Shown: piece by piece, positions 1-64,000 of the stretch
Layout of the letters: every line of letters starts with the position of its first letter
Position numbering within the stretch: the first letter of the stretch is position 1
Source: Niallia sp. XMNu-256
GTDB lineage: Bacteria > Bacillota > Bacilli > Bacillales > Cytobacillaceae
Reading direction: 5' to 3'
Assembly (NCBI RefSeq): GCF_036670015.1
Contig: NZ_CP137636.1
Span: 1,714,501-1,778,500 of the forward strand
DNA length: 64,000 nt
Translations under genes and position numbers: made by a program
The notes under the pieces: generated by a model
Databases searched by the model: none
Told to the model about the DNA's origin: nothing
Seen by the model: the letters and a program-made list of their open reading frames with translations, nothing else

Positions 1-717
1 ATCAGTTTGAGCTGCAGAACGGTCATTCGTGCGGTGAAGTTGTTAGAGGAACTTTCCTTTCTTAAAAAAATTCCGACGGCTCGAATGAATGGAAAGCAAG
101 GAGTGAATCTATTAGTGATCCAGCCTTTTGAATCAATTGACTCCCTTTTACAACCTGTGTCACCCCATGATGTCACTCTACCTGTCACTCCTAATAAAGC
201 AGAGAATAAACAAAGCTCACTCTGTGAGATTAATAAACAAAACCGTTTTGACGTAAAGGGGTCTAAAATTAATCAACAGTCCATGGAATCTACTAATTCT
301 TCAAATACTTATACAGAGGAGAATCAGGATAGAAATTTAGAGGAGCACACTAACACTAATCAGAATCGTCATGCTGTAATCGATGCAACGGCATGGCATG
401 AATTAGACTCAAGCTTCTTACCGGAATATGTTCATGAAGACTTTATAAAAGCAGCTAAGCCATTCTTTCCCGTTGACGGCATTTACAATCTTTGGTCCAA
501 AGTCCATCTTGCTTGTCAAAAATTAAACCTATCCATCTCTTTAGATGGTGTGATCGAATCCATTGTCACGGACTTTAAACAAACCATCTTCAAGTATAAG
601 AAGGGGAAAATTCATACAACCTTTGAAGGATACTTTTACAGAGTCGTGTATAGCAGGCTTTGGCATGTGAAAAAAAATGAACATATCCAGCATTGGTATA
701 ACAATCTATTAAGCTAA
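1..717 (+). CDS. HTH-domain protein, 5' end outside window
   Basis: The reading frame is open from the first base, so the gene starts before the window and only the C-terminal part is present. The visible N-terminus reads as the recognition helix of a winged helix-turn-helix (SCRTVIRAVKLLEEL). A polar, low-complexity linker follows over roughly residues 50-125. The C-terminal domain of about 110 residues is rich in aromatic and basic residues. This arrangement resembles Firmicute HTH proteins related to plasmid or phage replication initiators, but I do not recognise a specific family, so the function is open. It ends with TAA at 715-717 and no partner gene follows. Confidence 0.6.
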   Translation: MSLSCRTVIRAVKLLEELSFLKKIPTARMNGKQGVNLLVIQPFESIDSLLQPVSPHDVTLPVTPNKAENKQSSLCEINKQNRFDVKGSKINQQSMESTNSSNTYTEENQDRNLEEHTNTNQNRHAVIDATAWHELDSSFLPEYVHEDFIKAAKPFFPVDGIYNLWSKVHLACQKLNLSISLDGVIESIVTDFKQTIFKYKKGKIHTTFEGYFYRVVYSRLWHVKKNEHIQHWYNNLLS

Positions 718-1099
718 TATTTTGGCTTAAGAATTCCAAAGAGTGAACACCTTCAAATCTTGGGTGATAATTTTGTTTAATGTGTTCCGCAGTAACTCCC
801 TGTATTATAGCTACGATCATTTACTCAGCTTTACCGATCGTATAGTCTAAAATACCTAAAATGTTGAAAAGCAGACACACTTTAGAAAGAGTTCTTTTTA
901 ATCGGCAAAAAGCAATATTCTTATAAAATAGGTAACAAAGGTTCAATTTTGTCCTTGTTTTTAAAGAAAAATTAGGCTCCTGAGTTGTTAATAAAATCTA
1001 AACAAAAGAAAGTTTTGCCCTAGACCAACTTTTGACTGATGGGTCACGTTTATTTATTTTCTTATAAATTATGTAATAGTCTTAAAAGGAGAAATTCTT
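718..1099. other. intergenic region, no gene seen
   Basis: About 380 AT-rich bases separate the HTH protein from the Xre regulator. I see no convincing ORF with a ribosome binding site and no clear terminator. Just before the next gene, AAAGGAG at about 1086-1092 serves as its ribosome binding site. Confidence 0.5.
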
Positions 1100-1351
1100 T
1101 TGATAGACTATAAAACTTTAGGAATAGGAACAGTAATTGAGAACTTAAGAAGGAGAAATGGACAGACGCAAGAGGAACTAGCAGATAATGCTAATCTTGA
1201 GCGCTCAACGATTAATTATATTGAAAGGGATCAAGGTATTCCAAATTTGTCGTCCATATTGAATATTGCGCTTGCCTTGAATATGACTCCCAGTGAGTTT
1301 TTTGCAGAAATTGAGAAACAAATCAAAATTCTAGATTATTATCAAGATTAG
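1100..1351 (+). CDS. small Xre-family transcriptional regulator
   Basis: This 83-residue protein is almost entirely one Cro/C1-type helix-turn-helix. The segment NGQTQEELADNANLERSTI gives helices 2 and 3, followed by the usual YIERDQGIPNLSSILNIA. It probably binds DNA as a dimer. The start is TTG at 1100, eight bases after AAAGGAG. It stands alone, upstream of a ComK-family gene and of the defence island. Single-domain Xre proteins often repress nearby mobile or defence genes, but nothing here proves a target. A hairpin at 1372-1407 follows it. Confidence 0.8.
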   Translation: MIDYKTLGIGTVIENLRRRNGQTQEELADNANLERSTINYIERDQGIPNLSSILNIALALNMTPSEFFAEIEKQIKILDYYQD

Positions 1352-1371
1352 AAGTGATAATCAGCAATTGA

Positions 1372-1407
1372 GACAATGAATATATTTATTAAGTATAATT
1401 CATTGTC
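1372..1407. terminator. hairpin after the Xre gene
   Basis: A perfect 10-bp inverted repeat, GACAATGAAT at 1372-1381 and ATTCATTGTC at 1398-1407, has a 16-base loop. It lies 20 bases after the Xre stop codon. The T tract is weak, so it could be either a terminator or an operator. Confidence 0.5.
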
Positions 1408-1478
1408 CTCTTATAAAATGTAAGCAGTTACAAAATAAGGGCACAAGTGTGGAATAAATTTAAGGAGGTGAGCTATTT

Positions 1479-1499
1479 ATGTATTATAAATTTATATGA
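1479..1499 (+). CDS. possible six-codon leader peptide
   Basis: A near-perfect Shine-Dalgarno sequence, AAGGAGGTGA at 1462-1471, precedes ATG at 1479 and a short frame (MYYKFI, stop TGA). It sits about 100 bases upstream of the ComK-family gene. A leader peptide is one reading. A leftover start region of a deleted gene is the other. The signal itself is clear but the function is not. Confidence 0.35.
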   Translation: MYYKFI

Positions 1500-1597
1500 T
1501 CTTTATCATATTAATATGTGAATAGTTACACAAATTTTTCTAAGAAAGAAGCGGCAAGTATGAATTTTATAACTTTACCGAAAATAGGAGGAACATA

Positions 1598-2158
1598 ATG
1601 AACAATAAATACATCATTAATTTAGCAACATCTGCATTGATTTCTTATTTTGACAATGGATGTGAGTATACACAAGTAATTGAAGGGAAAGAGGTCTTTA
1701 TCGTTCCCCAATCCCCTGAAGAAATTGTGAAAGACTCATTCTTACATTATGGAAAAAGTGTAGAGGGAGCTATCGAGGCGGCTCGATTAATCTTAAAAAA
1801 GAAATACATTCTGCCAATTGGATTGTCCATCCACCATAATATTTTCCTCATTCGATGCCACGCAAAAGGGAAAGCCGGAACTGTTTGGCTGGTCAGTTCT
1901 CATATCGCGGATATCATCGCAGATCCAACTAATGTAAAAAAGGCCATTATACATACGAAACATCGTCAATCGCTAACCATTGATATAAAATCAGCAATAC
2001 TCCAATCAAAGCGAAGTGAAGCCTCTCTGCTGCATAGTGTCTTATTAGAACGCAAACAAATGATCCATACAAGGACCTTTGTATTAGAAAAAGATAAGGG
2101 CATCCATTTTGTTAAAGATCCCAAGCAATTAACCTATACTATCTTTCGTAGTGAGTAG
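1598..2158 (+). CDS. ComK-family regulator paralogue
   Basis: This 186-residue protein shows the ComK pattern. An N-terminal segment reads GCEYTQVIEGKEVFI, then SPEEIVKDSFLHYGKSVEG, then a region on foreign or modified contacts ending in a Trp-containing strand (GTVWLVSSHIADI). ComK is the competence master activator in Bacillus (about 190 residues), so the length fits. The usual cysteine before the Trp motif is not evident and the central part is divergent, so this is probably a paralogue rather than the main competence regulator. It starts at ATG 1598 behind AGGAGG. It lies just outside the left side of the defence island. Competence factors near islands are plausible but no link is shown. 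Confidence 0.6.
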   Translation: MNNKYIINLATSALISYFDNGCEYTQVIEGKEVFIVPQSPEEIVKDSFLHYGKSVEGAIEAARLILKKKYILPIGLSIHHNIFLIRCHAKGKAGTVWLVSSHIADIIADPTNVKKAIIHTKHRQSLTIDIKSAILQSKRSEASLLHSVLLERKQMIHTRTFVLEKDKGIHFVKDPKQLTYTIFRSE

Positions 2159-2447
2159 TTGGTCAGAACAATATACTTAATAAGAATCAATAAAGAATAA
2201 ATTTATCAAACTTCTAAAATGACTGATTGCCAGGTTAACTTGAGTCGATTCCAAGACAGTCCCTCCAAATAAGGACTTTTAACATTGAAATACATACGTC
2301 CTAACCACTGAAAAGCAGGAATTACAAACCTGTTAAGTTTCCCAGTGTGGTAATATATAACTATATAATATAAGACTATTGATATGGTGGAGTTAGGCGC
2401 ATTAAAAATGTGACGATAACAGTACGGTTTTGATTGGAGGAGGTATA

Positions 2448-5400
2448 ATGAACATGAAGCCAGGGCCTAAGGCAATATATGAATTTCTATTATCAAAAAA
2501 AGAAAAAAAAGCAAATGTCACTGAAATTATTGAACAATTACCTAAGCTTTATCTTAAAAAAGAAAAAATAGAACGGTTGGCGAATTTGCATTCCGATACT
2601 TTTATTCTGGATGAGGATCAATTATCGATATCGCAACAGGAGGTTGCAGTAACAGAAAATGAAGAAAACGCTGAGAAATCTAAAAATGTGGGCCCATATA
2701 TAAAACGCCGTTCTCTCTTAGTGAATGACTTAGAAAAACTATTTGTTGGGCCATTAGAAGAAAATGAGATATTAGGAAAAAGAAAGCCACCTATGTCCTT
2801 CTATTTAACTGGAAAATTAGCTCCTTATGGTTCCACTTTTGAAGTTATAAATGAAGAAGAAAATGATATTAAAACAAAAGAACTTTTAAATACAGAAGGC
2901 ATTGATGAAATGCTCTCAAATCGCAACCCATTCCGGCCTTCCTCAATGGGATTTAGTTTTCGAATGAAGAAGCTTGTGCTTATTACCGTCTCAACTTCAT
3001 GGGGAACATATGATGATGAGGACCATAAGCGCACAAAGGTAGAAAAAGAATTTACGTTTATCCCAGAAACAAAAGAATTTCATCTGCAAGAACCTGGAGT
3101 TTTAAAGTGTAAAGTAAGAGAAAGAAATGGAATTTATCATGTGAGCTTATTTTTAATGAATGAGTATAAAAGGGATTCCTACCCACTTCAAAGTGAAGTT
3201 ATGTTTCAAACAAAACTTTTGATTTCTTTCAACGCTGATGCGGCAGCTGCTTTTTCATCTAAAGCAGATAAATGGAATTATGAAGATGAACTCTTATACC
3301 GTCACGTAAAAGAGTATGCCATTGGTCATGGAGTTGGAGTTAACTATAAGATCAAATCAGGGGTTTGTACCATTCAATCTGATTGGTTGCCTTTATATGA
3401 ATTACCATCAGTTGAACATCGAAGCATTGATGAGTTAAATGTGAAAATGATGGACTTAGCTTCAATGCCACCCAAAAAACTAAAAGAAAACTTGTTAATG
3501 ATACCGGAAACTTATCGTAACTGGTTACAAAAGCAAAGAGATCAAGTGGGTGATTTACCGTTGCATTTGCAGGATGTAGCCAATGAAAATATTAAACAAG
3601 TTGAAAAAATAATCCGTCGAATCGAATCAGGCATTGATACGATTACTGATTTAGGAAATCCATTTGAATATAATGCCTTCCAATTTGCTAATAAAGTAAT
3701 GGCGATGCAGCAAGCGCAATCTGGCGTGGCTCTACATTATCGTAATAAAAAAGAACGAATTGAGCCTTCTTATAAAGGAGAATGGCGTTTATTCCAGGTC
3801 GCGTTTTTTCTGATGAATATCAACGGAGTCAGTGACTTCGAGCACGAAGATCGTCAACTTGTTGATTTATTATGGTTCCCAACGGGTGGAGGAAAGACCG
3901 AGGCATATCTTGGAATCGCGGCATATCTAATGGGATTAAGACGTTTAAAAGGCTTTGCGGAGGAACCTGAATCATATGCTGGTGTGACCGTATTCATGCG
4001 CTATACGTTACGTTTATTAACAACTCAACAATTTCAGAGAGCAACGACCATGATTTGTGCGGCTGAAACCCTTCGAAGGGAAGATCCCGAAATATGGGGA
4101 ACAGAACCATTTCGAATTGGCCTTTGGATTGGACAATCTTCCACACCAAATAAATTTGAAGAAGCTCAGGAAAAGTTAACAGAAATTTTGCAAGGGAATG
4201 AAGTGCAAGAAGGAAATCCGATGCAGCTGGAGCATTGCCCATGGTGCGGAACAGAGCTAACTGTATATGATTACCATGTGACATCTAATAAACAAATGAT
4301 TGTATGCTCTAATCATCAATGTGAATTTTCAAAAGATGATGGTATCCCAGCTTTAACGATTGATGAAGGTATTTATAATTATGTTCCGACTATTGTCATC
4401 GGGACAGTCGATAAAATTGCACAAATCGCATGGAATAAACGATTGGGTGAGTTATTTGGAAAAAAGACACATTACAGCCCGATTGAAGGATTTGTCAATG
4501 ATCTAAATTATAAACAAAGCCATCGAGTAAATGGACGAATGATTCGAACGAAGAGAATTCATAATCTTATCCCACCAGAGTTAATTATTCAAGACGAATT
4601 ACATTTGATAAGTGGACCACTAGGCTCATTAACTGGATTGTATGAGATTGCTGTTGATTACTTATCTCAATATCAAGGAGCCGGACCTAAAATCATTGCA
4701 TCTACAGCGACGATACGTGGAGCAAACGAACAAATTAAACGTTTATATGGTAGAGAAGTATCCCAGTTTCCACCTTCAGTGTTAGATGCTAGAGAGTCGT
4801 TTTTCTCTGAAGAAATCCCGGTGGAGAAAAAGCCGGGTCGTTTATATATAGGTGTTTGTGCACCTGGTGTCAGTGGTTCCATTCATACGATACATGCTTA
4901 CTCGGCTTTATTAGCATCTATGAGAAAAGAAGAGCCAGACTTTTCATTTGACCCATACTGGACTGTCCTCGGTTATTTTAATACCGTAAAAGAATTATCA
5001 GGTACTACGACTAAATTGAAAGATGAAATTCCAATTCGATTAAAATTGATTAGTCAAACGAAGCGTGATTGGGATGATCTGCATACAGAAGAAATGATGA
5101 GTGGAAAGAAGGCAACCGAAATTCCAAAACTCTTGTCATTAATGGAACGAAGTTATGATGAAGAGGGAGCATTGGATGTAGTTTTAGCGACAAATATGAT
5201 TTCCGTCGGTGTCGATGTAAACCGTCTAGGCGTAATGGTGATGCACAATCAGCCTAAAACAGCTTCGGAATATATACAAGCAACAAGCCGCGTCGGTCGT
5301 AAATACCCAGGATTAGTATTAACGTTATTTAATTCTCTACGTTCAAGAGATTTATCTCATTATGAAAGATTCCTATCATTTCACGAAGCGATGTATCGAC

Positions 5401-5822
5401 ATGTCGAATCAACGAGTGTGACATCTTTTGCACAAGGTAGTCGTGATCGAGGGATGGAAGGATTAGTTGTTGGGATGATTCGTCAAGCCCATGAAAACTT
5501 AGGAAATGAAACAAGTGCGATTCATTTTAAGAAAGACGCTGTGACAAATGAGATTCTGAACTTTATTTGTGAGCGAGCTCAAGCAACAGGTGAGATTAAT
5601 CGTGATGAAATAAAAAGTGAAATCGAGGAAATCTATGATTGGTGGGAAAAACAAACACTGGAACATGAAAAGTTATCCTATCGTCAAAATCAATATCGTA
5701 AAGTGCATTTATTAAGAGACTTTAATGAAAAAACACCATATAAAGAAGCACGACCAGCTTTAAATTCATTAAGAAATGTTGAATCCGAAATTGAAGTAAT
5801 TGAGGTGAGAAACTATGAATAA
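2448..5822 (+). CDS. drmA: DrmA-like helicase (DISARM type)
   Basis: DrmA is the large helicase of DISARM phage defence and works with DrmB. The start chosen is ATG 2448, directly after GGAGGAGG, giving 1124 residues, the usual DrmA size. The first 60 residues look like a winged helix. Residues near 75-120 carry the family signature of a Lys/Gly-rich segment, KLFVGPLEEN, then SFYLTGKLAPYG. Walker A is PTGGGKTEA at about 479-487. A four-cysteine zinc ribbon (CPWC ... C ... C) lies near 595-630. The DEAH-box equivalent is QDELHLISGP near 716. The C-terminal helicase lobe has ATNMISVGVDV and YIQATSRVGRKYPG at about 910-955. It overlaps drmB by 8 bases, so the two are translationally coupled. drmC and drmMI are not next to it. 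BREX type 3 genes lie downstream instead. Confidence 0.88.
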   Translation: MNMKPGPKAIYEFLLSKKEKKANVTEIIEQLPKLYLKKEKIERLANLHSDTFILDEDQLSISQQEVAVTENEENAEKSKNVGPYIKRRSLLVNDLEKLFVGPLEENEILGKRKPPMSFYLTGKLAPYGSTFEVINEEENDIKTKELLNTEGIDEMLSNRNPFRPSSMGFSFRMKKLVLITVSTSWGTYDDEDHKRTKVEKEFTFIPETKEFHLQEPGVLKCKVRERNGIYHVSLFLMNEYKRDSYPLQSEVMFQTKLLISFNADAAAAFSSKADKWNYEDELLYRHVKEYAIGHGVGVNYKIKSGVCTIQSDWLPLYELPSVEHRSIDELNVKMMDLASMPPKKLKENLLMIPETYRNWLQKQRDQVGDLPLHLQDVANENIKQVEKIIRRIESGIDTITDLGNPFEYNAFQFANKVMAMQQAQSGVALHYRNKKERIEPSYKGEWRLFQVAFFLMNINGVSDFEHEDRQLVDLLWFPTGGGKTEAYLGIAAYLMGLRRLKGFAEEPESYAGVTVFMRYTLRLLTTQQFQRATTMICAAETLRREDPEIWGTEPFRIGLWIGQSSTPNKFEEAQEKLTEILQGNEVQEGNPMQLEHCPWCGTELTVYDYHVTSNKQMIVCSNHQCEFSKDDGIPALTIDEGIYNYVPTIVIGTVDKIAQIAWNKRLGELFGKKTHYSPIEGFVNDLNYKQSHRVNGRMIRTKRIHNLIPPELIIQDELHLISGPLGSLTGLYEIAVDYLSQYQGAGPKIIASTATIRGANEQIKRLYGREVSQFPPSVLDARESFFSEEIPVEKKPGRLYIGVCAPGVSGSIHTIHAYSALLASMRKEEPDFSFDPYWTVLGYFNTVKELSGTTTKLKDEIPIRLKLISQTKRDWDDLHTEEMMSGKKATEIPKLLSLMERSYDEEGALDVVLATNMISVGVDVNRLGVMVMHNQPKTASEYIQATSRVGRKYPGLVLTLFNSLRSRDLSHYERFLSFHEAMYRHVESTSVTSFAQGSRDRGMEGLVVGMIRQAHENLGNETSAIHFKKDAVTNEILNFICERAQATGEINRDEIKSEIEEIYDWWEKQTLEHEKLSYRQNQYRKVHLLRDFNEKTPYKEARPALNSLRNVESEIEVIEVRNYE

Positions 5823-7524
5823 GGTTATTGGAAAGCTCCGTCCGTCTCAATTAATTCAATATCATGCTCCTGGAGCGATTGCCGATCTAATTGAAGATAG
5901 TGTCATGATTACAGCGGCAGATGATTGGAGAATTCCATATACTAATAAAATACATGAACAACGATTGGAAGGGTTTCTGGGTGTTTCTCATCTGAAGTTG
6001 ATCAATGATCAAGAAGATAAAGTGAAAGTGACGGCAACTCCTTTTCCGAAATGGAGAATTTGTCCAACTTGTGGCATGATGGATCCTTATGCGAGTAAAA
6101 CATGTTATTACTGTGAAAAACAAGATCATAAGGAGATTAAATTATATCCCGCAAGGTTTATTACCGTTTGTGAAAAAGGACATATCAGTGATTTTCCATG
6201 GGTTGAATGGGTTCATGAAGGGAAAGAATGTACAAGTGATAAACCAGTGTTAAAGTATGAATCGAAAGGTAATGCAGGTTCTTTATCTGATATTAAAGTC
6301 ACTTGTGTTAAATGCTGGAAACCTAGAACATTAGGAAAAGTGATGAAAAAAGATGAGTTGCAAAAAGTTTTGCCTAACTGTACTGGAGACAGGCCATGGC
6401 TCAATGACCAAGAGGAATGTCATGAGGACATGCAAACTTCGATACGTAGTGCATCAAATATTTATACACCTACAATTACAAGTGCTTTATCAATTCCTTT
6501 AGAAGAAGGGATGGAAGATGAACTACAAGTAAAAGTAGAAGAATTTCGAGGTGGGATTACGAATTTAATCAGTAGTATTCCCGTTGAAGATGTGTTAAAA
6601 CAAGCGATTTGTGGAATGTTGTCTATTCCGCTTCAACAATATGATCGTGCTATGAAATATTATCATCGTGAAGGACAATTTTTTACATTTGACTCGATTC
6701 GTAAACAGGAGTGGGGAACCTTTCTACGAAGAAATGTTGACGATCGCTACGAGACGGGCTTTCTATCAAAAGAAGTGCCTGTTCCTAAAGAGTTAGAGGA
6801 ATATTTCCAATCCATTATTAGGGTAGATAAGCTTCGTGAGATTCGTGTTTTACGAGGATTTAATCGACTGTATTATCCAGATCCATTTTCAGAAGAAAAA
6901 CATGACATATTGCCGATTATGAAGTCTAAACAAGACTGGTTGCCGGCTATTAATGTATTTGGGGAAGGAATTTTCTTTGAGTTTAACCTATCAAAGTTAT
7001 TAGAATGGGAGAGTAACCCGTTGGTAGAAGGGGAAGCGGAGAAAATCATTGAACGATATAATCTCCAGAGAGAACAATTTGGATATAATTCAAGAGCTTT
7101 ACAACCAAGGCATGTATTAATTCACTCTTTTTCACATATGATGCTGAAAGAATTTGCAGCCCACTCTGGTTATGCAACTACAGCACTAAGAGAGCGATTG
7201 TACTGTAGTGATGAGATGGCAGGAGTCCTGATTTATACGGCTTCCTCAGATTCTGAAGGTAGTTTAGGTGGATTGATTGAATTAACATCTTCTGAAAAGC
7301 TCGTTCCTATTTTTCTTCGTGCATTAGAGAAAATGGAGTATTGCTCTTCAGATCCACATTGTGCAGATGGTGATTTCAAGATGCAAACGGCTATTAATGG
7401 AGCAGCGTGTCATTCTTGCAGTTATGTCTCAGAAACATCCTGTGAATGGAATAATCAACTGTTAGATCGAAGAATGTTAACTCCACTAATTGATTATGAA
7501 GAATTAGCTTATTTTTATATTTGA
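5815..7524 (+). CDS. drmB: DrmB-like DUF1998 protein
   Basis: DrmB carries the DUF1998 domain and is the constant partner of DrmA in DISARM. The N-terminus has the family signature LRPSQLIQYHAPGAIADL, then a DDW motif near residue 37. A zinc ribbon uses Cys83, Cys86, Cys97 and Cys100, with further cysteines after it. The C-terminal DUF1998 region (about 440-555) contains VLIYTASSDSEGSLGG, a CSSDPHC motif, then NGAACHSCSYVSETSCEW, all metal-binding in appearance. At 569 residues the length is normal. The start ATG overlaps the end of drmA. A strong bidirectional terminator follows at 7546-7593, separating it from the convergent sigma-like gene. In DISARM, DrmAB forms a complex on DNA. Here it presumably cooperates with the BREX genes downstream, which is an inference. 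Confidence 0.88.
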   Translation: MNKVIGKLRPSQLIQYHAPGAIADLIEDSVMITAADDWRIPYTNKIHEQRLEGFLGVSHLKLINDQEDKVKVTATPFPKWRICPTCGMMDPYASKTCYYCEKQDHKEIKLYPARFITVCEKGHISDFPWVEWVHEGKECTSDKPVLKYESKGNAGSLSDIKVTCVKCWKPRTLGKVMKKDELQKVLPNCTGDRPWLNDQEECHEDMQTSIRSASNIYTPTITSALSIPLEEGMEDELQVKVEEFRGGITNLISSIPVEDVLKQAICGMLSIPLQQYDRAMKYYHREGQFFTFDSIRKQEWGTFLRRNVDDRYETGFLSKEVPVPKELEEYFQSIIRVDKLREIRVLRGFNRLYYPDPFSEEKHDILPIMKSKQDWLPAINVFGEGIFFEFNLSKLLEWESNPLVEGEAEKIIERYNLQREQFGYNSRALQPRHVLIHSFSHMMLKEFAAHSGYATTALRERLYCSDEMAGVLIYTASSDSEGSLGGLIELTSSEKLVPIFLRALEKMEYCSSDPHCADGDFKMQTAINGAACHSCSYVSETSCEWNNQLLDRRMLTPLIDYEELAYFYI

Positions 7525-7545
7525 TCTGTTCCTATTTATAAAACT

Positions 7546-7593
7546 ATAAAGTCATGATTCTTGTTATGCAAAGTTCAAGAATCATGACTTTAT
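7546..7593. terminator. bidirectional terminator, drmB / sigma-like gene
   Basis: An 18-bp inverted repeat, ATAAAGTCATGATTCTTG at 7546-7563 and its complement at 7576-7593, encloses a 12-base loop. T-rich ends occur on both strands. It sits between the convergent drmB and sigma-like genes and touches the stop codon of the latter. Confidence 0.85.
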
Positions 7594-10139
7594 TATGAAA
7601 GATCCTCACTATGATAACCGTTTCTTTGAAAATATTCTTTTGCTGTTATTAAAGCTTTTTGTTCAATTTGTCTTATTCTTTCTCTCGTAACACCATATAG
7701 TTCACCAATTTGTTCAAGTGTATGTTCTTTTCTATGGTGGTTCATCCCAAACCGAAGCTTTATAACAGATGAAGGAGGAATGGATCTGTTTTTCTTGTCT
7801 AAATAAGTCCACAAACCAATCCAGAAATCTTTATCCCACGAGTCATAGATATCTTCAATCATTAAATTTGAAAAAGTTGTGTAATCTGGCTCGGACACGT
7901 CAATAAAATCTGAAGTAGCTTTCGACATTCGATAAGTCTCTAAGTCACTTGGTTTAGAAAAATAAGAGAAGATATACCCGCGAATGGAGTCATCCTCGCA
8001 GTTTTCGAATTGGCTTTCATATAAGTATAATTCTTCTAAGCTTATATAATTTGTTTTAAACAATGTATAGTCATCCATAATATTATTATCGATATGAACA
8101 TATCCATCTAAAAGTAACTGCATCTCTGCTTCTTTATCAAATTTTTCCAGTTCTTCTATTCTATGAACGGGGATACGGATTAGATTTTTTTTGTTTTGCC
8201 TGTATCGTTTGAAGGCAGCACTTAAATATATTTTGAAATATCTATAAAAGCTATTTTTATTAGAAGGTTTATAGTTTTTATACGCTTTTTTCAATGCGAA
8301 ATAAGCTTGTTGAATATAATCTTCCAGTGGAATTTCATTAGAAGCGTATTTTTTAGCGTATCGGTAAATATTATGAGCATAAATCGTCCAGGCCCGTTCT
8401 AGAAATGCTGTTTCATCCATATACATATACATATACATTTCGTTCGTTAAACGTCTTGGATTTTTTTGAGCTACGATAGCAAGATCCCTAAAATATTCCG
8501 CCATTGATTTAACTTTTTGAGGAATATGTTTTGTTGTTTTATATTTCTCTTGATTAATTGTTTGAATGGAATGAATCGCTTTTTCGATATTACCCTTTTT
8601 CCATTTTGCAGGATTGAATATCCAAAAACCCTTCTGTTGTGGTACTTTTTCAAAATATGGTTGCCCAGAAAGTGTTGCTGTAATACTATTTTCGGCATAA
8701 GGTACTTCTTTTTTTACTAATTTAATAATCTCGGAGACATGTAAACCAGAAGGATGATAGATTAATGTTTCCGTTACTATTTGTAATAGGGATTTTTCTG
8801 TTAGTTGATTTTCCTCTGCTAGCCTGGCAATGTCTAAATATCGTTCCTGTTCTTTTACCCGTGCTTCATTTACATGGCTAATTTTTAATGTTAATCGACC
8901 GTCTTCCATTTGAAAATGCAATTGTTGACCAGGAACGATGGCATAATCACTCATAAGATTTTCAAGATGTGTTCCATGAAGAATATTATGAGAACGATCA
9001 TAAAAAAATGTAAGATTTAAAGTTTCGCTATTATCTATTAAATTGACGTGCAGTTCGTCAGCTGTTATCCAATCTTTAAAATAATGAGCGGCTATTGTTT
9101 CTTGAATCCGATCATAATATCTAACCGTATAAGAAAGAGATGTACGCGTTTGATTTTGTCTAGATGTTGCTACAGAAGTATTCGTAATCTCATCTACTGC
9201 GATAGGGGAAGGGAGTTTTTCAATCTTTTGATCGAGTAAGGATGTATCAGTTACACCCTGTAAGAGAGTTTTTTCTATAATCGTTACATCCTCGTTTTCG
9301 ATAAACATAAAACTGTCACCATGTGATGTCAATCGAATAGAAGGAAATTGCTGTAAATGCTCCCTCACAGACAGAAAGTAAGCAGGAAACTTGGGATAAT
9401 GTACCTCGATATTGAAGACAGCTTTAATCAATGAGCGAATTTTCACTTCTTCACCATATTGATTTTTTAAATAAGTAACTAATTTAGGTGTACTACGGGC
9501 AACTTCCTCCCGAATATAGCTTGTAACTTCTGTTGATAAAGAATGTAGGTTTGATTCATCATATGATTTGAGGGATACTTTCCCGTTACTTTTTACCGTA
9601 AATCGATTATCAAAGTGAGGAAAAAAGAATGCATTTGGATCAGAAATTTGATAATGTTCTTTAATCACTCGAACAGCCTCGAATATCGAAATATTTTCAA
9701 TATGTTCTTTTATAAAAAGTTGTAGGGCTAAGTCGTTGATTAGATTCCATTCGCTTAAAAGAATATATTTTTCACTAGCTTCCGTTTCCATAATAGTAAA
9801 ACGAGGATCCTTAAATAAATTACTTATTTGATATAAAGGATTTCTAAGCTGTTGTTTCATAGGAACTTTAGAATGGAAAAGTGTATCATATAATTCATCC
9901 AAATGGCTGCAATGGGACTGCTTCCTTTGATAATGCTGTTCCTCTACTTCTTCATAATAAAACCCAGCATTAAGCGCAACATCTAACACATATCTAGCAT
10001 CTTTTTCACTTGTGCCAGCACCATGTGCCCAGTTTACTCGAAGGTAATCAACAATGAGTCTGTAATGTAGAGGACTTCCTTGTTCTAAAAAAGCCTTATT
10101 AATTAGGGAAATATTACTAATAACAGGGCCGTTTTTCAC
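7593..10139 (-). CDS. sigma-70-like protein with HARE-HTH-like domains
   Basis: This is a large regulator of about 848 residues. The C-terminal third is clearly sigma-70-like. A region 2-like helical part (about 585-650) contains DYIQQAYFALKKAYKNY and a region 2.4-like stretch. IRIPVHRIEELEK follows near 654-666, matching region 3.0. Region 4 lies at about 795-835 with the helix-turn-helix TLEQIGELYGVTRERIRQIE. The N-terminal 540 residues are unusual for sigma factors. Winged-helix segments resembling HARE-HTH lie near 10-70 and 450-508 (IYHPSGLHVSEIIKLV ... FWIFNP). It probably directs RNA polymerase to, or otherwise regulates, the island. The GTG at 10139 is eight bases after AGGAAG. The other GTG at 10148 overlaps that site. 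It is divergent from brxF across 245 bases. A similar role could also be that of an RNA polymerase-binding co-regulator. Confidence 0.8.
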   Translation of the reverse strand: MKNGPVISNISLINKAFLEQGSPLHYRLIVDYLRVNWAHGAGTSEKDARYVLDVALNAGFYYEEVEEQHYQRKQSHCSHLDELYDTLFHSKVPMKQQLRNPLYQISNLFKDPRFTIMETEASEKYILLSEWNLINDLALQLFIKEHIENISIFEAVRVIKEHYQISDPNAFFFPHFDNRFTVKSNGKVSLKSYDESNLHSLSTEVTSYIREEVARSTPKLVTYLKNQYGEEVKIRSLIKAVFNIEVHYPKFPAYFLSVREHLQQFPSIRLTSHGDSFMFIENEDVTIIEKTLLQGVTDTSLLDQKIEKLPSPIAVDEITNTSVATSRQNQTRTSLSYTVRYYDRIQETIAAHYFKDWITADELHVNLIDNSETLNLTFFYDRSHNILHGTHLENLMSDYAIVPGQQLHFQMEDGRLTLKISHVNEARVKEQERYLDIARLAEENQLTEKSLLQIVTETLIYHPSGLHVSEIIKLVKKEVPYAENSITATLSGQPYFEKVPQQKGFWIFNPAKWKKGNIEKAIHSIQTINQEKYKTTKHIPQKVKSMAEYFRDLAIVAQKNPRRLTNEMYMYMYMDETAFLERAWTIYAHNIYRYAKKYASNEIPLEDYIQQAYFALKKAYKNYKPSNKNSFYRYFKIYLSAAFKRYRQNKKNLIRIPVHRIEELEKFDKEAEMQLLLDGYVHIDNNIMDDYTLFKTNYISLEELYLYESQFENCEDDSIRGYIFSYFSKPSDLETYRMSKATSDFIDVSEPDYTTFSNLMIEDIYDSWDKDFWIGLWTYLDKKNRSIPPSSVIKLRFGMNHHRKEHTLEQIGELYGVTRERIRQIEQKALITAKEYFQRNGYHSEDLS

Positions 10140-10384
10140 TAATGTCACTTCCTAAACAAATACATTTTAGTATAACTTCGACATAATCTCCAAAAAACCT
10201 TTGTTTTTCAGAGGAAATGGGGGATTTGATAAGAAGTAAAAATAAAATGTATCGATTTTTATATATCGATTGAACTAGTCATTTTTTACTATTTGATTCA
10301 TAATAAATGTAAAAGTTAATTATTTCATTTATGATAGTAGTAAGAAACAAATAAATAAATTAATGATAAAAGGTTGTATCATAA
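10140..10384. promoter_or_regulatory. divergent control region, sigma-like gene / brxF
   Basis: This 245-base AT-rich spacer must contain promoters for both directions. Two direct copies of TATCGATT lie at 10250-10257 and 10264-10271, each with the palindrome ATCGAT. An imperfect palindrome, TCATAATAAATG ... CATTTATGA, lies around 10299-10336. Either could be an operator. No -10/-35 pair was firm enough to place. Confidence 0.45.
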
Positions 10385-10825
10385 ATGGATTTTTCAAAGC
10401 TAAAAATTGAAATTCAAGAAATGAAAAGTCAATGGCACAAACTTCTCTTTTTATGCGATAATAGAGAGTTGATTAACTCATCATTAAGCATACATAACTA
10501 TATAAAAGTATTGAATCTCAATCTATTGCTTAGTAAAGCATTGTTAGACATACCTAAGACGAAATATCCAATGTATGTAGAAGAGTTGGTTCGAGGGTTA
10601 TTTCATGATCCATTAAAGATTTATCTCCTACAACATATTGAAATTTTATTTGATCCGGCTCTTCAAACACATCCCATTCGATTACTGGAGAATATTAGTA
10701 AACAAATTAAAATCATCGTGGTGTGGCCAGGTACATATGAAAATGGGAAATTAAACTATGCTGAAAGTGGCTATCCTGAATACTTTACTTGTGCTGACTT
10801 TGAAGGAAAAGTGATCTGGAATTAA
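10385..10825 (+). CDS. brxF: BrxF, BREX type 3 small protein, P-loop degenerate
   Basis: BrxF is a small ATPase-like protein found only in BREX type 3, of about 150 residues, and this one has 146. The second half matches the family closely: LLQHIEILFDPALQTHPIRLL at 81-101, holding the Walker B-like strand, then VVWPGTYENGKLNYAESGYPEY at 112-133. The first half keeps the NLLLSKALLDIP element at 46-57. At residues 20-33, where BrxF normally has a Walker A loop (GPxGSGKT), this protein reads LLFLCDNRELINSS and has no Gly-Lys-Thr. It may have lost nucleotide binding. It is first in the brxF-brxC-pglX-pglZ run and ends 14 bases before brxC. Confidence 0.8.
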   Translation: MDFSKLKIEIQEMKSQWHKLLFLCDNRELINSSLSIHNYIKVLNLNLLLSKALLDIPKTKYPMYVEELVRGLFHDPLKIYLLQHIEILFDPALQTHPIRLLENISKQIKIIVVWPGTYENGKLNYAESGYPEYFTCADFEGKVIWN

Positions 10826-10839
10826 GGGGGAAAGACGAG

Positions 10840-13800
10840 ATGTTACGTTATCAAGATTTAGTTCAATTTGAAGCGGTTGAGCGAGTCATTCAACTAAAAC
10901 AGGCCAATGATACAGATTATGCCATGTCTTTATTAAACCAATATGTTATATCGGAAAATATGGCTGAAAAACTAACAAATGAAATTATTGAAAACATTCA
11001 ATTTGACCGAATGGTTGACAACAAAGGTTCACTAATAGTTGGAAACTACGGAACGGGTAAATCGCATTTAATGGCAGTCATTTCAACAATCGCCGAAATG
11101 CCTGGAGCAATTGAACATTTACGTAATCGTGATGTAGCAGAGAAAGCAAAAGAAATTGAAGGGAAATTTAAAGTCGTTCGTGCTGAATTTGGCGCTGTTA
11201 CGATGCCACTGCGCGATATTATTTGCCGCGAGTTAGAACGAGGTCTCGAAAATATGGGAATTGATTATTCATTCCCTGCTGCTGATCAAGTGACAAACAA
11301 TAAAGACATGTTTTATGAAATGATGGAATTGTTTCATGAGCAATATCCAAACAAAGGTTTACTGTTAGTCATTGATGAGTTGCTTGATTATTTGCGTGGT
11401 CGTAAAGAACAAGAATTAACACTAGATTTAGGGTTTTTACGAGAAGTAGGAGAAGTTGTGAGCAAATCTCGTTTCCGTTTTATTTCGGGTGTTCAGGAAA
11501 TGTTATTTGATAACCCTAAGTTTAGCTTTGTAGCGGAATCGCTTCGTCGTGTAAAAGAACGTTTCAATGAAATTCGAATTGTTCGTGAAGACATTGCCTA
11601 TGTTGTATCAGAACGTTTATTGAAAAAAAATGACGAACAAAAAGCGTTAATTCGTGAGCATTTAAGTAAGTTTACAAAGCTTTATAACGGCCTTGGAGAA
11701 GACATGGAGACATACGTTAATATGTTTCCAATCCATCCTGCTTACCTTGAAACCTTTGAACGAGTAAATATTGCCGAAAAACGTGTCGCTCTTCAAACCA
11801 TTAGTAAGGAAATAGAGAAATTGCTAGCTCAAGATGTACCAGAAGAAGCAACAGGGATCATCTCTTTTGATCGTTACTGGCAGTACATTGTAGATGATTC
11901 TTCTCTACGTACAAAAGATAATGTAAAGCTTGTTATGAATAAAGTAGAAACATTAAAAGCGGCCATCCAAAATACGGTGAAACGCCCCTATAAAAGTATC
12001 GCAACTCAAGCAGTGAATGCACTGGCTGTGGATCGTTTGACGACGGATGATCTTAAAACACCAATTGGTCTGACATCAGAAGCATTGCGTGATCGCTTAT
12101 TTATAAGCAGTCCGATGTTATTAGATTTGGATGACGAAGCCGCCGACATGTTGACAACGACGATTGAAGCGGCAATGAAAGATTTAATGACGGCTGTCAG
12201 CTATCAGTTCATTTCTTTAAATAAGAACAATGGTCAATATTATATCGATATTGAAAAAGTCACCGCTGTAGACGATCTTATTGGGCAGCGCGGTGAAGGA
12301 TTGGCCGATAACCAATTAGATAGCTACTATTTCCAAGTCCTAAAACAAGCAACAGAAGTAGCAGACAACACCTATGTTTCAGGATATAAAATTTGGCTGC
12401 ATGAAATTCCATGGTTTGATCGACGAGTAAAACGAAGAGGATATCTTTTCTTTGGAGCACCGAATGAGCGGTCCACTGCACAGCCTGAACGGGATTTTTA
12501 TATTTATATGCTTCAACCATTTGAAGAACCGAAATTCAAAGATGAACAGAAAGAAGATGAAATTTTCTTTCGGTTAATTAAGAAAGATGACGATCTTATT
12601 CATTTATTGCGTTTATATGGTGGTGCATGTGAAATGTATAATGATACAACGACCAACCGCCATTTATATAAACCGAAGATGGATGATTATTTAAAGAAAA
12701 TTGTCAAATGGTTAAAAGAAAACTTTGTGGATGTTTATGAAATTGTTTATCGAGGAAAACGTGCAAGTGTCATGGATCATGGCTTTTTCCTTCCAGATAA
12801 CCCAGATACGTTAACACAAATAATCGATTCCGTATCACAGGATCTTCTATCTCAATGGTTTGAAGTTAAATACAGCGATTATCCAACGTTTAAAAAGCTT
12901 GAACGTTCTTTTGTGACAAGAGACAATATTCATACGTATGTAAAAGATGCCCTCGATTATTTAAATGGTAAAAAAACGAATCAAGGGGAAGCCATTTTAG
13001 ATGGACTTTTGTTACTTGATCAAAACGGAAATCCAACAACAAGAAATTCAGGTTATGCAAAATGGGTAATCAATGAACTTAATCGAAAAGAGCACGGCCA
13101 GGTGTTAAATCAAAATGAGTTGATTGAAGTGATTTCGACCGTACATGGATCACCAGATCAACGACTAACAAAAGAATTTCTCATGGAACCTGAATTATTA
13201 GTCGTTGTATTGGCAGCATTAGTGCAAAGCGGAGAAATGGTTGTAACGGTTGGCGATAAAACGTATGAAGCCATGAATTTTGTTGAATTTACGCGATTGC
13301 CGATCAATGATTTAACTTATTTTAAACATATTAAAAAGCCAAGTGGAATCAATGTGCCTGCCGTACAAGCATTAATCTCGATGTTTGACGCACCAAAAGC
13401 TGACTTCACTGATCCAAGTTCTGTTGACTTTGCGATTAAGCAAATTATTTCCAGTGCAAAAGATGCAACAGCTAGAACAGTGGAAATGATTGCCAATGTA
13501 AAAAATAAATTTACGATTTGGGATGGACAGTTATTTTCGAAGCAAGAGAAGGCTGAAAAGTTGGCAGAGCTAGAGAGTTTGAGTGAGTTCTTACAAGGAC
13601 TGCAAGTATATAATACACGTGCAAAAATGGTGAATTTAAAATATGATGTACAACGCATTGAAGCAGAGAAAGAACATTTAGATCTTGTTGCAAAACTAGA
13701 AGGGTTACAGCAAAAAATTAATGAATACACAAAAGTAGCGGATTATCTAACAAAAGCGAGATACATTGTTTCTCCAAGTCAAGATTGGAACAATGACGTA

Positions 13801-14538
13801 GATATTGCACTAGATAATTTAAGTTTAGCGCTTAAGAATGATGAAAGCTGTACAAAAGAAGTAGCAGAATTAGACCGGTTAAAGAAACAATATATTGATC
13901 ATTATATGGATCTTCACCAAAAAGCGCGGTTAAATGCAACCGAGAATAAAAAGAAGGCTGATTTATTAAGAGACAGACGCTATGAAGCGTTAAGCACGTT
14001 GTCATCTAAGATTTCCTTTTTGCCAAGCCAAACGTTTGAAGATTGGCAGAAAAGTTTAAAGTCCCTAAAAGATTGTTACAGCTTAACAGCGGAAAAGTTG
14101 GATTATACACCAGAATGTCCTCATTGTCGCTTTAATCCGCGGGAAGAACAAAACAAAGTAAAACCATCTTTAGCGGAATTAGAGGATGGGCTAGGGGAAT
14201 TACTCCATACATGGACGGATATGTTATTAACAAACTTTAAAGATCCAATGGTTAAAGAAAGTATTGAATTGTTGAACGAAGAACAAAGACAATTAATCAA
14301 CGAGTTAATTTCAAGCAAAACATTTACATTGCCGATTTCATTAAACTTAATCAATGCGATTAACAATGTATTGAAGGGGATTCATAAAGAACCAATTGAA
14401 ATGGAACACCTAATGAAAGCACTAGGAGATGGAAATCCGATTACGGTTGATGAAGCAAAGAAAAATTTCGAACTCTTATTAAAAGGGATTATTGGCAGTA
14501 ATGATGCAAGTCGAATCCGTTTAACAATCAAGAAGTAA
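10840..14538 (+). CDS. brxC: BrxC, BREX ATPase (DUF6079 type)
   Basis: BrxC/PglY is the large ATPase of BREX, needed for defence and usually for methylation. This 1232-residue protein is of the type 3 form. Walker A is GNYGTGKSH at 68-76. Walker B is LLLVIDE at 174-180, followed by LLDYLRGRK. A long helical and coiled region lies from about 850 to 1060, and a CPHC zinc knuckle lies near 1092. The start ATG 10840 follows AAGGGGGA. The gene lies between brxF and pglX with gaps of 14 and 16 bases, so it belongs to one operon. No truncation is seen. BrxC proteins of other BREX types form large oligomers, which may hold here. Confidence 0.88.
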   Translation: MLRYQDLVQFEAVERVIQLKQANDTDYAMSLLNQYVISENMAEKLTNEIIENIQFDRMVDNKGSLIVGNYGTGKSHLMAVISTIAEMPGAIEHLRNRDVAEKAKEIEGKFKVVRAEFGAVTMPLRDIICRELERGLENMGIDYSFPAADQVTNNKDMFYEMMELFHEQYPNKGLLLVIDELLDYLRGRKEQELTLDLGFLREVGEVVSKSRFRFISGVQEMLFDNPKFSFVAESLRRVKERFNEIRIVREDIAYVVSERLLKKNDEQKALIREHLSKFTKLYNGLGEDMETYVNMFPIHPAYLETFERVNIAEKRVALQTISKEIEKLLAQDVPEEATGIISFDRYWQYIVDDSSLRTKDNVKLVMNKVETLKAAIQNTVKRPYKSIATQAVNALAVDRLTTDDLKTPIGLTSEALRDRLFISSPMLLDLDDEAADMLTTTIEAAMKDLMTAVSYQFISLNKNNGQYYIDIEKVTAVDDLIGQRGEGLADNQLDSYYFQVLKQATEVADNTYVSGYKIWLHEIPWFDRRVKRRGYLFFGAPNERSTAQPERDFYIYMLQPFEEPKFKDEQKEDEIFFRLIKKDDDLIHLLRLYGGACEMYNDTTTNRHLYKPKMDDYLKKIVKWLKENFVDVYEIVYRGKRASVMDHGFFLPDNPDTLTQIIDSVSQDLLSQWFEVKYSDYPTFKKLERSFVTRDNIHTYVKDALDYLNGKKTNQGEAILDGLLLLDQNGNPTTRNSGYAKWVINELNRKEHGQVLNQNELIEVISTVHGSPDQRLTKEFLMEPELLVVVLAALVQSGEMVVTVGDKTYEAMNFVEFTRLPINDLTYFKHIKKPSGINVPAVQALISMFDAPKADFTDPSSVDFAIKQIISSAKDATARTVEMIANVKNKFTIWDGQLFSKQEKAEKLAELESLSEFLQGLQVYNTRAKMVNLKYDVQRIEAEKEHLDLVAKLEGLQQKINEYTKVADYLTKARYIVSPSQDWNNDVDIALDNLSLALKNDESCTKEVAELDRLKKQYIDHYMDLHQKARLNATENKKKADLLRDRRYEALSTLSSKISFLPSQTFEDWQKSLKSLKDCYSLTAEKLDYTPECPHCRFNPREEQNKVKPSLAELEDGLGELLHTWTDMLLTNFKDPMVKESIELLNEEQRQLINELISSKTFTLPISLNLINAINNVLKGIHKEPIEMEHLMKALGDGNPITVDEAKKNFELLLKGIIGSNDASRIRLTIKK

Positions 14539-14554
14539 CGAGGAGGAAGGAAGC

Positions 14555-17341
14555 TTGTCAAAAGATCCAAAGCAAATAACATTTATTCACGAGAGTACCC
14601 AAACAGACAACGGTCCCGTTGTCTGTTTGGGCATGACATTTGAAAATGATGAAGCAAGACGGGAATATTTTCGTAATGAATTAAGAAAGAAATTACCGGA
14701 TTTAAAACAAATCGAGGGATTTCCGATTGGGGAAGATGAGGATATTATTACGTTATCCGATCCACCTTATTATACATTATGTCCAAATCCTTGGATGAAT
14801 GATCTTATAGAGGAATGGGAGTCGAATAGAGGAGCAAAAAAGGAAGTAAATCAAGCACTAGCTATTGATGTAAGTGAAGGAAAAAATGATCCAATATATG
14901 TAGCACATACTTATCATACTAAAGTGCCTTATAGAGCTATTATGAGATATATGCTTTATTACACAAACCCAGGTGATATAGTTTATGATGGTTTTGCAGG
15001 AACTGGAATGACTGGTGTAGCAGCAGAAAAATGTCAAGATAGTGAACTCGTTAGAAAATTGATGGGCGATGATTATTCGGAAGAAATAGTTGGAAAACGA
15101 AATGCCGTATTGATTGATCTAGCACCTGCTGCTACTTTTATCGCTCAAAATCATTCAAAAAAAACCAAGTTGCCTGAAACACATGATATTCTGAGAAAGG
15201 TTATAAATGAATTAAAAACCGAGTACAATTGGTCAGTGTCTACTCTTGGATCAACTTTGGCGAAAGTCCCGGGTAAGAGTCTTAATGATACGTACACAAT
15301 GTATACTTCTTATTTTGGTGAAATAAACTATGTTATTTGGAGTGAGCTTTATCAGTGCTCGTCATGTAATCAAGAGTTAAACTATTGGGACGCTACTGTT
15401 GAGGAGCAAGACGGAAAAGACGTAAACAAAGAATTGGTTTGCTATCATTGTGGTGCAAAATTAATAAAAAGAGATCTTGAAAAAATCTTTATTTCTCATT
15501 TTGACTATGTTGCAAATAAAATAGTAAGAGTTCCAAAGGTTGTTCCAGTAAGAATTAATTATTCATATAAAGGAAAAAGATTCAACAAGAAGCCCGATTG
15601 GTATGATCTTGAAGTCTTTAAGTGGTTTGAAAATTACTCGGGATATTCAAAAATCACAAAAATGAAGTTTATTGAAGGTGTAGAGACAAGTAGACCTGTC
15701 AGAAATGGATTATTCTATTTCCATCAAGTTTATACGTATAAAAACTTAAGTTTACTTGATAAATTTTTAGAGTTAAGTGATGGAACAGGTAAGGAGAATG
15801 AAGCTCAGTTTTTATTAGGCAGTGCAATATCTCGATTGTCTAAATTTAATCGATATATGCCTCAGCATAATCGACATGTTGGTCCAATGGCGAATGCATT
15901 ATATCTTCCATCTTTATCTGTAGAAATCAATCCAATCTCGCAACTTGAATTGCAGTTAAATAAATTGTTAAATGCTTGGTCTGAAAATCAATATTCAGGA
16001 AATGTTTTATCTACTCAGAGTAGTACGAGTTTACCAATTAAGGATAATTCAATAGATTATATTTTTATAGACCCACCTTTTGGTGCAAATATTATGTATT
16101 CTGAATTGAATTTTATTAGAGAAGCTTGGTTGAAAGTGTTCACCAATAATAAAAAAGAAGCAATCGAAAATAAGGCTCAAGGAAAAACTTTAGGAGATTA
16201 TACTGATTTAATGCTCGAATCCTTCCGGGAAGCATATAGGATACTAAAACCAAATAGTTGGATTACTGTAGAATTCTCAAATACTTCAGCTAGTGTTTGG
16301 AATGCTATTCAGTACGTAATTCAGAATGCTGGATTTGTTATAGCTAGTGTAGATGCTTTGGATAAAAAACGTGGTGGATTCCATGGGATTATAACAACAA
16401 CAGGGGTAAAACAAGATTTAGTAATCTCAGCATATAAGCCTGCTGATGAAAGCATAATTCAAATGAAATCAGAAAGAAATACGGTCGCTTCGGCATGGAC
16501 CTTTATTAATCAGCACTTGAAAAAGTTACCTGTATTTACAGGTGTTAAGGGAAATGCATCGATTATTTTAGAGAGAACACCAAGAATTTTATATGATAGA
16601 ATGATTGCCTATCATGTCCAAACTGGCTTGCCTATACCTATAAATGCTTTAGATTTTCAAAAAGAGCTTGCACAACGTTACTCAATGCGTGATGGTATGG
16701 TGTTCTTGGAATCTCAAGTTGCTGAATATGATCGAAAAAGAATATTGGCAAAAGATTTTGTTCAACAAACTCTTTTTGTTTCAGATGAAACCAGTGCCAT
16801 TGAATGGATTCGTCAACAGCTTCTAAAGAAGCCACAAACCCGTCAGGATATTCAACCAAACTTTATGATAGAAATTCAACATATTGCCAAACACGAATTA
16901 CTCCCAGAATTAGATGATTTATTACATCAAAACTTTTTAAGATATGATGGTGATGGCAATGTTCCAGACCAAATCGTTTCCTATTTAAGAAGGAACTACA
17001 AAGATTTACGTGGTTTAGAGCCTGACGATCCGGCTGTAATAGATAAGGCAATAAATCGTTGGTATGTTCCAGATCCAAATAAACAAGCCGATTTAGAAAA
17101 ACTTCGTGAAAAAGCCTTGTTACGTGAATTTGATGGGTATATCGAAGAGTTAGAAAAGAGCAAGAAAAAGCTAAAGCAATTCCGAACAGAGGCGATTCGA
17201 GCTGGGTTCAAAAAAGCTTACGGTGAGAAGGACTTTGAAAAAATTGTAAAAGTCGGGGATCGACTTCCTGAAAGCATTATTCAAGAAGATGATAAATTGC
17301 TAATGTATTACGACAATGCGTCTATTCGATTAGGATTATAA
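14555..17341 (+). CDS. pglX: PglX-type DNA methyltransferase, BREX type 3
   Basis: This is the BREX modification enzyme, expected to transfer methyl from AdoMet to an adenine (N6) in a specific host site. It has 928 residues and starts at TTG 14555, eight bases after GAGGAGG. The motif SDPPYYT (68-74) precedes the AdoMet-binding loop DGFAGTGMTG (145-154), an order typical of N4/N6 methylases. A second acidic motif, IDPPFGANIMYSE, lies at about 505-517 and is followed by a helix and strand pattern of a methylase core. A zinc ribbon (CSSC ... CYHC) lies near 268-308. The C-terminal 200 residues are charged and helical and may contact DNA or partners. It is followed after 12 bases by pglZ. Target sequence cannot be read from the DNA. 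Confidence 0.86.
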   Translation: MSKDPKQITFIHESTQTDNGPVVCLGMTFENDEARREYFRNELRKKLPDLKQIEGFPIGEDEDIITLSDPPYYTLCPNPWMNDLIEEWESNRGAKKEVNQALAIDVSEGKNDPIYVAHTYHTKVPYRAIMRYMLYYTNPGDIVYDGFAGTGMTGVAAEKCQDSELVRKLMGDDYSEEIVGKRNAVLIDLAPAATFIAQNHSKKTKLPETHDILRKVINELKTEYNWSVSTLGSTLAKVPGKSLNDTYTMYTSYFGEINYVIWSELYQCSSCNQELNYWDATVEEQDGKDVNKELVCYHCGAKLIKRDLEKIFISHFDYVANKIVRVPKVVPVRINYSYKGKRFNKKPDWYDLEVFKWFENYSGYSKITKMKFIEGVETSRPVRNGLFYFHQVYTYKNLSLLDKFLELSDGTGKENEAQFLLGSAISRLSKFNRYMPQHNRHVGPMANALYLPSLSVEINPISQLELQLNKLLNAWSENQYSGNVLSTQSSTSLPIKDNSIDYIFIDPPFGANIMYSELNFIREAWLKVFTNNKKEAIENKAQGKTLGDYTDLMLESFREAYRILKPNSWITVEFSNTSASVWNAIQYVIQNAGFVIASVDALDKKRGGFHGIITTTGVKQDLVISAYKPADESIIQMKSERNTVASAWTFINQHLKKLPVFTGVKGNASIILERTPRILYDRMIAYHVQTGLPIPINALDFQKELAQRYSMRDGMVFLESQVAEYDRKRILAKDFVQQTLFVSDETSAIEWIRQQLLKKPQTRQDIQPNFMIEIQHIAKHELLPELDDLLHQNFLRYDGDGNVPDQIVSYLRRNYKDLRGLEPDDPAVIDKAINRWYVPDPNKQADLEKLREKALLREFDGYIEELEKSKKKLKQFRTEAIRAGFKKAYGEKDFEKIVKVGDRLPESIIQEDDKLLMYYDNASIRLGL

Positions 17342-17353
17342 GTTGGTGATAAT

Positions 17354-19288
17354 ATGAGTAGTTGGCGCGAGGAAGTTTTAAAGAAATTTCAGAATTTGAA
17401 CAGTGCTTTGGTTTTAGTATATGATATGGATTATTTGTTAAATGATGAGGAAATTGTCGATGTGTTAAAAGCATTGGGATATGAGATTTTTCGTTTTGAG
17501 GATAGTGTCTCATTTCGCTATCTATATGAGCAACATTATCGAAATCTAGAGGATCAATGGAAACTCATTGTTTATAGCAACGAGGACCTTGTATTTCCAT
17601 ATGAGTTTTTACAAAAAGGTTTTCTTCTTCATCTTCATATTGGTTCCATTTTTCCAAAGTTTTCTGCGCCAATCCTACGAAGTATGAATCGAGAGAATTT
17701 TGATGCCTTGTTTACTGTGCACACGCAGTATCAAGGCTCTTCTTCTGAAAGGGAAACGTTGGATTATATCGTAAAGCGGTTGTATAAGATCCCATATGAA
17801 TTGATTGATAGTGAAGTTGAACTGTATAAATTATTGCTTTCTCTTCATTATGGTCAAAAGGAAATGCCTGAGGTCGTACAAACTTTTTTGTTTGAGAAGT
17901 TTGAAAAAATAGCCGTTTTTAAGGATTTACCGTTAAAGGAAATGATTTCTTCGTCAGCTTCATTCTATAGCTTTGTAGAAAAACAGTGGGCTTCTTTAGT
18001 AGCTGATACGATCGCGACACAAAATGGACAGGCTTTAGAAAAAAGAGAGGACTATCAGTCACATCCTTTTGCCAATCATGATATACGTCGTTTGATGAAT
18101 GATTTATTTCTGGAAGGATTGTTAGCAAAAGCAAAAGATGTCCCGATAGAGCTCGTTCCAGATTGGATGAAAACGGGAATTGAAGAAAAGGGTACTTATG
18201 AAGAAATGGTTCAAAAACTGAAACATATCAGCGAAAAAATTGAGCATAAGCTTTCAACGATAAAATGGTATAAAGATTGGCTTGAATTGGCAGATTTAGT
18301 GGCCGAATATAGATATACGGTATTGGAAAGTGCGGATGCTGGATACAATCAAGAGACAGAAAAGTTGATGGTGAAAGTCAATAAACGTTTTCAAGAGTGG
18401 ATGCTCCATCAGTATCACACGTTAACAAGCTTGCCCCCATTTCCAAAACCGAAAATGGTTCACCATATCCCGCACACCGTTCATGCTCATAAAGCTGATG
18501 GAGAGAAAGTAGCTCTACTCGTTTTAGATGGAATGAGTTTTGTGCAATGGAAACAAGTGAAAAACGATTTGAAGAAACATGGTTTTGCTTTTGAAGAAAG
18601 TGGAGTTTTTGCGTGGGTGCCTACACTTACATCTGTTTCACGACAGGCGATCTTTTCAGGAAATGTTCCTTACACCTTTGGTAATCGTATTAAAACCACT
18701 TCCTCTGAAGAGAAATATTGGAAGGCGTTTTGGGAAAGTAAAGGAATCTTAAAACAATATATAGCGTATCAGCGAGGATTAGGGAGAGAAGAATATAATC
18801 CCCAGCATATTCATGCGTTAAAGAGAAGTTCGGTAAAAGTATATGGTGCTGTAATTGATGTGATTGACCAATTTACACATCATGCCGTTCTTGGTGAAAA
18901 AAGTCTTGTTTCAAATTTAACTCTTTGGCTAGAAAGCGATTATTTAGTACAATTATTATTAGATTTAATGGCTGAAAAATTTACGATTTATATCACTTCA
19001 GATCACGGGAACACAAATGCAATAGGAATAGGCCGGATTTCCGAAGGTGTTTTAGTGGATCAAAAGGGAGAAAGAGTTCGGATTTATAGTGATCGTACAC
19101 TATATGCTGATTCTTTGTCTAAAGTCGATGCTATTCCTTGGAGCAATATTGGCCTTCCTGATGATTATTATGTTCTCTTGTCCCAGTATGGTGAAGCTTT
19201 TGTATCAAAAGGAGAGAAAGTTGTGACCCATGGTGGAATAAGTCTTGAAGAAGTGATTGTACCCTTTGTTAAGGTGCAGCAGAAATAA
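17354..19288 (+). CDS. pglZ: PglZ, alkaline-phosphatase-fold BREX protein
   Basis: PglZ is the hallmark protein of BREX. The 644-residue product has the PglZ domain in its C-terminal half: LLVLDGMSFVQW around Asp392, a Thr/Ser-rich loop (PTLTSVSRQAIFSGNVP) near 419-435, SDHGNTN around Asp550-His551, and THGGISLEEVIVPF around His626. These residues are the metal ligands of the alkaline phosphatase fold, and all are present. The N-terminal half is helical and lacks a known motif. It starts at ATG 17354, 12 bases after pglX. In other BREX types PglZ is essential, can act as a nuclease or phosphodiesterase, and links methylase to BrxC. Confidence 0.9.
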   Translation: MSSWREEVLKKFQNLNSALVLVYDMDYLLNDEEIVDVLKALGYEIFRFEDSVSFRYLYEQHYRNLEDQWKLIVYSNEDLVFPYEFLQKGFLLHLHIGSIFPKFSAPILRSMNRENFDALFTVHTQYQGSSSERETLDYIVKRLYKIPYELIDSEVELYKLLLSLHYGQKEMPEVVQTFLFEKFEKIAVFKDLPLKEMISSSASFYSFVEKQWASLVADTIATQNGQALEKREDYQSHPFANHDIRRLMNDLFLEGLLAKAKDVPIELVPDWMKTGIEEKGTYEEMVQKLKHISEKIEHKLSTIKWYKDWLELADLVAEYRYTVLESADAGYNQETEKLMVKVNKRFQEWMLHQYHTLTSLPPFPKPKMVHHIPHTVHAHKADGEKVALLVLDGMSFVQWKQVKNDLKKHGFAFEESGVFAWVPTLTSVSRQAIFSGNVPYTFGNRIKTTSSEEKYWKAFWESKGILKQYIAYQRGLGREEYNPQHIHALKRSSVKVYGAVIDVIDQFTHHAVLGEKSLVSNLTLWLESDYLVQLLLDLMAEKFTIYITSDHGNTNAIGIGRISEGVLVDQKGERVRIYSDRTLYADSLSKVDAIPWSNIGLPDDYYVLLSQYGEAFVSKGEKVVTHGGISLEEVIVPFVKVQQK

Positions 19289-19302
19289 GGAGAGGATACT
19301 TG

Positions 19303-20019
19303 ATGAAAAAGCCTGTTGGATTCGATCAAAAGGTCTTATTACATCAATTAGATTTTACAGCACATCATACAAAGAAATCTTCTCGAAGTGAGATGTATGA
19401 ACTTTTAGATGGATATTTACGTAATGATATTACAGGAGCAAAGTCAAGGAAAAATGCGATTACCATGTTAATGAAAATTTGGTATTTAGTCGATCCCGAC
19501 ATGGTGCCAGTTCGCGATAAAATGTTAGAGATATTCTCTTCCTTATCAAAAGAAGAACGACTTTTAGTTCATTGGGGAATGACTCTAGCTGCTTATCCCT
19601 TTGTTAAAGATTTAGCGTATGTATTTGGCAAGTTATTTCGCTTACAAGATGTAGTAGCTAGTGTAGAAGTTGGAAAGAGAATGAAGGAAGCGTATGGAGA
19701 CCGGCGCCGGGTGGAAGTTGCGACAAGTGCTGTCTTGATGAGTATGAAATCATGGGAAGTCCTACTTCCAGAAAAAAAACGTTCTTATCGCTTACATTCA
19801 ACCATTGCAATCCAACATCCTGACTTACAAGCTTTTATTATCCAAGTGCTATTACAAGTATTAGAAAACACATCTTTGCAGCTAGATATGATTCAAAATC
19901 ATCCGCTGTTTTTTCCATTTTCGTATGATTTAAATGTGCTTGAATTACGTGAAAAAAGTGAATTCGCTTTTTATCGACAAGGAATAGATACGCTGGTCGT
20001 TGAGCGAAGTGTAGGATAA
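19303..20019 (+). CDS. helical protein in BREX operon, possibly BrxA-like
   Basis: This 238-residue protein starts at ATG 19303, after AAGGAGAGG (a TTG lies just before), 14 bases after pglZ. I see no catalytic motif. It is mainly alpha-helical, with LLDGYLRNDITGAKSRKN at about 29-46 and a central helix-rich block ending LSMKSWEVLLPEKKR. BrxA, a small helical nucleic-acid-binding BREX protein of about 200 residues, has a similar order of helices and is otherwise missing from this locus. That makes a BrxA equivalent likely by elimination, but sequence similarity is too weak for a firm name. A terminator follows immediately at 20024. Confidence 0.55.
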   Translation: MKKPVGFDQKVLLHQLDFTAHHTKKSSRSEMYELLDGYLRNDITGAKSRKNAITMLMKIWYLVDPDMVPVRDKMLEIFSSLSKEERLLVHWGMTLAAYPFVKDLAYVFGKLFRLQDVVASVEVGKRMKEAYGDRRRVEVATSAVLMSMKSWEVLLPEKKRSYRLHSTIAIQHPDLQAFIIQVLLQVLENTSLQLDMIQNHPLFFPFSYDLNVLELREKSEFAFYRQGIDTLVVERSVG

Positions 20020-20023
20020 ACGG

Positions 20024-20059
20024 AACCTTATTCAAAAAATGGATAAGGTTTTCTTTTTA
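20024..20059 (+). terminator. terminator between BrxA-like gene and helicase
   Basis: AACCTTATTC at 20024-20033 pairs with GGATAAGGTT at 20041-20050 (one G-T pair), followed by TTCTTTTT. This is a standard intrinsic terminator placed inside the defence operon, before the helicase. Confidence 0.75.
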
Positions 20060-20076
20060 TAGACGGAGGGGTGCTT

Positions 20077-23000
20077 ATGCTAGGAATAGGCGATATCATA
20101 TCCAGCTCATATTTCCCAGAAAGTGTGGAAATTAAAAAATGTGAAGTTTTTGTAGATTATTACATCATTAAGGCAATTGGACAGGAAACAAATCAATATT
20201 ACGAAATTATGTTAGAAAAAGAAAAAATACAAGATTTTACACGCTTGAATCGAGAAAAGGATTCTTTAACGATATCCTCAATCGACGTGCAAAAATACTT
20301 GCAATATTTACATATGAAAAATGAGATGAAGTTTTCAAAAACGAGAGCACTGGGCAATAAACAATTATTGCCATTGCCACATCAAATTGAAGCGGTTTAT
20401 AGCCGAATGCTTCAAGTTCCTCAAGTTCGTTTTTTACTAGCTGATGATCCTGGAGCCGGGAAAACGATTATGGCGGGGATGTTGATAAAAGAATTAAAAG
20501 CAAGGTTGGGTATTGAGCGAGTTCTAATTCTTGTTCCACCGCTAGTACTAAAACAGTGGCAAGAGGAATTAGAACAAAAATTTGACGAGTATTTTCATAT
20601 TATTAATCGAGCCACAATAAAGGAATATGGGGGGAAGAATCCCTTTATCGCGAATGGTTTTTGTCTCGCTTCTATGTATTGGGCTTCAAGAGAAGAGATA
20701 AAAGCTCTTATTCAAGAAGCCCAATTTGATCTAGTGATTGTTGACGAAGCACATAAGATGGCTGCTTATACACACGGTACAGTAAAAAGAAAAACGTTTC
20801 GAACAAAGTTATATCAATTGGGGGAATCATTGTTAAAAAAGACCCATCATTGCTTATTATTAACCGCGACACCGCATAAAGGAGATTCTGAAAACTTCCG
20901 ACATTTAATGAGGTTAATTGATGAAGATATTTTTTCTAACAAGTCGAATGAAAGCTTAAAAGAAAAAACAAATCCATTTATTATTCGACGATTAAAAGAG
21001 AATCTCAAAAACTTTGATGGGTCTCCAATATTTCCAAGACGGACCACTAAAACAATTCAATACCAATTAACAGATGAAGAACTAGCACTTTATGAAGCTG
21101 TAACAGAGTATGTACAAAACTACTATAATCGAGCGATTAATAATGGCAGTCAAAGTACGGCTTTTGCGATGATGTTACTTCAGCGCCGGCTCAGCTCATC
21201 GATTGATGCTATCTATCTTTCGTTAAAGAGAAGGTACAAGAGGTTATATAAGCTTTATAAGCAAACGGAAGAAGAGCGTCAAAAGTTTATGCGAAAAATA
21301 AAATCGGTAGATACCGAGAATTATTTGGAAGAAGGAAGTGAGATTCAGGAACAACTTGAAAATCAATTTGAACAGTCCATTGATGTGATTGATCCAAAAG
21401 AGTTGAAAAAGGAATTATTGATATTGAAAAAGCTCATTCAACAGGCGGAAAATATTAAACTCTATGCTGTTGAAAGAAAGTATCAAGAACTAGAGGACAC
21501 TCTATTTGGTCCAAGTGGACTTTTAAATCATAATGAAAAAATCCTTATCTTTACAGAAGCAGCTGATACGTTGAACTATTTAGAAGAAAAGTTGTTAAAA
21601 CGGGTTTCCAGAGTGGCTAAAATCGTAGGAAGTTTTTCAATGGATCAACGTAGGAAACAAGTTGAATTATTTCGCAATGAATGTCAAATTATGATTGCAA
21701 CAGACGCAGGTGGGGAGTCCATCAACCTTCAATTTTGTAACCAAATGATTAATTATGATATTCCATGGAATCCAAATAAACTGGAACAACGAATGGGGCG
21801 TATTCACCGGATTGGACAAAAAAATGAAGTCTTTGTTTTTAATTTAGTCGCGCAAAATACACGAGAGGGTAGTGTTATGACTAAGTTATTAGAAAAAATG
21901 GAATTAATGAAGTCTGATCTAGGTTCTGATGCTGTTTATGATTTTATAGGGGAAATATTAGAGGATCATTATGATAGTTTAGCTGATTTAATGCAACAAG
22001 CAATCCTACATCGTGAGAATTTAGATGACATTATAGCTGATATGGATAAAACATTGTCCCAGGAACATAGAAATCTTTTGAGAGTTATGGAAGAGGAGAA
22101 AATGATCGAAGATATTGTGGATCTTCCGGAACTAAGGCGTGAAAAGAATACTCTTTCAGTCCAAAGAATTCCTCCGAGGGCATACACGGATTTAACGACT
22201 TATGTCTTTGAAAAAAAACGTGTTCGAGTGTTGAAGTCCCAAGACGAAAAAGTGATGCGGATTGAGAGATTACCAAAATTTATCCGTGATTATCTTCCGG
22301 AACTACAGGATTATCAGGGAGAAAGCTATCGTTTTACGAATTCATTAGAATTTGAATCGGAAGAAGTTCCAATGATCAATGAAAGTCATCCATTATTTCA
22401 GGTGAGTCTCCAGTTGATGAAAAAAGAAAATGAAGGAAAGGATTGGCAACATTACACCGTTTCAGCTAATGTTCCGGAAAAGCTCCATGTAGAAGTTTAT
22501 CATGTTCGTATTGTTGATGGGACAGGAAAAGAATTAGAAAATGAATATATTCATTTAGCTAAACGCAGTAATGGAGATGTGATTCCAATCGATCCATATT
22601 GGTTATTTGCCAATGAATTTCTGGATCAATCATTTAGCGTAGAAACGAGTGTAACGAATCAATGTACAAATGAGATCTTTAAAGAGTCTATTACGATTCG
22701 GGATAAAGTCTTATCCAAAAGAGAGAAGCAATTGGATAAGATGGTTGCGTTTTTAGAGAAGTCATTTAATCAACAGTATCGTGATACCCTGGAACGATTG
22801 GAAAAATACCAACAAGAAAACATCGATAATCGCAATAGTGCATTAATCAACCAAATGAATGCCCAACTGATTGATATAGATATGAAGAAAGAGCAACGAC
22901 TGACGACGATCCAGCGTCAGAAAAATATTTCGATGAAACCTCCGAAGAAAATTATTTCTTTAGAAGTTCTTCCATCAGCTAACTGTGATCGGGTAATTGC

Positions 23001-23277
23001 TGTTGATTATTTTGATGTAGTATTGAACTATGAAAGGGAAAATGGTCGTTTAAATGTTAGGATGTTTAATAATTTAAGTTTAGTTGATTTTTATAGCGAG
23101 CGGTTTAATGGGGAAGAACGATATATCATCTTAACTGAAAACGAACAATTTATTCCAGGTGGGTTTTATTTGGAAGATTTACATGACATTTTAGAGAAGG
23201 TTTATATTTATGTCGTAAGGAACGGGGAGGTAGTTAGTGAGAAGGCGATGAAAGATGAAATCGTTTTTTGGAGATGA
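20077..23277 (+). CDS. brxHII: SNF2-family helicase, BrxHII/DrmD type
   Basis: SNF2-like helicases of about 1000-1100 residues serve as BrxHII in BREX type 3 and as DrmD in DISARM class 1. This one has 1066 residues from ATG 20077, behind GGAGGGG (a GTG at 20071 overlaps that site). The N-terminal about 100 residues are a beta-rich unit. Then comes LPHQIEAVYSRML (about 98-110), Walker A DDPGAGKT at 123-130, VDEAHKMAAY with DEAH at 223-226, TATPHKGDSENF near 265, TDAGGESINLQF near 545, and motif VI QRMGRIHRIGQ at 571-581. The C-terminal 400 residues are coiled and basic. It would translocate on double-stranded DNA. A single helicase may serve both the DISARM-like and BREX-like parts. A decayed homologue of its tail follows at 23419. 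Confidence 0.85.
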   Translation: MLGIGDIISSSYFPESVEIKKCEVFVDYYIIKAIGQETNQYYEIMLEKEKIQDFTRLNREKDSLTISSIDVQKYLQYLHMKNEMKFSKTRALGNKQLLPLPHQIEAVYSRMLQVPQVRFLLADDPGAGKTIMAGMLIKELKARLGIERVLILVPPLVLKQWQEELEQKFDEYFHIINRATIKEYGGKNPFIANGFCLASMYWASREEIKALIQEAQFDLVIVDEAHKMAAYTHGTVKRKTFRTKLYQLGESLLKKTHHCLLLTATPHKGDSENFRHLMRLIDEDIFSNKSNESLKEKTNPFIIRRLKENLKNFDGSPIFPRRTTKTIQYQLTDEELALYEAVTEYVQNYYNRAINNGSQSTAFAMMLLQRRLSSSIDAIYLSLKRRYKRLYKLYKQTEEERQKFMRKIKSVDTENYLEEGSEIQEQLENQFEQSIDVIDPKELKKELLILKKLIQQAENIKLYAVERKYQELEDTLFGPSGLLNHNEKILIFTEAADTLNYLEEKLLKRVSRVAKIVGSFSMDQRRKQVELFRNECQIMIATDAGGESINLQFCNQMINYDIPWNPNKLEQRMGRIHRIGQKNEVFVFNLVAQNTREGSVMTKLLEKMELMKSDLGSDAVYDFIGEILEDHYDSLADLMQQAILHRENLDDIIADMDKTLSQEHRNLLRVMEEEKMIEDIVDLPELRREKNTLSVQRIPPRAYTDLTTYVFEKKRVRVLKSQDEKVMRIERLPKFIRDYLPELQDYQGESYRFTNSLEFESEEVPMINESHPLFQVSLQLMKKENEGKDWQHYTVSANVPEKLHVEVYHVRIVDGTGKELENEYIHLAKRSNGDVIPIDPYWLFANEFLDQSFSVETSVTNQCTNEIFKESITIRDKVLSKREKQLDKMVAFLEKSFNQQYRDTLERLEKYQQENIDNRNSALINQMNAQLIDIDMKKEQRLTTIQRQKNISMKPPKKIISLEVLPSANCDRVIAVDYFDVVLNYERENGRLNVRMFNNLSLVDFYSERFNGEERYIILTENEQFIPGGFYLEDLHDILEKVYIYVVRNGEVVSEKAMKDEIVFWR

Positions 23278-23282
23278 CGGAC

Positions 23283-23309
23283 GGCGAACAGTGTTTGAAA
23301 TTGTTCGCC
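23283..23309 (+). terminator. hairpin after brxHII
   Basis: GGCGAACA at 23283-23290 and TGTTCGCC at 23302-23309 form an 8-bp stem with an 11-base loop, six bases after the helicase stop codon. The T tract is absent, so it is a weak terminator or an mRNA end-stabiliser. Confidence 0.5.
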
Positions 23310-23418
23310 AAAGTTTCATAGGGATAATCGACAAGTCACTAGTGAGCTATGTTACAATGTAAAAAATGAAACGGAAATTAAAAATTATTGCCTTTCAGAA
23401 GTTATAATAAATCCTTAG

Positions 23419-23621
23419 TAATTCGTGAAAACATTTTATCCGAAGGAGAGAAGCGGCTAAATAAAATGCATATGTTTTTGGAAAAGTCGTTTACTCAACA
23501 ATATTGTGAAACTTTAAAAATGTTAGATCAATAACAACAGGAGAATTTAGATAATCGTAATAGTACATTAATTAATCAGATGAATGTTAGGTTAATGGAT
23601 ATAGACATCAAAAAATTTTGG
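23419..23621 (+). pseudogene. remnant of a second, divergent brxHII tail
   Basis: This stretch translates as ILSEGEKRLNKMHMFLEKSF, then a segment with QQYCETLKMLDQ, a stop codon, and QQENLDNRNSTLINQMN. It is similar over about 65 codons to residues near 873-938 of the intact helicase just upstream (VLSKREKQLDKM... QQENIDNRNSALINQMN). The two differ at roughly a third of positions, so this is not a fresh tandem duplication. It looks like the tail of a related system that was lost or replaced. No start, stop or ribosome binding site makes sense here. Confidence 0.75.
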
Positions 23622-23700
23622 GTGCCTGGTTACAACATAAAACGACTCCAGTTTGTTGAAATTTGCAGAACACTTGAATTTGGAAAAGAGTTGCTTTAAT
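23622..23700 (+). pseudogene. possible HTH-regulator tail remnant
   Basis: The frame GYNIKRLQFVEICRTLEFGK ends in a TAA near 23699. The pattern resembles the C-terminal helix of Xre-family regulators (RxxLxFxEICxxL). It directly follows the helicase remnant and has no start. This is a weak call on 27 residues. Confidence 0.3.
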
Positions 23701-23982
23701 AACCGCAGAGGTTTACCTCTACAGATCATTTAGCTATAGTAATTAATATTCATGAAACATATATGTTTCTCTGAAAATTACTGTCCATGTGTTTAATTTT
23801 GGGTTAAAGGAAGTAAATAAAGTACTTAAGTTGCTACCTATAAACTTGTGACAAAAGTTACAAAACTGGATCGTAATAGAAGTAGAGAACTTAATAAACA
23901 ATTCTAAGTCTTGCGTATTTTAATGGTTATAGAGGTAATTCAGAAATCAGAGAGTATATATTATCTTATTTAGGCCTTTTAT

Positions 23983-24038
23983 AAGGACGGGTTTTTATGT
24001 TTCAAAATAAAACATAGGAACCGTCCTTTTTGTGTTTT
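23983..24038 (+). terminator. long hairpin terminator
   Basis: AAGGACGG at 23983-23990 pairs with CCGTCCTT at 24021-24028, with an inner stem ATGTTT ... AAACAT, followed by TTTGTGTTTTT. It closes the remnant region and lies about 75 bases before the next (broken) gene. Confidence 0.7.
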
Positions 24039-24113
24039 TACTTTTCTCTATTATCGTCAATAGGTATATTGTAGTATAATATAGAAAAATAGGAATATTA
24101 GGAGCGGATACTA

Positions 24114-25814
24114 TGGCAATTACAGTCGCGGAATCGATTCGATCATCGGCTACGACGGGAGAAAGGTTATTGTTCCGCACGTTAAAAACCTTTCTACGAG
24201 ATGATTATATCGTTTATTACGAACCTGATATTCTTGGAGAGAGACCGGATTTTGTTATTTTTGGTCCTGATTTAGGTCGGTTGTATTAGAAGTGAAAGAT
24301 TTTACAAAGAATACATTATTTCAAATTAACTACGATGAATGGCATATTATTGCTTCCTCAGTCGAGCAAACCATTGTGAAAAGTCCATTGAAACAGGCAA
24401 GAGATTATACTTTTCACATTGTTGATGTTTTAAAAAAGGATAAAAACCTCGATCAATTGGATGGGAAATATAAGCTTCGGCTAAAATTCCCTTATGATAC
24501 GGGGTGGTATTTACACGACTTTATTCAAAGGATTTTGTTAAAGATGGTCTTTATTCAGTCATTGATCCGGACCTTTGCTTAACAAGAGATGAGATTGATC
24601 CTGAGAAAGAGGAATTTTCTGAGGAAATACTCATGGAAAAGATATTAAATATGTTTGTTGTTCCTTTTCGACTAAAAGAACCTCTTTCATATGAAGATAT
24701 TAATGCGATTCGTTATCACTATATCCTGAAGTGCGGATTAGTGCGGAATTTAAACCTCCTGTACCGTATCAAGACCAGTTATTATTGTCTCTTCATGATT
24801 ATTAAAACAATGGATTTACATCAGGAAAATCTAGCAAAACAAATCGGTGATAAAAATCTGCTGATTCGAGGTGTTGCAGGCAGTGGGAAGACGCTGATTT
24901 TAGCAGGCCGAGCCAAAATGCTGTCAAAAGAACATCCAGATTGGAAAATCTTGATCCTATGTTACAATATTTCACTGGCCAATGGAATCCAACAAATGGT
25001 GACCCATATGTTGAATGAACCAGAGGATTTATTTGATTTTGATTTTACTAATAACTCTGTCGAGGTTCCAAAAGACAATAAAAATGTGATCGTACGAAAC
25101 TTCCATTCCTGGCTGAAAAACGACTTAAAAATAAGAGAGCAGCAAATTCCAACAATGATCTCAAAACTAGAAAATAACGAGGCGATTTTTTTACCTAAAT
25201 ATGATGCGATCTTAATTGATGAAGGTCAAGATTTTGAATCCGATTGGCTCCGCTTGGTGAGTCTCCTTATTAATAAGGAAACCCAATCCTTTTTATTGGT
25301 GGAGGATCGAGCTCAAACCATTTACAAAAGAAAGCGTTCTTATACAAGATACCGGTTTAAACTTCAGGGGCAGGTCTCGAATTCTATCGATTAATTATCG
25401 GAATACAGCGCAGATTATTAAATTTGCTTGGGACTTTTACCAGAAGCATTCTATTTTTAAAAATAAAGTCGTGAATCGAGAATCGAAGGGGAGATCATTG
25501 CCCCTCAAAGTACAAGACGTAAGGGTCCAGAGCCAGGCATTATTAAAACGAACAACTTTAATACTGAAATTAAAATGGTGGCTAGGCAGATTCAAAAATT
25601 AAATGAGGAGAAGAAAGTTCCCTATCAAGAAATGTTGATTCTATATCGAGTCAAACGAACGCTGAAATACTCGGTCATCGATATGATCACAAATGCCTTG
25701 AAAGAATATGGGATTGACTATTATTGGATTACCGAAAATGATCAATCCAAACGATTGTTTGAAAAAGAGGATGGGAAAGTAAAAATTAGTACCATCGATA
25801 GTAGTAAGGTGTAA
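24114..25814 (+). pseudogene. broken NERD-domain UvrD-like helicase
   Basis: The original protein began at ATG 24114 (after GGAGCGG) with a NERD nuclease domain: GERLLFRTLKTFLRDDYIVYYE ... RPDFVIF, then after a frameshift near 24275 LEVKDF. A UvrD-type helicase followed, with Walker A GVAGSGKT near 24868-24890 and IDEGQDFESDW near 25215. At least four frameshifts (about 24275, 24505, 24710-24800, 25370-25510) break it. It stops after KISTIDSSK, in the middle of the C-terminal lobe, where other DNA is joined. NERD helicases are common in defence islands. A fragment of the same type lies at 44148. Confidence 0.8.
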
Positions 25815-25821
25815 ATTAGAT

Positions 25822-26673
25822 GTGCATCATCCGAAAGACGTTGAAAAGTTTAAACGTTATTGTATTGACACAAAAGTTATAGAGAGTCCGTCCCAACCTT
25901 ATGTAAAAATTGGAACGGTTTGTTTAGAATCAAATGCTAGGTATGACAATCAATCTCGCTTACATTTACTGTACAAGATTATTGAACAATCAATAGAAAA
26001 ACTGGATCTACTATTGTTTCCAGCCGGATATTTTAGTACAGATCACTTGCCAGCTCGTTCCAAGTTGTTGTGGTTGGAACAAAAAATTAAAACGCATTTA
26101 AATAAATTAGATTCTGATCTTGTTGTTTGCTTAGGAATTGATGGAAACCAAGGAAGAGACCAATACGCAGTTACTTGTTCAAGAAAAGGAATTCAATCTA
26201 TAGGGAGAAAGTTCCATCCGGCTCCAAATGAATATATGGATCCAGCAGAATCTTTTCTAAGTGAAGAAGAAGGGTTTAACCGGATTATCGAGATCAAAGG
26301 GAAAAAGTTTTATACAGCTGTTTGCTATGATTCATTTGGAATTAAGAATCATCAGATAAAAAATCCAGGTGTTGATGGAATTCTAAACTTGGTTCATCAG
26401 TTTTGGCCAAAAGGTGAAGGAAATTCAGGGGATGTCTTTTTTGCTAGACACGGATTTGCCGGTGCAGCAAAACAGTGGAATTGTCCAATATTCGGTGCAG
26501 CCGTTTTCTTTAACAGGGAAGTACCCGTGAATTGGCCCACAGGTGTAACGTGGTCATTAGATGATAAATTAACAACTAGATATTGGAAGTATGAAAATAA
26601 TACATATACAAGCTATGATGAGTTCAAATTGATAGATAAAGAGAAGGCTATTGTAAAGTTTTATAAGCTTTAA
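25822..26673 (+). CDS. nitrilase-fold protein lacking the catalytic Glu
   Basis: This 283-residue protein has the carbon-nitrogen hydrolase fold pattern. The Lys of the Glu-Lys-Cys triad is at 130 (SIGRKFHP) and the Cys at 168 (TAVCYDSFG). The position after LLLFP, where nitrilases have Glu, is Ala68 (FPAGYF). The enzyme may therefore be inactive in hydrolysis, bind a small molecule, or use another acid. Start GTG 25822 has a weak AAGGTG site; the first 28 residues may come from the DNA junction with the broken helicase upstream. No neighbour indicates a pathway. It lies within the defence island, which suggests a defence or signalling role only by position. Confidence 0.6.
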   Translation: MHHPKDVEKFKRYCIDTKVIESPSQPYVKIGTVCLESNARYDNQSRLHLLYKIIEQSIEKLDLLLFPAGYFSTDHLPARSKLLWLEQKIKTHLNKLDSDLVVCLGIDGNQGRDQYAVTCSRKGIQSIGRKFHPAPNEYMDPAESFLSEEEGFNRIIEIKGKKFYTAVCYDSFGIKNHQIKNPGVDGILNLVHQFWPKGEGNSGDVFFARHGFAGAAKQWNCPIFGAAVFFNREVPVNWPTGVTWSLDDKLTTRYWKYENNTYTSYDEFKLIDKEKAIVKFYKL

Positions 26674-26697
26674 TAATAAAGATATTTGTAACTATCG

Positions 26698-27097
26698 ATG
26701 GTGCAAGGAGTCGTAAACGGGGTGAATCCTATAGAAAAGGTACTTAAAGCCTATGTCGCTCAGAATCTTAAGCGAGTATCAGCAGATCTTGCATGGGAAG
26801 TATCCACACTGGACAAAGGCTATTATTTATTTAATCAATCTAAACAGTTTGCTTTGCGTCCTGACCTGGTGATGACACGAAAGGATCAAAGTAAAATTAT
26901 ACTGGATACAAAGTGGAAATCGCTCTGTAATCAACCTCAGCGAAATTACGGGATTTCACAAGCAGACATGTAGCTTTGAATCCTTTCTTAAGGACGATGG
27001 ACTTGAAACGAGGGTCCGTTTATTTTTTGTAGATGTGACAAATGTTGATAGAAGTCTTGATGCATTACGTGAAAAGCTGTTAAAAAGTAATTACTAG
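26698..27097 (+). pseudogene. McrC C-terminal remnant
   Basis: The frame from 26698 to 26973 reads VNPIEKVLKAYVAQNLKR ... FALRPDLVMTRKDQSK ... IILDTKWKSL ... NYGISQADM, which matches the nuclease core of McrC (RPD ... DTKW, with D and K of the PD-(D/E)XK site). It stops where the family continues YQLYAY. A second frame, up to TAG at 27095-27097, reads LETRVRLFFVDVTNVDRSL and may be the tail of the same or another gene. The N-terminal half is gone. It is unrelated to the intact mcrC at 36.9 kb at the DNA level as far as I can see. Confidence 0.7.
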
Positions 27098-27261
27098 AGA
27101 CAGGTGGTCAAACAAGGCCACCCTCATTTAATTGTTTACTCTCGTAACACCTTCCTTTTGGTATCCCCTTATAAACCAGGTTCTTTCATTTATCATACAT
27201 TAACCATTTTCAGAATCTATGAAATAAACATACCGAAATTCAAAAAGTTGGAGTGAGACCA

Positions 27262-28110
27262 TTGTTAACCATTCAAATTAAACTAGGGAAAGTTTTTAAT
27301 AACGAGGACATCACAAAGGTGTTTGGATGTGCACCCCAAGGCGGGATGCGGCGTTCCCATAAAACCAATACGCTCGTTCTAGTGTCTGATCATACAAAAG
27401 CATTATATGAAGATCGCTGGGAAGGTCCTATCCTTCTCTATACGGGGATGGGACGGGAAGGAGACCAAACATTAACCTCACAAAATTTGACATTAGCCCA
27501 ATCTAATTCTAATGGTGTTGAGGTTCATTTATTTGAAGTATTTGAACCACAAAAATATGTGTACATGGGTATTGTTGAATTAGCTGGAGAGCCGTATCAA
27601 GAAAGGCAATTAGATACCTTAGGTCAAAATCGTCAAGTTTGGGTATTCTCATTGCAAGTAAAGGGGAAGAAACAGAATGTAGCGATCCCTGAAAAGTGGA
27701 TAAAAAGCAAGCAAGAGCTTCGTAAGAAAAAGGCAAAGAAGCTCAATGATGAGGAATTAGCTGCTCGGGCAAAAACAATTGTCCATCATCATGTAAAAAG
27801 GAAAATTACTTCTATCACTTACGAACGAGATCCATTTGTAACCGAGTTTGCGAAGCGATGGGCCAATGGGGTTTGTCAACTGTGTGAAAAAACCGCGCCT
27901 TTTCTCAATAAAAATAGGGAACCACATCTTCATACCCACCATATCAAATGGTTATCTCGTGGAGGAGAGGATTCCATTGCCAATACGATCGCTCTGTGTC
28001 CGAACTGCCACGACAAAATGCATGTTGTTGATGATCCAATTGATGTCGAGAAATTAAAGAAAAAGGTGCATCAACATATCAACGAAGATAAAGAAGGCGG
28101 ACATTTTTAA
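27262..28110 (+). CDS. SRA-like / HNH type IV restriction endonuclease
   Basis: The protein of about 282 residues has two parts. The N-terminal 150 residues form an SRA-like modified-base reader of the ScoMcrA kind, with GCAPQGGMRRSHKTN, GPILLYTGMGREGDQT and a segment on beta strands. The C-terminal part is an HNH nuclease: CQLCEKTAPF, HTHHIKWLSRGGEDSIAN, then LCPNCHDKMH, giving the two CxxC zinc sites and the catalytic HH. Such proteins cut DNA with modified cytosine, so they attack modified phages. TTG 27262 is nine bases after GGAG; GTG 27253 overlaps that site. The stop overlaps the start of a degraded second gene (TAATG), so it once had a coupled partner. Confidence 0.8.
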   Translation: MLTIQIKLGKVFNNEDITKVFGCAPQGGMRRSHKTNTLVLVSDHTKALYEDRWEGPILLYTGMGREGDQTLTSQNLTLAQSNSNGVEVHLFEVFEPQKYVYMGIVELAGEPYQERQLDTLGQNRQVWVFSLQVKGKKQNVAIPEKWIKSKQELRKKKAKKLNDEELAARAKTIVHHHVKRKITSITYERDPFVTEFAKRWANGVCQLCEKTAPFLNKNREPHLHTHHIKWLSRGGEDSIANTIALCPNCHDKMHVVDDPIDVEKLKKKVHQHINEDKEGGHF

Positions 28111-28399
28111 TGGAACCAAAATATAAGATTGGGACCTTTTACAATTAACGGAAGTTCAATTTATTAGCGATCTCTATTGGCATAGGGAGAGAAGACGATA
28201 TACAAGATTGGAAGAATGCCCGTAAGAGGATCAAAAAAAGATTATATCATGGATAGATAGTTTACGATTTTTGAAAAGATATTTCTCTGAAGCCAATCAG
28301 GGTCTCATACATGATGCCGACATCAGAATACCCTGTTTTACTTTAGCTAATATATTCAGAAATCTGTTAAAAGTGGCGTTAGTAATTTCGTTCTTCTAG
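28110..28399 (+). pseudogene. degraded partner gene of the SRA-HNH nuclease
   Basis: An ATG at 28110 overlaps the upstream stop codon. The frame shifts after 12 codons. From 28145 it continues as LTEVQFISDLYWHRERRR, YTRLEECP, an in-frame TAA, then EDQKKIISWIDSLRFLKRYF and on to TAG at 28397-28399. The amino acid composition is protein-like throughout, so this is a decayed gene. I do not recognise the family. Confidence 0.5.
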
Positions 28400-28529
28400 T
28401 ATTTCACTGCTCCTTCCCTCGGAGTAGAGATCTAACACTAATTTCAAGGAAAATGAAACGCGAGAAAAGTCCAGTCCCCGCGTTTCTTACCATAAATGAA
28501 GAAAATTGTGTTTGAAATTAGAGTGCATA

Positions 28530-30380
28530 TTAAAGTACCGGAATACCAATATATTCAGTCAAAATTCTCCAAGTTTCGTCTAAACAAGTCTTCGGTGGAA
28601 TATAAATAATAGTTCCATCTCTGCCCCTCGTTAAGATCACTCGGTATGAATTGAGTTTGATTTGAAACGGATCTTCTACACTCCTTTGGAGATGCTCGGC
28701 ATTCCATTTCCAATCTTTTAAATACAGATCATTATCCCAGTGGACAATGGTCATGTCCAATTCTAACCCTTGTGTATGAAACTCTGTTGTAGAGTAGTTT
28801 AACTTTTTACAATAAAACTTTGAATCAGGGTAGTTAAAGTACTGAGCGACTTTAGAAGGTTTCTCGTATAGCGCATCTCTTGGGATAACTGGCACTTTCT
28901 TTTGACCATCTGCGCCGCTAGCACAAATAACCCCGGTTGTTTTAAAATCATCAATATAAAGTTTACTTACGACTGATCTTGCTCTATTTAAATCTCTTGT
29001 AATGAAAAGTGAATAGCGATCTTTTGAAAGCTTACCAACAAGCTCTTTTGTTAAGTCAAATTGTTCATCTAATAATGAGTTAACAATTGCATAATATTCT
29101 AAAGCTGCATGTGCGCGGAATGAGCAATTTAAGTGTAGATGGTTGTGTGTATTATATTGTCGCGCATTCGTAAATAATGAGCTATGATGTTTAGAGTGAA
29201 CAATAATATTTTTGCCTGCTATCGCAGTATTCCAAAGTTTTAATCCGCCTTCTTCACCAGAATAAATTTCTTGACCTTCACCAATTAAACCAATTGTTAC
29301 ACTCCATGGTTTGTTTGAAGTAGCAATTTGCATAATGATATCTGGTTCACTTAAATGCATTAGAGGCCTGTTTCTTCTTTTTAGAGATTGATCTACTTTT
29401 CCTGAATCCCAGGCTCTTTGGGCCTCATCCAAAATAATGACTTGTTCAATCGGAATAATTCCTCTTTCAAGATAATCCATTTTATAACCATATAGACCTT
29501 GTACAAAGGTTCTATTTTTTAACGTATCTTGTAACACATCTACTAATGGTCCATTCCCTGATAAATAAACAGCATTATTCGTATTGTGTGCAATATTTAG
29601 ACCTAGGTAAGTTTTACCTGCACCAGGTTCACCAGATACTAAAATTAAATGATGTGTTTTCGTTAATTGTGCTTGTTGAATAATTTGCAAAACGGTGTGT
29701 TGAACTTCTTCAAAATTGCTACTAGCAACAGCTTTAATGTTTGGTAAAGGTTCATTGTTTAATATGGATCTGGCAGCCTCTAACATGGAAGGAGAAGGTT
29801 CGTATACTCCATTTATTAATTGAGATAAGTCAAATGATCTAGAAGGTTTATTAATAATTCCGTTGATCAACTTATGAAAGCTATTAACCGTTGAAACGTA
29901 TATTTGATGATCTGGATTTAAAATTAGACGTCCATCATGATGATTTGTGAGTAAAAGTGTACCAACGACTGTTGTATTTGTACTATGTATTTCAGAATGA
30001 TAATGTTCCAGGTCACGGACATATAAGGAAGTTTGAATGTACTCAGAGGGAGAAAGTCTATTATAACTTTTACATTCAATTACAACGACATATCCATTTA
30101 AGATTAAAATAACATCAGGCCGACGTCCGCCACCACGTAATATTTCATACTCAAATATAAGTGAACCATCAAGAGTGTCATATTGCTGGAAAATCATTTG
30201 AAGTTTGTGGAAACTATCTTTCCATGCTTTTATTTGTGATGCTCTTTTTTGATGTTCCGTAGCTGTTTCTACCGTACTGTCTCCGTAGACGAATAATTCA
30301 ATTTTATTGATGAAATCACCTAAATTAAGTTGCAAGAATTGTTGAATTGTTCCAGACCATCCATTATTCACTTTATACAC
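28530..30380 (-). CDS. PD-(D/E)XK nuclease fused to DUF2075 SF1 helicase
   Basis: The 616-residue protein has an N-terminal nuclease domain: Glu78 (FEYEILRGG), Asp89 (RRPDVILIL) and Glu102-x-Lys104 (VVVIECKSY), the full PD-(D/E)XK pattern. The second part is a DUF2075 superfamily 1 ATPase, with Walker A GEPGAGKT at 250-257, DEAQ at 318-321, and late motifs HTQGLELDMTIVHWDND and YRVILTRGRDGTIIYIP near 585-603. It would process DNA using ATP. It stands alone on the minus strand, opposite to the genes around it, and is intact. Such fusions occur in defence islands. The mechanism is unknown. Start ATG 30380 has an RBS-like GAGG shortly before it. Confidence 0.75.
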   Translation of the reverse strand: MYKVNNGWSGTIQQFLQLNLGDFINKIELFVYGDSTVETATEHQKRASQIKAWKDSFHKLQMIFQQYDTLDGSLIFEYEILRGGGRRPDVILILNGYVVVIECKSYNRLSPSEYIQTSLYVRDLEHYHSEIHSTNTTVVGTLLLTNHHDGRLILNPDHQIYVSTVNSFHKLINGIINKPSRSFDLSQLINGVYEPSPSMLEAARSILNNEPLPNIKAVASSNFEEVQHTVLQIIQQAQLTKTHHLILVSGEPGAGKTYLGLNIAHNTNNAVYLSGNGPLVDVLQDTLKNRTFVQGLYGYKMDYLERGIIPIEQVIILDEAQRAWDSGKVDQSLKRRNRPLMHLSEPDIIMQIATSNKPWSVTIGLIGEGQEIYSGEEGGLKLWNTAIAGKNIIVHSKHHSSLFTNARQYNTHNHLHLNCSFRAHAALEYYAIVNSLLDEQFDLTKELVGKLSKDRYSLFITRDLNRARSVVSKLYIDDFKTTGVICASGADGQKKVPVIPRDALYEKPSKVAQYFNYPDSKFYCKKLNYSTTEFHTQGLELDMTIVHWDNDLYLKDWKWNAEHLQRSVEDPFQIKLNSYRVILTRGRDGTIIYIPPKTCLDETWRILTEYIGIPVL

Positions 30381-31009
30381 CTCGTTTTAGTTTTAAATAT
30401 AGTATAATTTTACTAGTAATTCCTATTATACAATACGGGCTTTGTATTGATAGAAATTTTTTCAATTCGAATGATAGAGTAATTGAGTTAGATTTAAACG
30501 AAAAAGTGTTAGTATATTACTGGTTTTGAAGAGGGAATATGAGTGAATAATTTATTAAGTATTTTTAGAAATGAATTAAAGAATGATGCTGCGGGCTATT
30601 TTATTATATATATAGGGAACAGTACAGGGGCATGGCGACGTTGATTTTACTGCTTATAATTGGTCAACTAGTAAATTTAATAGAACGTAGAGCGGTTCTA
30701 ATGTTTCAAAAATACTATAAAAATTAAATTTCTCATTGGTTATTTTATGTTTCGAGCTCTGGCTCTTTAGTAGCCAAAATCAAATTTGGTAGGCTAAAAC
30801 ACGAAAACCGTCCCGGCGTTTCAGAATGAATAGTTTGGTATAAGGGTATGAGCAGTCAGTTCTCCAGTCTGTCAAAGCATAAATGCAGCGGGAGGATTGA
30901 TCTTATTTTTTCTCTGTTTCACAAGTCAAAAATCTTCGTTCCTAATAAAGAATAAGAAGGTTTTTGTTTTTGCTATAATAAAATCAATCAATTACACGGA
31001 GGATTTTAC
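30381..31009. other. intergenic region with possible gene traces
   Basis: About 630 bases lie between divergent genes. A short plus-strand frame near 30631-30728 (MATLILLLIIGQLVNLIERR ...) looks like a membrane protein tail, possibly a transporter remnant, but has no start of its own. No hairpin with a T tract was found. ACGGAGG at about 30995-31001 serves the next gene. Confidence 0.4.
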
Positions 31010-31336
31010 ATGGCGGTTCATAACAAATTAGTTCGTGATCATATGAAACAAATTATTTTAGATGCTGGAAGAAAGCCAATTATGAAGACGTTAAATCATG
31101 AAGAATATGTAACGGAACTTCGTAAAAAAAGCGAAGAAGAATTACAAGAATATTTGAATGCGGAGACGAATGAAGAAGCTTTAGAAGAGTTAGCGGATCT
31201 ACTTGAAGTCATTCATGCATTGGCGGAAACTCATGGCTCATCCATTGATGAAGTAGAAAAACGACGAGTGGCTAAAGCCGAAAGCAGAGGCGGGTTTTCC
31301 GACAGGGTATTTTTAATAGAGGTAAAAGATGACTAA
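31010..31336 (+). CDS. MazG-like nucleotide pyrophosphohydrolase
   Basis: This 108-residue protein is annotated in relatives as phosphoribosyl-ATP pyrophosphohydrolase-like. It belongs to the all-alpha NTP pyrophosphohydrolase (MazG) superfamily: EEYVTELRKKSEEELQEYL and EALEELADLLEVIHALAE carry the EExxE and ExxD metal-binding pattern. Such enzymes remove phosphates from NTPs or related nucleotides. It starts at ATG 31010 after GGAGG and overlaps the helicase gene by 8 bases, so the two are coupled. In histidine synthesis HisE is similar, but no his genes are near, so a defence or house-cleaning role is likelier. Confidence 0.75.
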   Translation: MAVHNKLVRDHMKQIILDAGRKPIMKTLNHEEYVTELRKKSEEELQEYLNAETNEEALEELADLLEVIHALAETHGSSIDEVEKRRVAKAESRGGFSDRVFLIEVKDD

Positions 31337-33758
31337 GGTTGAACTGATTACCAAACGATTAGTCGATCATCTCCTTAAAGAGATAGATCGTGCAAACAGT
31401 ATTTACATTCTGACTTCCTTTGCGATGAAATCTGGAGTAGATATCCTGAGTGATTCATTAAAGCAAGCAGCTGAGCGGGGTGCGGATATAAAAATATGTA
31501 CTGGAGATTATCTTTTTATTACGCAGCCAGAGGCATTAATGGCTTTAAAGGATATTCATCTTAGAATAGAGGTACGATTATGGCAAAGTAATGGAACTTC
31601 CTTTCATCCGAAGGCATATATTTTCCAATTTAATGATAGTGGAACGCTGATTGTCGGTTCCTCCAATCTTTCTCGTTCAGCATTGACATCAGGAGTGGAA
31701 TGGAATCTTTCGATGGATAAAGATAGTGGACCTGAAACCTATGATTCGGCTGTGAAAATATTTTTAGAGGATATATTTCATAGTGATCAGACAATACCTG
31801 TGAATGAAGAGACGATAAAGAATTACCGTGATCATTATGCCCAGTATCATCAAAAGCATCATAACTTAGTCAAAACTTGGACAGAGTTAGAAGAAATTGA
31901 ATTAATGTTGCCAGTTGATGATCATGATAATTCAGAAGCTGAGATTGTTAAAGAGGAAACTCCAGCTTATGGAGAAATCAGGCCACGCTTTGCTCAACCT
32001 GAAGCACTCCAACAATTGGAAACGACGCTAGAAGAGGGATATCATAGTGCCCTCGTTGTGATGGCTACTGGATTGGGGAAAACGTATTTGGCCGGTTTTT
32101 TTGCGAGGAAATTTAAACGGATTCTTTTTATTGCTCATCGTGAAGAGATTTTGTATCAAGCAAAGAAGTCTTTCAAGCAGATCATGCCCGAACGGACAGG
32201 TGGCATTTATAATGACAGGGTTAAGGATGCAGAAGCCCAGTGTATTTTTGCTTCAATTGCCACGTTAAGTATGAAGCAGCATCTAGAAATTTTTAAGTCT
32301 GATACATTTGATTTAATTATCATTGACGAGTTTCACCATGCTGCTGCAAATACTTATCAAAGGGTTTTGGATTATTTTAAACCTGAGTTTCTACTAGGGA
32401 TTACAGCAACCCCTGATCGGAACGATAATAAAGATGTTTATGCTCTTTGTCATGGGAATGTTGCCTATCGAATTGACTTTTTGGAAGCGATTCAAAGGCA
32501 ATGGCTGGCACCATTCCATTATGTAGGGGTATATGACGATACCGATTATTCGCAGTTAACTTGGCTTGGAACTCGCTATGCAGAGGATGATTTGTTAAAG
32601 GTCCAATTACGTGAAGAAATGGCACAAAACATTATAAAAGCATGGGAAACGAACAAACAAACACGGACGCTTGTTTTTTGTTCATCAATCCGTCAAGCTG
32701 TGTTTTTATCCAATTTTTTTAACAAGCAAGGGTACAAAACTGTTCCATTGCATTCGAAGCAAGTGGATGTGAGTCGGGATAAAGCAATTAAGATGTTAGA
32801 AAAAGGGGAACTAGATGCCATTTTCACAGTGGATCTTTTTAATGAAGGTGTCGATATTCCAGCGGTTGATACACTTCTTTTTGTAAGGCCAACGGAATCC
32901 TTAACCGTTTTTACCCAACAAATTGGTCGTGGACTGCGGCTGTATAACGATAAAGAAAAATGTGTCATTATTGATTTGATTGGAAACTATCGAAATGCGG
33001 ATATTAAATTAAGTGTGTTTGATACAGATCCAGATACTAAAAAGAAAAAGAGGATGGTCGAGCCAACTGTTCCACAATTTTGTTCTGTTGATTTGGACGT
33101 AAAAGTTATTAACTTATTAAAAGAAATGGCTAGAAAAGGGCAACCACGAAAACAGAAACTGTACGATGATTATATGGCATTAAAGCAGGAACTGGGCAGA
33201 AGGCCTACGTATAAGGAATTGCATTTAAAGGGTGGCTCAGATTCTTCTATTTACAAACAGGAATTTAACTCCTATTTGGGCTTTCTATTGTGGGCGGGTG
33301 AACTAACAGAAATAGAACAAGAGGTTTTTAGACGATACGAACCTTGGATTGTACAAGTCGAAAAAACAGATATGAGTAAAAGTTATAAGATGGTTGTTCT
33401 CAAGGTCATGCTTAATCGGGGTGCTGATCATTGGTTTGAGCCCATTACACCAACAGAAGCAGCTCCTGGTTTTCATAAATTTTTAACGGAAGAAGAGTAC
33501 CGTAAAAACACCGATCTATCTGATAAATCTGGCAAGCAGCTATGGAAATACAACGAGGCGAAGGTTAGTCGTTTAATATCAAGAATGCCCATGACTAAGT
33601 GGAGCGGTAGTTCGAAGGGATTAATTACATTTGAAAATAATGTTTTTCAACTAACTTTTGATATTTTAGAGGAAGATCGGGAGATGTTGTATCAATGGAC
33701 ATGGCAGATTTGTGAATATCGCCTTCATTGGTATTTTGAGCGGAGAGCGGGTAAATAA
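31329..33758 (+). CDS. PLD-nuclease / DEAH helicase fusion
   Basis: The 809-residue protein starts with a phospholipase D-type nuclease domain: His93 and Lys95 (FHPKAYIF) and Asn113 (GSSNLSRSAL) form an HxK ... N site. A superfamily 2 helicase follows: Walker A MATGLGKT at 245-252, DEFHH starting at 333, GITATPDRN near 360, and QQIGRGLRL near 530. The C-terminal 220 residues resemble the DUF3427-type domain found in such helicases. It would nick or cut DNA in an ATP-dependent way. Overlap with the MazG-like gene and a short gap to the HIT gene suggest one operon. It is unlike DrmC, which is a PLD protein without a helicase. Confidence 0.8.
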   Translation: MTKVELITKRLVDHLLKEIDRANSIYILTSFAMKSGVDILSDSLKQAAERGADIKICTGDYLFITQPEALMALKDIHLRIEVRLWQSNGTSFHPKAYIFQFNDSGTLIVGSSNLSRSALTSGVEWNLSMDKDSGPETYDSAVKIFLEDIFHSDQTIPVNEETIKNYRDHYAQYHQKHHNLVKTWTELEEIELMLPVDDHDNSEAEIVKEETPAYGEIRPRFAQPEALQQLETTLEEGYHSALVVMATGLGKTYLAGFFARKFKRILFIAHREEILYQAKKSFKQIMPERTGGIYNDRVKDAEAQCIFASIATLSMKQHLEIFKSDTFDLIIIDEFHHAAANTYQRVLDYFKPEFLLGITATPDRNDNKDVYALCHGNVAYRIDFLEAIQRQWLAPFHYVGVYDDTDYSQLTWLGTRYAEDDLLKVQLREEMAQNIIKAWETNKQTRTLVFCSSIRQAVFLSNFFNKQGYKTVPLHSKQVDVSRDKAIKMLEKGELDAIFTVDLFNEGVDIPAVDTLLFVRPTESLTVFTQQIGRGLRLYNDKEKCVIIDLIGNYRNADIKLSVFDTDPDTKKKKRMVEPTVPQFCSVDLDVKVINLLKEMARKGQPRKQKLYDDYMALKQELGRRPTYKELHLKGGSDSSIYKQEFNSYLGFLLWAGELTEIEQEVFRRYEPWIVQVEKTDMSKSYKMVVLKVMLNRGADHWFEPITPTEAAPGFHKFLTEEEYRKNTDLSDKSGKQLWKYNEAKVSRLISRMPMTKWSGSSKGLITFENNVFQLTFDILEEDREMLYQWTWQICEYRLHWYFERRAGK

Positions 33759-33782
33759 ATTCAATGTATTGAGGGAATGGTT

Positions 33783-34145
33783 ATGAATTGTATATTTTGT
33801 AAGATTAGTGATGTTGTATTAGAGAATGAACTTGCTCTAGCTTTTTATGATAAATATCCCGTTAATAAAGGACACCTGCTCATCATACCTAAAAGGCATG
33901 TTGAGCAGTATTTTGATTTGACGGAGCAAGAGAGGGTTGCGATCGATCAGCTGATTTTTCAAGGAAAGAAAGTGTTGGATGAGCAATTTGAACCGGATGG
34001 TTACAATATAGGAATTAATTGTGGGGAAGTTGCTGGTCAAACGATTTTTCATGTGCATGTTCATCTCATTCCTCGATATAGCGGTGATATGGAGGACCCG
34101 CGTGGTGGGGTGAGAGGGGTAATACCGGAAAAAAGGATATATTAA
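33783..34145 (+). CDS. HIT family hydrolase
   Basis: This protein of about 120 residues has the HIT motif HVHVHLIPRY near 96-105, with N-terminal CIFCKI and HLLIIPKRHV, which is the complete fold. HIT enzymes hydrolyse nucleotide-linked phosphates, for example AMP-linked compounds. ATG 33783 is eight bases after GAGGGA (ATG 33777 lies closer). It follows the PLD-helicase by 24 bases and is the third gene of that operon. A HIT gene next to a MazG-like gene suggests handling of odd nucleotides, but the substrate is not known. Confidence 0.85.
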   Translation: MNCIFCKISDVVLENELALAFYDKYPVNKGHLLIIPKRHVEQYFDLTEQERVAIDQLIFQGKKVLDEQFEPDGYNIGINCGEVAGQTIFHVHVHLIPRYSGDMEDPRGGVRGVIPEKRIY

Positions 34146-34326
34146 ATAGTTAGAAAGAAAACTATTGTTTGTAAAGAAGAACCGTGTTTAAAGTGCTTTT
34201 ACAGTTTATGTAATTTAAGGTGAATTAATGAAATTAGACAGTTCCAAGCCCATTTTATGGTAGGGGGTAGGTTAATATTAAAGAAGAGAAGGTATGTAGA
34301 TGATTTAATTGGAGAGGTGTAAAAAA

Positions 34327-36885
34327 TTGAATGAGAAGGATCTACAAATTAGATTATTAAAGGATTCATACATAGATATAACTTTTCAAAAATATTTAGC
34401 CTTTAAAAAGACAGAGCTTTATGATGAGTTCTATAAACAGGAAATATTAATGGGACTTAATGAATTTATAAAGGGACAAGAAATTAATGATTCAACGGTT
34501 GTTGACATCGTGAAAAAAATACAAAAAGAAAATCCAACTTCAGGTAGTTTTGTTCATTGGAGTAATACGGCAGATTTGGTGAAGTATGCTGAGGATGAAC
34601 CGGTAGAAGTCGCACAGTTAATGAATCAATTATACGATTCAACATTACCGATTGAACAGCGAATTGAAGCCTTTCGTGAAAAAGGAAAACAGTATAATCC
34701 TAATATCTCTTTAGGTGCGCCTCTATTTGGTTATCTTTTTGCGGCTAAGGATTACAAGAGATATCCATTATATAAACAAGAAGTTTTTACGGATTTAAAA
34801 AAATCCTATGGGATCGATATGAAGTTAGGTACGGTAGGTAACAATTATGAAGCTTTTATACATATATGCCAGATTATTCTAGATTACTTTAAAAAGACTG
34901 ATCCTGAATTATCGATGTTAGATATTCAAGATTTCTTTTTCTGCAGTACTCAATATAAACAAATATACGTGGAAAGTGCTGTTGTCTATTTATATCGATT
35001 AGCATCAGAATTGGCAGGTTATAAGGACCAACCGTCCAAGTTATTAGAAACTATAATGGAATTAGATCAAGAGCAATTGTTATCGCTTAGAGAAAGGTAT
35101 CGGAAAACTGAAAAAATCAATCAGATTCGTTTTTTAGTAGTTGATAAGATCATTGAGACAGGTACGATTGATATAGATGAATTAGAAAAGATTAAAAATG
35201 AAGTAAAAGTAAGATATGAAACAAATATATTACAAGCATGGAATAATTTCTCTATCTTATTTGAGCTCTTTTATGCAGATAAAAAAGAGAAAGTACGTGA
35301 AGAACTTCGTAAAATTCATAGTGCGATTCGTAATATGAAAGAGTTTCAAGATTTTACCTTTGTAGAAGACAAAGTCTTGAATGGGTTTAACTGGAATCAG
35401 AATTTTGGTTGTTCAGAGAGTTGGATTGCTGTTTATCCTACAGAACATAGCAGTCACCGTACAGCTCCACAATTTTTTGTTACAATCGATGAAAAAGGAA
35501 TTCGATATGGCTTGTTGTATGGAGATCAGCATCCTAATAATGGACAATCAGATTTAACGATTTATTCTAACGTAGAATCGTTTACATATAATGATTTTCA
35601 TCAAAAGATGGTAGGCGTCTTAGATCAATTTAAGAGTTCCAACAATGTGAAAGAAACGACAAAACCTTACGAGCTAGAACATGAAATTAGCAAAGAAACC
35701 TGGATGGAGCTTCTTCAAAGAGATGACATCTTTCAACCATTTGATTTGGTTTATATCAATAAGATGTATGAACTAGGAGGGGAAGCCACTGCGACACAAT
35801 TAGCGGAGGCATTGGACAAGCATTTTTCCTCTTTTAATTCTCCGGTTGTTCAGCTTGCTAAACGTATACTTCAAGCGACAAATCAAAATCCACCTAAACG
35901 GAATGATGGTGGAAATAGTTATTGGAGTGTGCTTTTTACTGGCGAAACAATTAATAACGGTCACTTTCTCTGGAAATTGAGATCCGAATTAAAAGCAGCC
36001 ATTGAAGCAATTGATCCAACGACAATCGTTGAAACGTTTGAAACATACACAAAAGATGACTTTTTAAAAGAAGTATTTATGGATGAAACCCAATATGAAA
36101 CCATTCTAAACCTACTGCATTATAAGAAAAATATTATTTTACAAGGACCGCCTGGAGTTGGAAAAACGTTTGTGGCCAAAAGGCTGGCTTATTCCTTGAT
36201 GGGTGTAAAAGACACTAACCGAGTAGAAATCGTTCAGTTTCATCAAAACTATGCGTACGAAGATTTTGTTATGGGTTATCGACCTACTGAACAAGGCTTT
36301 ATACTTCAAAATGGGATCTTCTATGACTTCTGTGAGGAGGCAATTAGGAATCCAGAGGAATCTTATTTCTTTGTGATTGATGAAATTAATCGCGGAAACT
36401 TATCCAAGATTTTTGGAGAATTGTTCATGTTAATTGAACGAGATAAACGCGATGAGTATGTCACAATGGGTTATTCTAAAGAGAAATTTACTGTACCGAG
36501 TAATGTGTACTTGATTGGAACGATGAATACGGCTGACCGTTCCTTAGCCCAAATAGAAGTGGCTCTTCGCCGTCGTTTTGCCTTTGTCACACTAGAACCT
36601 TCTTTTAATGAAAAATGGAGTCTTCATCTTCAAAAAATGGGAGTTTCGGATGAAATGATCCAGCGTATTCTATATGCAGTTGAGAGGATCAATACAGAAA
36701 TCATTAAGGATTTTCAATTGGGTAGAGGCTATGCTATTGGTCATTCCTTTTTTACCACGAAGCCTGAAAATATGAGTGAACAAACATGGTATGAAGGAAT
36801 CATAAATTATGAAATTAAGCCATTGTTAGAAGAGTATTTCTTTGATCGGCCAGAGATTGTTAAATCAATGATCGAGGGAATTTAA
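34327..36885 (+). CDS. mcrB: McrB-type AAA+ GTPase of a type IV restriction system
   Basis: McrB is the GTP-driven motor of McrBC, which cuts DNA with methylated cytosine. The about 852-residue protein starts at TTG 34327, behind GGAGAGGTG. The N-terminal 550 residues are a variable recognition part, unlike the short E. coli N-terminus. The AAA+ part has Walker A GPPGVGKT at 607-614, VIDEINRGNLSKIFGE near 699-714, and the McrB signature MNTADRS at 733-739, then a LRRRF arginine finger-type motif. mcrC begins 1 base after its stop. Recognition of modified cytosine is inferred from the family. It stands as a complete pair, while a fragment of another McrC lies at 26.7 kb. Confidence 0.85.
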   Translation: MNEKDLQIRLLKDSYIDITFQKYLAFKKTELYDEFYKQEILMGLNEFIKGQEINDSTVVDIVKKIQKENPTSGSFVHWSNTADLVKYAEDEPVEVAQLMNQLYDSTLPIEQRIEAFREKGKQYNPNISLGAPLFGYLFAAKDYKRYPLYKQEVFTDLKKSYGIDMKLGTVGNNYEAFIHICQIILDYFKKTDPELSMLDIQDFFFCSTQYKQIYVESAVVYLYRLASELAGYKDQPSKLLETIMELDQEQLLSLRERYRKTEKINQIRFLVVDKIIETGTIDIDELEKIKNEVKVRYETNILQAWNNFSILFELFYADKKEKVREELRKIHSAIRNMKEFQDFTFVEDKVLNGFNWNQNFGCSESWIAVYPTEHSSHRTAPQFFVTIDEKGIRYGLLYGDQHPNNGQSDLTIYSNVESFTYNDFHQKMVGVLDQFKSSNNVKETTKPYELEHEISKETWMELLQRDDIFQPFDLVYINKMYELGGEATATQLAEALDKHFSSFNSPVVQLAKRILQATNQNPPKRNDGGNSYWSVLFTGETINNGHFLWKLRSELKAAIEAIDPTTIVETFETYTKDDFLKEVFMDETQYETILNLLHYKKNIILQGPPGVGKTFVAKRLAYSLMGVKDTNRVEIVQFHQNYAYEDFVMGYRPTEQGFILQNGIFYDFCEEAIRNPEESYFFVIDEINRGNLSKIFGELFMLIERDKRDEYVTMGYSKEKFTVPSNVYLIGTMNTADRSLAQIEVALRRRFAFVTLEPSFNEKWSLHLQKMGVSDEMIQRILYAVERINTEIIKDFQLGRGYAIGHSFFTTKPENMSEQTWYEGIINYEIKPLLEEYFFDRPEIVKSMIEGI

Positions 36886-36886
36886 A

Positions 36887-37918
36887 ATGGAAAAACAATT
36901 CAAAGTACCGATTCGGAATTTATTCTGTATGCTTAGCTATGTGAATGATAGCATTGAGCTAATTGAAAGTTTAAATGATGTGGATGAAGACTTGATTACG
37001 TATGATTTCATCGTGAATCAATTTCTAACAGAGGTAGTAAAACTAAACCGTCGTGGATTTGTAAAGGATTATGTAGCTTCTACTGAATCGACCAGTAGAT
37101 TAGGTGGACGAGTAATGATGAGTGAGTCGATGCCCTATATCCTGGCGAGACAGCCCGTTGTTGTATGTGAAAAGGATCAATATACAGCCAATATTTTACT
37201 TAATCAAATCATGAAAAGCACTCTTCAAGGAATATGTAAAAATCGTTATGTTAAAGAAGAGACACGGATCAGAAGTTTTACTTATCTCGATTATCTTGCT
37301 GAAGTAGATACACCACCGTTAACGGCGGAAAGCTTCAGCAGTGTTTATTTCACAAGACATAATGTGCATTATCGAAGAATGATTCATCTTGCCCGATTAT
37401 TGTATGATTTGACTTTGTTATCACACAAACAGGGGAATTGGAGTTTGTTTTCTGCAGTGCTGAATGAAAGCTCATTGAATTCGATCTTTGAAAAGTTTTT
37501 GTTGAACTTCTATCGTTTCGAGCAGCAGGAATATCGAGTATATTCAGAGGTGATTCAATGGAAACTGGATGGAGATCGAACACTCTTACCATCCATGAAA
37601 ACAGACATCTCTTTACTACATAAAAACGGGAAACAAAAGATCATCATAGATGCTAAGTTTTATAAAAATGTTTTTCAAGAGCATTTTGGCAAGTCTTCGT
37701 TCCATAGTCACAATATGTACCAACTGTTTACTTATTTAATGCATCAGTCGAAAGAGTTAAATCTAAGAGGAATTTTGATTTATCCATTTAATGGGGTGGA
37801 GGTCAATGAAACCTATCAGTGGGAAGAACGGATGACGATGGAGGTGATTACTTTAAATTTGGGTGATTCTTGGAGGAAGATCTATAAGAGATTAATAACG
37901 TTGTTAGTTGAGCAATAG
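36887..37918 (+). CDS. mcrC: McrC nuclease subunit
   Basis: McrC supplies the nuclease of McrBC. The 343-residue length is normal. The site is PD-(D/E)XK-like: an Asp in SMKTDISLLHK near 240, then IIIDAKFYK with Asp255 and Lys257. The N-terminal segment VPIRNLFCMLSYV is the usual McrC start and probably contacts McrB. It starts at ATG 36887, one base after mcrB, so the genes are coupled. No terminator is evident in the next 280 bases. Confidence 0.88.
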   Translation: MEKQFKVPIRNLFCMLSYVNDSIELIESLNDVDEDLITYDFIVNQFLTEVVKLNRRGFVKDYVASTESTSRLGGRVMMSESMPYILARQPVVVCEKDQYTANILLNQIMKSTLQGICKNRYVKEETRIRSFTYLDYLAEVDTPPLTAESFSSVYFTRHNVHYRRMIHLARLLYDLTLLSHKQGNWSLFSAVLNESSLNSIFEKFLLNFYRFEQQEYRVYSEVIQWKLDGDRTLLPSMKTDISLLHKNGKQKIIIDAKFYKNVFQEHFGKSSFHSHNMYQLFTYLMHQSKELNLRGILIYPFNGVEVNETYQWEERMTMEVITLNLGDSWRKIYKRLITLLVEQ

Positions 37919-38197
37919 TGAATGATTTGGAAGGAGAAAATCAGCAGAAGACCTTTAGCCAATTTTAATTAGTGTAGGAAGTTTAACTTTTCAATTAAAA
38001 TAAAGATGGAATTTATCAGTATAGCCTAAAAAGTGGGTAAAAGAATTAAGTCATAAAAATTTTTAACAGAATAGGAGTCACAACTATTATTAAATAATAA
38101 TTAGGAACATTTTCAGAAGTATAGGGAAGCCTCAGTTTAAAAGGATTCCCTTTAAATATGTTCAATCACACGACTAAGATTTCTCAGAGCCTTCTTC

Positions 38198-39398
38198 CTA
38201 AATAGAATAATGATCTATTAGAAGACCTTCAAGTGTAATGAGATCTTTCGTTAGAAACCTATCTAACTCACTGTTGATTTTATCTTTAATGTCATTTATA
38301 TCGTTTTGTTCAAAAAATGACTTTGAAATCAGTTCTTTTGCAAAGATTTGTGTGTATTGGTTAGCTAATTTATTTGATTTCCCTTTAAATTTGTCTTTTT
38401 GCTGATTACAGATCTCATAAAGGTGATTTCTAACTGTATTGTCTCCTGGACCAATGATTAGTTTTAAAACAACTTTATCATTTCTATTTTGGATTTCAAA
38501 TAACAGGATTCTATTTGTATTTGTCCAACCGCTCCCTTTGGCAGGTATGACACCATCTAATTTTGTAGTAGTAAATCGAGTATAGGTTTTATTTGAAACA
38601 TCTAGAATAATATTTGGAAATTGCTTTAACTTTTGCATTACAGTATCGGATGTTTCTGAATAAATATCAGGTTTGTATTCAAAAATTAAATCTAGCGCTT
38701 TTTGATGTTTAAAGTATATTTCTCTACATATTCTCTCTAATTCTTTATCTCCCACAATATACCTCCTCAAAATCTCTAAATAGTGATCGATAAATGTTCT
38801 TGCTTGAACACTGATATTATTACTTTTTAAAGAAATTGATTTTTGTAAAGCTTCTATTATGTAATGATAATCGATACTAATCCAGTTTTCTTCATCACTT
38901 TGGCCGGTCTCCATGTGGTGTTAAAAATAAAAAGATCCTATGATAGTCAGGAAATTCATCTTGGATAATTGTGTGGTATTTTTCTAACTGAGTTTTAGAT
39001 TCTTTACTCCAGATTTTATTTTCAATAACAATAACCATTTTGTATTCTTCAGAGAAAATAAGTAAATCAATATTTCTCCATTCTCTGCGAACACGAAAAC
39101 TGTGATAATCCATCAGTGAAATTTGGAACAAATCTATTTTTAAATTTTGTATATTATTACGGTGATTGTACAACACCTCTTGTAAAAACTTTTTGATAAA
39201 AACATCGTCTAATCCATGAGTTTCATTTGGAGTCATTAGCCATGCAATCACATTGCTATGCCTAATTTCAGCATTCACAATACCTAAGGTTTCAAAAATA
39301 TTGAAGTTAGATATCTTAGCTTCTAGCCTGTCTAAAATATCAACATCCATGAGAAAATCTTCGATGGCTTTTCTATCCTCTTCTAGCATATCGTTCAC
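38198..39398 (-). pseudogene. PD-(D/E)XK nuclease, split by one frameshift
   Basis: The gene begins at ATG 39398 and reads EIRHSNVIAWLMTPNETHG, LIFSEEYKMVIVIENKIWS (the nuclease core with E and K residues), then FLFLTPHGDRP, and stops at about 38897. In the next frame the protein continues at once as SDEENWISIDYHYI, the normal sequel of this family (PDDEXK_4-like). A single base change in GGCCAAAG near 38900-38905 would restore one frame of about 400 residues. It is either a recent pseudogene or an assembly error. The family is linked to defence. It stands alone on the minus strand. Confidence 0.7.
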
Positions 39399-39714
39399 TT
39401 CCTTTCGATAATAATTTTATCGTGCTTTAAATAACTTTTCCATATAAGCGGGACAACCGCTAAAACGCCAGGGAAAAATAATGTATAGATCTATGTAGTT
39501 ATAACCCACTTTTTATTCTCAGTCTCCTCCTTCCAGAAGATGAAAATGCATTATTTTAAGGGAATTTTAGTATTATAGATACTTTTTACCCATTATATAA
39601 AAAACATGGAATATTATGGTAACATTGTACTGTGTCTAATGTTTGGTAATGAACACAAGACTTAAAGGTTAACAAAATTAGACTTTTATATACTTGACTA
39701 AAGGAGGAAAAAGC
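39399..39714. other. intergenic region between divergent genes
   Basis: About 315 AT-rich bases separate the split nuclease from the NERD-HRDC gene. It should hold both promoters. I cannot place them with confidence. AAGGAGG at about 39699-39705 serves the rightward gene. Confidence 0.4.
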
Positions 39715-40725
39715 ATGAGTTTACTAGACAAAGCAGTCTATCGTCTAATGAATGGCAAAAAGGCCATCACTAGGCCAATTTTCATAAAAGACTTTGAAAG
39801 AGAAAATCAACAATTAATGGACTTAATTGAACTTTCCGATAGAGTTAAATCAAATAAAAAGAAGTTAATTGATAAAGATATTGCTTTACTGAAATATGGT
39901 ATGGATGGCGAGCAAAATGTTTATTATGAATTGAAAAATTCATTTATTCCTATGCTATGTTTGCATGATATAAGACTGGAATACAATGGTTATGCTGCTC
40001 AATTTGATTTTATTGTCATTACCAGTAAATATATCTATGTTATAGAAACAAAAAAGTTAAGTGGAGATGTTGAAATAAATTCGGATGGAGATTTTATTCG
40101 GATCTTAAAAAATGGTTATGGAAAAATCATTAAGAAAGAGGGGATGTATAGTCCCATTTCTCAAAATAAACGTCACGTAAATATATTAAAGGAAATTCTT
40201 ATAAATGAAGGGGTTATTAGAACATTACCTATAGAATCTGCTGTTGTGATTGCCAATGCGAAAACAATTGTAAAGAAAGATAAGGCTCCCAAGGAAATTA
40301 GTAACGTTATATATAAGTATGATCAAATAGTCAATCTATTAAATAGAGAATTAAATGATAAAAATAACGAAAAGAACATGCTGGAAAAATATATGTATCA
40401 AATTGCTAATTTTCTAATGGACCATCATAAGCCGATTACCTATGACTATATGGCGAAATATTCTTTAACAGAAGGTGATTTTCAAAAAGAAGACCCTGTT
40501 ATGAACTTACCTCCATCTGATTTATATAATGATTTAAAAGAATACCGGTTACGAAAGTCTAAAGAAGAGAATAAAAAGGCATTTATGGTTTTTACAAATG
40601 AAATGCTGGATACATTAACTAAGATGAAACCTAAGTCTAAAGATGAACTTCGGAAAATCAAGGGTTTTGGAGATAAAAAAGTGGAACAATATGGGGATGA
40701 AATTATTTCTATTATTAATCGATAA
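39715..40725 (+). CDS. NERD-HRDC protein
   Basis: The protein of 336 residues starts at ATG 39715, behind AAGGAGG (TTG 39694 contains that site and is unlikely). The NERD nuclease-related domain (about 55-180) has GEQNVYYEL, LQFDFIVI-like AAQFDFIVITSKYIYVIETKKLSG with the D ... ExK nuclease signature. The C-terminal HRDC domain (about 265-335) has KEENKKAFMVFTNEML ... KIKGFGDKKVEQYG, known from RecQ helicases and nucleases as a nucleic-acid-binding unit. The function is probably DNA cleavage or repair. It is the last intact gene of the island. Confidence 0.75.
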   Translation: MSLLDKAVYRLMNGKKAITRPIFIKDFERENQQLMDLIELSDRVKSNKKKLIDKDIALLKYGMDGEQNVYYELKNSFIPMLCLHDIRLEYNGYAAQFDFIVITSKYIYVIETKKLSGDVEINSDGDFIRILKNGYGKIIKKEGMYSPISQNKRHVNILKEILINEGVIRTLPIESAVVIANAKTIVKKDKAPKEISNVIYKYDQIVNLLNRELNDKNNEKNMLEKYMYQIANFLMDHHKPITYDYMAKYSLTEGDFQKEDPVMNLPPSDLYNDLKEYRLRKSKEENKKAFMVFTNEMLDTLTKMKPKSKDELRKIKGFGDKKVEQYGDEIISIINR

Positions 40726-40804
40726 ATTTATTGTAATAAAGTATAAGAATCTGCCGCCTAGCGAAAATATCTTCTTTGATCACATTTTGATCCACCGATA
40801 TAAA

Positions 40805-40915
40805 TTATTTTAGAAGTCGCTCAAATTGTTGAGCGGCTTCTTTTTGCATGTTTGGTAACAAATGAGTGTATGTGTCATAGCGATTCCAATTGTTAAATGA
40901 CCTATTTGATTTCTA
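40805..40915 (-). pseudogene. tyrosine integrase C-terminal remnant
   Basis: On the minus strand the DNA encodes GHLTIGIAMT and, after a frameshift, DTYTHLLPNMQKEAAQQF followed by ERLLK and a stop at 40805-40807. This is the well-known end of phage-type integrases (LGHxxIxxTxxTYxHLxPxxQ), including the catalytic Tyr. Only about 35 codons remain. It sits between the last island gene and cwlJ and so probably marks the junction of the insertion. The hairpin at 40812-40845 falls within it. Confidence 0.65.
40812..40845 (+). terminator. terminator after NERD-HRDC gene
   Basis: AGAAGTCGCTCAA and TTGAGCGGCTTCT form an imperfect stem with a 4-base loop, followed by TTTT. It lies 87 bases after the NERD-HRDC stop and within the integrase remnant. 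Confidence 0.6.
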
Positions 40916-41158
40916 TCCTAAATATAATTTTATATTTAAGTGCCAATAAGCTACTTCGATCATAGATATATATGTAAATCTTGATGAGATTTCAAAATTC
41001 AGAAAGAAAACTGTAGTAAATAGAATTTATAATCTATGGATTTATAAACATTTTTTGAGCGAATGCTTTTGTAAAGTGCAATATTTGGGCTGATAGGCAA
41101 GCTACCAAAACTAGCTTGGAGTAATAAGTTACATGTATAAGCCGAAGGGAGTGAGAAC
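40916..41158. other. region upstream of cwlJ
   Basis: About 240 AT-rich bases without an ORF. In Bacillus, cwlJ is transcribed by mother-cell sigma E late in sporulation, so its promoter should be here. I could not define it reliably. Confidence 0.3.
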
Positions 41159-41635
41159 ATGGGGAGACGAATAAAACATACTTCACGTGACGTTGAGGAG
41201 TTAGCGAGGCTCATGATGGCGGAAGCGCTCGGTGAAGGAGTCGAAGGGATGAACATGGTAGGTACAGTTGTGGCCAATCGGGTCGAGGCTGACTGTGCTC
41301 CTGACTTCAAAGGGTTGCGCAATATCAGACATGCGATCTATCAAACGATTCCAGGAACTGACATTCCTCACTTTGAGCCCGTTTTAAATGGATCATTATA
41401 TACACAACGTCCTAAAGAAGATGACCTCCGGAGGGCTAGAAATTTGTTGCATGGCGATAGGGAACCTCGTTCCAGAATGAGTTTGTGGTTTTTTAACCCC
41501 AGTCCGGGGAGAGAGTACCGAGCTCCTTGTACCGCCACGATGCCAAGATCACCTATGACACAGTTTGTTTATGCACACAGGAATCATTGCTTCTATGTCG
41601 GTGTACCGGGCTACTGCCCAGAGTTTTATAGATAA
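41159..41635 (+). CDS. cwlJ: CwlJ-type spore cortex-lytic hydrolase
   Basis: CwlJ is the cortex-lytic enzyme activated by calcium-dipicolinate during germination. The 158-residue protein is a hydrolase_2 (SleB-type) domain with no signal peptide, as in CwlJ. The catalytic Glu region is LARLMMAEALGEGVEGMNMV. The rest has GNVVANRV-like GTVVANRVEADC, SLWFFNPSPG near 109, and NHCFYVG near the end. It starts at ATG 41159 after a GGGAGTGAG site. gerQ follows after 23 bases, the same order as in Bacillus species, where GerQ is needed for CwlJ to locate in the coat. Confidence 0.88.
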   Translation: MGRRIKHTSRDVEELARLMMAEALGEGVEGMNMVGTVVANRVEADCAPDFKGLRNIRHAIYQTIPGTDIPHFEPVLNGSLYTQRPKEDDLRRARNLLHGDREPRSRMSLWFFNPSPGREYRAPCTATMPRSPMTQFVYAHRNHCFYVGVPGYCPEFYR

Positions 41636-41658
41636 ATGAAAAAGGAGTGAATCTTCTC

Positions 41659-42138
41659 ATGACTTGCGAAGACTGTAATTATTATCCAATGAATTATTAT
41701 CCTGGTTATTATCCAAATTCAATGGTGCGAAGCACACAACAACCTGTTGGGGGCTTCCCGTCGACGATGCCCCCTGGAGCACAACCTGGAGGCTTCCCGA
41801 TGACTATGCATTCTGGACCCTCGTTTGCCGTCCCAACGGTCCCGTTAGGAGGTGTGAGGCAAGAATCATTTATTGAAAATATCATACGCTTCAACAAAGG
41901 TAAGGTTGGTACATTCTACTTTACTTACCAAGGTAACAACAAATGGAATGCGATGGTTTACCACGGGCGCATAGAAACAGCTGGCCGTGACCACATCATC
42001 ATCAGCGACCCGTCCAGCGGCAAACGCTACTTGCTACTGATGTCAAATCTCGACTGGGTAGAATTTGATGAACAAATAAACTATCCTCTGGCGGAAATTA
42101 GTCCGGAAGTTCAGTCGTCCCTGACGACATCGGAATGA
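41659..42138 (+). CDS. gerQ: GerQ spore coat protein
   Basis: GerQ is an inner-coat protein crosslinked by transglutaminase and required for CwlJ function. The protein of 159 residues has a Pro/Gly/Tyr-rich N-terminal half (NYYPMNYYPGYYP, PGAQPGGFPMTM). The conserved C-terminal domain has FIENIIRFNKGKVGTFYFTY, then RIETAGRDHIIISDPSSGKR and YLLLMSNLDWVEFDE. The start ATG 41659 follows AAAGGAG at 41641-41647; the GTG at 41647 overlaps that site and is unlikely. The hairpin at 42157 follows. With cwlJ it forms a spore germination operon. Confidence 0.9.
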   Translation: MTCEDCNYYPMNYYPGYYPNSMVRSTQQPVGGFPSTMPPGAQPGGFPMTMHSGPSFAVPTVPLGGVRQESFIENIIRFNKGKVGTFYFTYQGNNKWNAMVYHGRIETAGRDHIIISDPSSGKRYLLLMSNLDWVEFDEQINYPLAEISPEVQSSLTTSE

Positions 42139-42156
42139 GTTGATAGAACGTAAAAA

Positions 42157-42190
42157 ACCCGCTTACTTCCTTTTAGAAAAATGAGCGGGT
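42157..42190. terminator. hairpin downstream of gerQ
   Basis: ACCCGCTTA at 42157 and TGAGCGGGT ending at 42190 form a stem. A run of A precedes it, so the T tract is on the minus strand. It may act in both directions. Confidence 0.6.
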
Positions 42191-42369
42191 GGATTTAAGA
42201 TTCATACAATCGGTTCTGCTTAAGCGACAGAAGACTTAAACGATTGACATTCTCGGGACAATTGGTGTTTATCGCAGGTAGCCCCGACTTATCGAAAATT
42301 CACCATTCCCTCTCGTCTTCCATTCATGAGGCTACTTTAGGTGCAGCCCTAGCAGTGCTTCCATTCAGG

Positions 42370-42540
42370 CGAGAAAAAACTTGGCATTTATTTCCAGGGG
42401 ATTAATCCAAAGAGTTAAAAATGGAGCACTCCATCCGATGGTAAAAGAAGTGTTTCCCTGTGAAGAATTACCTGCTGATTTGAAGGAATATAAAGGATGT
42501 CATGTACGGGGAAAAATGATCCTTAGAATGCAAACATAAT
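42370..42540 (+). pseudogene. zinc-type alcohol dehydrogenase C-terminal remnant
   Basis: The frame LIQRVKNGALHPMVKEVFPC, EELPADLKEY, then GKMILRM and stop at about 42540 matches the end of quinone oxidoreductase/zinc-dehydrogenase proteins (VxxVFPLEEAxEAHxxMESGxHxGKIVLxV). No nucleotide-binding domain is left upstream. The 230 bases between gerQ and this piece contain no other recognisable gene. Confidence 0.5.
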
Positions 42541-42648
42541 CACAGAAAACATTTCTATTTTCAATTACTTTGAAGAAGTCAAAGAGGAGGGGGCACTTTG
42601 TTCTAAACTGCACCCTGTCAAAAACACCGTGTAAATAATAAAAAGGTT

Positions 42649-42762
42649 CTAAGCTGCTTTAGCTCTGTATTCCATAGGGCTAAGGCAGCTTAGTCTTTTT
42701 GATAACGGTCATGATTATAAAAATGAATATATTCATCTATTGCTCTAGATAATTTTTAACTG
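42649..42762 (-). pseudogene. IS3-family transposase C-terminal remnant
   Basis: On the minus strand the sequence encodes LSRAIDEYIHFYNHDRYQK and, after a one-base shift, RLSCLSPMEYRAKAA and stop. This is the end of IS3-family (IS150-like) transposases, YNxxRxxxxLxxxSPxEYR. The rest of the element is missing. The region contains an inverted repeat, CTAAGCTGCTTTAGC and GCTAAGGCAGCTTAG, at 42649-42692. Confidence 0.65.
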
Positions 42763-42826
42763 ATATTGGTGTAGAGGCTTCAGATCTGAATCTGACTTAA
42801 AAATGGTAGAGATGGTAGCTAAGTAA

Positions 42827-42938
42827 GCCGGACTTAGTGACGAGGTAATGAATGTACTTCTTGATTATATCCTTCGTAGAACGGATATGAAGTTAACAAA
42901 AAATTATTTTGAAAAGATTGCGAGGCACTGGTCTTGAA
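42827..42938 (+). pseudogene. DnaB/DnaD-type replication protein tail remnant
   Basis: The frame AGLSDEVMNVLLDYILRRT, DMKLTKNYFEKIARHW, then stop at 42936-42938 matches the DnaD-like domain of the Firmicute helicase loader DnaB (VNVLxDYVLxxNDMKLxKxYxExIAxHW). No start is visible. It is a fragment only. Confidence 0.55.
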
Positions 42939-43067
42939 TGAAAATCCAAAGAGCAATTGAAAGGATCCATTGTTAAATGCAAGTTACCCATACTTATTAG
43001 ATAGATTAAAGAACAACACTCCATTTTAACAAATTGGAAAACTTATGGAAACGTAAGATATGAAACC

Positions 43068-43090
43068 GTCCCTTTGTTTCCGAAAGGGAC
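43068..43090. terminator. hairpin after the amidohydrolase gene
   Basis: GTCCCTTT at 43068-43075 pairs with AAAGGGAC at 43083-43090. It lies about 55 bases past the stop of the minus-strand amidohydrolase gene. The T tract is poor. Confidence 0.4.
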
Positions 43091-43145
43091 AGTAACTGCA
43101 AATTACAGAGAAAGAACTGTTCTTATAGAGGAGTCAAGGACTAGC

Positions 43146-44012
43146 TTAGGATGAATCAATTAGTTCCATAAAGTTTTTTCCTAGTATAAATTCCTTTTTA
43201 TAATCAGGAATTGAAAGTGAATCGATCCATTTTCTCTTTTCGCCATAATCATATTGATTAAATTGTTTCATCCCATAGGGTCCATCACAGCCAAAAAGAA
43301 CTTTTCGATAGCCTAGAACTTTCACGGCCTCTTTTACAATAGAGGGGGTCAGATAATCACTTGAGGTATCAACATATACATTAGGTTGATTGGTTGCATA
43401 TTTCCATAGTTTCCTCCAAAAAGGGAGACCGGCATGAGCATATATGACCTTCAGTTTAGGGTATTGTTCAGGTAAATATTTATATGAATCTCTTTCTGAT
43501 GATAGATGAATGAGCAACGGAATGCCTTTTGCTTCACACATTGCTGCAACAGGATCAAGTGCCCTGATCGAATATTGATGCATAAATGGATGTGCTTTGA
43601 CTCCAATAAAACCGGGTTGTTTGAGAAAGAGTTCAACTTCTTCCATGGATTCAGGAATCTTAGGATTTACGGCTGCCCATCCTAGAAAACGTTCTGGAAA
43701 TCGGTCGATTGCCCGAGCTACAAGACTATTGTTCGGTTTTGCAAAGATTTTGTATGACTGGCCATAAAGGTGGAAAAATCCATCGCGAACCAGTCTATCA
43801 TAAATACTGAATCCCATAGGAGGGACACGGAGGATGAGAAAACGAAATAGGTTTTGTACATGATGTTGAATGGTGCTATCTACATCAAACATCGTTTCAT
43901 TCATGGGAGCAATCAAGGCCGTTTTCGCTATGTGATTTTGATCCATTCCTTCTATCATTTTTTCTAATGTCAACATCGTTTCATCTACATGAAAATGGCA
44001 ATCAACGATCAT
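43146..44012 (-). CDS. amidohydrolase family protein (Amidohydro_2)
   Basis: This protein of about 288 residues has the metal-dependent hydrolase pattern: IVDCHFHVD at the start (His-x-His), IGVKAHPFMHQY near 145, LLIHLSSERDSY near 176, VIYAHAGLPFW near 197, and LFGCDGPYG near 240. This is the amidohydrolase 2 family, which includes decarboxylases and hydrolases of small carbon compounds. The substrate cannot be inferred. Two ATG codons are possible: 44012 is nine bases after AAGGAG, while 44018 is only three after, so 44012 is chosen. It is monocistronic on the minus strand. Confidence 0.7.
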   Translation of the reverse strand: MIVDCHFHVDETMLTLEKMIEGMDQNHIAKTALIAPMNETMFDVDSTIQHHVQNLFRFLILRVPPMGFSIYDRLVRDGFFHLYGQSYKIFAKPNNSLVARAIDRFPERFLGWAAVNPKIPESMEEVELFLKQPGFIGVKAHPFMHQYSIRALDPVAAMCEAKGIPLLIHLSSERDSYKYLPEQYPKLKVIYAHAGLPFWRKLWKYATNQPNVYVDTSSDYLTPSIVKEAVKVLGYRKVLFGCDGPYGMKQFNQYDYGEKRKWIDSLSIPDYKKEFILGKNFMELIDSS

Positions 44013-44147
44013 ATTCATCTTCTCCTTCGAATGAACCTAACCTTTTTTTTCAGGATGCTTCCACATATCAATAACTATAAAATTATATTAAATATGATAT
44101 CAATAGATGATGGTTTTTAGGGAGGCAATTGGGAATCCAGCTCAGAT

Positions 44148-44310
44148 GATTAAATTTATTTGAGATTTTTATCGGAAGCTTTCCATTTTAAAAAATAAAG
44201 TCGTGAATCGGGAAATCGATGGGGAGATCATTGCTCTTCAAAGTTCAAGACGGAAGGGATCTGAGCCTGGGCCTAATAGAGGAAACAACTTTGTATTTGG
44301 CATTTAGAAG
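44148..44310 (+). pseudogene. NERD-type helicase fragment, echo of 25.4 kb
   Basis: This stretch is closely similar to the region around 25419-25560 of the broken NERD helicase. Shared pieces include AATAAAGTCGTGAATCG and GGGGAGATCATTGC. Differences show that it is another family member, not a copy of the damaged gene. Only about 50 codons remain. Confidence 0.65.
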
Positions 44311-44486
44311 ATGTTTTTTAAGGCAGTATATGATTTGAATGTAAAAAGGCTGAATATAAAAAAGACCGTATAAATAACGGTCATAGGCATTTAATCTGTT
44401 AAAATATATTTGAATTTAACGAGATTTTCCGATTACTAATCTTTTGTCTTAATTAAGTGGAACAATCGTAAGAAAAAAATATCTCT

Positions 44487-46670
44487 CTAAACATCCTTTT
44501 GTTTCTTTTCCTCTTTTCTTTGTTTATCTTCTTCTTTTATGCGTTTCTTTTCTTCTTTTTTGAGTTTCTCTTCCTCTTTCTTGAGTTTCTTATCTTCCTT
44601 TTTGAGCTTCTCTTTATTTCCGCCATTTTTAGGATTCTTAGGTGGAACTTCTGCAGAATCATTTCCTTTTATATAAAGTTCATTGTTCACTTTGTAGACA
44701 CTTTCTGGTTGCTGAAATTTTGCTGTATCCGTTCCGAGATTTTCCATCATTGCTTTAAACATTAACTGTGGTATTTTTGTCGTATTTCCACTCATATAGT
44801 TACCCTGTCCGTTTCGAGCGTAACCCGTCCAGACAGCCATGGTGTATTGAGGGTTGTATCCTGCAAACCAGCTATCATTTGTAGCAGAGCTTGGATATCC
44901 ATATTTTGCTCGAGTTTTTTCATCGAAATTGGTTGTGCCTGTTTTCCCGGCAACATCCAGTCCGGGAACATTTGCAGTTTTTCCTGTCCCAGCATTTACG
45001 ACTGTGCGTAACATATCAGTTACCATATAGGCCGTGTAATCTTGCATAACACGTTTTGGTTTCTCCTTAAAATTAACGACTGTGCCATCCGCAAGGACAA
45101 CCTTTTGGACGAAATGCGGTTTATTGTATAAACCGTTGTTTCCAAAAGCACTGTAGCTTCCTGCCATGTCTAAAGGACTAACGGTATTGCTGCCGAGCGC
45201 GTAGGATTCGTATACTTCATTATTTTTAAACGTAATGCCTAGTTGTTCTGCAAAGTTCTTAGCCTTATCCAGCCCAACTTCTCTTAATGTAAGTAGTGCC
45301 GGGATATTGTATGAATATTGCAGTGCCGTCCGTATCGTCATCATTCCATGATGTTGATTATCCCAATTGGAAATAGGTTCACCCGATGAATAAGTTGTCT
45401 TCTGGTCATTAATCAAATGAGCAGTGGACCATTTTAAGTTTTCAATCGCCGGTCCATAATCAAAAATCGGCTTAAAGATGGATCCAGGTTGACGTTTAAT
45501 ATCGACCGCCATGTTGTGGCCTAAAAATTGAGCTTTATAGTCATTTCGACCACTCCCGATTGCCCTGACTTCACCCGTTTTGTTATCTAATAAAACGAAT
45601 GCTCCCTGAATATTCGCATCCGGATAGGCAATGATTTCATTGGTATTCATCATTTTGTCTGCAAATTCCTGTGCTTGTGGGTCCAGCGTTGTATAAATCG
45701 ACAATCCGTCCTCGCTGATGTCCACATCTTTCAGTTTTCCCTGAACCTCTTTCACAGCTGCATCCAAAAATGCCTCATATGGCATACTTTGCTGCGTATT
45801 TCTTGCTACAAGTCCCTCTGTTACAGGAACTTTTTCTGCTTCTTTCAATTGTTCTTCCGTAATATAGCCTTCTCGAAGCATCGAGCTTAATACAACGTGA
45901 CGGCGGTTTGTGGCGGCTTCTTTGTTTTCCTGTATGGTTGGATCATAATTGTTCGGACTCTGTGTCAATCCAGCCAACATCGCCGCTTGCGCAAGCGTCA
46001 TTTCTTTCAAATCATCGGGCTCTATACCGTAATAATACTTCGCTGCGGCAGCCACTCCGTAAGAGCGGTTTCCAAGGTAGATTTTATTTAAATACATCAT
46101 TAAAATGTCCTGCTTGGAATATTTTTTTTCCAACTGATACGCTAAGTTCCATTCCTGCACTTTACGTTTAATCGTTTTCTCTGGCGACAGAAAAGAATTT
46201 TTAATGACTTGCTGTGTAATCGTGCTACCTCCCTGAGATCCGAAATCTCCGGTTATGTTCACGAAAATGGCCTTGGCCGTCCGTTTAAGGTCGATCCCAA
46301 AATGTTCGTAAAATCCGGAATCCTCAGTGGCAATAAAGGCTTGTTCCAACACTTTTGGCACTTGATCGTACGTAATTTTTGTCCGTTTTTCTTTCCCGTA
46401 TTCATAAAGGAAGTTTCCGTCTTTATCATAAAATTTAGTAGAAAGCGGATCGATTAGCTTAGTAGAATCAAAGGTAGGTGTACCCTTAATCATTGAAGCT
46501 AACGTAATGGCTCCTACTCCTGTTGAAACAAGACCGAGTACTAAAAAGACAATGACTATTTTTTTAAACAACGATCCCTTTAACGGTTTACCTATACTTC
46601 TTTGTTTATATTTGTTTGCTTTTTCCGCTTTTTTTCGTTCCACACGAGACTGATACGATTCTTCTGACAT
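44487..46670 (-). CDS. class A penicillin-binding protein (PBP1A-type)
   Basis: A bifunctional peptidoglycan synthase of 727 residues. A short cytoplasmic N-terminus with many basic residues is followed by a membrane helix (about 37-59). The glycosyltransferase domain has Glu116 (ATEDSGFYEHFGID) and GGSTITQQVIKN. The transpeptidase domain has the active-site Ser397-x-x-Lys400 (GSIFKP), SYN near 457 and KTGTT at 576-580. The last 50 residues are almost only Lys and Glu, a tail seen in several Bacillus class A PBPs. It acts at the outer face of the membrane. ATG 46670 lies behind a GGGAGAGAA-type site. The product could correspond to PbpF- or PonA-like enzymes, but I cannot tell which. Confidence 0.88.
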   Translation of the reverse strand: MSEESYQSRVERKKAEKANKYKQRSIGKPLKGSLFKKIVIVFLVLGLVSTGVGAITLASMIKGTPTFDSTKLIDPLSTKFYDKDGNFLYEYGKEKRTKITYDQVPKVLEQAFIATEDSGFYEHFGIDLKRTAKAIFVNITGDFGSQGGSTITQQVIKNSFLSPEKTIKRKVQEWNLAYQLEKKYSKQDILMMYLNKIYLGNRSYGVAAAAKYYYGIEPDDLKEMTLAQAAMLAGLTQSPNNYDPTIQENKEAATNRRHVVLSSMLREGYITEEQLKEAEKVPVTEGLVARNTQQSMPYEAFLDAAVKEVQGKLKDVDISEDGLSIYTTLDPQAQEFADKMMNTNEIIAYPDANIQGAFVLLDNKTGEVRAIGSGRNDYKAQFLGHNMAVDIKRQPGSIFKPIFDYGPAIENLKWSTAHLINDQKTTYSSGEPISNWDNQHHGMMTIRTALQYSYNIPALLTLREVGLDKAKNFAEQLGITFKNNEVYESYALGSNTVSPLDMAGSYSAFGNNGLYNKPHFVQKVVLADGTVVNFKEKPKRVMQDYTAYMVTDMLRTVVNAGTGKTANVPGLDVAGKTGTTNFDEKTRAKYGYPSSATNDSWFAGYNPQYTMAVWTGYARNGQGNYMSGNTTKIPQLMFKAMMENLGTDTAKFQQPESVYKVNNELYIKGNDSAEVPPKNPKNGGNKEKLKKEDKKLKKEEEKLKKEEKKRIKEEDKQRKEEKKQKDV

Positions 46671-47455
46671 TCCTATTCTCTCCCATTTAAAGACAATTAA
46701 AGTTAATATAAGATAAAAAGCTTGTGTAGATAGGAGAGTTTAATGTGATTTAATCTCAAGTCACCTTTTTCAAGAACTCCTATATAACGGTTTGAAGAAC
46801 GAGTGGTACAATAAAGTATTGGCGCTGTTCAATCTTTTCTACCATTCCTTCTATAACTAGTTCCTACTTATATTTACCTCTTTCATTAATCTTCGCATTT
46901 AATATCATTCTAGCTATCACAAACGATAAATTCCCTCAACTAAAAGTTACAAAGTTGATCAAGCTCTACAAATCTACAGTTGGATGTTAAATTACTTGAG
47001 CCTATTTATATAGGGGCGTAAGAACTCTTAACTTTATCAGGCTAAACAGGCAGTTAGACCAACCTCAAGATTTTAAGTATTAAAAGAAGATAGGTGGGGG
47101 ATCAACTGCCCGTAAAGCTCCGCAATAATAAACATAGACTAAATACGCCCGGCAACGTCTACGTGACCAGCAGTCTGCAGGCTTCGGGCTTTTCATCAGT
47201 GGGGGATGATAGAAACCCCCATTGAGGGAAGTTGGGGTTAACGGGGGATTATTTTAAACCAAAAATAAAAAAGAGCCGCCGCAGCAACTCATTCCACTCC
47301 AACAACCTGCCAGTTCGTAATAGCGACATCTCTCCTTAGTCCATCGCTATGATAAGTAAAATGCTTCACAATATATTTTTTGATGTAATTTCTTTCGTTC
47401 TAAATCGACTTTTTGGGTTATCAATGTCGAAACCCCAAAAGTAGAGTAGTTTGTT
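46671..47455. other. intergenic region without a recognised gene
   Basis: About 785 bases contain no convincing ORF. The notable part is a hairpin near 47194-47225 (ATCAGTGGGGG ... CCCCCATTGA), which resembles the one at 55334-55358. Short palindromic and GC-rich bits occur around 47130-47240. The rest is AT-rich. Confidence 0.4.
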
Positions 47456-47623
47456 TCAACGTCTACATAGCTCTTCTTCTGTAATACTTTCTAGCAGATC
47501 AAGAATATTTCTGTGTTCAATTTCGTTATACAATAAACTTGTAAAAGAATGGTCTAATTGGATTTCGGTTGCTTTTAAATACGTATATATCAATAATTCA
47601 TCGGATAAACTTTGAAGTTCCAT
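47456..47623 (-). CDS. sda: Sda-type sporulation checkpoint protein
   Basis: Sda is a small inhibitor of sporulation kinase KinA that links replication to sporulation. This 55-residue protein starts at ATG 47623, behind AAAGGTGG. The upstream in-frame ATG at 47680 has no site. The segment LSDELLIYTYLKATEIQLDH matches the first helix of Sda (LSDELLIESYFKATEMNL), and SLLYNEIEHRNI the second helix. The tail (LDLLESITEEELCRR) is longer than in B. subtilis Sda. In Bacillus, sda is controlled by DnaA; DnaA boxes were not checked. Confidence 0.8.
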   Translation of the reverse strand: MELQSLSDELLIYTYLKATEIQLDHSFTSLLYNEIEHRNILDLLESITEEELCRR

Positions 47624-47849
47624 ATTTTCCACCTTTGTTAATTTAAGTTTTTTATATTTATCATACACGAGAAATACCATCTGGGGTTTTACAATGTGAT
47701 CAAATGTTTATGACAAAATTTAAAAATATGTAATTTAATTTACATCATTTTTGCACATTATAATTTATTGTGTTTATTCAAACGCATTTAATTGTTGAAT
47801 TAAAAAAACATTACAATGATCTCTTTTTGATTACAATGAAAGCTATAAA

Positions 47850-47920
47850 TTTTTGACGGGGCAAGAGAGGGTTGCGATTGATCATCTCCCTTTGTCCCTA
47901 CGAGGCAAGAGAAAACAAAC
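47850..47920 (+). pseudogene. HIT gene echo
   Basis: The bases GCAAGAGAGGGTTGCGAT and the frame TGQERVAIDHLPL, followed by LRGKRK, resemble the middle of the HIT gene at 33.9 kb (TEQERVAIDQLIFQGKK). No start or HIT motif remains. The 390 bases after it, to 48318, show no gene. Confidence 0.45.
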
Positions 47921-48318
47921 GTAGTTGATATGAATGACCGTATGGCAAATGGTACGGGTTTTTAACAAATGAAGATGATTGTGGGGGAGGATCTGGACTT
48001 GATTGTAGAAATGACAGACCTTTCTGAGTAAGAATTAATAAAGTTAAAAAATGAAATAAGTGAATTTTGATAACAGGTTTCCTCTTAAGAGAATAGTACT
48101 AGGCACTGTTCGCTTAAGGACTTATATCTAGTGAAGTTAATTTTTGAGAAGTATAAACATATACAAACCTAAAAAAATCCCCGCCTTTTATAGGACAGGG
48201 CTTTTTTCTTTTCCTAGGTCAAAACAGTTTGGCTTGTGGAACTTGCTGAAACTTAATTATCATATCTAGAATCTTAATTTTTGAGGTCACAACACCTGTT
48301 GTTGCTCATAAAGCCTTC

Positions 48319-48819
48319 TTAATAGAAGAATTTCCCAAGGTTAATAAGATTACTGAGCATTCCGAGTCCGCCTATGGTGCCTTTTCCAAGGTTGAACAAC
48401 CCCCCGAGCATACCTGGCTGACCTTGGCCGATATTATTCCCTAAGCCCATCCAGCCCATTGGATTTCCATAATTTCCCCAGCCTGGCGGCCCCCCAAGAC
48501 CTCCTAGACCTCCAGGCCCTCCAAGCCCCATCAATTGTCCAAGAGGATTGAAACCCGTCTGATTTACTGGTGCCATCCAATTTGCATAACCTAGATTACC
48601 GAAGTTCCCTAAACCACCTGGATATCCTAAACTTTCTAGATTCCCTAAACCACTTGAATTCCACAAACCTGCTGGATTAACTAGCCCACTCCAGCTTTCT
48701 GGTCCTCCAAGACGATTTGTTTGGTTGAGTTGGGGCATGAATGGCGATGCCGAAATTTGGTTATGAAATGGCTGTCTTTGACTCCTTAATAATACAGGCC
48801 TATATTGGTACATACCCAT
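48319..48819 (-). CDS. Gly/Leu/Pro-rich small protein, probable coat or surface
   Basis: This 166-residue protein has a polar N-terminus, then a low-complexity region: repeated units such as GLGNLESLGYPGGLGNFG and LMGLGGPGGLGGLGGPPGWG. It ends in a short hydrophobic segment, GGLGMLSNLINLGKF. There is no signal peptide. Its composition resembles spore coat or exosporium-associated proteins of Bacillus, but that is inferred from composition only. ATG 48819 follows a GGGGG run (AAAAGGGGGAAT). It stands alone. Confidence 0.6.
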   Translation of the reverse strand: MGMYQYRPVLLRSQRQPFHNQISASPFMPQLNQTNRLGGPESWSGLVNPAGLWNSSGLGNLESLGYPGGLGNFGNLGYANWMAPVNQTGFNPLGQLMGLGGPGGLGGLGGPPGWGNYGNPMGWMGLGNNIGQGQPGMLGGLFNLGKGTIGGLGMLSNLINLGKFFY

Positions 48820-49111
48820 ATTCCCCCTTTTTTTAAAAAAGCACTGTGTTGGGATTAGGGTATGTCATTTGGGTTTTGTTGATTGGTTAGGTAACTAGAA
48901 AGACAGGCCGAAATTTTATCCTAAAGAAATTAAAGTTGAGAAGTTTGTTAGCACCCGAGTTGAATAGTGCTAATTCAATTAAAAATATATAAAAGTCGAT
49001 TTAGAAATTTAAATAGTGTGAAAATTGTAAAAATATAGTCAAATCGGGTTTACTATTACATTTTTTAAGGTATATAAGAGCTAATATAAAAGAAAGGGGG
49101 TGTGTTGAATA

Positions 49112-49282
49112 ATGTCGTTTGTTCATTTTGATGAGGTTTACGATATTTGCTGTGAAGCGTGTATAAACTCAGTTGAAAGGAGAGGGCCTATTGGAATCAT
49201 TCCAATAAAAAAAGCAACTTATAGTAAGACCTTTCGGAACATAATCTATCCCAATTCTAACATTTCTCTCTTAGAAATTTGA
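49112..49282 (+). CDS. small cysteine-containing protein
   Basis: This 56-residue ORF starts at ATG 49112, behind AAAGGGGGTG. It includes FDEVYDICCEACINSVERR with three cysteines (CCxxC). I do not recognise it. The good ribosome binding site supports it being expressed. It is followed after 42 bases by another small zinc-ribbon gene, so the two may be an operon. Confidence 0.5.
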   Translation: MSFVHFDEVYDICCEACINSVERRGPIGIIPIKKATYSKTFRNIIYPNSNISLLEI

Positions 49283-49324
49283 TGGTTTTCATCGCTTTTT
49301 TTCTGACAGAGGAGGTGTTTCACA

Positions 49325-49459
49325 TTGGAAAAGTATGACTCTATATGTATTTATTGCGATGAACCACTTTCCAAATGGGAAAGAATTAGAAGTTATTGCT
49401 GGAATTGTAGTGAATTAACAGCATCTGAGTCTTATCAGGAAGAAGATAACTGTGATTAG
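49325..49459 (+). CDS. 44-residue zinc-ribbon protein
   Basis: TTG 49325 lies nine bases after GAGGAGGTG. The protein has two CxxC motifs, SICIYCDEPLSKWERIR and SYCWNCSELTASE, which make a typical zinc knuckle, then an acidic tail. Such small proteins occur in Bacillus genomes with no known function. Confidence 0.6.
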   Translation: MEKYDSICIYCDEPLSKWERIRSYCWNCSELTASESYQEEDNCD

Positions 49460-50046
49460 TTTGAATCGTTCTTTTAATCGTTATCGTGAAACAAATAAAC
49501 GAGTGAATGCCCCTTCAGAAGAATCTTGGATGAAAAACTTTTTTCAATAAAAGCAAAGCCACATAGATCTTAGGAAACAAAACACGAATCAAAAGATAAG
49601 TGGGGGTTTTCTAATAGTATTAAAACAGGTTTATGATTAAGGCTCCCACAACTTTTTTGATTACGTCTGTTGAAATCTAAGATAAGAGACCATAAGCAAA
49701 AATAGTAATGGTTGTATTGTTAAATATTCCTATTTGCTAATTTTTTAATATTTTGTATAGCAAAGAAAAGGGAGGAATCAATATAAGACTACTTTGTCTC
49801 CATTGAGAAGACCAAGGAAGTTAGGGAGTGGTAAGTGGGCTTTTTCAACGAAAATTTATTTGTGCCTGTCTTAAACTTTCAAGGGATGAGACACAATTTA
49901 AGTGTGTTCCAATAGCCTCTGTGACAAGGAAACGGTATATTACGTTAATAGTTTTCGTATTTTTTTGAAAATTAATGTAAATGTAATATAAATAACGTTT
50001 TCTATCGTTTATACTAAAGTAAAGTGAAGCTAGAGGGGGAAATGTA
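49460..50046. other. intergenic region, nothing recognised
   Basis: About 590 AT-rich bases hold only short frames without good start sites. AGGGGG just before 50047 is the site for the next small gene. Confidence 0.4.
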
Positions 50047-50205
50047 ATGGATACTGAAAAGAATAAGCCATCAGTACCTCACTTAGTTGAAAGCCTTAAA
50101 AATAACTATGAAACTAACGGTAATGAGCTGCATCTGGCCATAAAGCAAATAATAGCTAAAAATCAAGAACTAATAGAGAAAAATCGTGAAATTTTACAAA
50201 GATAA
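50047..50205 (+). CDS. small helical charged protein
   Basis: A 52-residue ORF starts at ATG 50047 after GAGGGGG. Its amino acids, SVPHLVESLKNNYETN then LAIKQIIAKNQELIEKNREI, form a likely single long helix with a coiled-coil-like pattern. It is unlike any family I know. Confidence 0.5.
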   Translation: MDTEKNKPSVPHLVESLKNNYETNGNELHLAIKQIIAKNQELIEKNREILQR

Positions 50206-50799
50206 TCAAATTGTTCATTCTCTTAATGGAGTATCGTTTTGGAAAATAGGAACAGAGTAAGAATCTCTATTTTTCGAGGGGGAGTGATTATATATCGTAT
50301 TTTCTATAACTCATAATCGGTCGTTATGATGAGTTTACAGGTAAAAGCCTAATTTCTCAGTTTTAATGTGTGAGGAATTGGGCTTTTTAGTAATTTTTCT
50401 AGCGTTGGTGGTATTTCCTAATAGGTTAATTTTCTTACGATTCTACTATTGAAGACCTTAAGCTATTAGGTAATAATGTTTTTTCCGTTCCTAAATAAGG
50501 TATTCCCAACTATTTTATGTTGTACTTTTTCTAAAAATGAAAGCATTCGTTAAACACTCTTTAGATTGGAGTGAAAGTAAGGAATGCCCTTTTCTTTAAC
50601 TTTTTATTTTGTATGTAATTGGTAAAGTAAACGGTGCTTTCTTTTAATAACGATCCTCAACAATCGGGCCAGATTGTTTAGTAAAGCTAATGGATATTGT
50701 GAAGAAGTACACTTAAACTAAAGAGGCAGGTTAGCTCAAGAAGGATTTATAATTTCCCCACCGAATATGTACTGCACCATTTATTTTTGAGGAGGGTTT
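50206..50799. repeat. intergenic DNA with a dispersed repeat unit
   Basis: The part from about 50535 to 50670 (AAAGCATTCGTTAAA ... AACGGTGCTTTCTTTTAATA, TCAACAATCGGGCC) has a near copy at about 63485-63610. A tail unit CTAAAGAGGCAGGTTAGCTC lies at about 50717-50737. No ORF is seen in the region. Confidence 0.6.
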
Positions 50800-51207
50800 A
50801 TGCGTAAAAACATTATTATGCTTATGTGGTTAGTTTTTATCCTAATTGGTTGTCAGAATGTACCCGAAATACCAGATAATTTAACTGTCAAACAGGTCCT
50901 AAAGCAAAATATAGAGGAATGGGATATATCTGTAATTCCCAGAAAAGAAACTGACAACTGGGTATATGACACACAATTAGAATTCCTCGGTGATACGCCT
51001 GTTAATGTCACTGTTATATATTATGATAAAACCAAAGTTACTTATAATGAACTTAAACCTTTGGAACCAATACTGACAACTGGAAGTGCTGATTATAAGG
51101 ACAGCGTTTATTCGAAGGAAAATTCCCGACTTGAGTTTGAATTGGAATGGGAAAAGAAAGGTATCAAACATTACGGGAAAACAGTTTTTAAAGTTACGCC
51201 TAAATAA
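50800..51207 (+). CDS. small lipoprotein
   Basis: A 135-residue protein begins with a lipoprotein signal: MRKN then MLMWLVFILIGC with the lipobox LIGC at 15-18. The mature part is about 118 residues, polar and beta-strand-rich, ending in KVTPK. It starts behind GAGGAGG at about 50789. A terminator follows at 51264. Its function is unknown. A second lipoprotein gene is 230 bases downstream. Confidence 0.7.
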   Translation: MRKNIIMLMWLVFILIGCQNVPEIPDNLTVKQVLKQNIEEWDISVIPRKETDNWVYDTQLEFLGDTPVNVTVIYYDKTKVTYNELKPLEPILTTGSADYKDSVYSKENSRLEFELEWEKKGIKHYGKTVFKVTPK

Positions 51208-51263
51208 TTATAATGATATATATCGCTGCTAATCTGGAGCTTTATTTGTTCAACTATCGGGGG

Positions 51264-51292
51264 CGATTGTTCAAGAGCAATCGTTTTTTTTT
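51264..51292 (+). terminator. terminator after the lipoprotein gene
   Basis: CGATTG at 51264-51269 pairs with CAATCG at 51278-51283, followed by nine T. It is within a unit of the dispersed repeat (CAACTATCGGGGGCG). Confidence 0.8.
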
Positions 51293-51438
51293 GTGCTAAC
51301 GAAGCAGTTTAGTTTCACAAGGAGGTATTATTGGGAGAATGTCAAAGTGATTGTCTTATGAGGAATTCGACATAATACAGGAACAGAATAATGGGATATT
51401 GTAATGTTAATGGGAAGAATCTTTATGAATGGGGTGAA

Positions 51439-51735
51439 ATGATGAAAAGAACTCATAGTCTATTAATGATAGTCGTTTTATTGTTGCTAAGTTCTTGTGG
51501 TCATGTCTCATCAACTTACTCAGCTTCACTGTTAGTTGTAACTGAAAAAGGTCATACAAGCGACAAAGAGTATTGGATTAAAGCATATGACCCGAACAAT
51601 CAAACAAAAAAGGAAGCATTTAAGCTTTTCGTTGATAGTGAAGTTTTATGGGAAAACTTAGAGGTTGATGAAGAGTACGCTTCTAAATATGAGAAAAAAG
51701 ACAATCAACCATGGAGATTGACGGAGATAAATTGA
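51439..51735 (+). CDS. second small lipoprotein
   Basis: The in-frame ATG at 51391 lacks a ribosome site. ATG 51439, after GGGGTGAA, gives a 98-residue protein with a typical lipoprotein signal (MMKRTHSLLMIVVLLLLSSC, lipobox LSSC). The mature part has a beta-rich pattern with EKGHTSDKEYWIKAY. It resembles small Bacillus lipoproteins of unknown role. The next transcript unit is separated by a terminator-like hairpin. Confidence 0.65.
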   Translation: MMKRTHSLLMIVVLLLLSSCGHVSSTYSASLLVVTEKGHTSDKEYWIKAYDPNNQTKKEAFKLFVDSEVLWENLEVDEEYASKYEKKDNQPWRLTEIN

Positions 51736-51793
51736 ATATGCACAATCAACATTATGGTAAACAATACTGAGTAACATTGTTGAACTAACGGGT

Positions 51794-51825
51794 GCTTTAC
51801 TTCAAGAAGGAGTGAAGCTTTTTTC
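51794..51825 (+). terminator. terminator in a repeat unit
   Basis: GCTTTACTTC at 51794-51803 pairs with GAGTGAAGC at 51810-51818, followed by TTTTTTC. It is the end of a dispersed repeat unit starting with GAACTAACGGGTG. Confidence 0.65.
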
Positions 51826-51882
51826 TTCTTGAACTAAAGCGGCAGGTTAGTTTAAGAAGATTTTTAAGAAAGGGGATGAAAG

Positions 51883-52176
51883 ATGAAAATATTTAATAAC
51901 ACTAATTTAGCAATTTTAACATCCTTGTTTATTCTAATTTCTGTTATTTACAGTTTCATTGTCAATGAACCAATATTTAAATTCACATCATTTTTACACA
52001 CTGCTATTATGATAGTGTCTATCATTACATTAGGTATTCACTTTAATGCTTTAAAAGAGAATAAAGAGAAAAAGAAACTAATATTATTTAGTCTTGGAAT
52101 ACCAATTGCAGTGATAATATATTTTATAATTGGTATTACCTATTGGGTTACCATTGGAAACCCAATAGTGATTTAG
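51883..52176 (+). CDS. small membrane protein, three helices
   Basis: This 97-residue protein has three likely membrane segments: about 8-27 (LAILTSLFILISVIYSFIV), 35-52 (LHTAIMIVSIITLGIHF) and 68-90 (ILFSLGIPIAVIIYFIIGI). A basic loop EKKK lies before the third. It starts at ATG 51883 behind AAAGGGG. No known family is seen. Confidence 0.6.
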   Translation: MKIFNNTNLAILTSLFILISVIYSFIVNEPIFKFTSFLHTAIMIVSIITLGIHFNALKENKEKKKLILFSLGIPIAVIIYFIIGITYWVTIGNPIVI

Positions 52177-52189
52177 AGATATATTTTCT

Positions 52190-52410
52190 TCTTCAACTAA
52201 CGGGTGCTAGAGTTAAATAAGTGCGAGCCATCTTCAGTAGCCACTGATCTTCAACAAACGGGCGCATTTCCAGAGTATGGATCTGCGTTTTTCGCATGAA
52301 AGGGCCATATAATGAAGGAAGAATATCAAGAAAAATTAATTACTTAGGGTAATAATAGTATGGTGTTTGTGAATGATTCTACTTAAACTTTAGATGCAGG
52401 TTAGTGAAAT
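52190..52410. repeat. dispersed repeat cluster
   Basis: Several units of the repeat occur: CAACTAACGGGTGC, CTTCAACAAACGGGCGC, and ACTTTAGATGCAGGTTAG. They are related to the units at 50.6, 51.2, 51.8, 53.9, 59.7, 61.3 and 63.6 kb. Confidence 0.6.
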
Positions 52411-52511
52411 AAATTTATCGGATAGGATATCGGGAATTATTTATAGAAAGGATACCACTCTAAAAATTGGACAGCATAACTTTATGATAAGTAGAACAAA
52501 TTTAAGGGTGA

Positions 52512-53795
52512 ATGTTAAAAATGAAAAAAACAAAAATAACTACATTATTAGAATTATTGAATGCTATTTCTGAGAATGTGCCGCAAATTTTGGAAGTACA
52601 AGGATCCATTCTTTCCCCTCATTCAATCACTATACCTGAAGGCTATCATTTAACTGGAAAAAATATTGAATCATGTATAGTAAGCTTCAATAATAGTGAT
52701 GGTTTTGGAGTGACTCGCAACAATACCATCTCAAACCTAACTGTAATGACAAAACAAACAAACCGAGCCGTTTATACAGTGTGTGGCATTCCGGATATGG
52801 GGAATCTTGTCTTTGAAAATCTGCATATTACAGGTCAGGTTTCCGTTATTTCTAGGCAAGGAACGGACAGAATTAACCTTTATGGAAACAATATCCATAT
52901 TACTTCTTGCGATTCAAGGCATTATAGTGAGCAACCTCAAAAGTATGGTGTTAATGTGTACCAAGGAGCAATGACTGTATACAATTTTAATTCAGATCCC
53001 AACAGTCAAATAGATTGTAAATTAACAAACATCTCCATAGGCATTAAAAATGGTCCTGTAATTGGCTCAGGTATTTTTGTTTGTGGATTTGGCGATGAAG
53101 GTGGGAAGGTTAATTTAGAATCACTAACTACAGGTGCTGTCTATTCAAATGGAATGCTGCCGTATGGGACAGCTGATATTATTACCGCGGCAGTATTCAT
53201 TGTGTATGGCGTGGAAGCAAAAATAGTTGAACATCATGACGAGATTGTGACTTACGGTGTGAATGACATGGTGCTGGATACATGGGGAAAAGTTGAAAAA
53301 TGGATTAGCCATCGTCCGGTCATATCTTATGGACCAAGCGGCATTGGATTTGTGAATTTTGGAACAGTAAAAGATTTCCTGGCGCAGGATATTATTACAT
53401 ATGGATTAGGATCGAGAGGGTTTAACCAATATGACGGTACAGTAGAAAATATTAAATTTAAATCCATCACAACCTATGGGGATGGTTCCATTGGAATACA
53501 AGTCAGTAAGCCCATTGGAAATATGATTATTGAAGAAAATGTCGCAACCTATGGGTCTGTTGGCAATTCCCTAGTTAAAGGCGTAATCATGGAACTTGCG
53601 GCAAATGCCGTAAGTATTAAATCAGGGGGGGAAATTAAAAGTTTGACCGTTAAAGGAGACATTATTACGTACGGTGATGGTGTTACAAGTTACGCACTGG
53701 AAGGCGGAGAAGTGAAGGAACTTAACGTTGGGGGTAAAATCATTGCTAATGGTAAAAATGCGAAAGAATTATTAAAGGACGAGGACCTTGATTAA
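52512..53795 (+). CDS. repetitive beta-helix-like protein
   Basis: The 427-residue protein has no signal peptide. After about 70 residues, repeating short motifs occur (EIVTYGVNDM, PVISYGPSGI, DIITYGLGSRG, SITTYGDGSIG, DIITYGDGVTS), each on a 20-30-residue period. This is typical of right-handed beta-helices. Enzymatic residues are not recognised. Start options are ATG 52512 and ATG 52521; the sequence GGGTGAATG precedes. It is alone between repeat units. The origin could be phage or surface-related, which I cannot confirm. Confidence 0.6.
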   Translation: MLKMKKTKITTLLELLNAISENVPQILEVQGSILSPHSITIPEGYHLTGKNIESCIVSFNNSDGFGVTRNNTISNLTVMTKQTNRAVYTVCGIPDMGNLVFENLHITGQVSVISRQGTDRINLYGNNIHITSCDSRHYSEQPQKYGVNVYQGAMTVYNFNSDPNSQIDCKLTNISIGIKNGPVIGSGIFVCGFGDEGGKVNLESLTTGAVYSNGMLPYGTADIITAAVFIVYGVEAKIVEHHDEIVTYGVNDMVLDTWGKVEKWISHRPVISYGPSGIGFVNFGTVKDFLAQDIITYGLGSRGFNQYDGTVENIKFKSITTYGDGSIGIQVSKPIGNMIIEENVATYGSVGNSLVKGVIMELAANAVSIKSGGEIKSLTVKGDIITYGDGVTSYALEGGEVKELNVGGKIIANGKNAKELLKDEDLD

Positions 53796-54076
53796 AGTCA
53801 ATTATTAATGTCCAAATCTTTTAGTAAATCATATCACATGTAGCTAATCCTTTTCCTTGTGGAACTAACGGGACGTTAGTTGAATAACGATCTTCAACAA
53901 TCGGGCGCATTTCTTGAGTAGAGAAAGTGCCTTTCTTCTTGTCTATTAAGGGTTTTCACGTTTCGATAATTGGGTATTGTCTACGATTGTTGAATAACTT
54001 GCGTATAAAAAAGGCTCTCCTTGAACATAATAGTGTCTAGATTAATTGATTTATAACATAGGAGAGTGAAAGAATA

Positions 54077-54917
54077 ATGTTATTATCAGAGGCTTGGAAA
54101 AAGTATCAACAAGATAAAAAAATTGAGGGATATTCACAACTTACATTAAAAACATATTGTTTTCAATATAATCTCTTGTTACGATTTTTTGGTGATATTG
54201 AAATGAGTCAAATTACTACTGAGAAACTAAAAGAATATCTAATACAGGTAGGAGATCACTTAAAGCCATCTAGTTTAGGGCATAGGGTTCGTTGCATTAA
54301 ATCACTATTCAAATGGACACATGAAGAAGGTTATATCCCTAAAAATCCTGCTGCTAAATTAAAAGAGCCGAAATTAGGTAAAAGAATTCCAAAGTTCCTT
54401 TCAGAACTAGAGATAGAACATCTAAGAGAGGCTTGCCATACAACGATGGAGAATGCGCTGTTTGAGTTTATGTATTCTACTGGCTGCCGTATTGGGGAAG
54501 TTGTAAAATTAAATCGTGATGATATTAATTTCGCAATGAATTCAGTCATTGTACATGGGAAAGGTGATAAAGAAAGGGAAGTGTACTTTAATACTCGTTT
54601 CCATTTGGTTAAAAAGATACTTTGATGAACGAGATGATGAAGAACCTTGTTTATTCATTACGGAAAGAAGGACGAAAAGGCGTATGAGTATCGATAACTT
54701 AAGATATATAATCAAAAGAATATCGAATCGTGCTGGAATAAAAAAGTGTATTCATCCACATCAATTACGCCATAGCTATGCTACACATATGATTAATAAC
54801 GGTGCACCTTTTGAAGTGATCCAGAGCTTGCTTGGTCATGAGAAGAGTGAGACCACAAGAATATATGCCCAGCTAAGTGGAAAATTGAGGCAAGATTTTT
54901 ATAGTAAATATTTTTAA
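54077..54917 (+). pseudogene. tyrosine recombinase with one frameshift
   Basis: ATG 54077 opens an XerC/D-like recombinase: core-binding helices, then STGCRIGEV with the first Arg. The frame breaks near 54590-54600 (YFNTR), and the rest continues in another frame, as VSIWLKRYFDERDD, CIHPHQLRHSYATHM (His-x-x-Arg), LLGHEKSETTRIYAQ (catalytic Tyr). All catalytic residues are there apart from the break. A one-base deletion explains it. It may have been part of a mobile element. Repeat units flank it on both sides. Confidence 0.8.
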
Positions 54918-55370
54918 AATTTTAACCGAAATGGAGGCATGCATATGAAAAGGCATGCTTTTTTGTTATCGGGCCATAATCTTGAGGAAAGTAACCACTT
55001 ATTTATTTATAATCCATTCAAGATTGTTAAGGATTACACTTAAACTAAATGGGAGTTTAGTTTAAGAATAACCAAAAATTAGTACCAACTACTAATATCA
55101 AGTGTTAAAGTTAAAAGGGGAACTTTCAGCAGTAGGAACGCTTTTTCACTAACATGGAATTATATCACTTCTTTAAATAAACGTGACCAATTGTTTAAAA
55201 CGTTCCTCCACATCAGTACGAAGGAATATTTTTCTTCTGGATCGAGGACAAAAAACAAAATGTTAGTTAATAAATGATACGGTTGTCTTCATAGATCCGA
55301 TTGGTGAATGAATCAGACTCTGCGTGATCAATTATCAGTGGGGTGAACCCCCACTGATGAAGATCTTGCT
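54918..55370. other. intergenic region with a hairpin and repeat unit
   Basis: A repeat unit (AAACTAAATGGGAGTTTAGTTTAAGAATA) lies at about 55030-55060. ATCAGTGGGG at 55334-55343 and CCCCACTGAT at 55349-55358 form a 10-bp stem, near the end of the minus-strand MFS gene. No gene is seen. Confidence 0.55.
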
Positions 55371-56600
55371 TTATCCTGGCTGTATACGCGGATGTTTTAT
55401 GCTGGATAATTTCTTCTTTTTAGCTTCATCCGCTGCCGTTTTATTGCTACCCATGAGATACAATACCAAAATAATAATCATAAGAGCTGCAGAATAACTA
55501 AATGTCATGCCGTACCCAACGATGTTTGCTAAGAATCCAAGCCCCACTGATCCAATGGCCAAACCAAAATCTATAAAAATAAGCAGCATCGAATTGGCTG
55601 TTGCTTTTTTCTCAGGTGGAACAAGAGTTAATGCCCAAGCCTGGGAAATGGGGTGGATGATGCCGTAAGCAATTCCGAATAAGGCCCCTGAAATCCAAAC
55701 CATCCACATACTAGTAGAAAATCCCAATAGGATTAACCCGCCTGCACCTGAAATAGCGGCTGGGATCATCAGTATTCTATGACCAAATCGATCGAAAATT
55801 TTACCAGAGAAAAATCGAACCAACACCATAGCAATCCCTTGTAATATAAAAAAATGTGAAATTCTTCCCCCAACTTGAATCTCTTTTCCAAACGCTCCCA
55901 TAAAGTTGACAGTTCCTGCAATGGTCATATAATTTAGGGCTACCAAAATACATGGAAGAAGAACACGCTTATCGAACATGTACTTATAAAAAGGTTCATC
56001 CTTTGTCGTCTGTTTACTTTCCTTTTCGGTATTAACTGGATTTTTAGTGAACAAACTACATACAAATGCAAAAGCCATAAGACCTAAAGTTATCATCAGT
56101 AACGACTGGAATGAATAATTTGCAAGATAAGAAATGGCGATGAGTGGCCCAAGTGTTGTCCCAACGCTAGTAGACATTGCGAAAAAAACAATCCCTTCCC
56201 CTAACCTAGACTTGGGAACGATTTGACTGGACATGGTGAAAACTAAAGTGGTAAGCATGCTTAATCCAATCCCTTGTATAGCTCTAATGAAAATTAAATA
56301 TACGATCGATTCGCTTACAAAAGTAAGAGCGATTGTGCCCAAAAAGTAAAGAAGAGCAATAATGAGCAGCCATTTCATATTCACTTTTTGGATAATAACA
56401 CTGGCAAAGAAGCGCGTAATTAATGATGCTAACATTAAGGTCGTTGTCATGATTCCTGCAATCGCAGAATTGTCAGTCATGGTTGATACAAAAATGGGGA
56501 AACCTGCTGTAATCATATAAAAAGAAGCGAACATGACTAAAGACAATAAGATAATAATGACATATTGGTTTGTCCATAATTTCACTTTTACTTTACCCAT
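55371..56600 (-). CDS. MFS transporter, 12-helix
   Basis: The 409-residue protein has about 12 membrane segments in two halves with a charged middle loop (NPVNTEKESKQTTKDEP). It has an MFS pattern: RAIQGIGLSMLTTLVF near residue 88 and GKIFDRFGHRILMIP near 263 (the RxGRR-type loop). It is a probable drug or metabolite exporter. Substrate is not recognisable. It starts at ATG 56600 behind a AAAGGTGG site. The gene is monocistronic. Confidence 0.8.
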   Translation of the reverse strand: MGKVKVKLWTNQYVIIILLSLVMFASFYMITAGFPIFVSTMTDNSAIAGIMTTTLMLASLITRFFASVIIQKVNMKWLLIIALLYFLGTIALTFVSESIVYLIFIRAIQGIGLSMLTTLVFTMSSQIVPKSRLGEGIVFFAMSTSVGTTLGPLIAISYLANYSFQSLLMITLGLMAFAFVCSLFTKNPVNTEKESKQTTKDEPFYKYMFDKRVLLPCILVALNYMTIAGTVNFMGAFGKEIQVGGRISHFFILQGIAMVLVRFFSGKIFDRFGHRILMIPAAISGAGGLILLGFSTSMWMVWISGALFGIAYGIIHPISQAWALTLVPPEKKATANSMLLIFIDFGLAIGSVGLGFLANIVGYGMTFSYSAALMIIILVLYLMGSNKTAADEAKKKKLSSIKHPRIQPG

Positions 56601-57170
56601 TGTATAAGACCACCTTTTAAGGCTATTTCTAAAAATAGGGAATTCTACGTGAAGATTACTTTCTAATTCATGATAAATTTATTCTTTACTCATTTTTTAA
56701 AAATATTAGGTGGATTTCAATAAAAAAGATTTGAATGGTTCAAATTCCAAAATACTTAAGTCCTGTAGAAATTTTTGTGCCGTTAATGCATGGCTATTAT
56801 GTAGTAGAAAATATAATTGTTATAGGTTCTATACAATAAAATGATTGTTGCATTTAAACTATCGGGTCCTTTAATGAAAGAAGAATTAATTGATTTTCAG
56901 ATTGAATCCCTATCATAGGGGTATTCCATTAAAGGGCGCGATTGTGGAATAACATAGGCGGAAACTGATCCTAGTACCATAAACACTTAAATGACTTTGA
57001 TCAAATCTTTTATAAATCAACAAATTACTGTGAATTTATATTAGGAAAATGGCATCCACCGTGGCATGCATTTGGCAACAAAATTAAATTAACAATCAAT
57101 AATTAACAATTAATGAAAAAACAAAAAATCTAAAAAAACCTTGATGTATAAGGATTTGCAGATACTGTCG
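56601..57170. other. intergenic region with repeat unit
   Basis: A repeat unit lies near 56860-56950 (AAACTATCGGGTCC, AAAGGGCGCGATTG). No gene is seen. The tRNA-like sequence begins at about 57170. Confidence 0.4.
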
Positions 57171-57189
57171 GTAACAATAAATTATTATA

Positions 57190-57254
57190 AATAATACAAG
57201 GCTCGTCCTTTACAGGCAAGGGGTCACTGGTTCAAATCCAGTACGGTTCATCCC
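57190..57254 (+). other. tRNA-like 3' part, candidate attachment site
   Basis: The sequence has a T-arm, ACTGG TTCAAAT CCAGT, followed by an acceptor-like strand ACGGTTCA. The 5' half of a tRNA (D-arm, matching acceptor strand) is not visible upstream, so this is not a functional tRNA gene. It is the kind of tRNA 3' end left at the edge of integrated elements. The decayed integrase at 58.4-58.8 kb supports this. Confidence 0.55.
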
Positions 57255-57257
57255 AAA

Positions 57258-57285
57258 AAGCACTTTCGGTGGAAAGTGCTTTTTT
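57258..57285 (+). terminator. strong terminator beside the tRNA-like site
   Basis: AAGCACTTTC at 57258-57267 and GAAAGTGCTT at 57272-57281 form a perfect 10-bp stem with a GGTG loop, followed by TTTT. Confidence 0.85.
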
Positions 57286-57294
57286 CTTGTTTTG

Positions 57295-57320
57295 GCCACG
57301 GAATTGTCACGGAATAAATA
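57295..57320 (+). repeat. short direct repeats, possible integrase arm sites
   Basis: GCCACGGAATTGTCACGGAA contains two copies of CACGGAA, 11 bases apart. Similar repeats near integrases often serve as arm-type binding sites. The call is by position. Confidence 0.3.
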
Positions 57321-57491
57321 CTGTCTAATTTATATAAAAGGAATTATTAATGGATAAAGTAACCCCTTATATAGAAGATAGATATGTTACGTTTACAACA
57401 TCATAATAAGTGGAAAACTAAAAAAGCTATGTTAGGGATTGTAATATTTTAAATTATGGAAAATAAATATGATATAATAGGGGGTGAAGGG

Positions 57492-57956
57492 GTGGTTTAT
57501 TTATTAGCTGAACAAGTGGAAACTATTGCTAATGAAATCATAAATGATATTAATCCTCATAAATTAAAAAAGTTAAGCGACCTTGTAGGAGTACAAGAGT
57601 TTGAACAGGCTGTTTTAATCAGCTTCTTTAAAGAATATTTAAAACAAGTTGTACAGATTATCGAGTTAGATGACATAACAGTTGAAAACAAACAAGAAGT
57701 TATTTCATTCCTAAATGATATTGATAATTTATCAATTACTAATCAAATAAGAGTTGTACAAGATAAATCTAAAAAATTGTTTAAAAATCCTAAGTTTAGG
57801 TTAGCATTCCGAAATGATTATGAAGCTGGAACTAAAATTCTTTCTTTCTTAATTAAATCCGATGGAACACTTGAAGAAAACATTGCCTCTTTACATGCCC
57901 TTGACCAATATACTGAGTATGATAGCAATTTTATTGTTGATTTAGACCATACTTAA
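57492..57956 (+). CDS. partner protein of the HEPN gene, unknown
   Basis: An ATG at 57456 has no ribosome site; GTG 57492, after GGGGTGAAGG, is preferred and gives about 154 residues. It is helical and acidic, with LKKLSDLVGVQEFEQAVLISF and FLNDIDNLSITNQIRVVQDKS. No motif is recognised. Its stop overlaps the start of the HEPN gene (TAATG), so the two are coupled, like toxin-antitoxin or paired defence genes. Which role it plays is not known. Confidence 0.55.
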   Translation: MVYLLAEQVETIANEIINDINPHKLKKLSDLVGVQEFEQAVLISFFKEYLKQVVQIIELDDITVENKQEVISFLNDIDNLSITNQIRVVQDKSKKLFKNPKFRLAFRNDYEAGTKILSFLIKSDGTLEENIASLHALDQYTEYDSNFIVDLDHT

Positions 57957-58351
57957 TGTTTGATTTTAATGAGTATATTGTTTTAGCGGAGCAATTAATA
58001 AAAAATAGCGATGAAGCATCGAAACGATCCGCTGTTAGTAGAGCGTATTATGGGGCATTGATGAAGGCTAGAAAGCATCTGAAAGAAAAGGGCAAGCTAC
58101 CAGATTTAAGTGGTGGAGAAACCCATAAAAAGATTTGGGATGCGTTGGCAAAATTAGGTGGTAAGAATTCTAAGGAAGAAAACATTTCCAAAAGAGGTAA
58201 GAGATTAAGAACGAAAAGAGAACAGGCAGATTACGAAATAGTTATCAGAGAAGATTATAAGAGAGTGAATGTTCCTTCTTGGGCTCAGCAAGGCTTGGCA
58301 GAAGCTAAATCCATTATATCTGCAATTGATGACTTAAATAATAGTAAATAA
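57956..58351 (+). CDS. HEPN-domain protein
   Basis: This 131-residue protein has the HEPN pattern: ANE-like start (FNEYIVLAEQLIKNSDEASKRSAVSRAYYGALMKA, of which SRAYYGAL is the core) and the late helix RLRTKREQADYEI with the conserved R ... ADY. The HEPN RNase motif RxxxxH is not evident, so RNase activity is open. HEPN proteins are toxins, RNases or nucleotide-transferase partners in defence. A terminator at 58352-58380 follows directly. It lies between the tRNA-like site and an integrase remnant, so it is probably cargo of a small element. Confidence 0.65.
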   Translation: MFDFNEYIVLAEQLIKNSDEASKRSAVSRAYYGALMKARKHLKEKGKLPDLSGGETHKKIWDALAKLGGKNSKEENISKRGKRLRTKREQADYEIVIREDYKRVNVPSWAQQGLAEAKSIISAIDDLNNSK

Positions 58352-58380
58352 AAACATTAGCGATTTTAGCTAATGTTTTA
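58352..58380 (+). terminator. terminator after the HEPN gene
   Basis: AAACATTAGC at 58352-58361 pairs with GCTAATGTTT at 58369-58378, then TATATATAT. It begins at the base after the HEPN stop. Confidence 0.7.
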
Positions 58381-58399
58381 TATATATTTGAATTAGGAT

Positions 58400-58830
58400 A
58401 ATATATAACGAAATCCCAACTCTTAGTAATTTAAGTGATAAACAATCTAATTTTTTTATTGCTTCCTCCTGCATAGATGGCAATACATGTGAGTAGGTTT
58501 CTAGCGTAATCCTTATATTGCTGTGACCGAGCCTTTCACTGATTAATTTGATGTTTACTCCTTGTGATAATAGAAAGGTTGTGTGTGCCTCAAATCATGA
58601 AAGCGGATTTTCGGAACATCTGCCGACTTTATTAATCTATTAAACGTCCTTTTTAAATTTGCCGGATTAATTGGTGTCCCAACCTTAGAACATACAACCA
58701 AATCTTGTCCATTGTTAGAAATGTCAGTTATTCGGCAGACTATGGAAGAAACAAGTTTAAAAATTGAAGTTAGTAAGATTTTAGTTGCTAGAAGCAATTT
58801 TAAGTACAAGGACATCACACTCACTTTCTT
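58400..58830 (-). pseudogene. decayed tyrosine integrase
   Basis: The minus strand encodes VPKIRFHDLRHT (the His-x-x-Arg box), then after a frameshift FLLSQGVNIKLISERLGHSN, IRITLETYSHVLPSMQEEA (catalytic Tyr) and on to about 58400. The N-terminal and core-binding parts are missing. Together with the tRNA-like site at 57.2 kb it outlines a small integrated element of about 1.6 kb in remnant form. Confidence 0.75.
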
Positions 58831-58839
58831 ACCAAACTA

Positions 58840-59260
58840 AAATATAATCTCACCTATTGCTCGGAAGTAAGGTTTACACTTTTCAACTACATCTCCTGCT
58901 CCGGATGTACCACCGAAAACAGGAGCATCTACTAAATGAAATGCCGCTTTTCAACTTTTTTATCTAACTTTCTCATAGTTGAAGGATCTAAAGTACACTT
59001 GTTATGATGGTCGGTCCTCGTTCTGTCCGCTGACGTAATCCCTTGTTCTTCTATAATAACACATTTGCCTGTTCTTCAGTTCGTATCATGGATATGACGG
59101 CTCTGTGGGGGTTCTCAGCCACTTCTTTTATTGTATCGTAAATGACAATACCATGTTGATTTGCTTTATTTAAGGCTTTTTCATTTTTCTCACGGGCATA
59201 TACTTAGAAAATCCGAATTTTATAAATTCAACGCCATAGAAAGTCCTATTTCACCCAAGC
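58840..59260 (-). pseudogene. HIBADH/6PGDH-family oxidoreductase remnant
   Basis: In broken frames the minus strand encodes EKNEKALNKANQHGIVIYD, TIKEVAENPHRAVISMIRTE, then APVFGGTSGAGDVVEKCKP and FRAIGE. The last segment matches the DAPVSGGxxGA motif of beta-hydroxyacid dehydrogenases. The start with GxGxxG is missing, and stops and shifts are frequent. Confidence 0.6.
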
Positions 59261-59519
59261 TAATGTTCACGCTAAATAAGGAAAGCATTCTGTCCAACAC
59301 AGAACACTTTCCGATTGGAAAGATTGAAAAATAAACCCATAAGGGGTAAATTTATTGAATTATTAGGCTTCAGATTTCTCTTTTTCCATAGCATCATATA
59401 ATTGTGTAATCGAAGTTCGGCAAGTAGCCTCCAAACGGGATAAAAAGTGTAAAGAACAGAGAATCTATTTAAAAGTGTATTCTCAAACTTAGGCAACATT
59501 TGAATCATAAATTTTAGTT

Positions 59520-59860
59520 CCTTTGTGAACTATCGTGCACTTGAAACTTCCAAAACAGTTAGTATTTTTCGGATTACTTGTTCAGTTTTAATGCTGATCT
59601 TTGCCCCCTTATTTCACTAACAGGAGCTTTAACAAAAAACTGAGGAACTATTATGTAGCTTTCGTGTTTTTCAATATTCAAGAATCGGGCGCTTTTCTTC
59701 AGTTAACCTTTGAAACGATCTTCCGTAATCAGGCGCATTCTTGCAACAAAATTGCAATCTTTTAACAGAAAAAGCCATTGAATAGTCTTACATAATTTGA
59801 AATAATCATTTTTAAGTGAAAGGCTATTCATCTAGTAATGATCTGAAAATGAATATTGTA
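59520..59860. repeat. intergenic DNA with repeat units
   Basis: Units of the dispersed repeat are present near 59690-59760: TTCAAGAATCGGGCGC and TAATCAGGCGCATT. No gene is seen. Confidence 0.5.
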
Positions 59861-59894
59861 TAAGCATCTGACAAAACGACAGATGCTTATTTTA
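59861..59894 (+). terminator. strong terminator before the ECF stub
   Basis: TAAGCATCTG at 59861-59870 and CAGATGCTTA at 59880-59889 form a 10-bp stem, followed by TTTTATTG. It separates the remnants from the sigma/anti-sigma unit. Confidence 0.8.
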
Positions 59895-59995
59895 TTGTTA
59901 AAATGTCTCACCTTTATAATATATTTGATAAATTTGCGAATTTATTGTTACCTTTTTACTTTCGAATCAGGTTTTATTAGTAAAGGGAGGAGCAG

Positions 59996-60154
59996 ATGAA
60001 GGAAAATTTTGATGACATTTATAAAATCTATTTTCATGAAATCTATCGCTTTCTCCTTTCTCTTTGTCATGACCACCATCTGGCTGAGGATCTAGTCCAA
60101 GAAACCTTCTCCGTGCTTATCTCTATATTGAGAATTACAATGGAGACAAGGTGA
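59996..60154 (+). pseudogene. truncated ECF sigma factor
   Basis: ATG 59996 follows AAGGGAGGAG. The first 37 codons are a normal ECF sigma region 2 (DDIYKIYFHEIYRFLLSLC, HLAEDLVQETF). After that the frame is shifted: the alternative frame gives RAYLYIENYNGDKVKT, the usual sequel. A frameshift plus deletion removed regions 2.4-4, and the DNA runs on into the anti-sigma gene. The sigma factor cannot be functional. Confidence 0.75.
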
Positions 60155-60174
60155 AAACAGGAAGGGTGAGAAAG

Positions 60175-61311
60175 GTGAACAATGAATTTAAAAGAAAACT
60201 GGAAGCCTATGAAAAAGGTGAATTATCTGATGGTGAATTAGAAGATTTCGAAAAAGAATTAGAAAAACTAGAATCCTATCAGGAGTTTCTTGAAGAAAAT
60301 GGTACCCAGGTGAAAGATTCTAATATCAATGAAACGAAGCAGCAAAAGATATTAAGACGAAGTAAATGGAAGGCCAGACTGCAAACGGCCTTTACTGCTC
60401 TTGGAATCATCCTGCTATTTACTATTATTTCAACATTTCTAACTGCTGGGTACTATTCATGGGGGAAACCGGATCGTGCAGATGTGTTTAGGAACATTAT
60501 TGATCAAACGCTGACTGTGACGAATCCTTATGGATATTTAGGGGGGACCAGTACGAATACAAGCCCGTTTTTTGGATTAGAAGCAGTAAGGGATTTAAAT
60601 AAAACGATTGGGAATGAAACGGTAAAAGTAGGGGAAGTGAAGGCAAAGTTTTTTTTCTCAATGATGTCCTTCCCAGAACAGGAATATTTCGGAAATGTAT
60701 CAAATAATACTCCGACCTTTTTATATCCTAGGGCAGGAGAGCGGAATTTATCAGATTGGAAGAGATTAGAGCAACTACCTGAAGGCACAGTCGTTTCAGC
60801 TTATTTGTCTTTTGCTGAATTAATTGATACAGAGAAAGTTTTTCAACTGTTTGATGGGAGAGATATGGATTTAATTTGGTTCGCTGTTGATACTGGTTTT
60901 GAAGGGAAGGATGGGGCAGTTATTCTTGAACCCATTGGTTTTCCAAGCTATCCCATTTGGCATGATGATGATATGATTCTAGATTCCAGAGAAGAGGAAG
61001 AGGGCCTATTTGGCAGCAGGATCATATCGGAAGGTCACTCATCGCCTGAATATACTGTAGGCGATCACGAGGTTCTCCATGAGCAATTTTTGAAAACATT
61101 AACCTTTTTACAAAATCATGAACGGAAAGCGAACAAACTTTTATTTGAGAAACTTGAACTTTCAAAGCGAATTCAATACATTGAAAATAACGGATTTCAG
61201 CATTATGGCGTCGTTATCACAGGCCCGACAAAGGAAGTCTTGAAGCTGCAAGAAGAAAAATGGGTTGGTGAATTAGTAGTTGATGAGGTAAGTTTTTGGA
61301 ATTGGAGATAA
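60175..61311 (+). CDS. anti-sigma factor, membrane-bound
   Basis: A protein of about 378 residues starts at GTG 60175, after GGAAGGGTG (the earlier GTG at 60151 lies in the sigma stub). The N-terminus is cytoplasmic and coiled (KRKLEAYEKGELSDGELEDF). A single membrane helix at about 77-100 contains LGIILLFTIISTFLT. The rest is the extracellular sigma-reg C-terminal domain, as in Bacillus anti-sigma proteins of ECF systems, with a final PTKEVLKLQEEKWVG. Because its sigma partner is truncated, this gene is orphaned. It may bind another sigma factor. Confidence 0.7.
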   Translation: MNNEFKRKLEAYEKGELSDGELEDFEKELEKLESYQEFLEENGTQVKDSNINETKQQKILRRSKWKARLQTAFTALGIILLFTIISTFLTAGYYSWGKPDRADVFRNIIDQTLTVTNPYGYLGGTSTNTSPFFGLEAVRDLNKTIGNETVKVGEVKAKFFFSMMSFPEQEYFGNVSNNTPTFLYPRAGERNLSDWKRLEQLPEGTVVSAYLSFAELIDTEKVFQLFDGRDMDLIWFAVDTGFEGKDGAVILEPIGFPSYPIWHDDDMILDSREEEEGLFGSRIISEGHSSPEYTVGDHEVLHEQFLKTLTFLQNHERKANKLLFEKLELSKRIQYIENNGFQHYGVVITGPTKEVLKLQEEKWVGELVVDEVSFWNWR

Positions 61312-61635
61312 GGAGATTTCAAAAACAAGGATTTAGTTAATTATTCCATAAAAGGGCGCGATTCCAGATTAATGATTGCGCTCTTTCTTGATAAGGGCTA
61401 TTAAATTGAGTGACCTCTTATGAAAATGACGGTAATTTGAAATAATTGCTATTAAGCAAAAGGCAATTTAGTGAAATTAGCAATACTTGTAAATGAATTG
61501 TTAGATATGATATCAATTTTAGATTACATAGGTGATTAAAATTTAATCCATTATTTGAGTTGAGAAATGGTATGGGACAGTGAAACTAACTCTTACACAA
61601 TCTAAAGAACACATTTTTTCTTAGGAGTGGTTATA
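61312..61635. repeat. intergenic DNA with a repeat unit
   Basis: A unit lies at about 61343-61400 (CCATAAAAGGGCGCGATT and TGCGCTCTTTCTTGA). TTAGGAG at about 61621-61627 serves the glycosyltransferase. No gene is seen. Confidence 0.5.
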
Positions 61636-62838
61636 ATGGCACGTGTTTTATTTATTAATGCTGGATCAGAAGGACATGTCAATCCAACTATTGGAGTTGT
61701 GCAAGAGCTCATTTCGCGTGGAGAAGAGGTAGTATACTTTACGATAGAAGCTTTTCGAGAACGTATTGAGAAGACGGGAGCTACTGTACGAACAATTGAC
61801 GGTGAAAAATTTATAAACGCTTTTATCTCAGGTGGAAGAAATTATTTACCCGAAAGAATCAACGGTCTTTTGCATACGGCAGATATCATGATACCTAGTG
61901 TTCTGGAGCAAATCGAAGGAGAACATTTTGATTATATCATTCACGATTCCATGTTTGGTTGTGGTCGTTTACTTGCACAAATACTTAAACTTCCGGCAAT
62001 TAATTCTTGTACTTCTTTTGCACAGACAAAAGCATCATTTGATAAAATGTTGGAACATTCTACACAAAATATCCCAACAGAAATTGTTAAAACGATAAAT
62101 GATGATTTTCAAAACCTAAAAACAAAAGTTAAAGAAAAATATGATGTTGAAATCCGTTCTCCTTATGAAGTTTTTTGTAACCCTGCACCACTTACAATCA
62201 TTTATACAACTAGGGAGTTTCAACCCTTTGGAGAAACATTTGATCAAACTTACAAATTTGTAGGTCCATCCATCGCTTTACGATCAACCCAAGAAAACTT
62301 TGACCTTACCGGAATCAAGGGAAAAAGCCTAATTTACATTTCACTCGGTACTGTCTTTAACCAAGCAATTGATTTCTATAAGCTTTGTTTTAAGGCATTT
62401 GGGAACACTGTTCATACTGTTGTTATGTCTATTGGGGAAAAAGCTCAAATAGCTGATTTGGGGCAGATTCCTAAAAACTTCATTGTCAAAAATTATGTTC
62501 CACAAACTGAGGTGCTGAAATACGCTAAATTATTTATCACACATGGTGGAATGAACAGTACCCATGAAGGTCTCTATTACGGAGTACCTTTAATTGTAAT
62601 CCCACAAAGCGCTGATCAGCCTATAATTGCTCAACAAGTTGCCAATATCGGAGCCGGTATTAAATTACAAATGCAAAACTTAACAGCAAATCAACTGCAT
62701 GAAACCGCAGATCATGTGTTAAACCACTCAACTTTACATAAAACTGTTGTGAATATTAGGGAATCCTTTCGAAAATCGGGTGGATATCACCAAGCTGTTG
62801 ATGAGATTTTTGAATTTAAAAGTGAATATGATATCTAA
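61636..62838 (+). CDS. MGT-type UDP-glycosyltransferase
   Basis: The 400-residue protein has a GT-B fold. The N-terminal part has the macrolide glycosyltransferase start (ARVLFINAGSEGHVNPTIGV, with a His in position to act as base). The donor site is FITHGGMNSTHEGLYYGVPL near 310 and PQSADQPIIAQQV near 334. These enzymes (YjiC/OleD type) transfer sugars to small aromatic or macrolide molecules, giving resistance or modification. Start ATG 61636 lies behind AGGAG (GTG 61627 overlaps that region). It is monocistronic. Confidence 0.82.
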   Translation: MARVLFINAGSEGHVNPTIGVVQELISRGEEVVYFTIEAFRERIEKTGATVRTIDGEKFINAFISGGRNYLPERINGLLHTADIMIPSVLEQIEGEHFDYIIHDSMFGCGRLLAQILKLPAINSCTSFAQTKASFDKMLEHSTQNIPTEIVKTINDDFQNLKTKVKEKYDVEIRSPYEVFCNPAPLTIIYTTREFQPFGETFDQTYKFVGPSIALRSTQENFDLTGIKGKSLIYISLGTVFNQAIDFYKLCFKAFGNTVHTVVMSIGEKAQIADLGQIPKNFIVKNYVPQTEVLKYAKLFITHGGMNSTHEGLYYGVPLIVIPQSADQPIIAQQVANIGAGIKLQMQNLTANQLHETADHVLNHSTLHKTVVNIRESFRKSGGYHQAVDEIFEFKSEYDI

Positions 62839-62912
62839 ATACAAATACTTCTCAATTGCCATCATTGTTGACTTTTTCTTAGTGGACAGCAACTTCTTTT
62901 TTAATTGCAGTA

Positions 62913-63233
62913 ATGCAACAATATCTAGATTGTGGAGTTATACACGGTAAAGTAACTAGGGCGTTCGTTCAACAAGTCATAGTAATTAAAATCTTCAACA
63001 AAACCATCAAACCACCAGTGGGAGGAATCGAAAAAAGACGAGCTAGTTTTTATCAAAGAAATGGATTTAGCCTTAATCAGTGGGGCTATGTTCAACAAAC
63101 ACTTGCAAAAAGAGCAAAGCCCAGTTTCACTTGTATAATGTCTTACCCGAAACCATTACAAGAACAAGAATATCAAACCTTTAAAAACTGGGTATTTAAA
63201 CATGTCTATTCAAATATTAGATTTTTTATATAA
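62913..63233 (+). pseudogene. GNAT acetyltransferase C-terminal remnant
   Basis: The frame has KRRASFYQRNGFSLNQWGYV and FTCIMSYPKPLQEQEYQTF near its end, which match the C-terminus of GNAT-family acetyltransferases (RxxFYxxxGF). The AcCoA-binding loop (RxxGxG/A) is not present and the first 45 residues do not fit. It has no ribosome site. It is a fragment, probably fused to random sequence. Confidence 0.5.
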
Positions 63234-63349
63234 ACTTGTAGTTACAAAGCGTTACAATATAAAAAAAGCATGGTTTAATGTGAGTACAGGTTGCCGGATG
63301 ATGTAAAAAGTAACCGCTCAAACGATTAAATAAGGCAGAATTTTATAAG

Positions 63350-63487
63350 ATGGTAGAACGGAGTCACTGGGGCGCCCAGAATAAGTTTTTGGCCCAAACC
63401 AATATTGCCATAGTACAACCAGAGACAACGATTAAGCATCCAACTGCTCTTGCAATCCGCCGCCGATTAAATCATCAAATGCAATAA
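63350..63487 (+). CDS. short unidentified ORF, probably a remnant
   Basis: A 45-residue frame reads MVERSHWGAQNKFLAQTNI, then a segment with TTIKHPTALAIRRRLNHQMQ. It has a protein-like composition but no ribosome binding site. In-frame residues extend upstream (LNKAEFYK) to a stop. I do not recognise it. Confidence 0.25.
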   Translation: MVERSHWGAQNKFLAQTNIAIVQPETTIKHPTALAIRRRLNHQMQ

Positions 63488-63620
63488 AAGCATTCGTTAA
63501 AGCCTCTTTAGAATGAAGTGAAAAACCTTTTCTTTCACTTTTATATTTTGAATGTAATGGTTAACGTAAACAGTGCTTTCTTTTAATAACGATACTCAAC
63601 AAACGGGCCATTTAATTGAA
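63485..63620. repeat. dispersed repeat, copy of 50.54-50.67 kb
   Basis: Starting with AAAGCATTCGTTAAAG and ending with CAACAAACGGGCCATTTAATTGAAT, this stretch is similar over about 125 bases to 50535-50670, in the same orientation. Confidence 0.65.
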
Positions 63621-63694
63621 TAAAGTTTTGCTCAAATGATGGAACTTTGAAATAATACTATTGAGTTAAAGAGAAGGAATGGAGTTGAATATTC

Positions 63695-63894
63695 TTGAGT
63701 AATGATAACCCTTCAAAATCAGAAAAATAGCGAGCAAAACATGGGTGTTAGTTATTGCATTATGTTGTTTACTTAGTTTGATTAATAGCTGGGGTAATAA
63801 TTGGATTCTTACAGGTATTTTAGGGTTAGGTGTATTAGTTTGTGGTACGATAGGAATTTTTGATATAAAGCGATCTATAACGAAAAAAAATTAA
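63695..63894 (+). pseudogene. small membrane protein with a frameshift
   Basis: The first frame (MSNDNPSKSEK, stop) is followed in another frame by SKTWVLVIALCCLLSLINSW and ILTGILGLGVLVCGTIGIF, two membrane helices, and a short basic tail ending in TKKN. A one-base change near 63728 would join them. It has a weak ribosome site. A start inside the second frame (GTG near 63747) is also possible. Confidence 0.35.
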
Positions 63895-64000
63895 AAGTCG
63901 GGGACTTTTAATTAAATAATTGCACCTTATTTCATGTTTGGCCCATTTAATAGAATAATAGTATATTTACAATTAATTTTCATCCTTCATTTTTCGTAGA

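Follow-up and report, generated by a model that had tools for sequence, protein, structure and literature searches.

A drmA-drmB-sigma cassette beside a BREX type 3 operon in Niallia: probably two neighbouring defence modules

DISARM of classes I and II is built on the core pair DrmA and DrmB, with the PLD protein DrmC as third core gene and a dedicated methylase (DrmMI or DrmMII). In the DrmAB system that has been solved, a loop reportedly holds the core helicase complex inactive until it is activated by unmodified DNA whose 5' end is single-stranded. The core of BREX type 3 consists of brxF, brxC, brxXI (pglXI), pglZ, brxA and brxHII, this list and the BrxHII architecture being those given in PMC12839542. 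ARMADA comprises a YprA-family helicase, a BrxHII-like helicase and a PglX-like methylase according to PMC12458937, and PMC9523054 describes the MZA anti-phage system as including a sigma factor.

We analysed a window of 64,000 nucleotides (the whole stretch of DNA under study) from Niallia sp. XMNu-256, in which the DrmA and DrmB families of DISARM and the six BREX type 3 core genes lie on either side of a sigma-like gene. A preliminary description had set the limits of the locus at 2448 and 23277, and both are correct, as are the identities it gave to drmA, drmB, the sigma-like gene, brxF, brxC, pglX, pglZ and the SNF2 helicase on the basis of family scores and intact motifs; its gene list overlooked brxA. 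The features are:

2448..5822, plus strand: drmA, YprA-family helicase of DISARM (NF038325 above cut-off, PDB match, start context, motifs)
5815..7524, plus strand: drmB, DUF1998/MZB zinc protein, overlapping drmA by 8 bases
7546..7593, no strand: perfect inverted repeat of 18 bp where drmB and the sigma gene converge
7593..10148, minus strand: sigma-70-like protein of up to 851 aa (Sigma70_r2 and Sigma70_r4 above Pfam cut-offs)
10140..10384, no strand: AT-rich intergenic region separating the divergent sigma gene and BREX operon
10385..10825, plus strand: brxF (NF033453, 101 bits, cut-off 50)
10840..14538, plus strand: brxC, DUF6079 ATPase (PADLOC 1367 bits; Pfam DUF6079 1285 bits)
14555..17341, plus strand: pglXI (brxXI), adenine methylase, type 3 (PADLOC PglXI 1131 bits)
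17354..19288, plus strand: pglZ, type 3 (NF033449, 614 bits, cut-off 250)
19300..20019, plus strand: brxA (PADLOC BrxA 166 bits)
20071..23277, plus strand: brxHII-type RapA-like SNF2 helicase (PADLOC label DrmD)

We favour, with a probability of about 60%, a reading of this locus as two separate defence modules that adjoin each other within a defence island: a drmA-drmB-sigma cassette with a sigma-like switch (2448-10148) and an independent, complete BREX type 3 operon (10385-23277). Their G+C content (31.5-37%) does not separate the two modules. Apparent UvrD and McrC fragments lie in the right half of the island.

The drmA reading frame opens at 2430, and its start codon is the ATG at 2448 with the ribosome site GGAGGAGG ahead of it. 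DrmA scores 1028 bits against NCBIfam DISARM_DrmAS (NF038325, cut-off 950) and 532 bits against the PDB DrmA 7s9v, with the motifs GGGKT and DELH intact by pattern check, and DrmB scores 486 bits against DrmB_fam (NF038324, cut-off 240) and 34 bits against MZB, placing both members of the DISARM core pair above their NCBIfam cut-offs. Beyond this pair the locus departs from both DISARM classes in having no listed DrmC or DrmE match and no dedicated adjoining methylase, with the sigma-like protein present instead. The nine genes of 2430-23277 include no listed DrmC match and a single methylase, PglXI, in agreement with the preliminary description, which had reported drmC and a DISARM methylase to be absent. 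In the remaining ORFs that were scanned, the DrmC model matches just once and weakly (E 2.6e-5), in the PLD region of a type IV enzyme encoded at 31329-33758. No Pfam match to a DNA methylase was found in 20 other ORFs of the window, and a C5 methylase is absent from the whole genome by PF00145, compared with 10 of 14 control genomes that have one. The inverted repeat at 7546..7593 (z -7.5, with 0 of 200 shuffles equally stable) is from its sequence a probable two-way terminator, and is unlisted by a general terminator scan.

All six BREX type 3 core genes are present together at 10385-23277. Pattern checks found intact motifs in BrxC (GTGKS), PglX (FAGTG and DPPF), PglZ (DGM/SDH/HGG) and the SNF2 helicase (GAGKT and DEAH), and no Walker A motif in BrxF. 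As DrmD, the helicase scores 1208 bits in PADLOC and 388 bits in NCBIfam, the latter below the cut-off of 610. Eleven loci in a set of related BREX-3 loci (L052, L071, L072-L083, L174 and L176) extend at least 1.5 kb beyond brxA, and in nine of them a helicase 56-72% identical to that of the window directly follows brxA, with no drmAB in the flanks examined; it is missing in L076 and L174. Because of this recurrent position after brxA, the helicase fits BREX, and we do not adopt DrmD as its probable identity. Three more distant loci (L086, L089 and L090) have no SNF2 match within ∼2 kb beyond brxA, and in five distant loci (L054, L055, L085, L087 and L091) the helicase lies between pglX and pglZ, whereas it comes last in the BREX operon of the window. 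The BREX order of the window recurs in related loci, and the operon is therefore of a known type in a common local order; we predict that it works without the neighbouring cassette. Since PADLOC gives the BREX-3 helicase the label DrmD, drmA, drmB and a seeming drmD beside BREX can pass for a DISARM-BREX hybrid, and defence-finding tools may misfile the locus.

A search of 328 genomes of the order with residues 1-580 of the sigma-like protein returned four matches, including the genome's own. Two of the others are intact and lie directly downstream of drmAB, in genomes G1033 (41% identity, E 2e-121) and G941 (29%, E 5e-51). G1033 has the layout of the window, with drmA and drmB on one strand and the sigma gene on the other; in G941, a genome with 8% contamination, all three genes share one strand and the sigma gene begins 12 bases after drmB. 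Over their whole lengths, the proteins of G1033 and G941 are, respectively, 58 and 42% (DrmA), 50 and 36% (DrmB) and 41 and 29% (sigma) identical to those of the window. BrxC was not found in either genome at E 1e-20 in the same 328 genomes. Since both other intact sigma copies follow drmAB in genomes without detected BrxC, drmA-drmB-sigma appears to be a separate three-gene cassette. The remaining match is a broken sigma copy in G1016, whose flanks (11 kb upstream and 7 kb downstream) contain no drmAB.

The cassette is rare, three intact copies having been found. Among 48 phylum genomes with BrxC (own counted), only the genome studied here has a full-length sigma copy, and the same is true of the in-genus searches (1 of 9 and 1 of 4). 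No long sigma gene was seen beside any of 95 other sampled DrmAB loci (15 + 80), a count that includes at least one contig twice and flanks of ∼1 to 10 kb, many of them short. On plasmids, the N-termini of the G941 and G1033 copies had no match, and the window protein matched solely from residue 574 onward (eight records). Viral contigs searched with BrxF and with the sigma alignment yielded no relative, nor did genome contigs searched with DrmA alone, and we found no description of the cassette in the open-access library searched. It offers a small unit for asking how DISARM finds phage DNA and spares the host without a linked methylase.

The sigma-like protein consists of a long N-terminal part resembling DNA-binding domains, followed by region 2 (590-652) and region 4 (794-833), both of which exceed the Pfam cut-offs in the window, G1033 and G941 copies. 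Its gene likely starts at the GTG at 10139, which has AGGAAG ahead of it and aligns with the start of the G1033 copy. Region 4.2 of the window copy (TRERIRQIE) matches RpoD, whereas what lies between regions 2 and 4 does not resemble region 3. Structure models are weak (pLDDT 50.7 and 67.1), and in Foldseek the full, low-confidence model best matches chains, presumably those of sigma, from transcription-initiation complexes (E 2e-6, TM-scores no higher than ∼0.3). The N-terminal part resembles a B3-like domain (best E 7e-4) and a forkhead-like winged helix (E 0.02) in Foldseek searches, suggesting that winged-helix-like modules and a B3-like DNA-binding domain may precede regions 2 and 4. We do not claim the HARE-HTH identity suggested by the look of this sequence, for which Pfam gives only a Forkhead match below cut-off. 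The window resembles MZA in having a sigma-70-family protein (MzaA in that system). The match is weak, at 46 bits against PADLOC MzaA (best stretch 794-837) and 66 bits against NCBIfam MzaA (NF041931, cut-off 800, best stretch 793-834); both stretches are confined to region 4 and do not extend over most of the length. MZA is not known to contain DrmA or DrmB.

In the two-module reading, the N-terminal domains of the sigma-like protein would meet foreign DNA, and the protein would then, most likely, guide RNA polymerase to promoters of the cassette itself or of the phage. This would constitute a built-in switch raising DrmAB, and its putative anti-phage activity, upon arrival of phage DNA. The AT-rich region 10140..10384 presumably contains the promoters of the sigma gene and the BREX operon, and because sigma and brxF diverge from this one region of 245 bases, sigma control of BREX is conceivable and may occur in this genome. 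Promoter-like sites are not in excess between 1300 and 11000 (33 vs 39.5 in shuffles), and no promoter motif common to the drmAB-sigma cassettes was seen by eye.

In region 2.2, the core-binding patch remains well preserved in G941 (DLVQEG) but has drifted in the window (DYIQQA), where this polymerase-binding surface appears partly eroded and the DNA-reading helix of region 4 persists. The sigma-like protein could instead be a DNA-reading subunit of DrmAB and no transcription factor at all, with region 2 contacting promoter DNA that has been opened and region 4 recognising the -35 element, such that the helicase is placed on actively transcribed phage DNA rather than relying on methylation. 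The close spacing of drmB and sigma in G941 and the partial likeness of the N-terminus to DNA-binding folds agree with such a role, which we consider doubtful: in the window and G1033 the gene is encoded on the other strand, presumably from a promoter of its own, an odd arrangement for a fixed subunit, and the structure models are of low to middling confidence. With similar reserve, we suggest that drmA-drmB-sigma might constitute a defence system not described before, with a large sigma-like DNA reader in place of the DISARM methylase and nuclease, self and non-self being told apart at the level of transcription and not by methylation. Foreign DNA would then be recognised by its promoters, or by sequence via the winged-helix and B3-like domains, and the sigma-like protein would recruit or activate the DrmAB helicase.

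Each module was also observed without the other. The closest BREX-3 relatives found (G785, G885 and G884, with BrxC 70, 66 and 56% identical) have no DrmB match in their whole genomes and only C-terminal sigma matches; BREX-3 relatives have the BREX genes in the same order without DrmAB in the flanks examined. We read 13 loci (L052, L054, L055, L070, L071 and L084-L091) from the phylum, where BrxC matched 60 of 398 genomes (own counted), and all 12 and all 6 matches besides the own in the class and order. From their equal length, L053 and L173 are apparently one contig. DrmAB is present in one of 31 other BREX-3 loci, that of Salirhabdus, and missing from the flanks examined in 30; 24 of the 31 have at least 8 kb upstream, 23 of these without DrmAB. 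The preliminary description had named the same gene order in many genomes as support for a composite locus and took its confinement to one genome as evidence against it. In the genomes searched, drmAB-sigma beside BREX-3 was seen nowhere else, so that its remark on an unusual gene set stands and a composite system, set against 31 BREX-3 and 80 DrmB loci, is not supported as the main reading. L054 and L070 also have sigma genes upstream of their BREX-3 genes; inspection by eye of their sequences and neighbours suggests housekeeping RpoD and SigH-type genes, and they were set aside. The sigma gene of L055 forms a separate pair with a RecQ-like helicase.

Such a composite, in which both parts would rely on PglXI to methylate self DNA, the RapA-like helicase would replace DrmD and sigma would control both from the region shared with brxF, is in our judgement unlikely, more so than a sigma-like DrmAB subunit. 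It would account for the missing C5 methylase, and a methylase is detectable with the query set used in 31 of 40 DrmAB loci having full flanks, where here PglXI alone fits; methylation by PglXI might conceivably help DrmAB. According to PMC12458937, DISARM class I and ARMADA both have a BrxHII-like helicase and a PglX-like methylase, and in ARMADA, as in the window, a YprA-family helicase occurs near such genes. ARMADA has its own YprA helicase clade and may differ from the window in this respect. The PglX and BrxHII of the window sit in a BREX-3 operon with brxF, brxC, pglZ and brxA. In Salirhabdus, drmA, drmB, DrmC and DrmMII precede a related BREX-3 by 1.4 kb and share its orientation. This is a fuller and different DISARM, with DrmAB of another lineage and the sole BREX-3 among 80 DrmB loci, and the adjacency of DrmAB and BREX-3 thus recurs once, in another form. 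Against the composite, no methylase was detected in the 11.5 kb upstream or ∼17 kb downstream of drmB in G1033 (the nearest C5 methylase is ∼18 kb downstream), and the probable terminator stands between drmB and sigma. Both hit lists share 5 of 398 phylum genomes where ∼3 are expected from 60 and 21 hits. Full-length matches to both occur in two of the five, the genome studied here and G080, which carries DrmAB and BREX-3 on separate contigs whose ends have no common 21-mers. Plasmid records matched DrmA in 85 cases and BrxC in seven, with no accession common to the 40 DrmA matches listed and the seven of BrxC.

Least probable is that drmAB is a worn-down DISARM remnant with sigma as a chance neighbour and the BREX operon alone active: searches for drmC and the usual methylase found neither (in the nine genes and, for C5, genome-wide) and the island holds apparent gene fragments, but neither drmA nor drmB is truncated and their motifs are intact, sigma adjoins drmAB in both other intact cases, and DrmC is reported to be dispensable in PMC9142583.

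Among named loci, the closest DrmB (∼45%, with DrmA ∼51%) is found in drmAB loci with a PLD-Snf2 helicase and type III Mod/Res (L095-L098; Bacillus, Lysinibacillus and Paenibacillus), which differ from the window in their PLD helicase, DUF4391 and type III restriction genes, no sigma gene being seen. A further locus of this group, L094 (Halalkalibacter), is cut after the helicase. In a DrmA+DrmB tree of 86 of 100 rows (14 without a DrmA ORF >850 aa were dropped), L094, L096, L097 and L098 form a clade with the window and G1033 with a support of 1.0.

The region probably comprises two modules, a drmA-drmB-sigma cassette and a BREX type 3 operon, with the following landmarks:

2448–10148, module 1, drmA, drmB and the sigma gene
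7593–10148, minus strand, sigma-70-like gene of up to 851 aa, with a long N-terminal part followed by regions 2 and 4
10385–23277, module 2, BREX type 3 operon
19300–20019, brxA (PADLOC match)
20071–23277, brxHII-type SNF2 helicase (PADLOC label DrmD)

The nine genes between 2430 and 23277 were compared with Pfam, PADLOC and NCBIfam models. DrmA, DrmB, BrxF and PglZ-3 pass curated NCBIfam cut-offs, BrxC and PglXI score above 1100 bits in PADLOC, and DrmA aligns with the DrmA chain of the solved structure 7s9v (532 bits); the motifs found intact by pattern are those of DrmA, BrxC, PglX, the helicase and PglZ. The preliminary description placed the drmA start correctly at 2448, an ATG preceded by GGAGGAGG, and the BREX genes that it named are present, brxA having been overlooked. 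The drmA and drmB genes overlap by 8 bases, and the sigma gene converges on drmB and diverges from brxF. Between drmB and the sigma gene lies an 18-bp perfect inverted repeat with a folding energy of −23.9 kcal/mol versus −6.9 in shuffles (z −7.5). The modules are not told apart by G+C content (31.5–37% per gene). Immediately 5' of drmA is a ComK gene (1598–2158), which points to a Bacillus-like host.

BrxC was searched at E 1e-3 in a phylum sample and at E 1e-20 in class and order samples, with matches in 60 of 398, 13 of 398 and 7 of 328 genomes, respectively, the window's own genome counted. We read the neighborhoods of 31 other BREX-3 loci (13 phylum, all 12 class and all 6 order), 24 of them with 8 kb or more of sequence before brxC, and found DrmAB in the flanks of one, in genome G939, which is Salirhabdus euzebyi (L117, L178). 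The genomes with the nearest BrxC relatives found, G785 (70%), G885 (66%) and G884 (56%), contain no DrmB match, and their sigma matches are C-terminal only, in frames of 382–384 aa resembling RpoD. The order brxF-brxC-pglXI-pglZ-brxA-SNF2 recurs in other BREX-3 loci: in one checked set, an SNF2 gene lies beyond brxA in 9 of the 11 loci having at least 1.5 kb there, the exceptions being L076 and L174 (G785), with McrB and McrC instead. Among more distant loci, the helicase sits between pglX and pglZ in five (L054, L055, L085, L087, L091), and none was seen in the ∼2 kb beyond brxA in L086, L089 and L090. PMC12839542 describes BrxHII as a RapA-like type 3 core gene found in 77% of type 3 taxa, and its main text, as far as available, does not mention DISARM, DrmA or DrmB. 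The window helicase has a RapA match as well (E 2e-54), and we take its DrmD label as probably reflecting homology, not DISARM membership.

The McrB and McrC of G785, the nearest BREX-3 relative found, lie directly after brxA (L174:9900–13479), in the position that the SNF2 helicase occupies in other loci, and are 57% and 54% identical to a McrB-McrC pair at window 34309–37918. Right of BREX, window 24292–28110 carries an SRA-HNH gene and what appear to be pieces of UvrD and McrC, possibly the debris of older defence genes. A sigma factor and RecQ-like helicase gene pair lies upstream of the BREX-3 operon in L055 (4269–8546, genome G120), and in G085 a sigma match lies about as far from brxC.

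Scanning named genomes with a DrmB alignment gave at least 80 loci; among the 80 matches listed, BREX-3 genes lie in the flanks read of one, again Salirhabdus euzebyi. Its order is drmA, drmB, DrmC (383 bits), DrmMII (736 bits), a 1.4-kb gap, brxF, brxC and pglX. Identities to the window are 37% for DrmA, 34% for DrmB and 54% for BrxC, and its DrmA/DrmB fall in another clade of a DrmA+DrmB tree (86 rows); DrmAB and BREX-3 have therefore become neighbors twice, in different forms. Of the 398 phylum genomes, 21 have a DrmB match, and five (G000, G080, G201, G298, G362) match both BrxC and DrmB, versus ∼3 expected by independence, the DrmB matches of G201 and G298 being fragments and both G362 matches weak. 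The preliminary proposal that 2448..23277 is one composite DISARM-BREX system is not supported by the 1/31 and 1/80 counts.

Linkage is found instead between drmAB and the sigma gene. A query of sigma residues 1–580, omitting the common sigma regions, matched 4 of 328 order genomes, own included. G1033 has the window's layout (drmA and drmB on the plus strand, sigma on the minus), with flanking ORFs that resemble transposases by eye, and G941 (8% contamination) has all three genes on one strand with a 12-base drmB-sigma gap. The G1016 copy is broken by seven stops, and neither the 11 kb upstream nor the 7 kb downstream of it contains drmAB. BrxC was undetected in G1033 and G941 in the order search (E 1e-20), and a full-length sigma is present in just one of 48 phylum genomes with BrxC, the window's own. 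Whole-length identities to the window for DrmA, DrmB and sigma fall in parallel, from 58%, 50% and 41% in G1033 to 42%, 36% and 29% in G941. The window, G1033 and L094 and L096–L098 (PLD-helicase type) form a clade with support 1.0, in which the branching order of window and G1033 has support of only 0.38; G941 lies outside, suggesting either one sigma family with two distinct drmAB lineages or frequent loss. The long sigma occurs in none of 95 other DrmAB loci (15 plus the 80 listed) in the flanks read, some of them short, and the cassette is therefore rare. In L115 a shorter sigma gene faces DISARM in convergent orientation, and L099 has a weak match (21.6 bits) ∼7 kb away.

In L115 (Anaerolineaceae MAG), this gene encodes 504 aa, is MzaA-like (167 bits) and has a UvrD helicase after it, all at 13437–16915. 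Two of the 48 BrxC genomes, G111 and G083, partially match sigma residues 400–515, possibly a B3-like part, at 30 and 27% identity in 651- and 662-aa frames (G111:C67:6508–6855, G083:C52:7205–7546). A 40-residue DrmB fragment, 70% identical to window DrmB, lies past a transposase-like ORF in G1033 (L186 3731–3850), a sign of rearrangement. Loci L094–L098 have a DISARM-like arrangement of drmAB then a PLD-Snf2 helicase, with type III restriction genes (Mod and Res) in L095–L098 and a DUF4391 gene in L096; L094 ends after the helicase, and L095 drmA is in pieces.

The window, G1033 and G941 copies all score above the Pfam cut-offs for sigma regions 2 and 4. Window region 4.2 retains the RpoD-like TRERIRQIE, and IRIPVH is retained after region 2.4; the segment linking regions 2 and 4 does not resemble region 3. 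The patch that contacts the polymerase, DLIQEG in RpoD, corresponds to DYIQQA in the window, DLYQEA in G1033 and DLVQEG in G941. The full-length model is poor (pLDDT 50.7) and that of residues 205–545 better (67.1); in Foldseek the latter best matches B3 DNA-binding domains of plants (E 7e-4) and, after these, winged helices of the forkhead type (E from 0.02 upward), which we regard as leads, not proof. B3-like domains are present in some restriction enzymes too.

With the query set used, a methylase is detectable in 31 of 40 DrmAB loci flanked on each side by 9 kb or more. The sole methylase found near window drmAB is PglXI of BREX, leaving room for the sharing suggested in the preliminary description. 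PF00145 finds no C5 methylase in the genome of the window; it does find one in G1033, in G941 and in 10 of 14 control genomes. In G941 a C5 methylase comes after the cassette; in G1033 no methylase was detected in 11.5 kb upstream and ∼17 kb downstream of drmB, and a C5 methylase lies ∼18 kb downstream, making a distant partner possible.

According to PMC9142583, DrmAB is kept inactive by a trigger loop and opened by DNA with a 5' overhang, methylation represses it, and DrmC is dispensable. We propose that the sigma-like protein might give DrmAB control or aim: its N-terminal DNA-binding-like part would read DNA, and the sigma part would then guide RNA polymerase to the cassette or put DrmAB on promoters. 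In two of the three copies the sigma gene lies on the strand opposite drmAB, favoring a regulator, and the single strand in G941 allows a subunit; a regulator is rated first. The two-module anatomy is better supported than this mechanism. We found no description of drmAB with a sigma factor, or of a drmAB/BREX-3 hybrid, in open-access passages including those of PMC8565338, PMC9716671, PMC9523054, PMC13373217 and PMC9866893; the word sigma occurs twice in PMC12458937, the place shown being a reagent supplier's name.

In L093 (11401–16073, Lactiplantibacillus plantarum plasmid NZ_CP028223.1), sigma regions 2, 3 and 4 are fused to a DpnI_C HTH domain, with a DEAD-box helicase gene after the fusion; this type of sigma match occurs in four L. 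plantarum plasmid records. A UvrD-like helicase gene pair lies upstream of drmA in DISARM loci L117 (3203–6526), L103 (3228–6589) and L127 (3200–6609) and near the broken sigma of G1016 (L189 16572–19598), the family call being made for L117 and the others matched by eye. Window 31329–33758 encodes a PLD and ResIII helicase protein that PADLOC labels type IV restriction; the gene is matched in 9 of 141 loci, six at 22–36%, and relatives 64–67% identical lie near drmAB in G1033 (L185:4203–6617), G941 (L187:4–279, end only) and DISARM locus L057.
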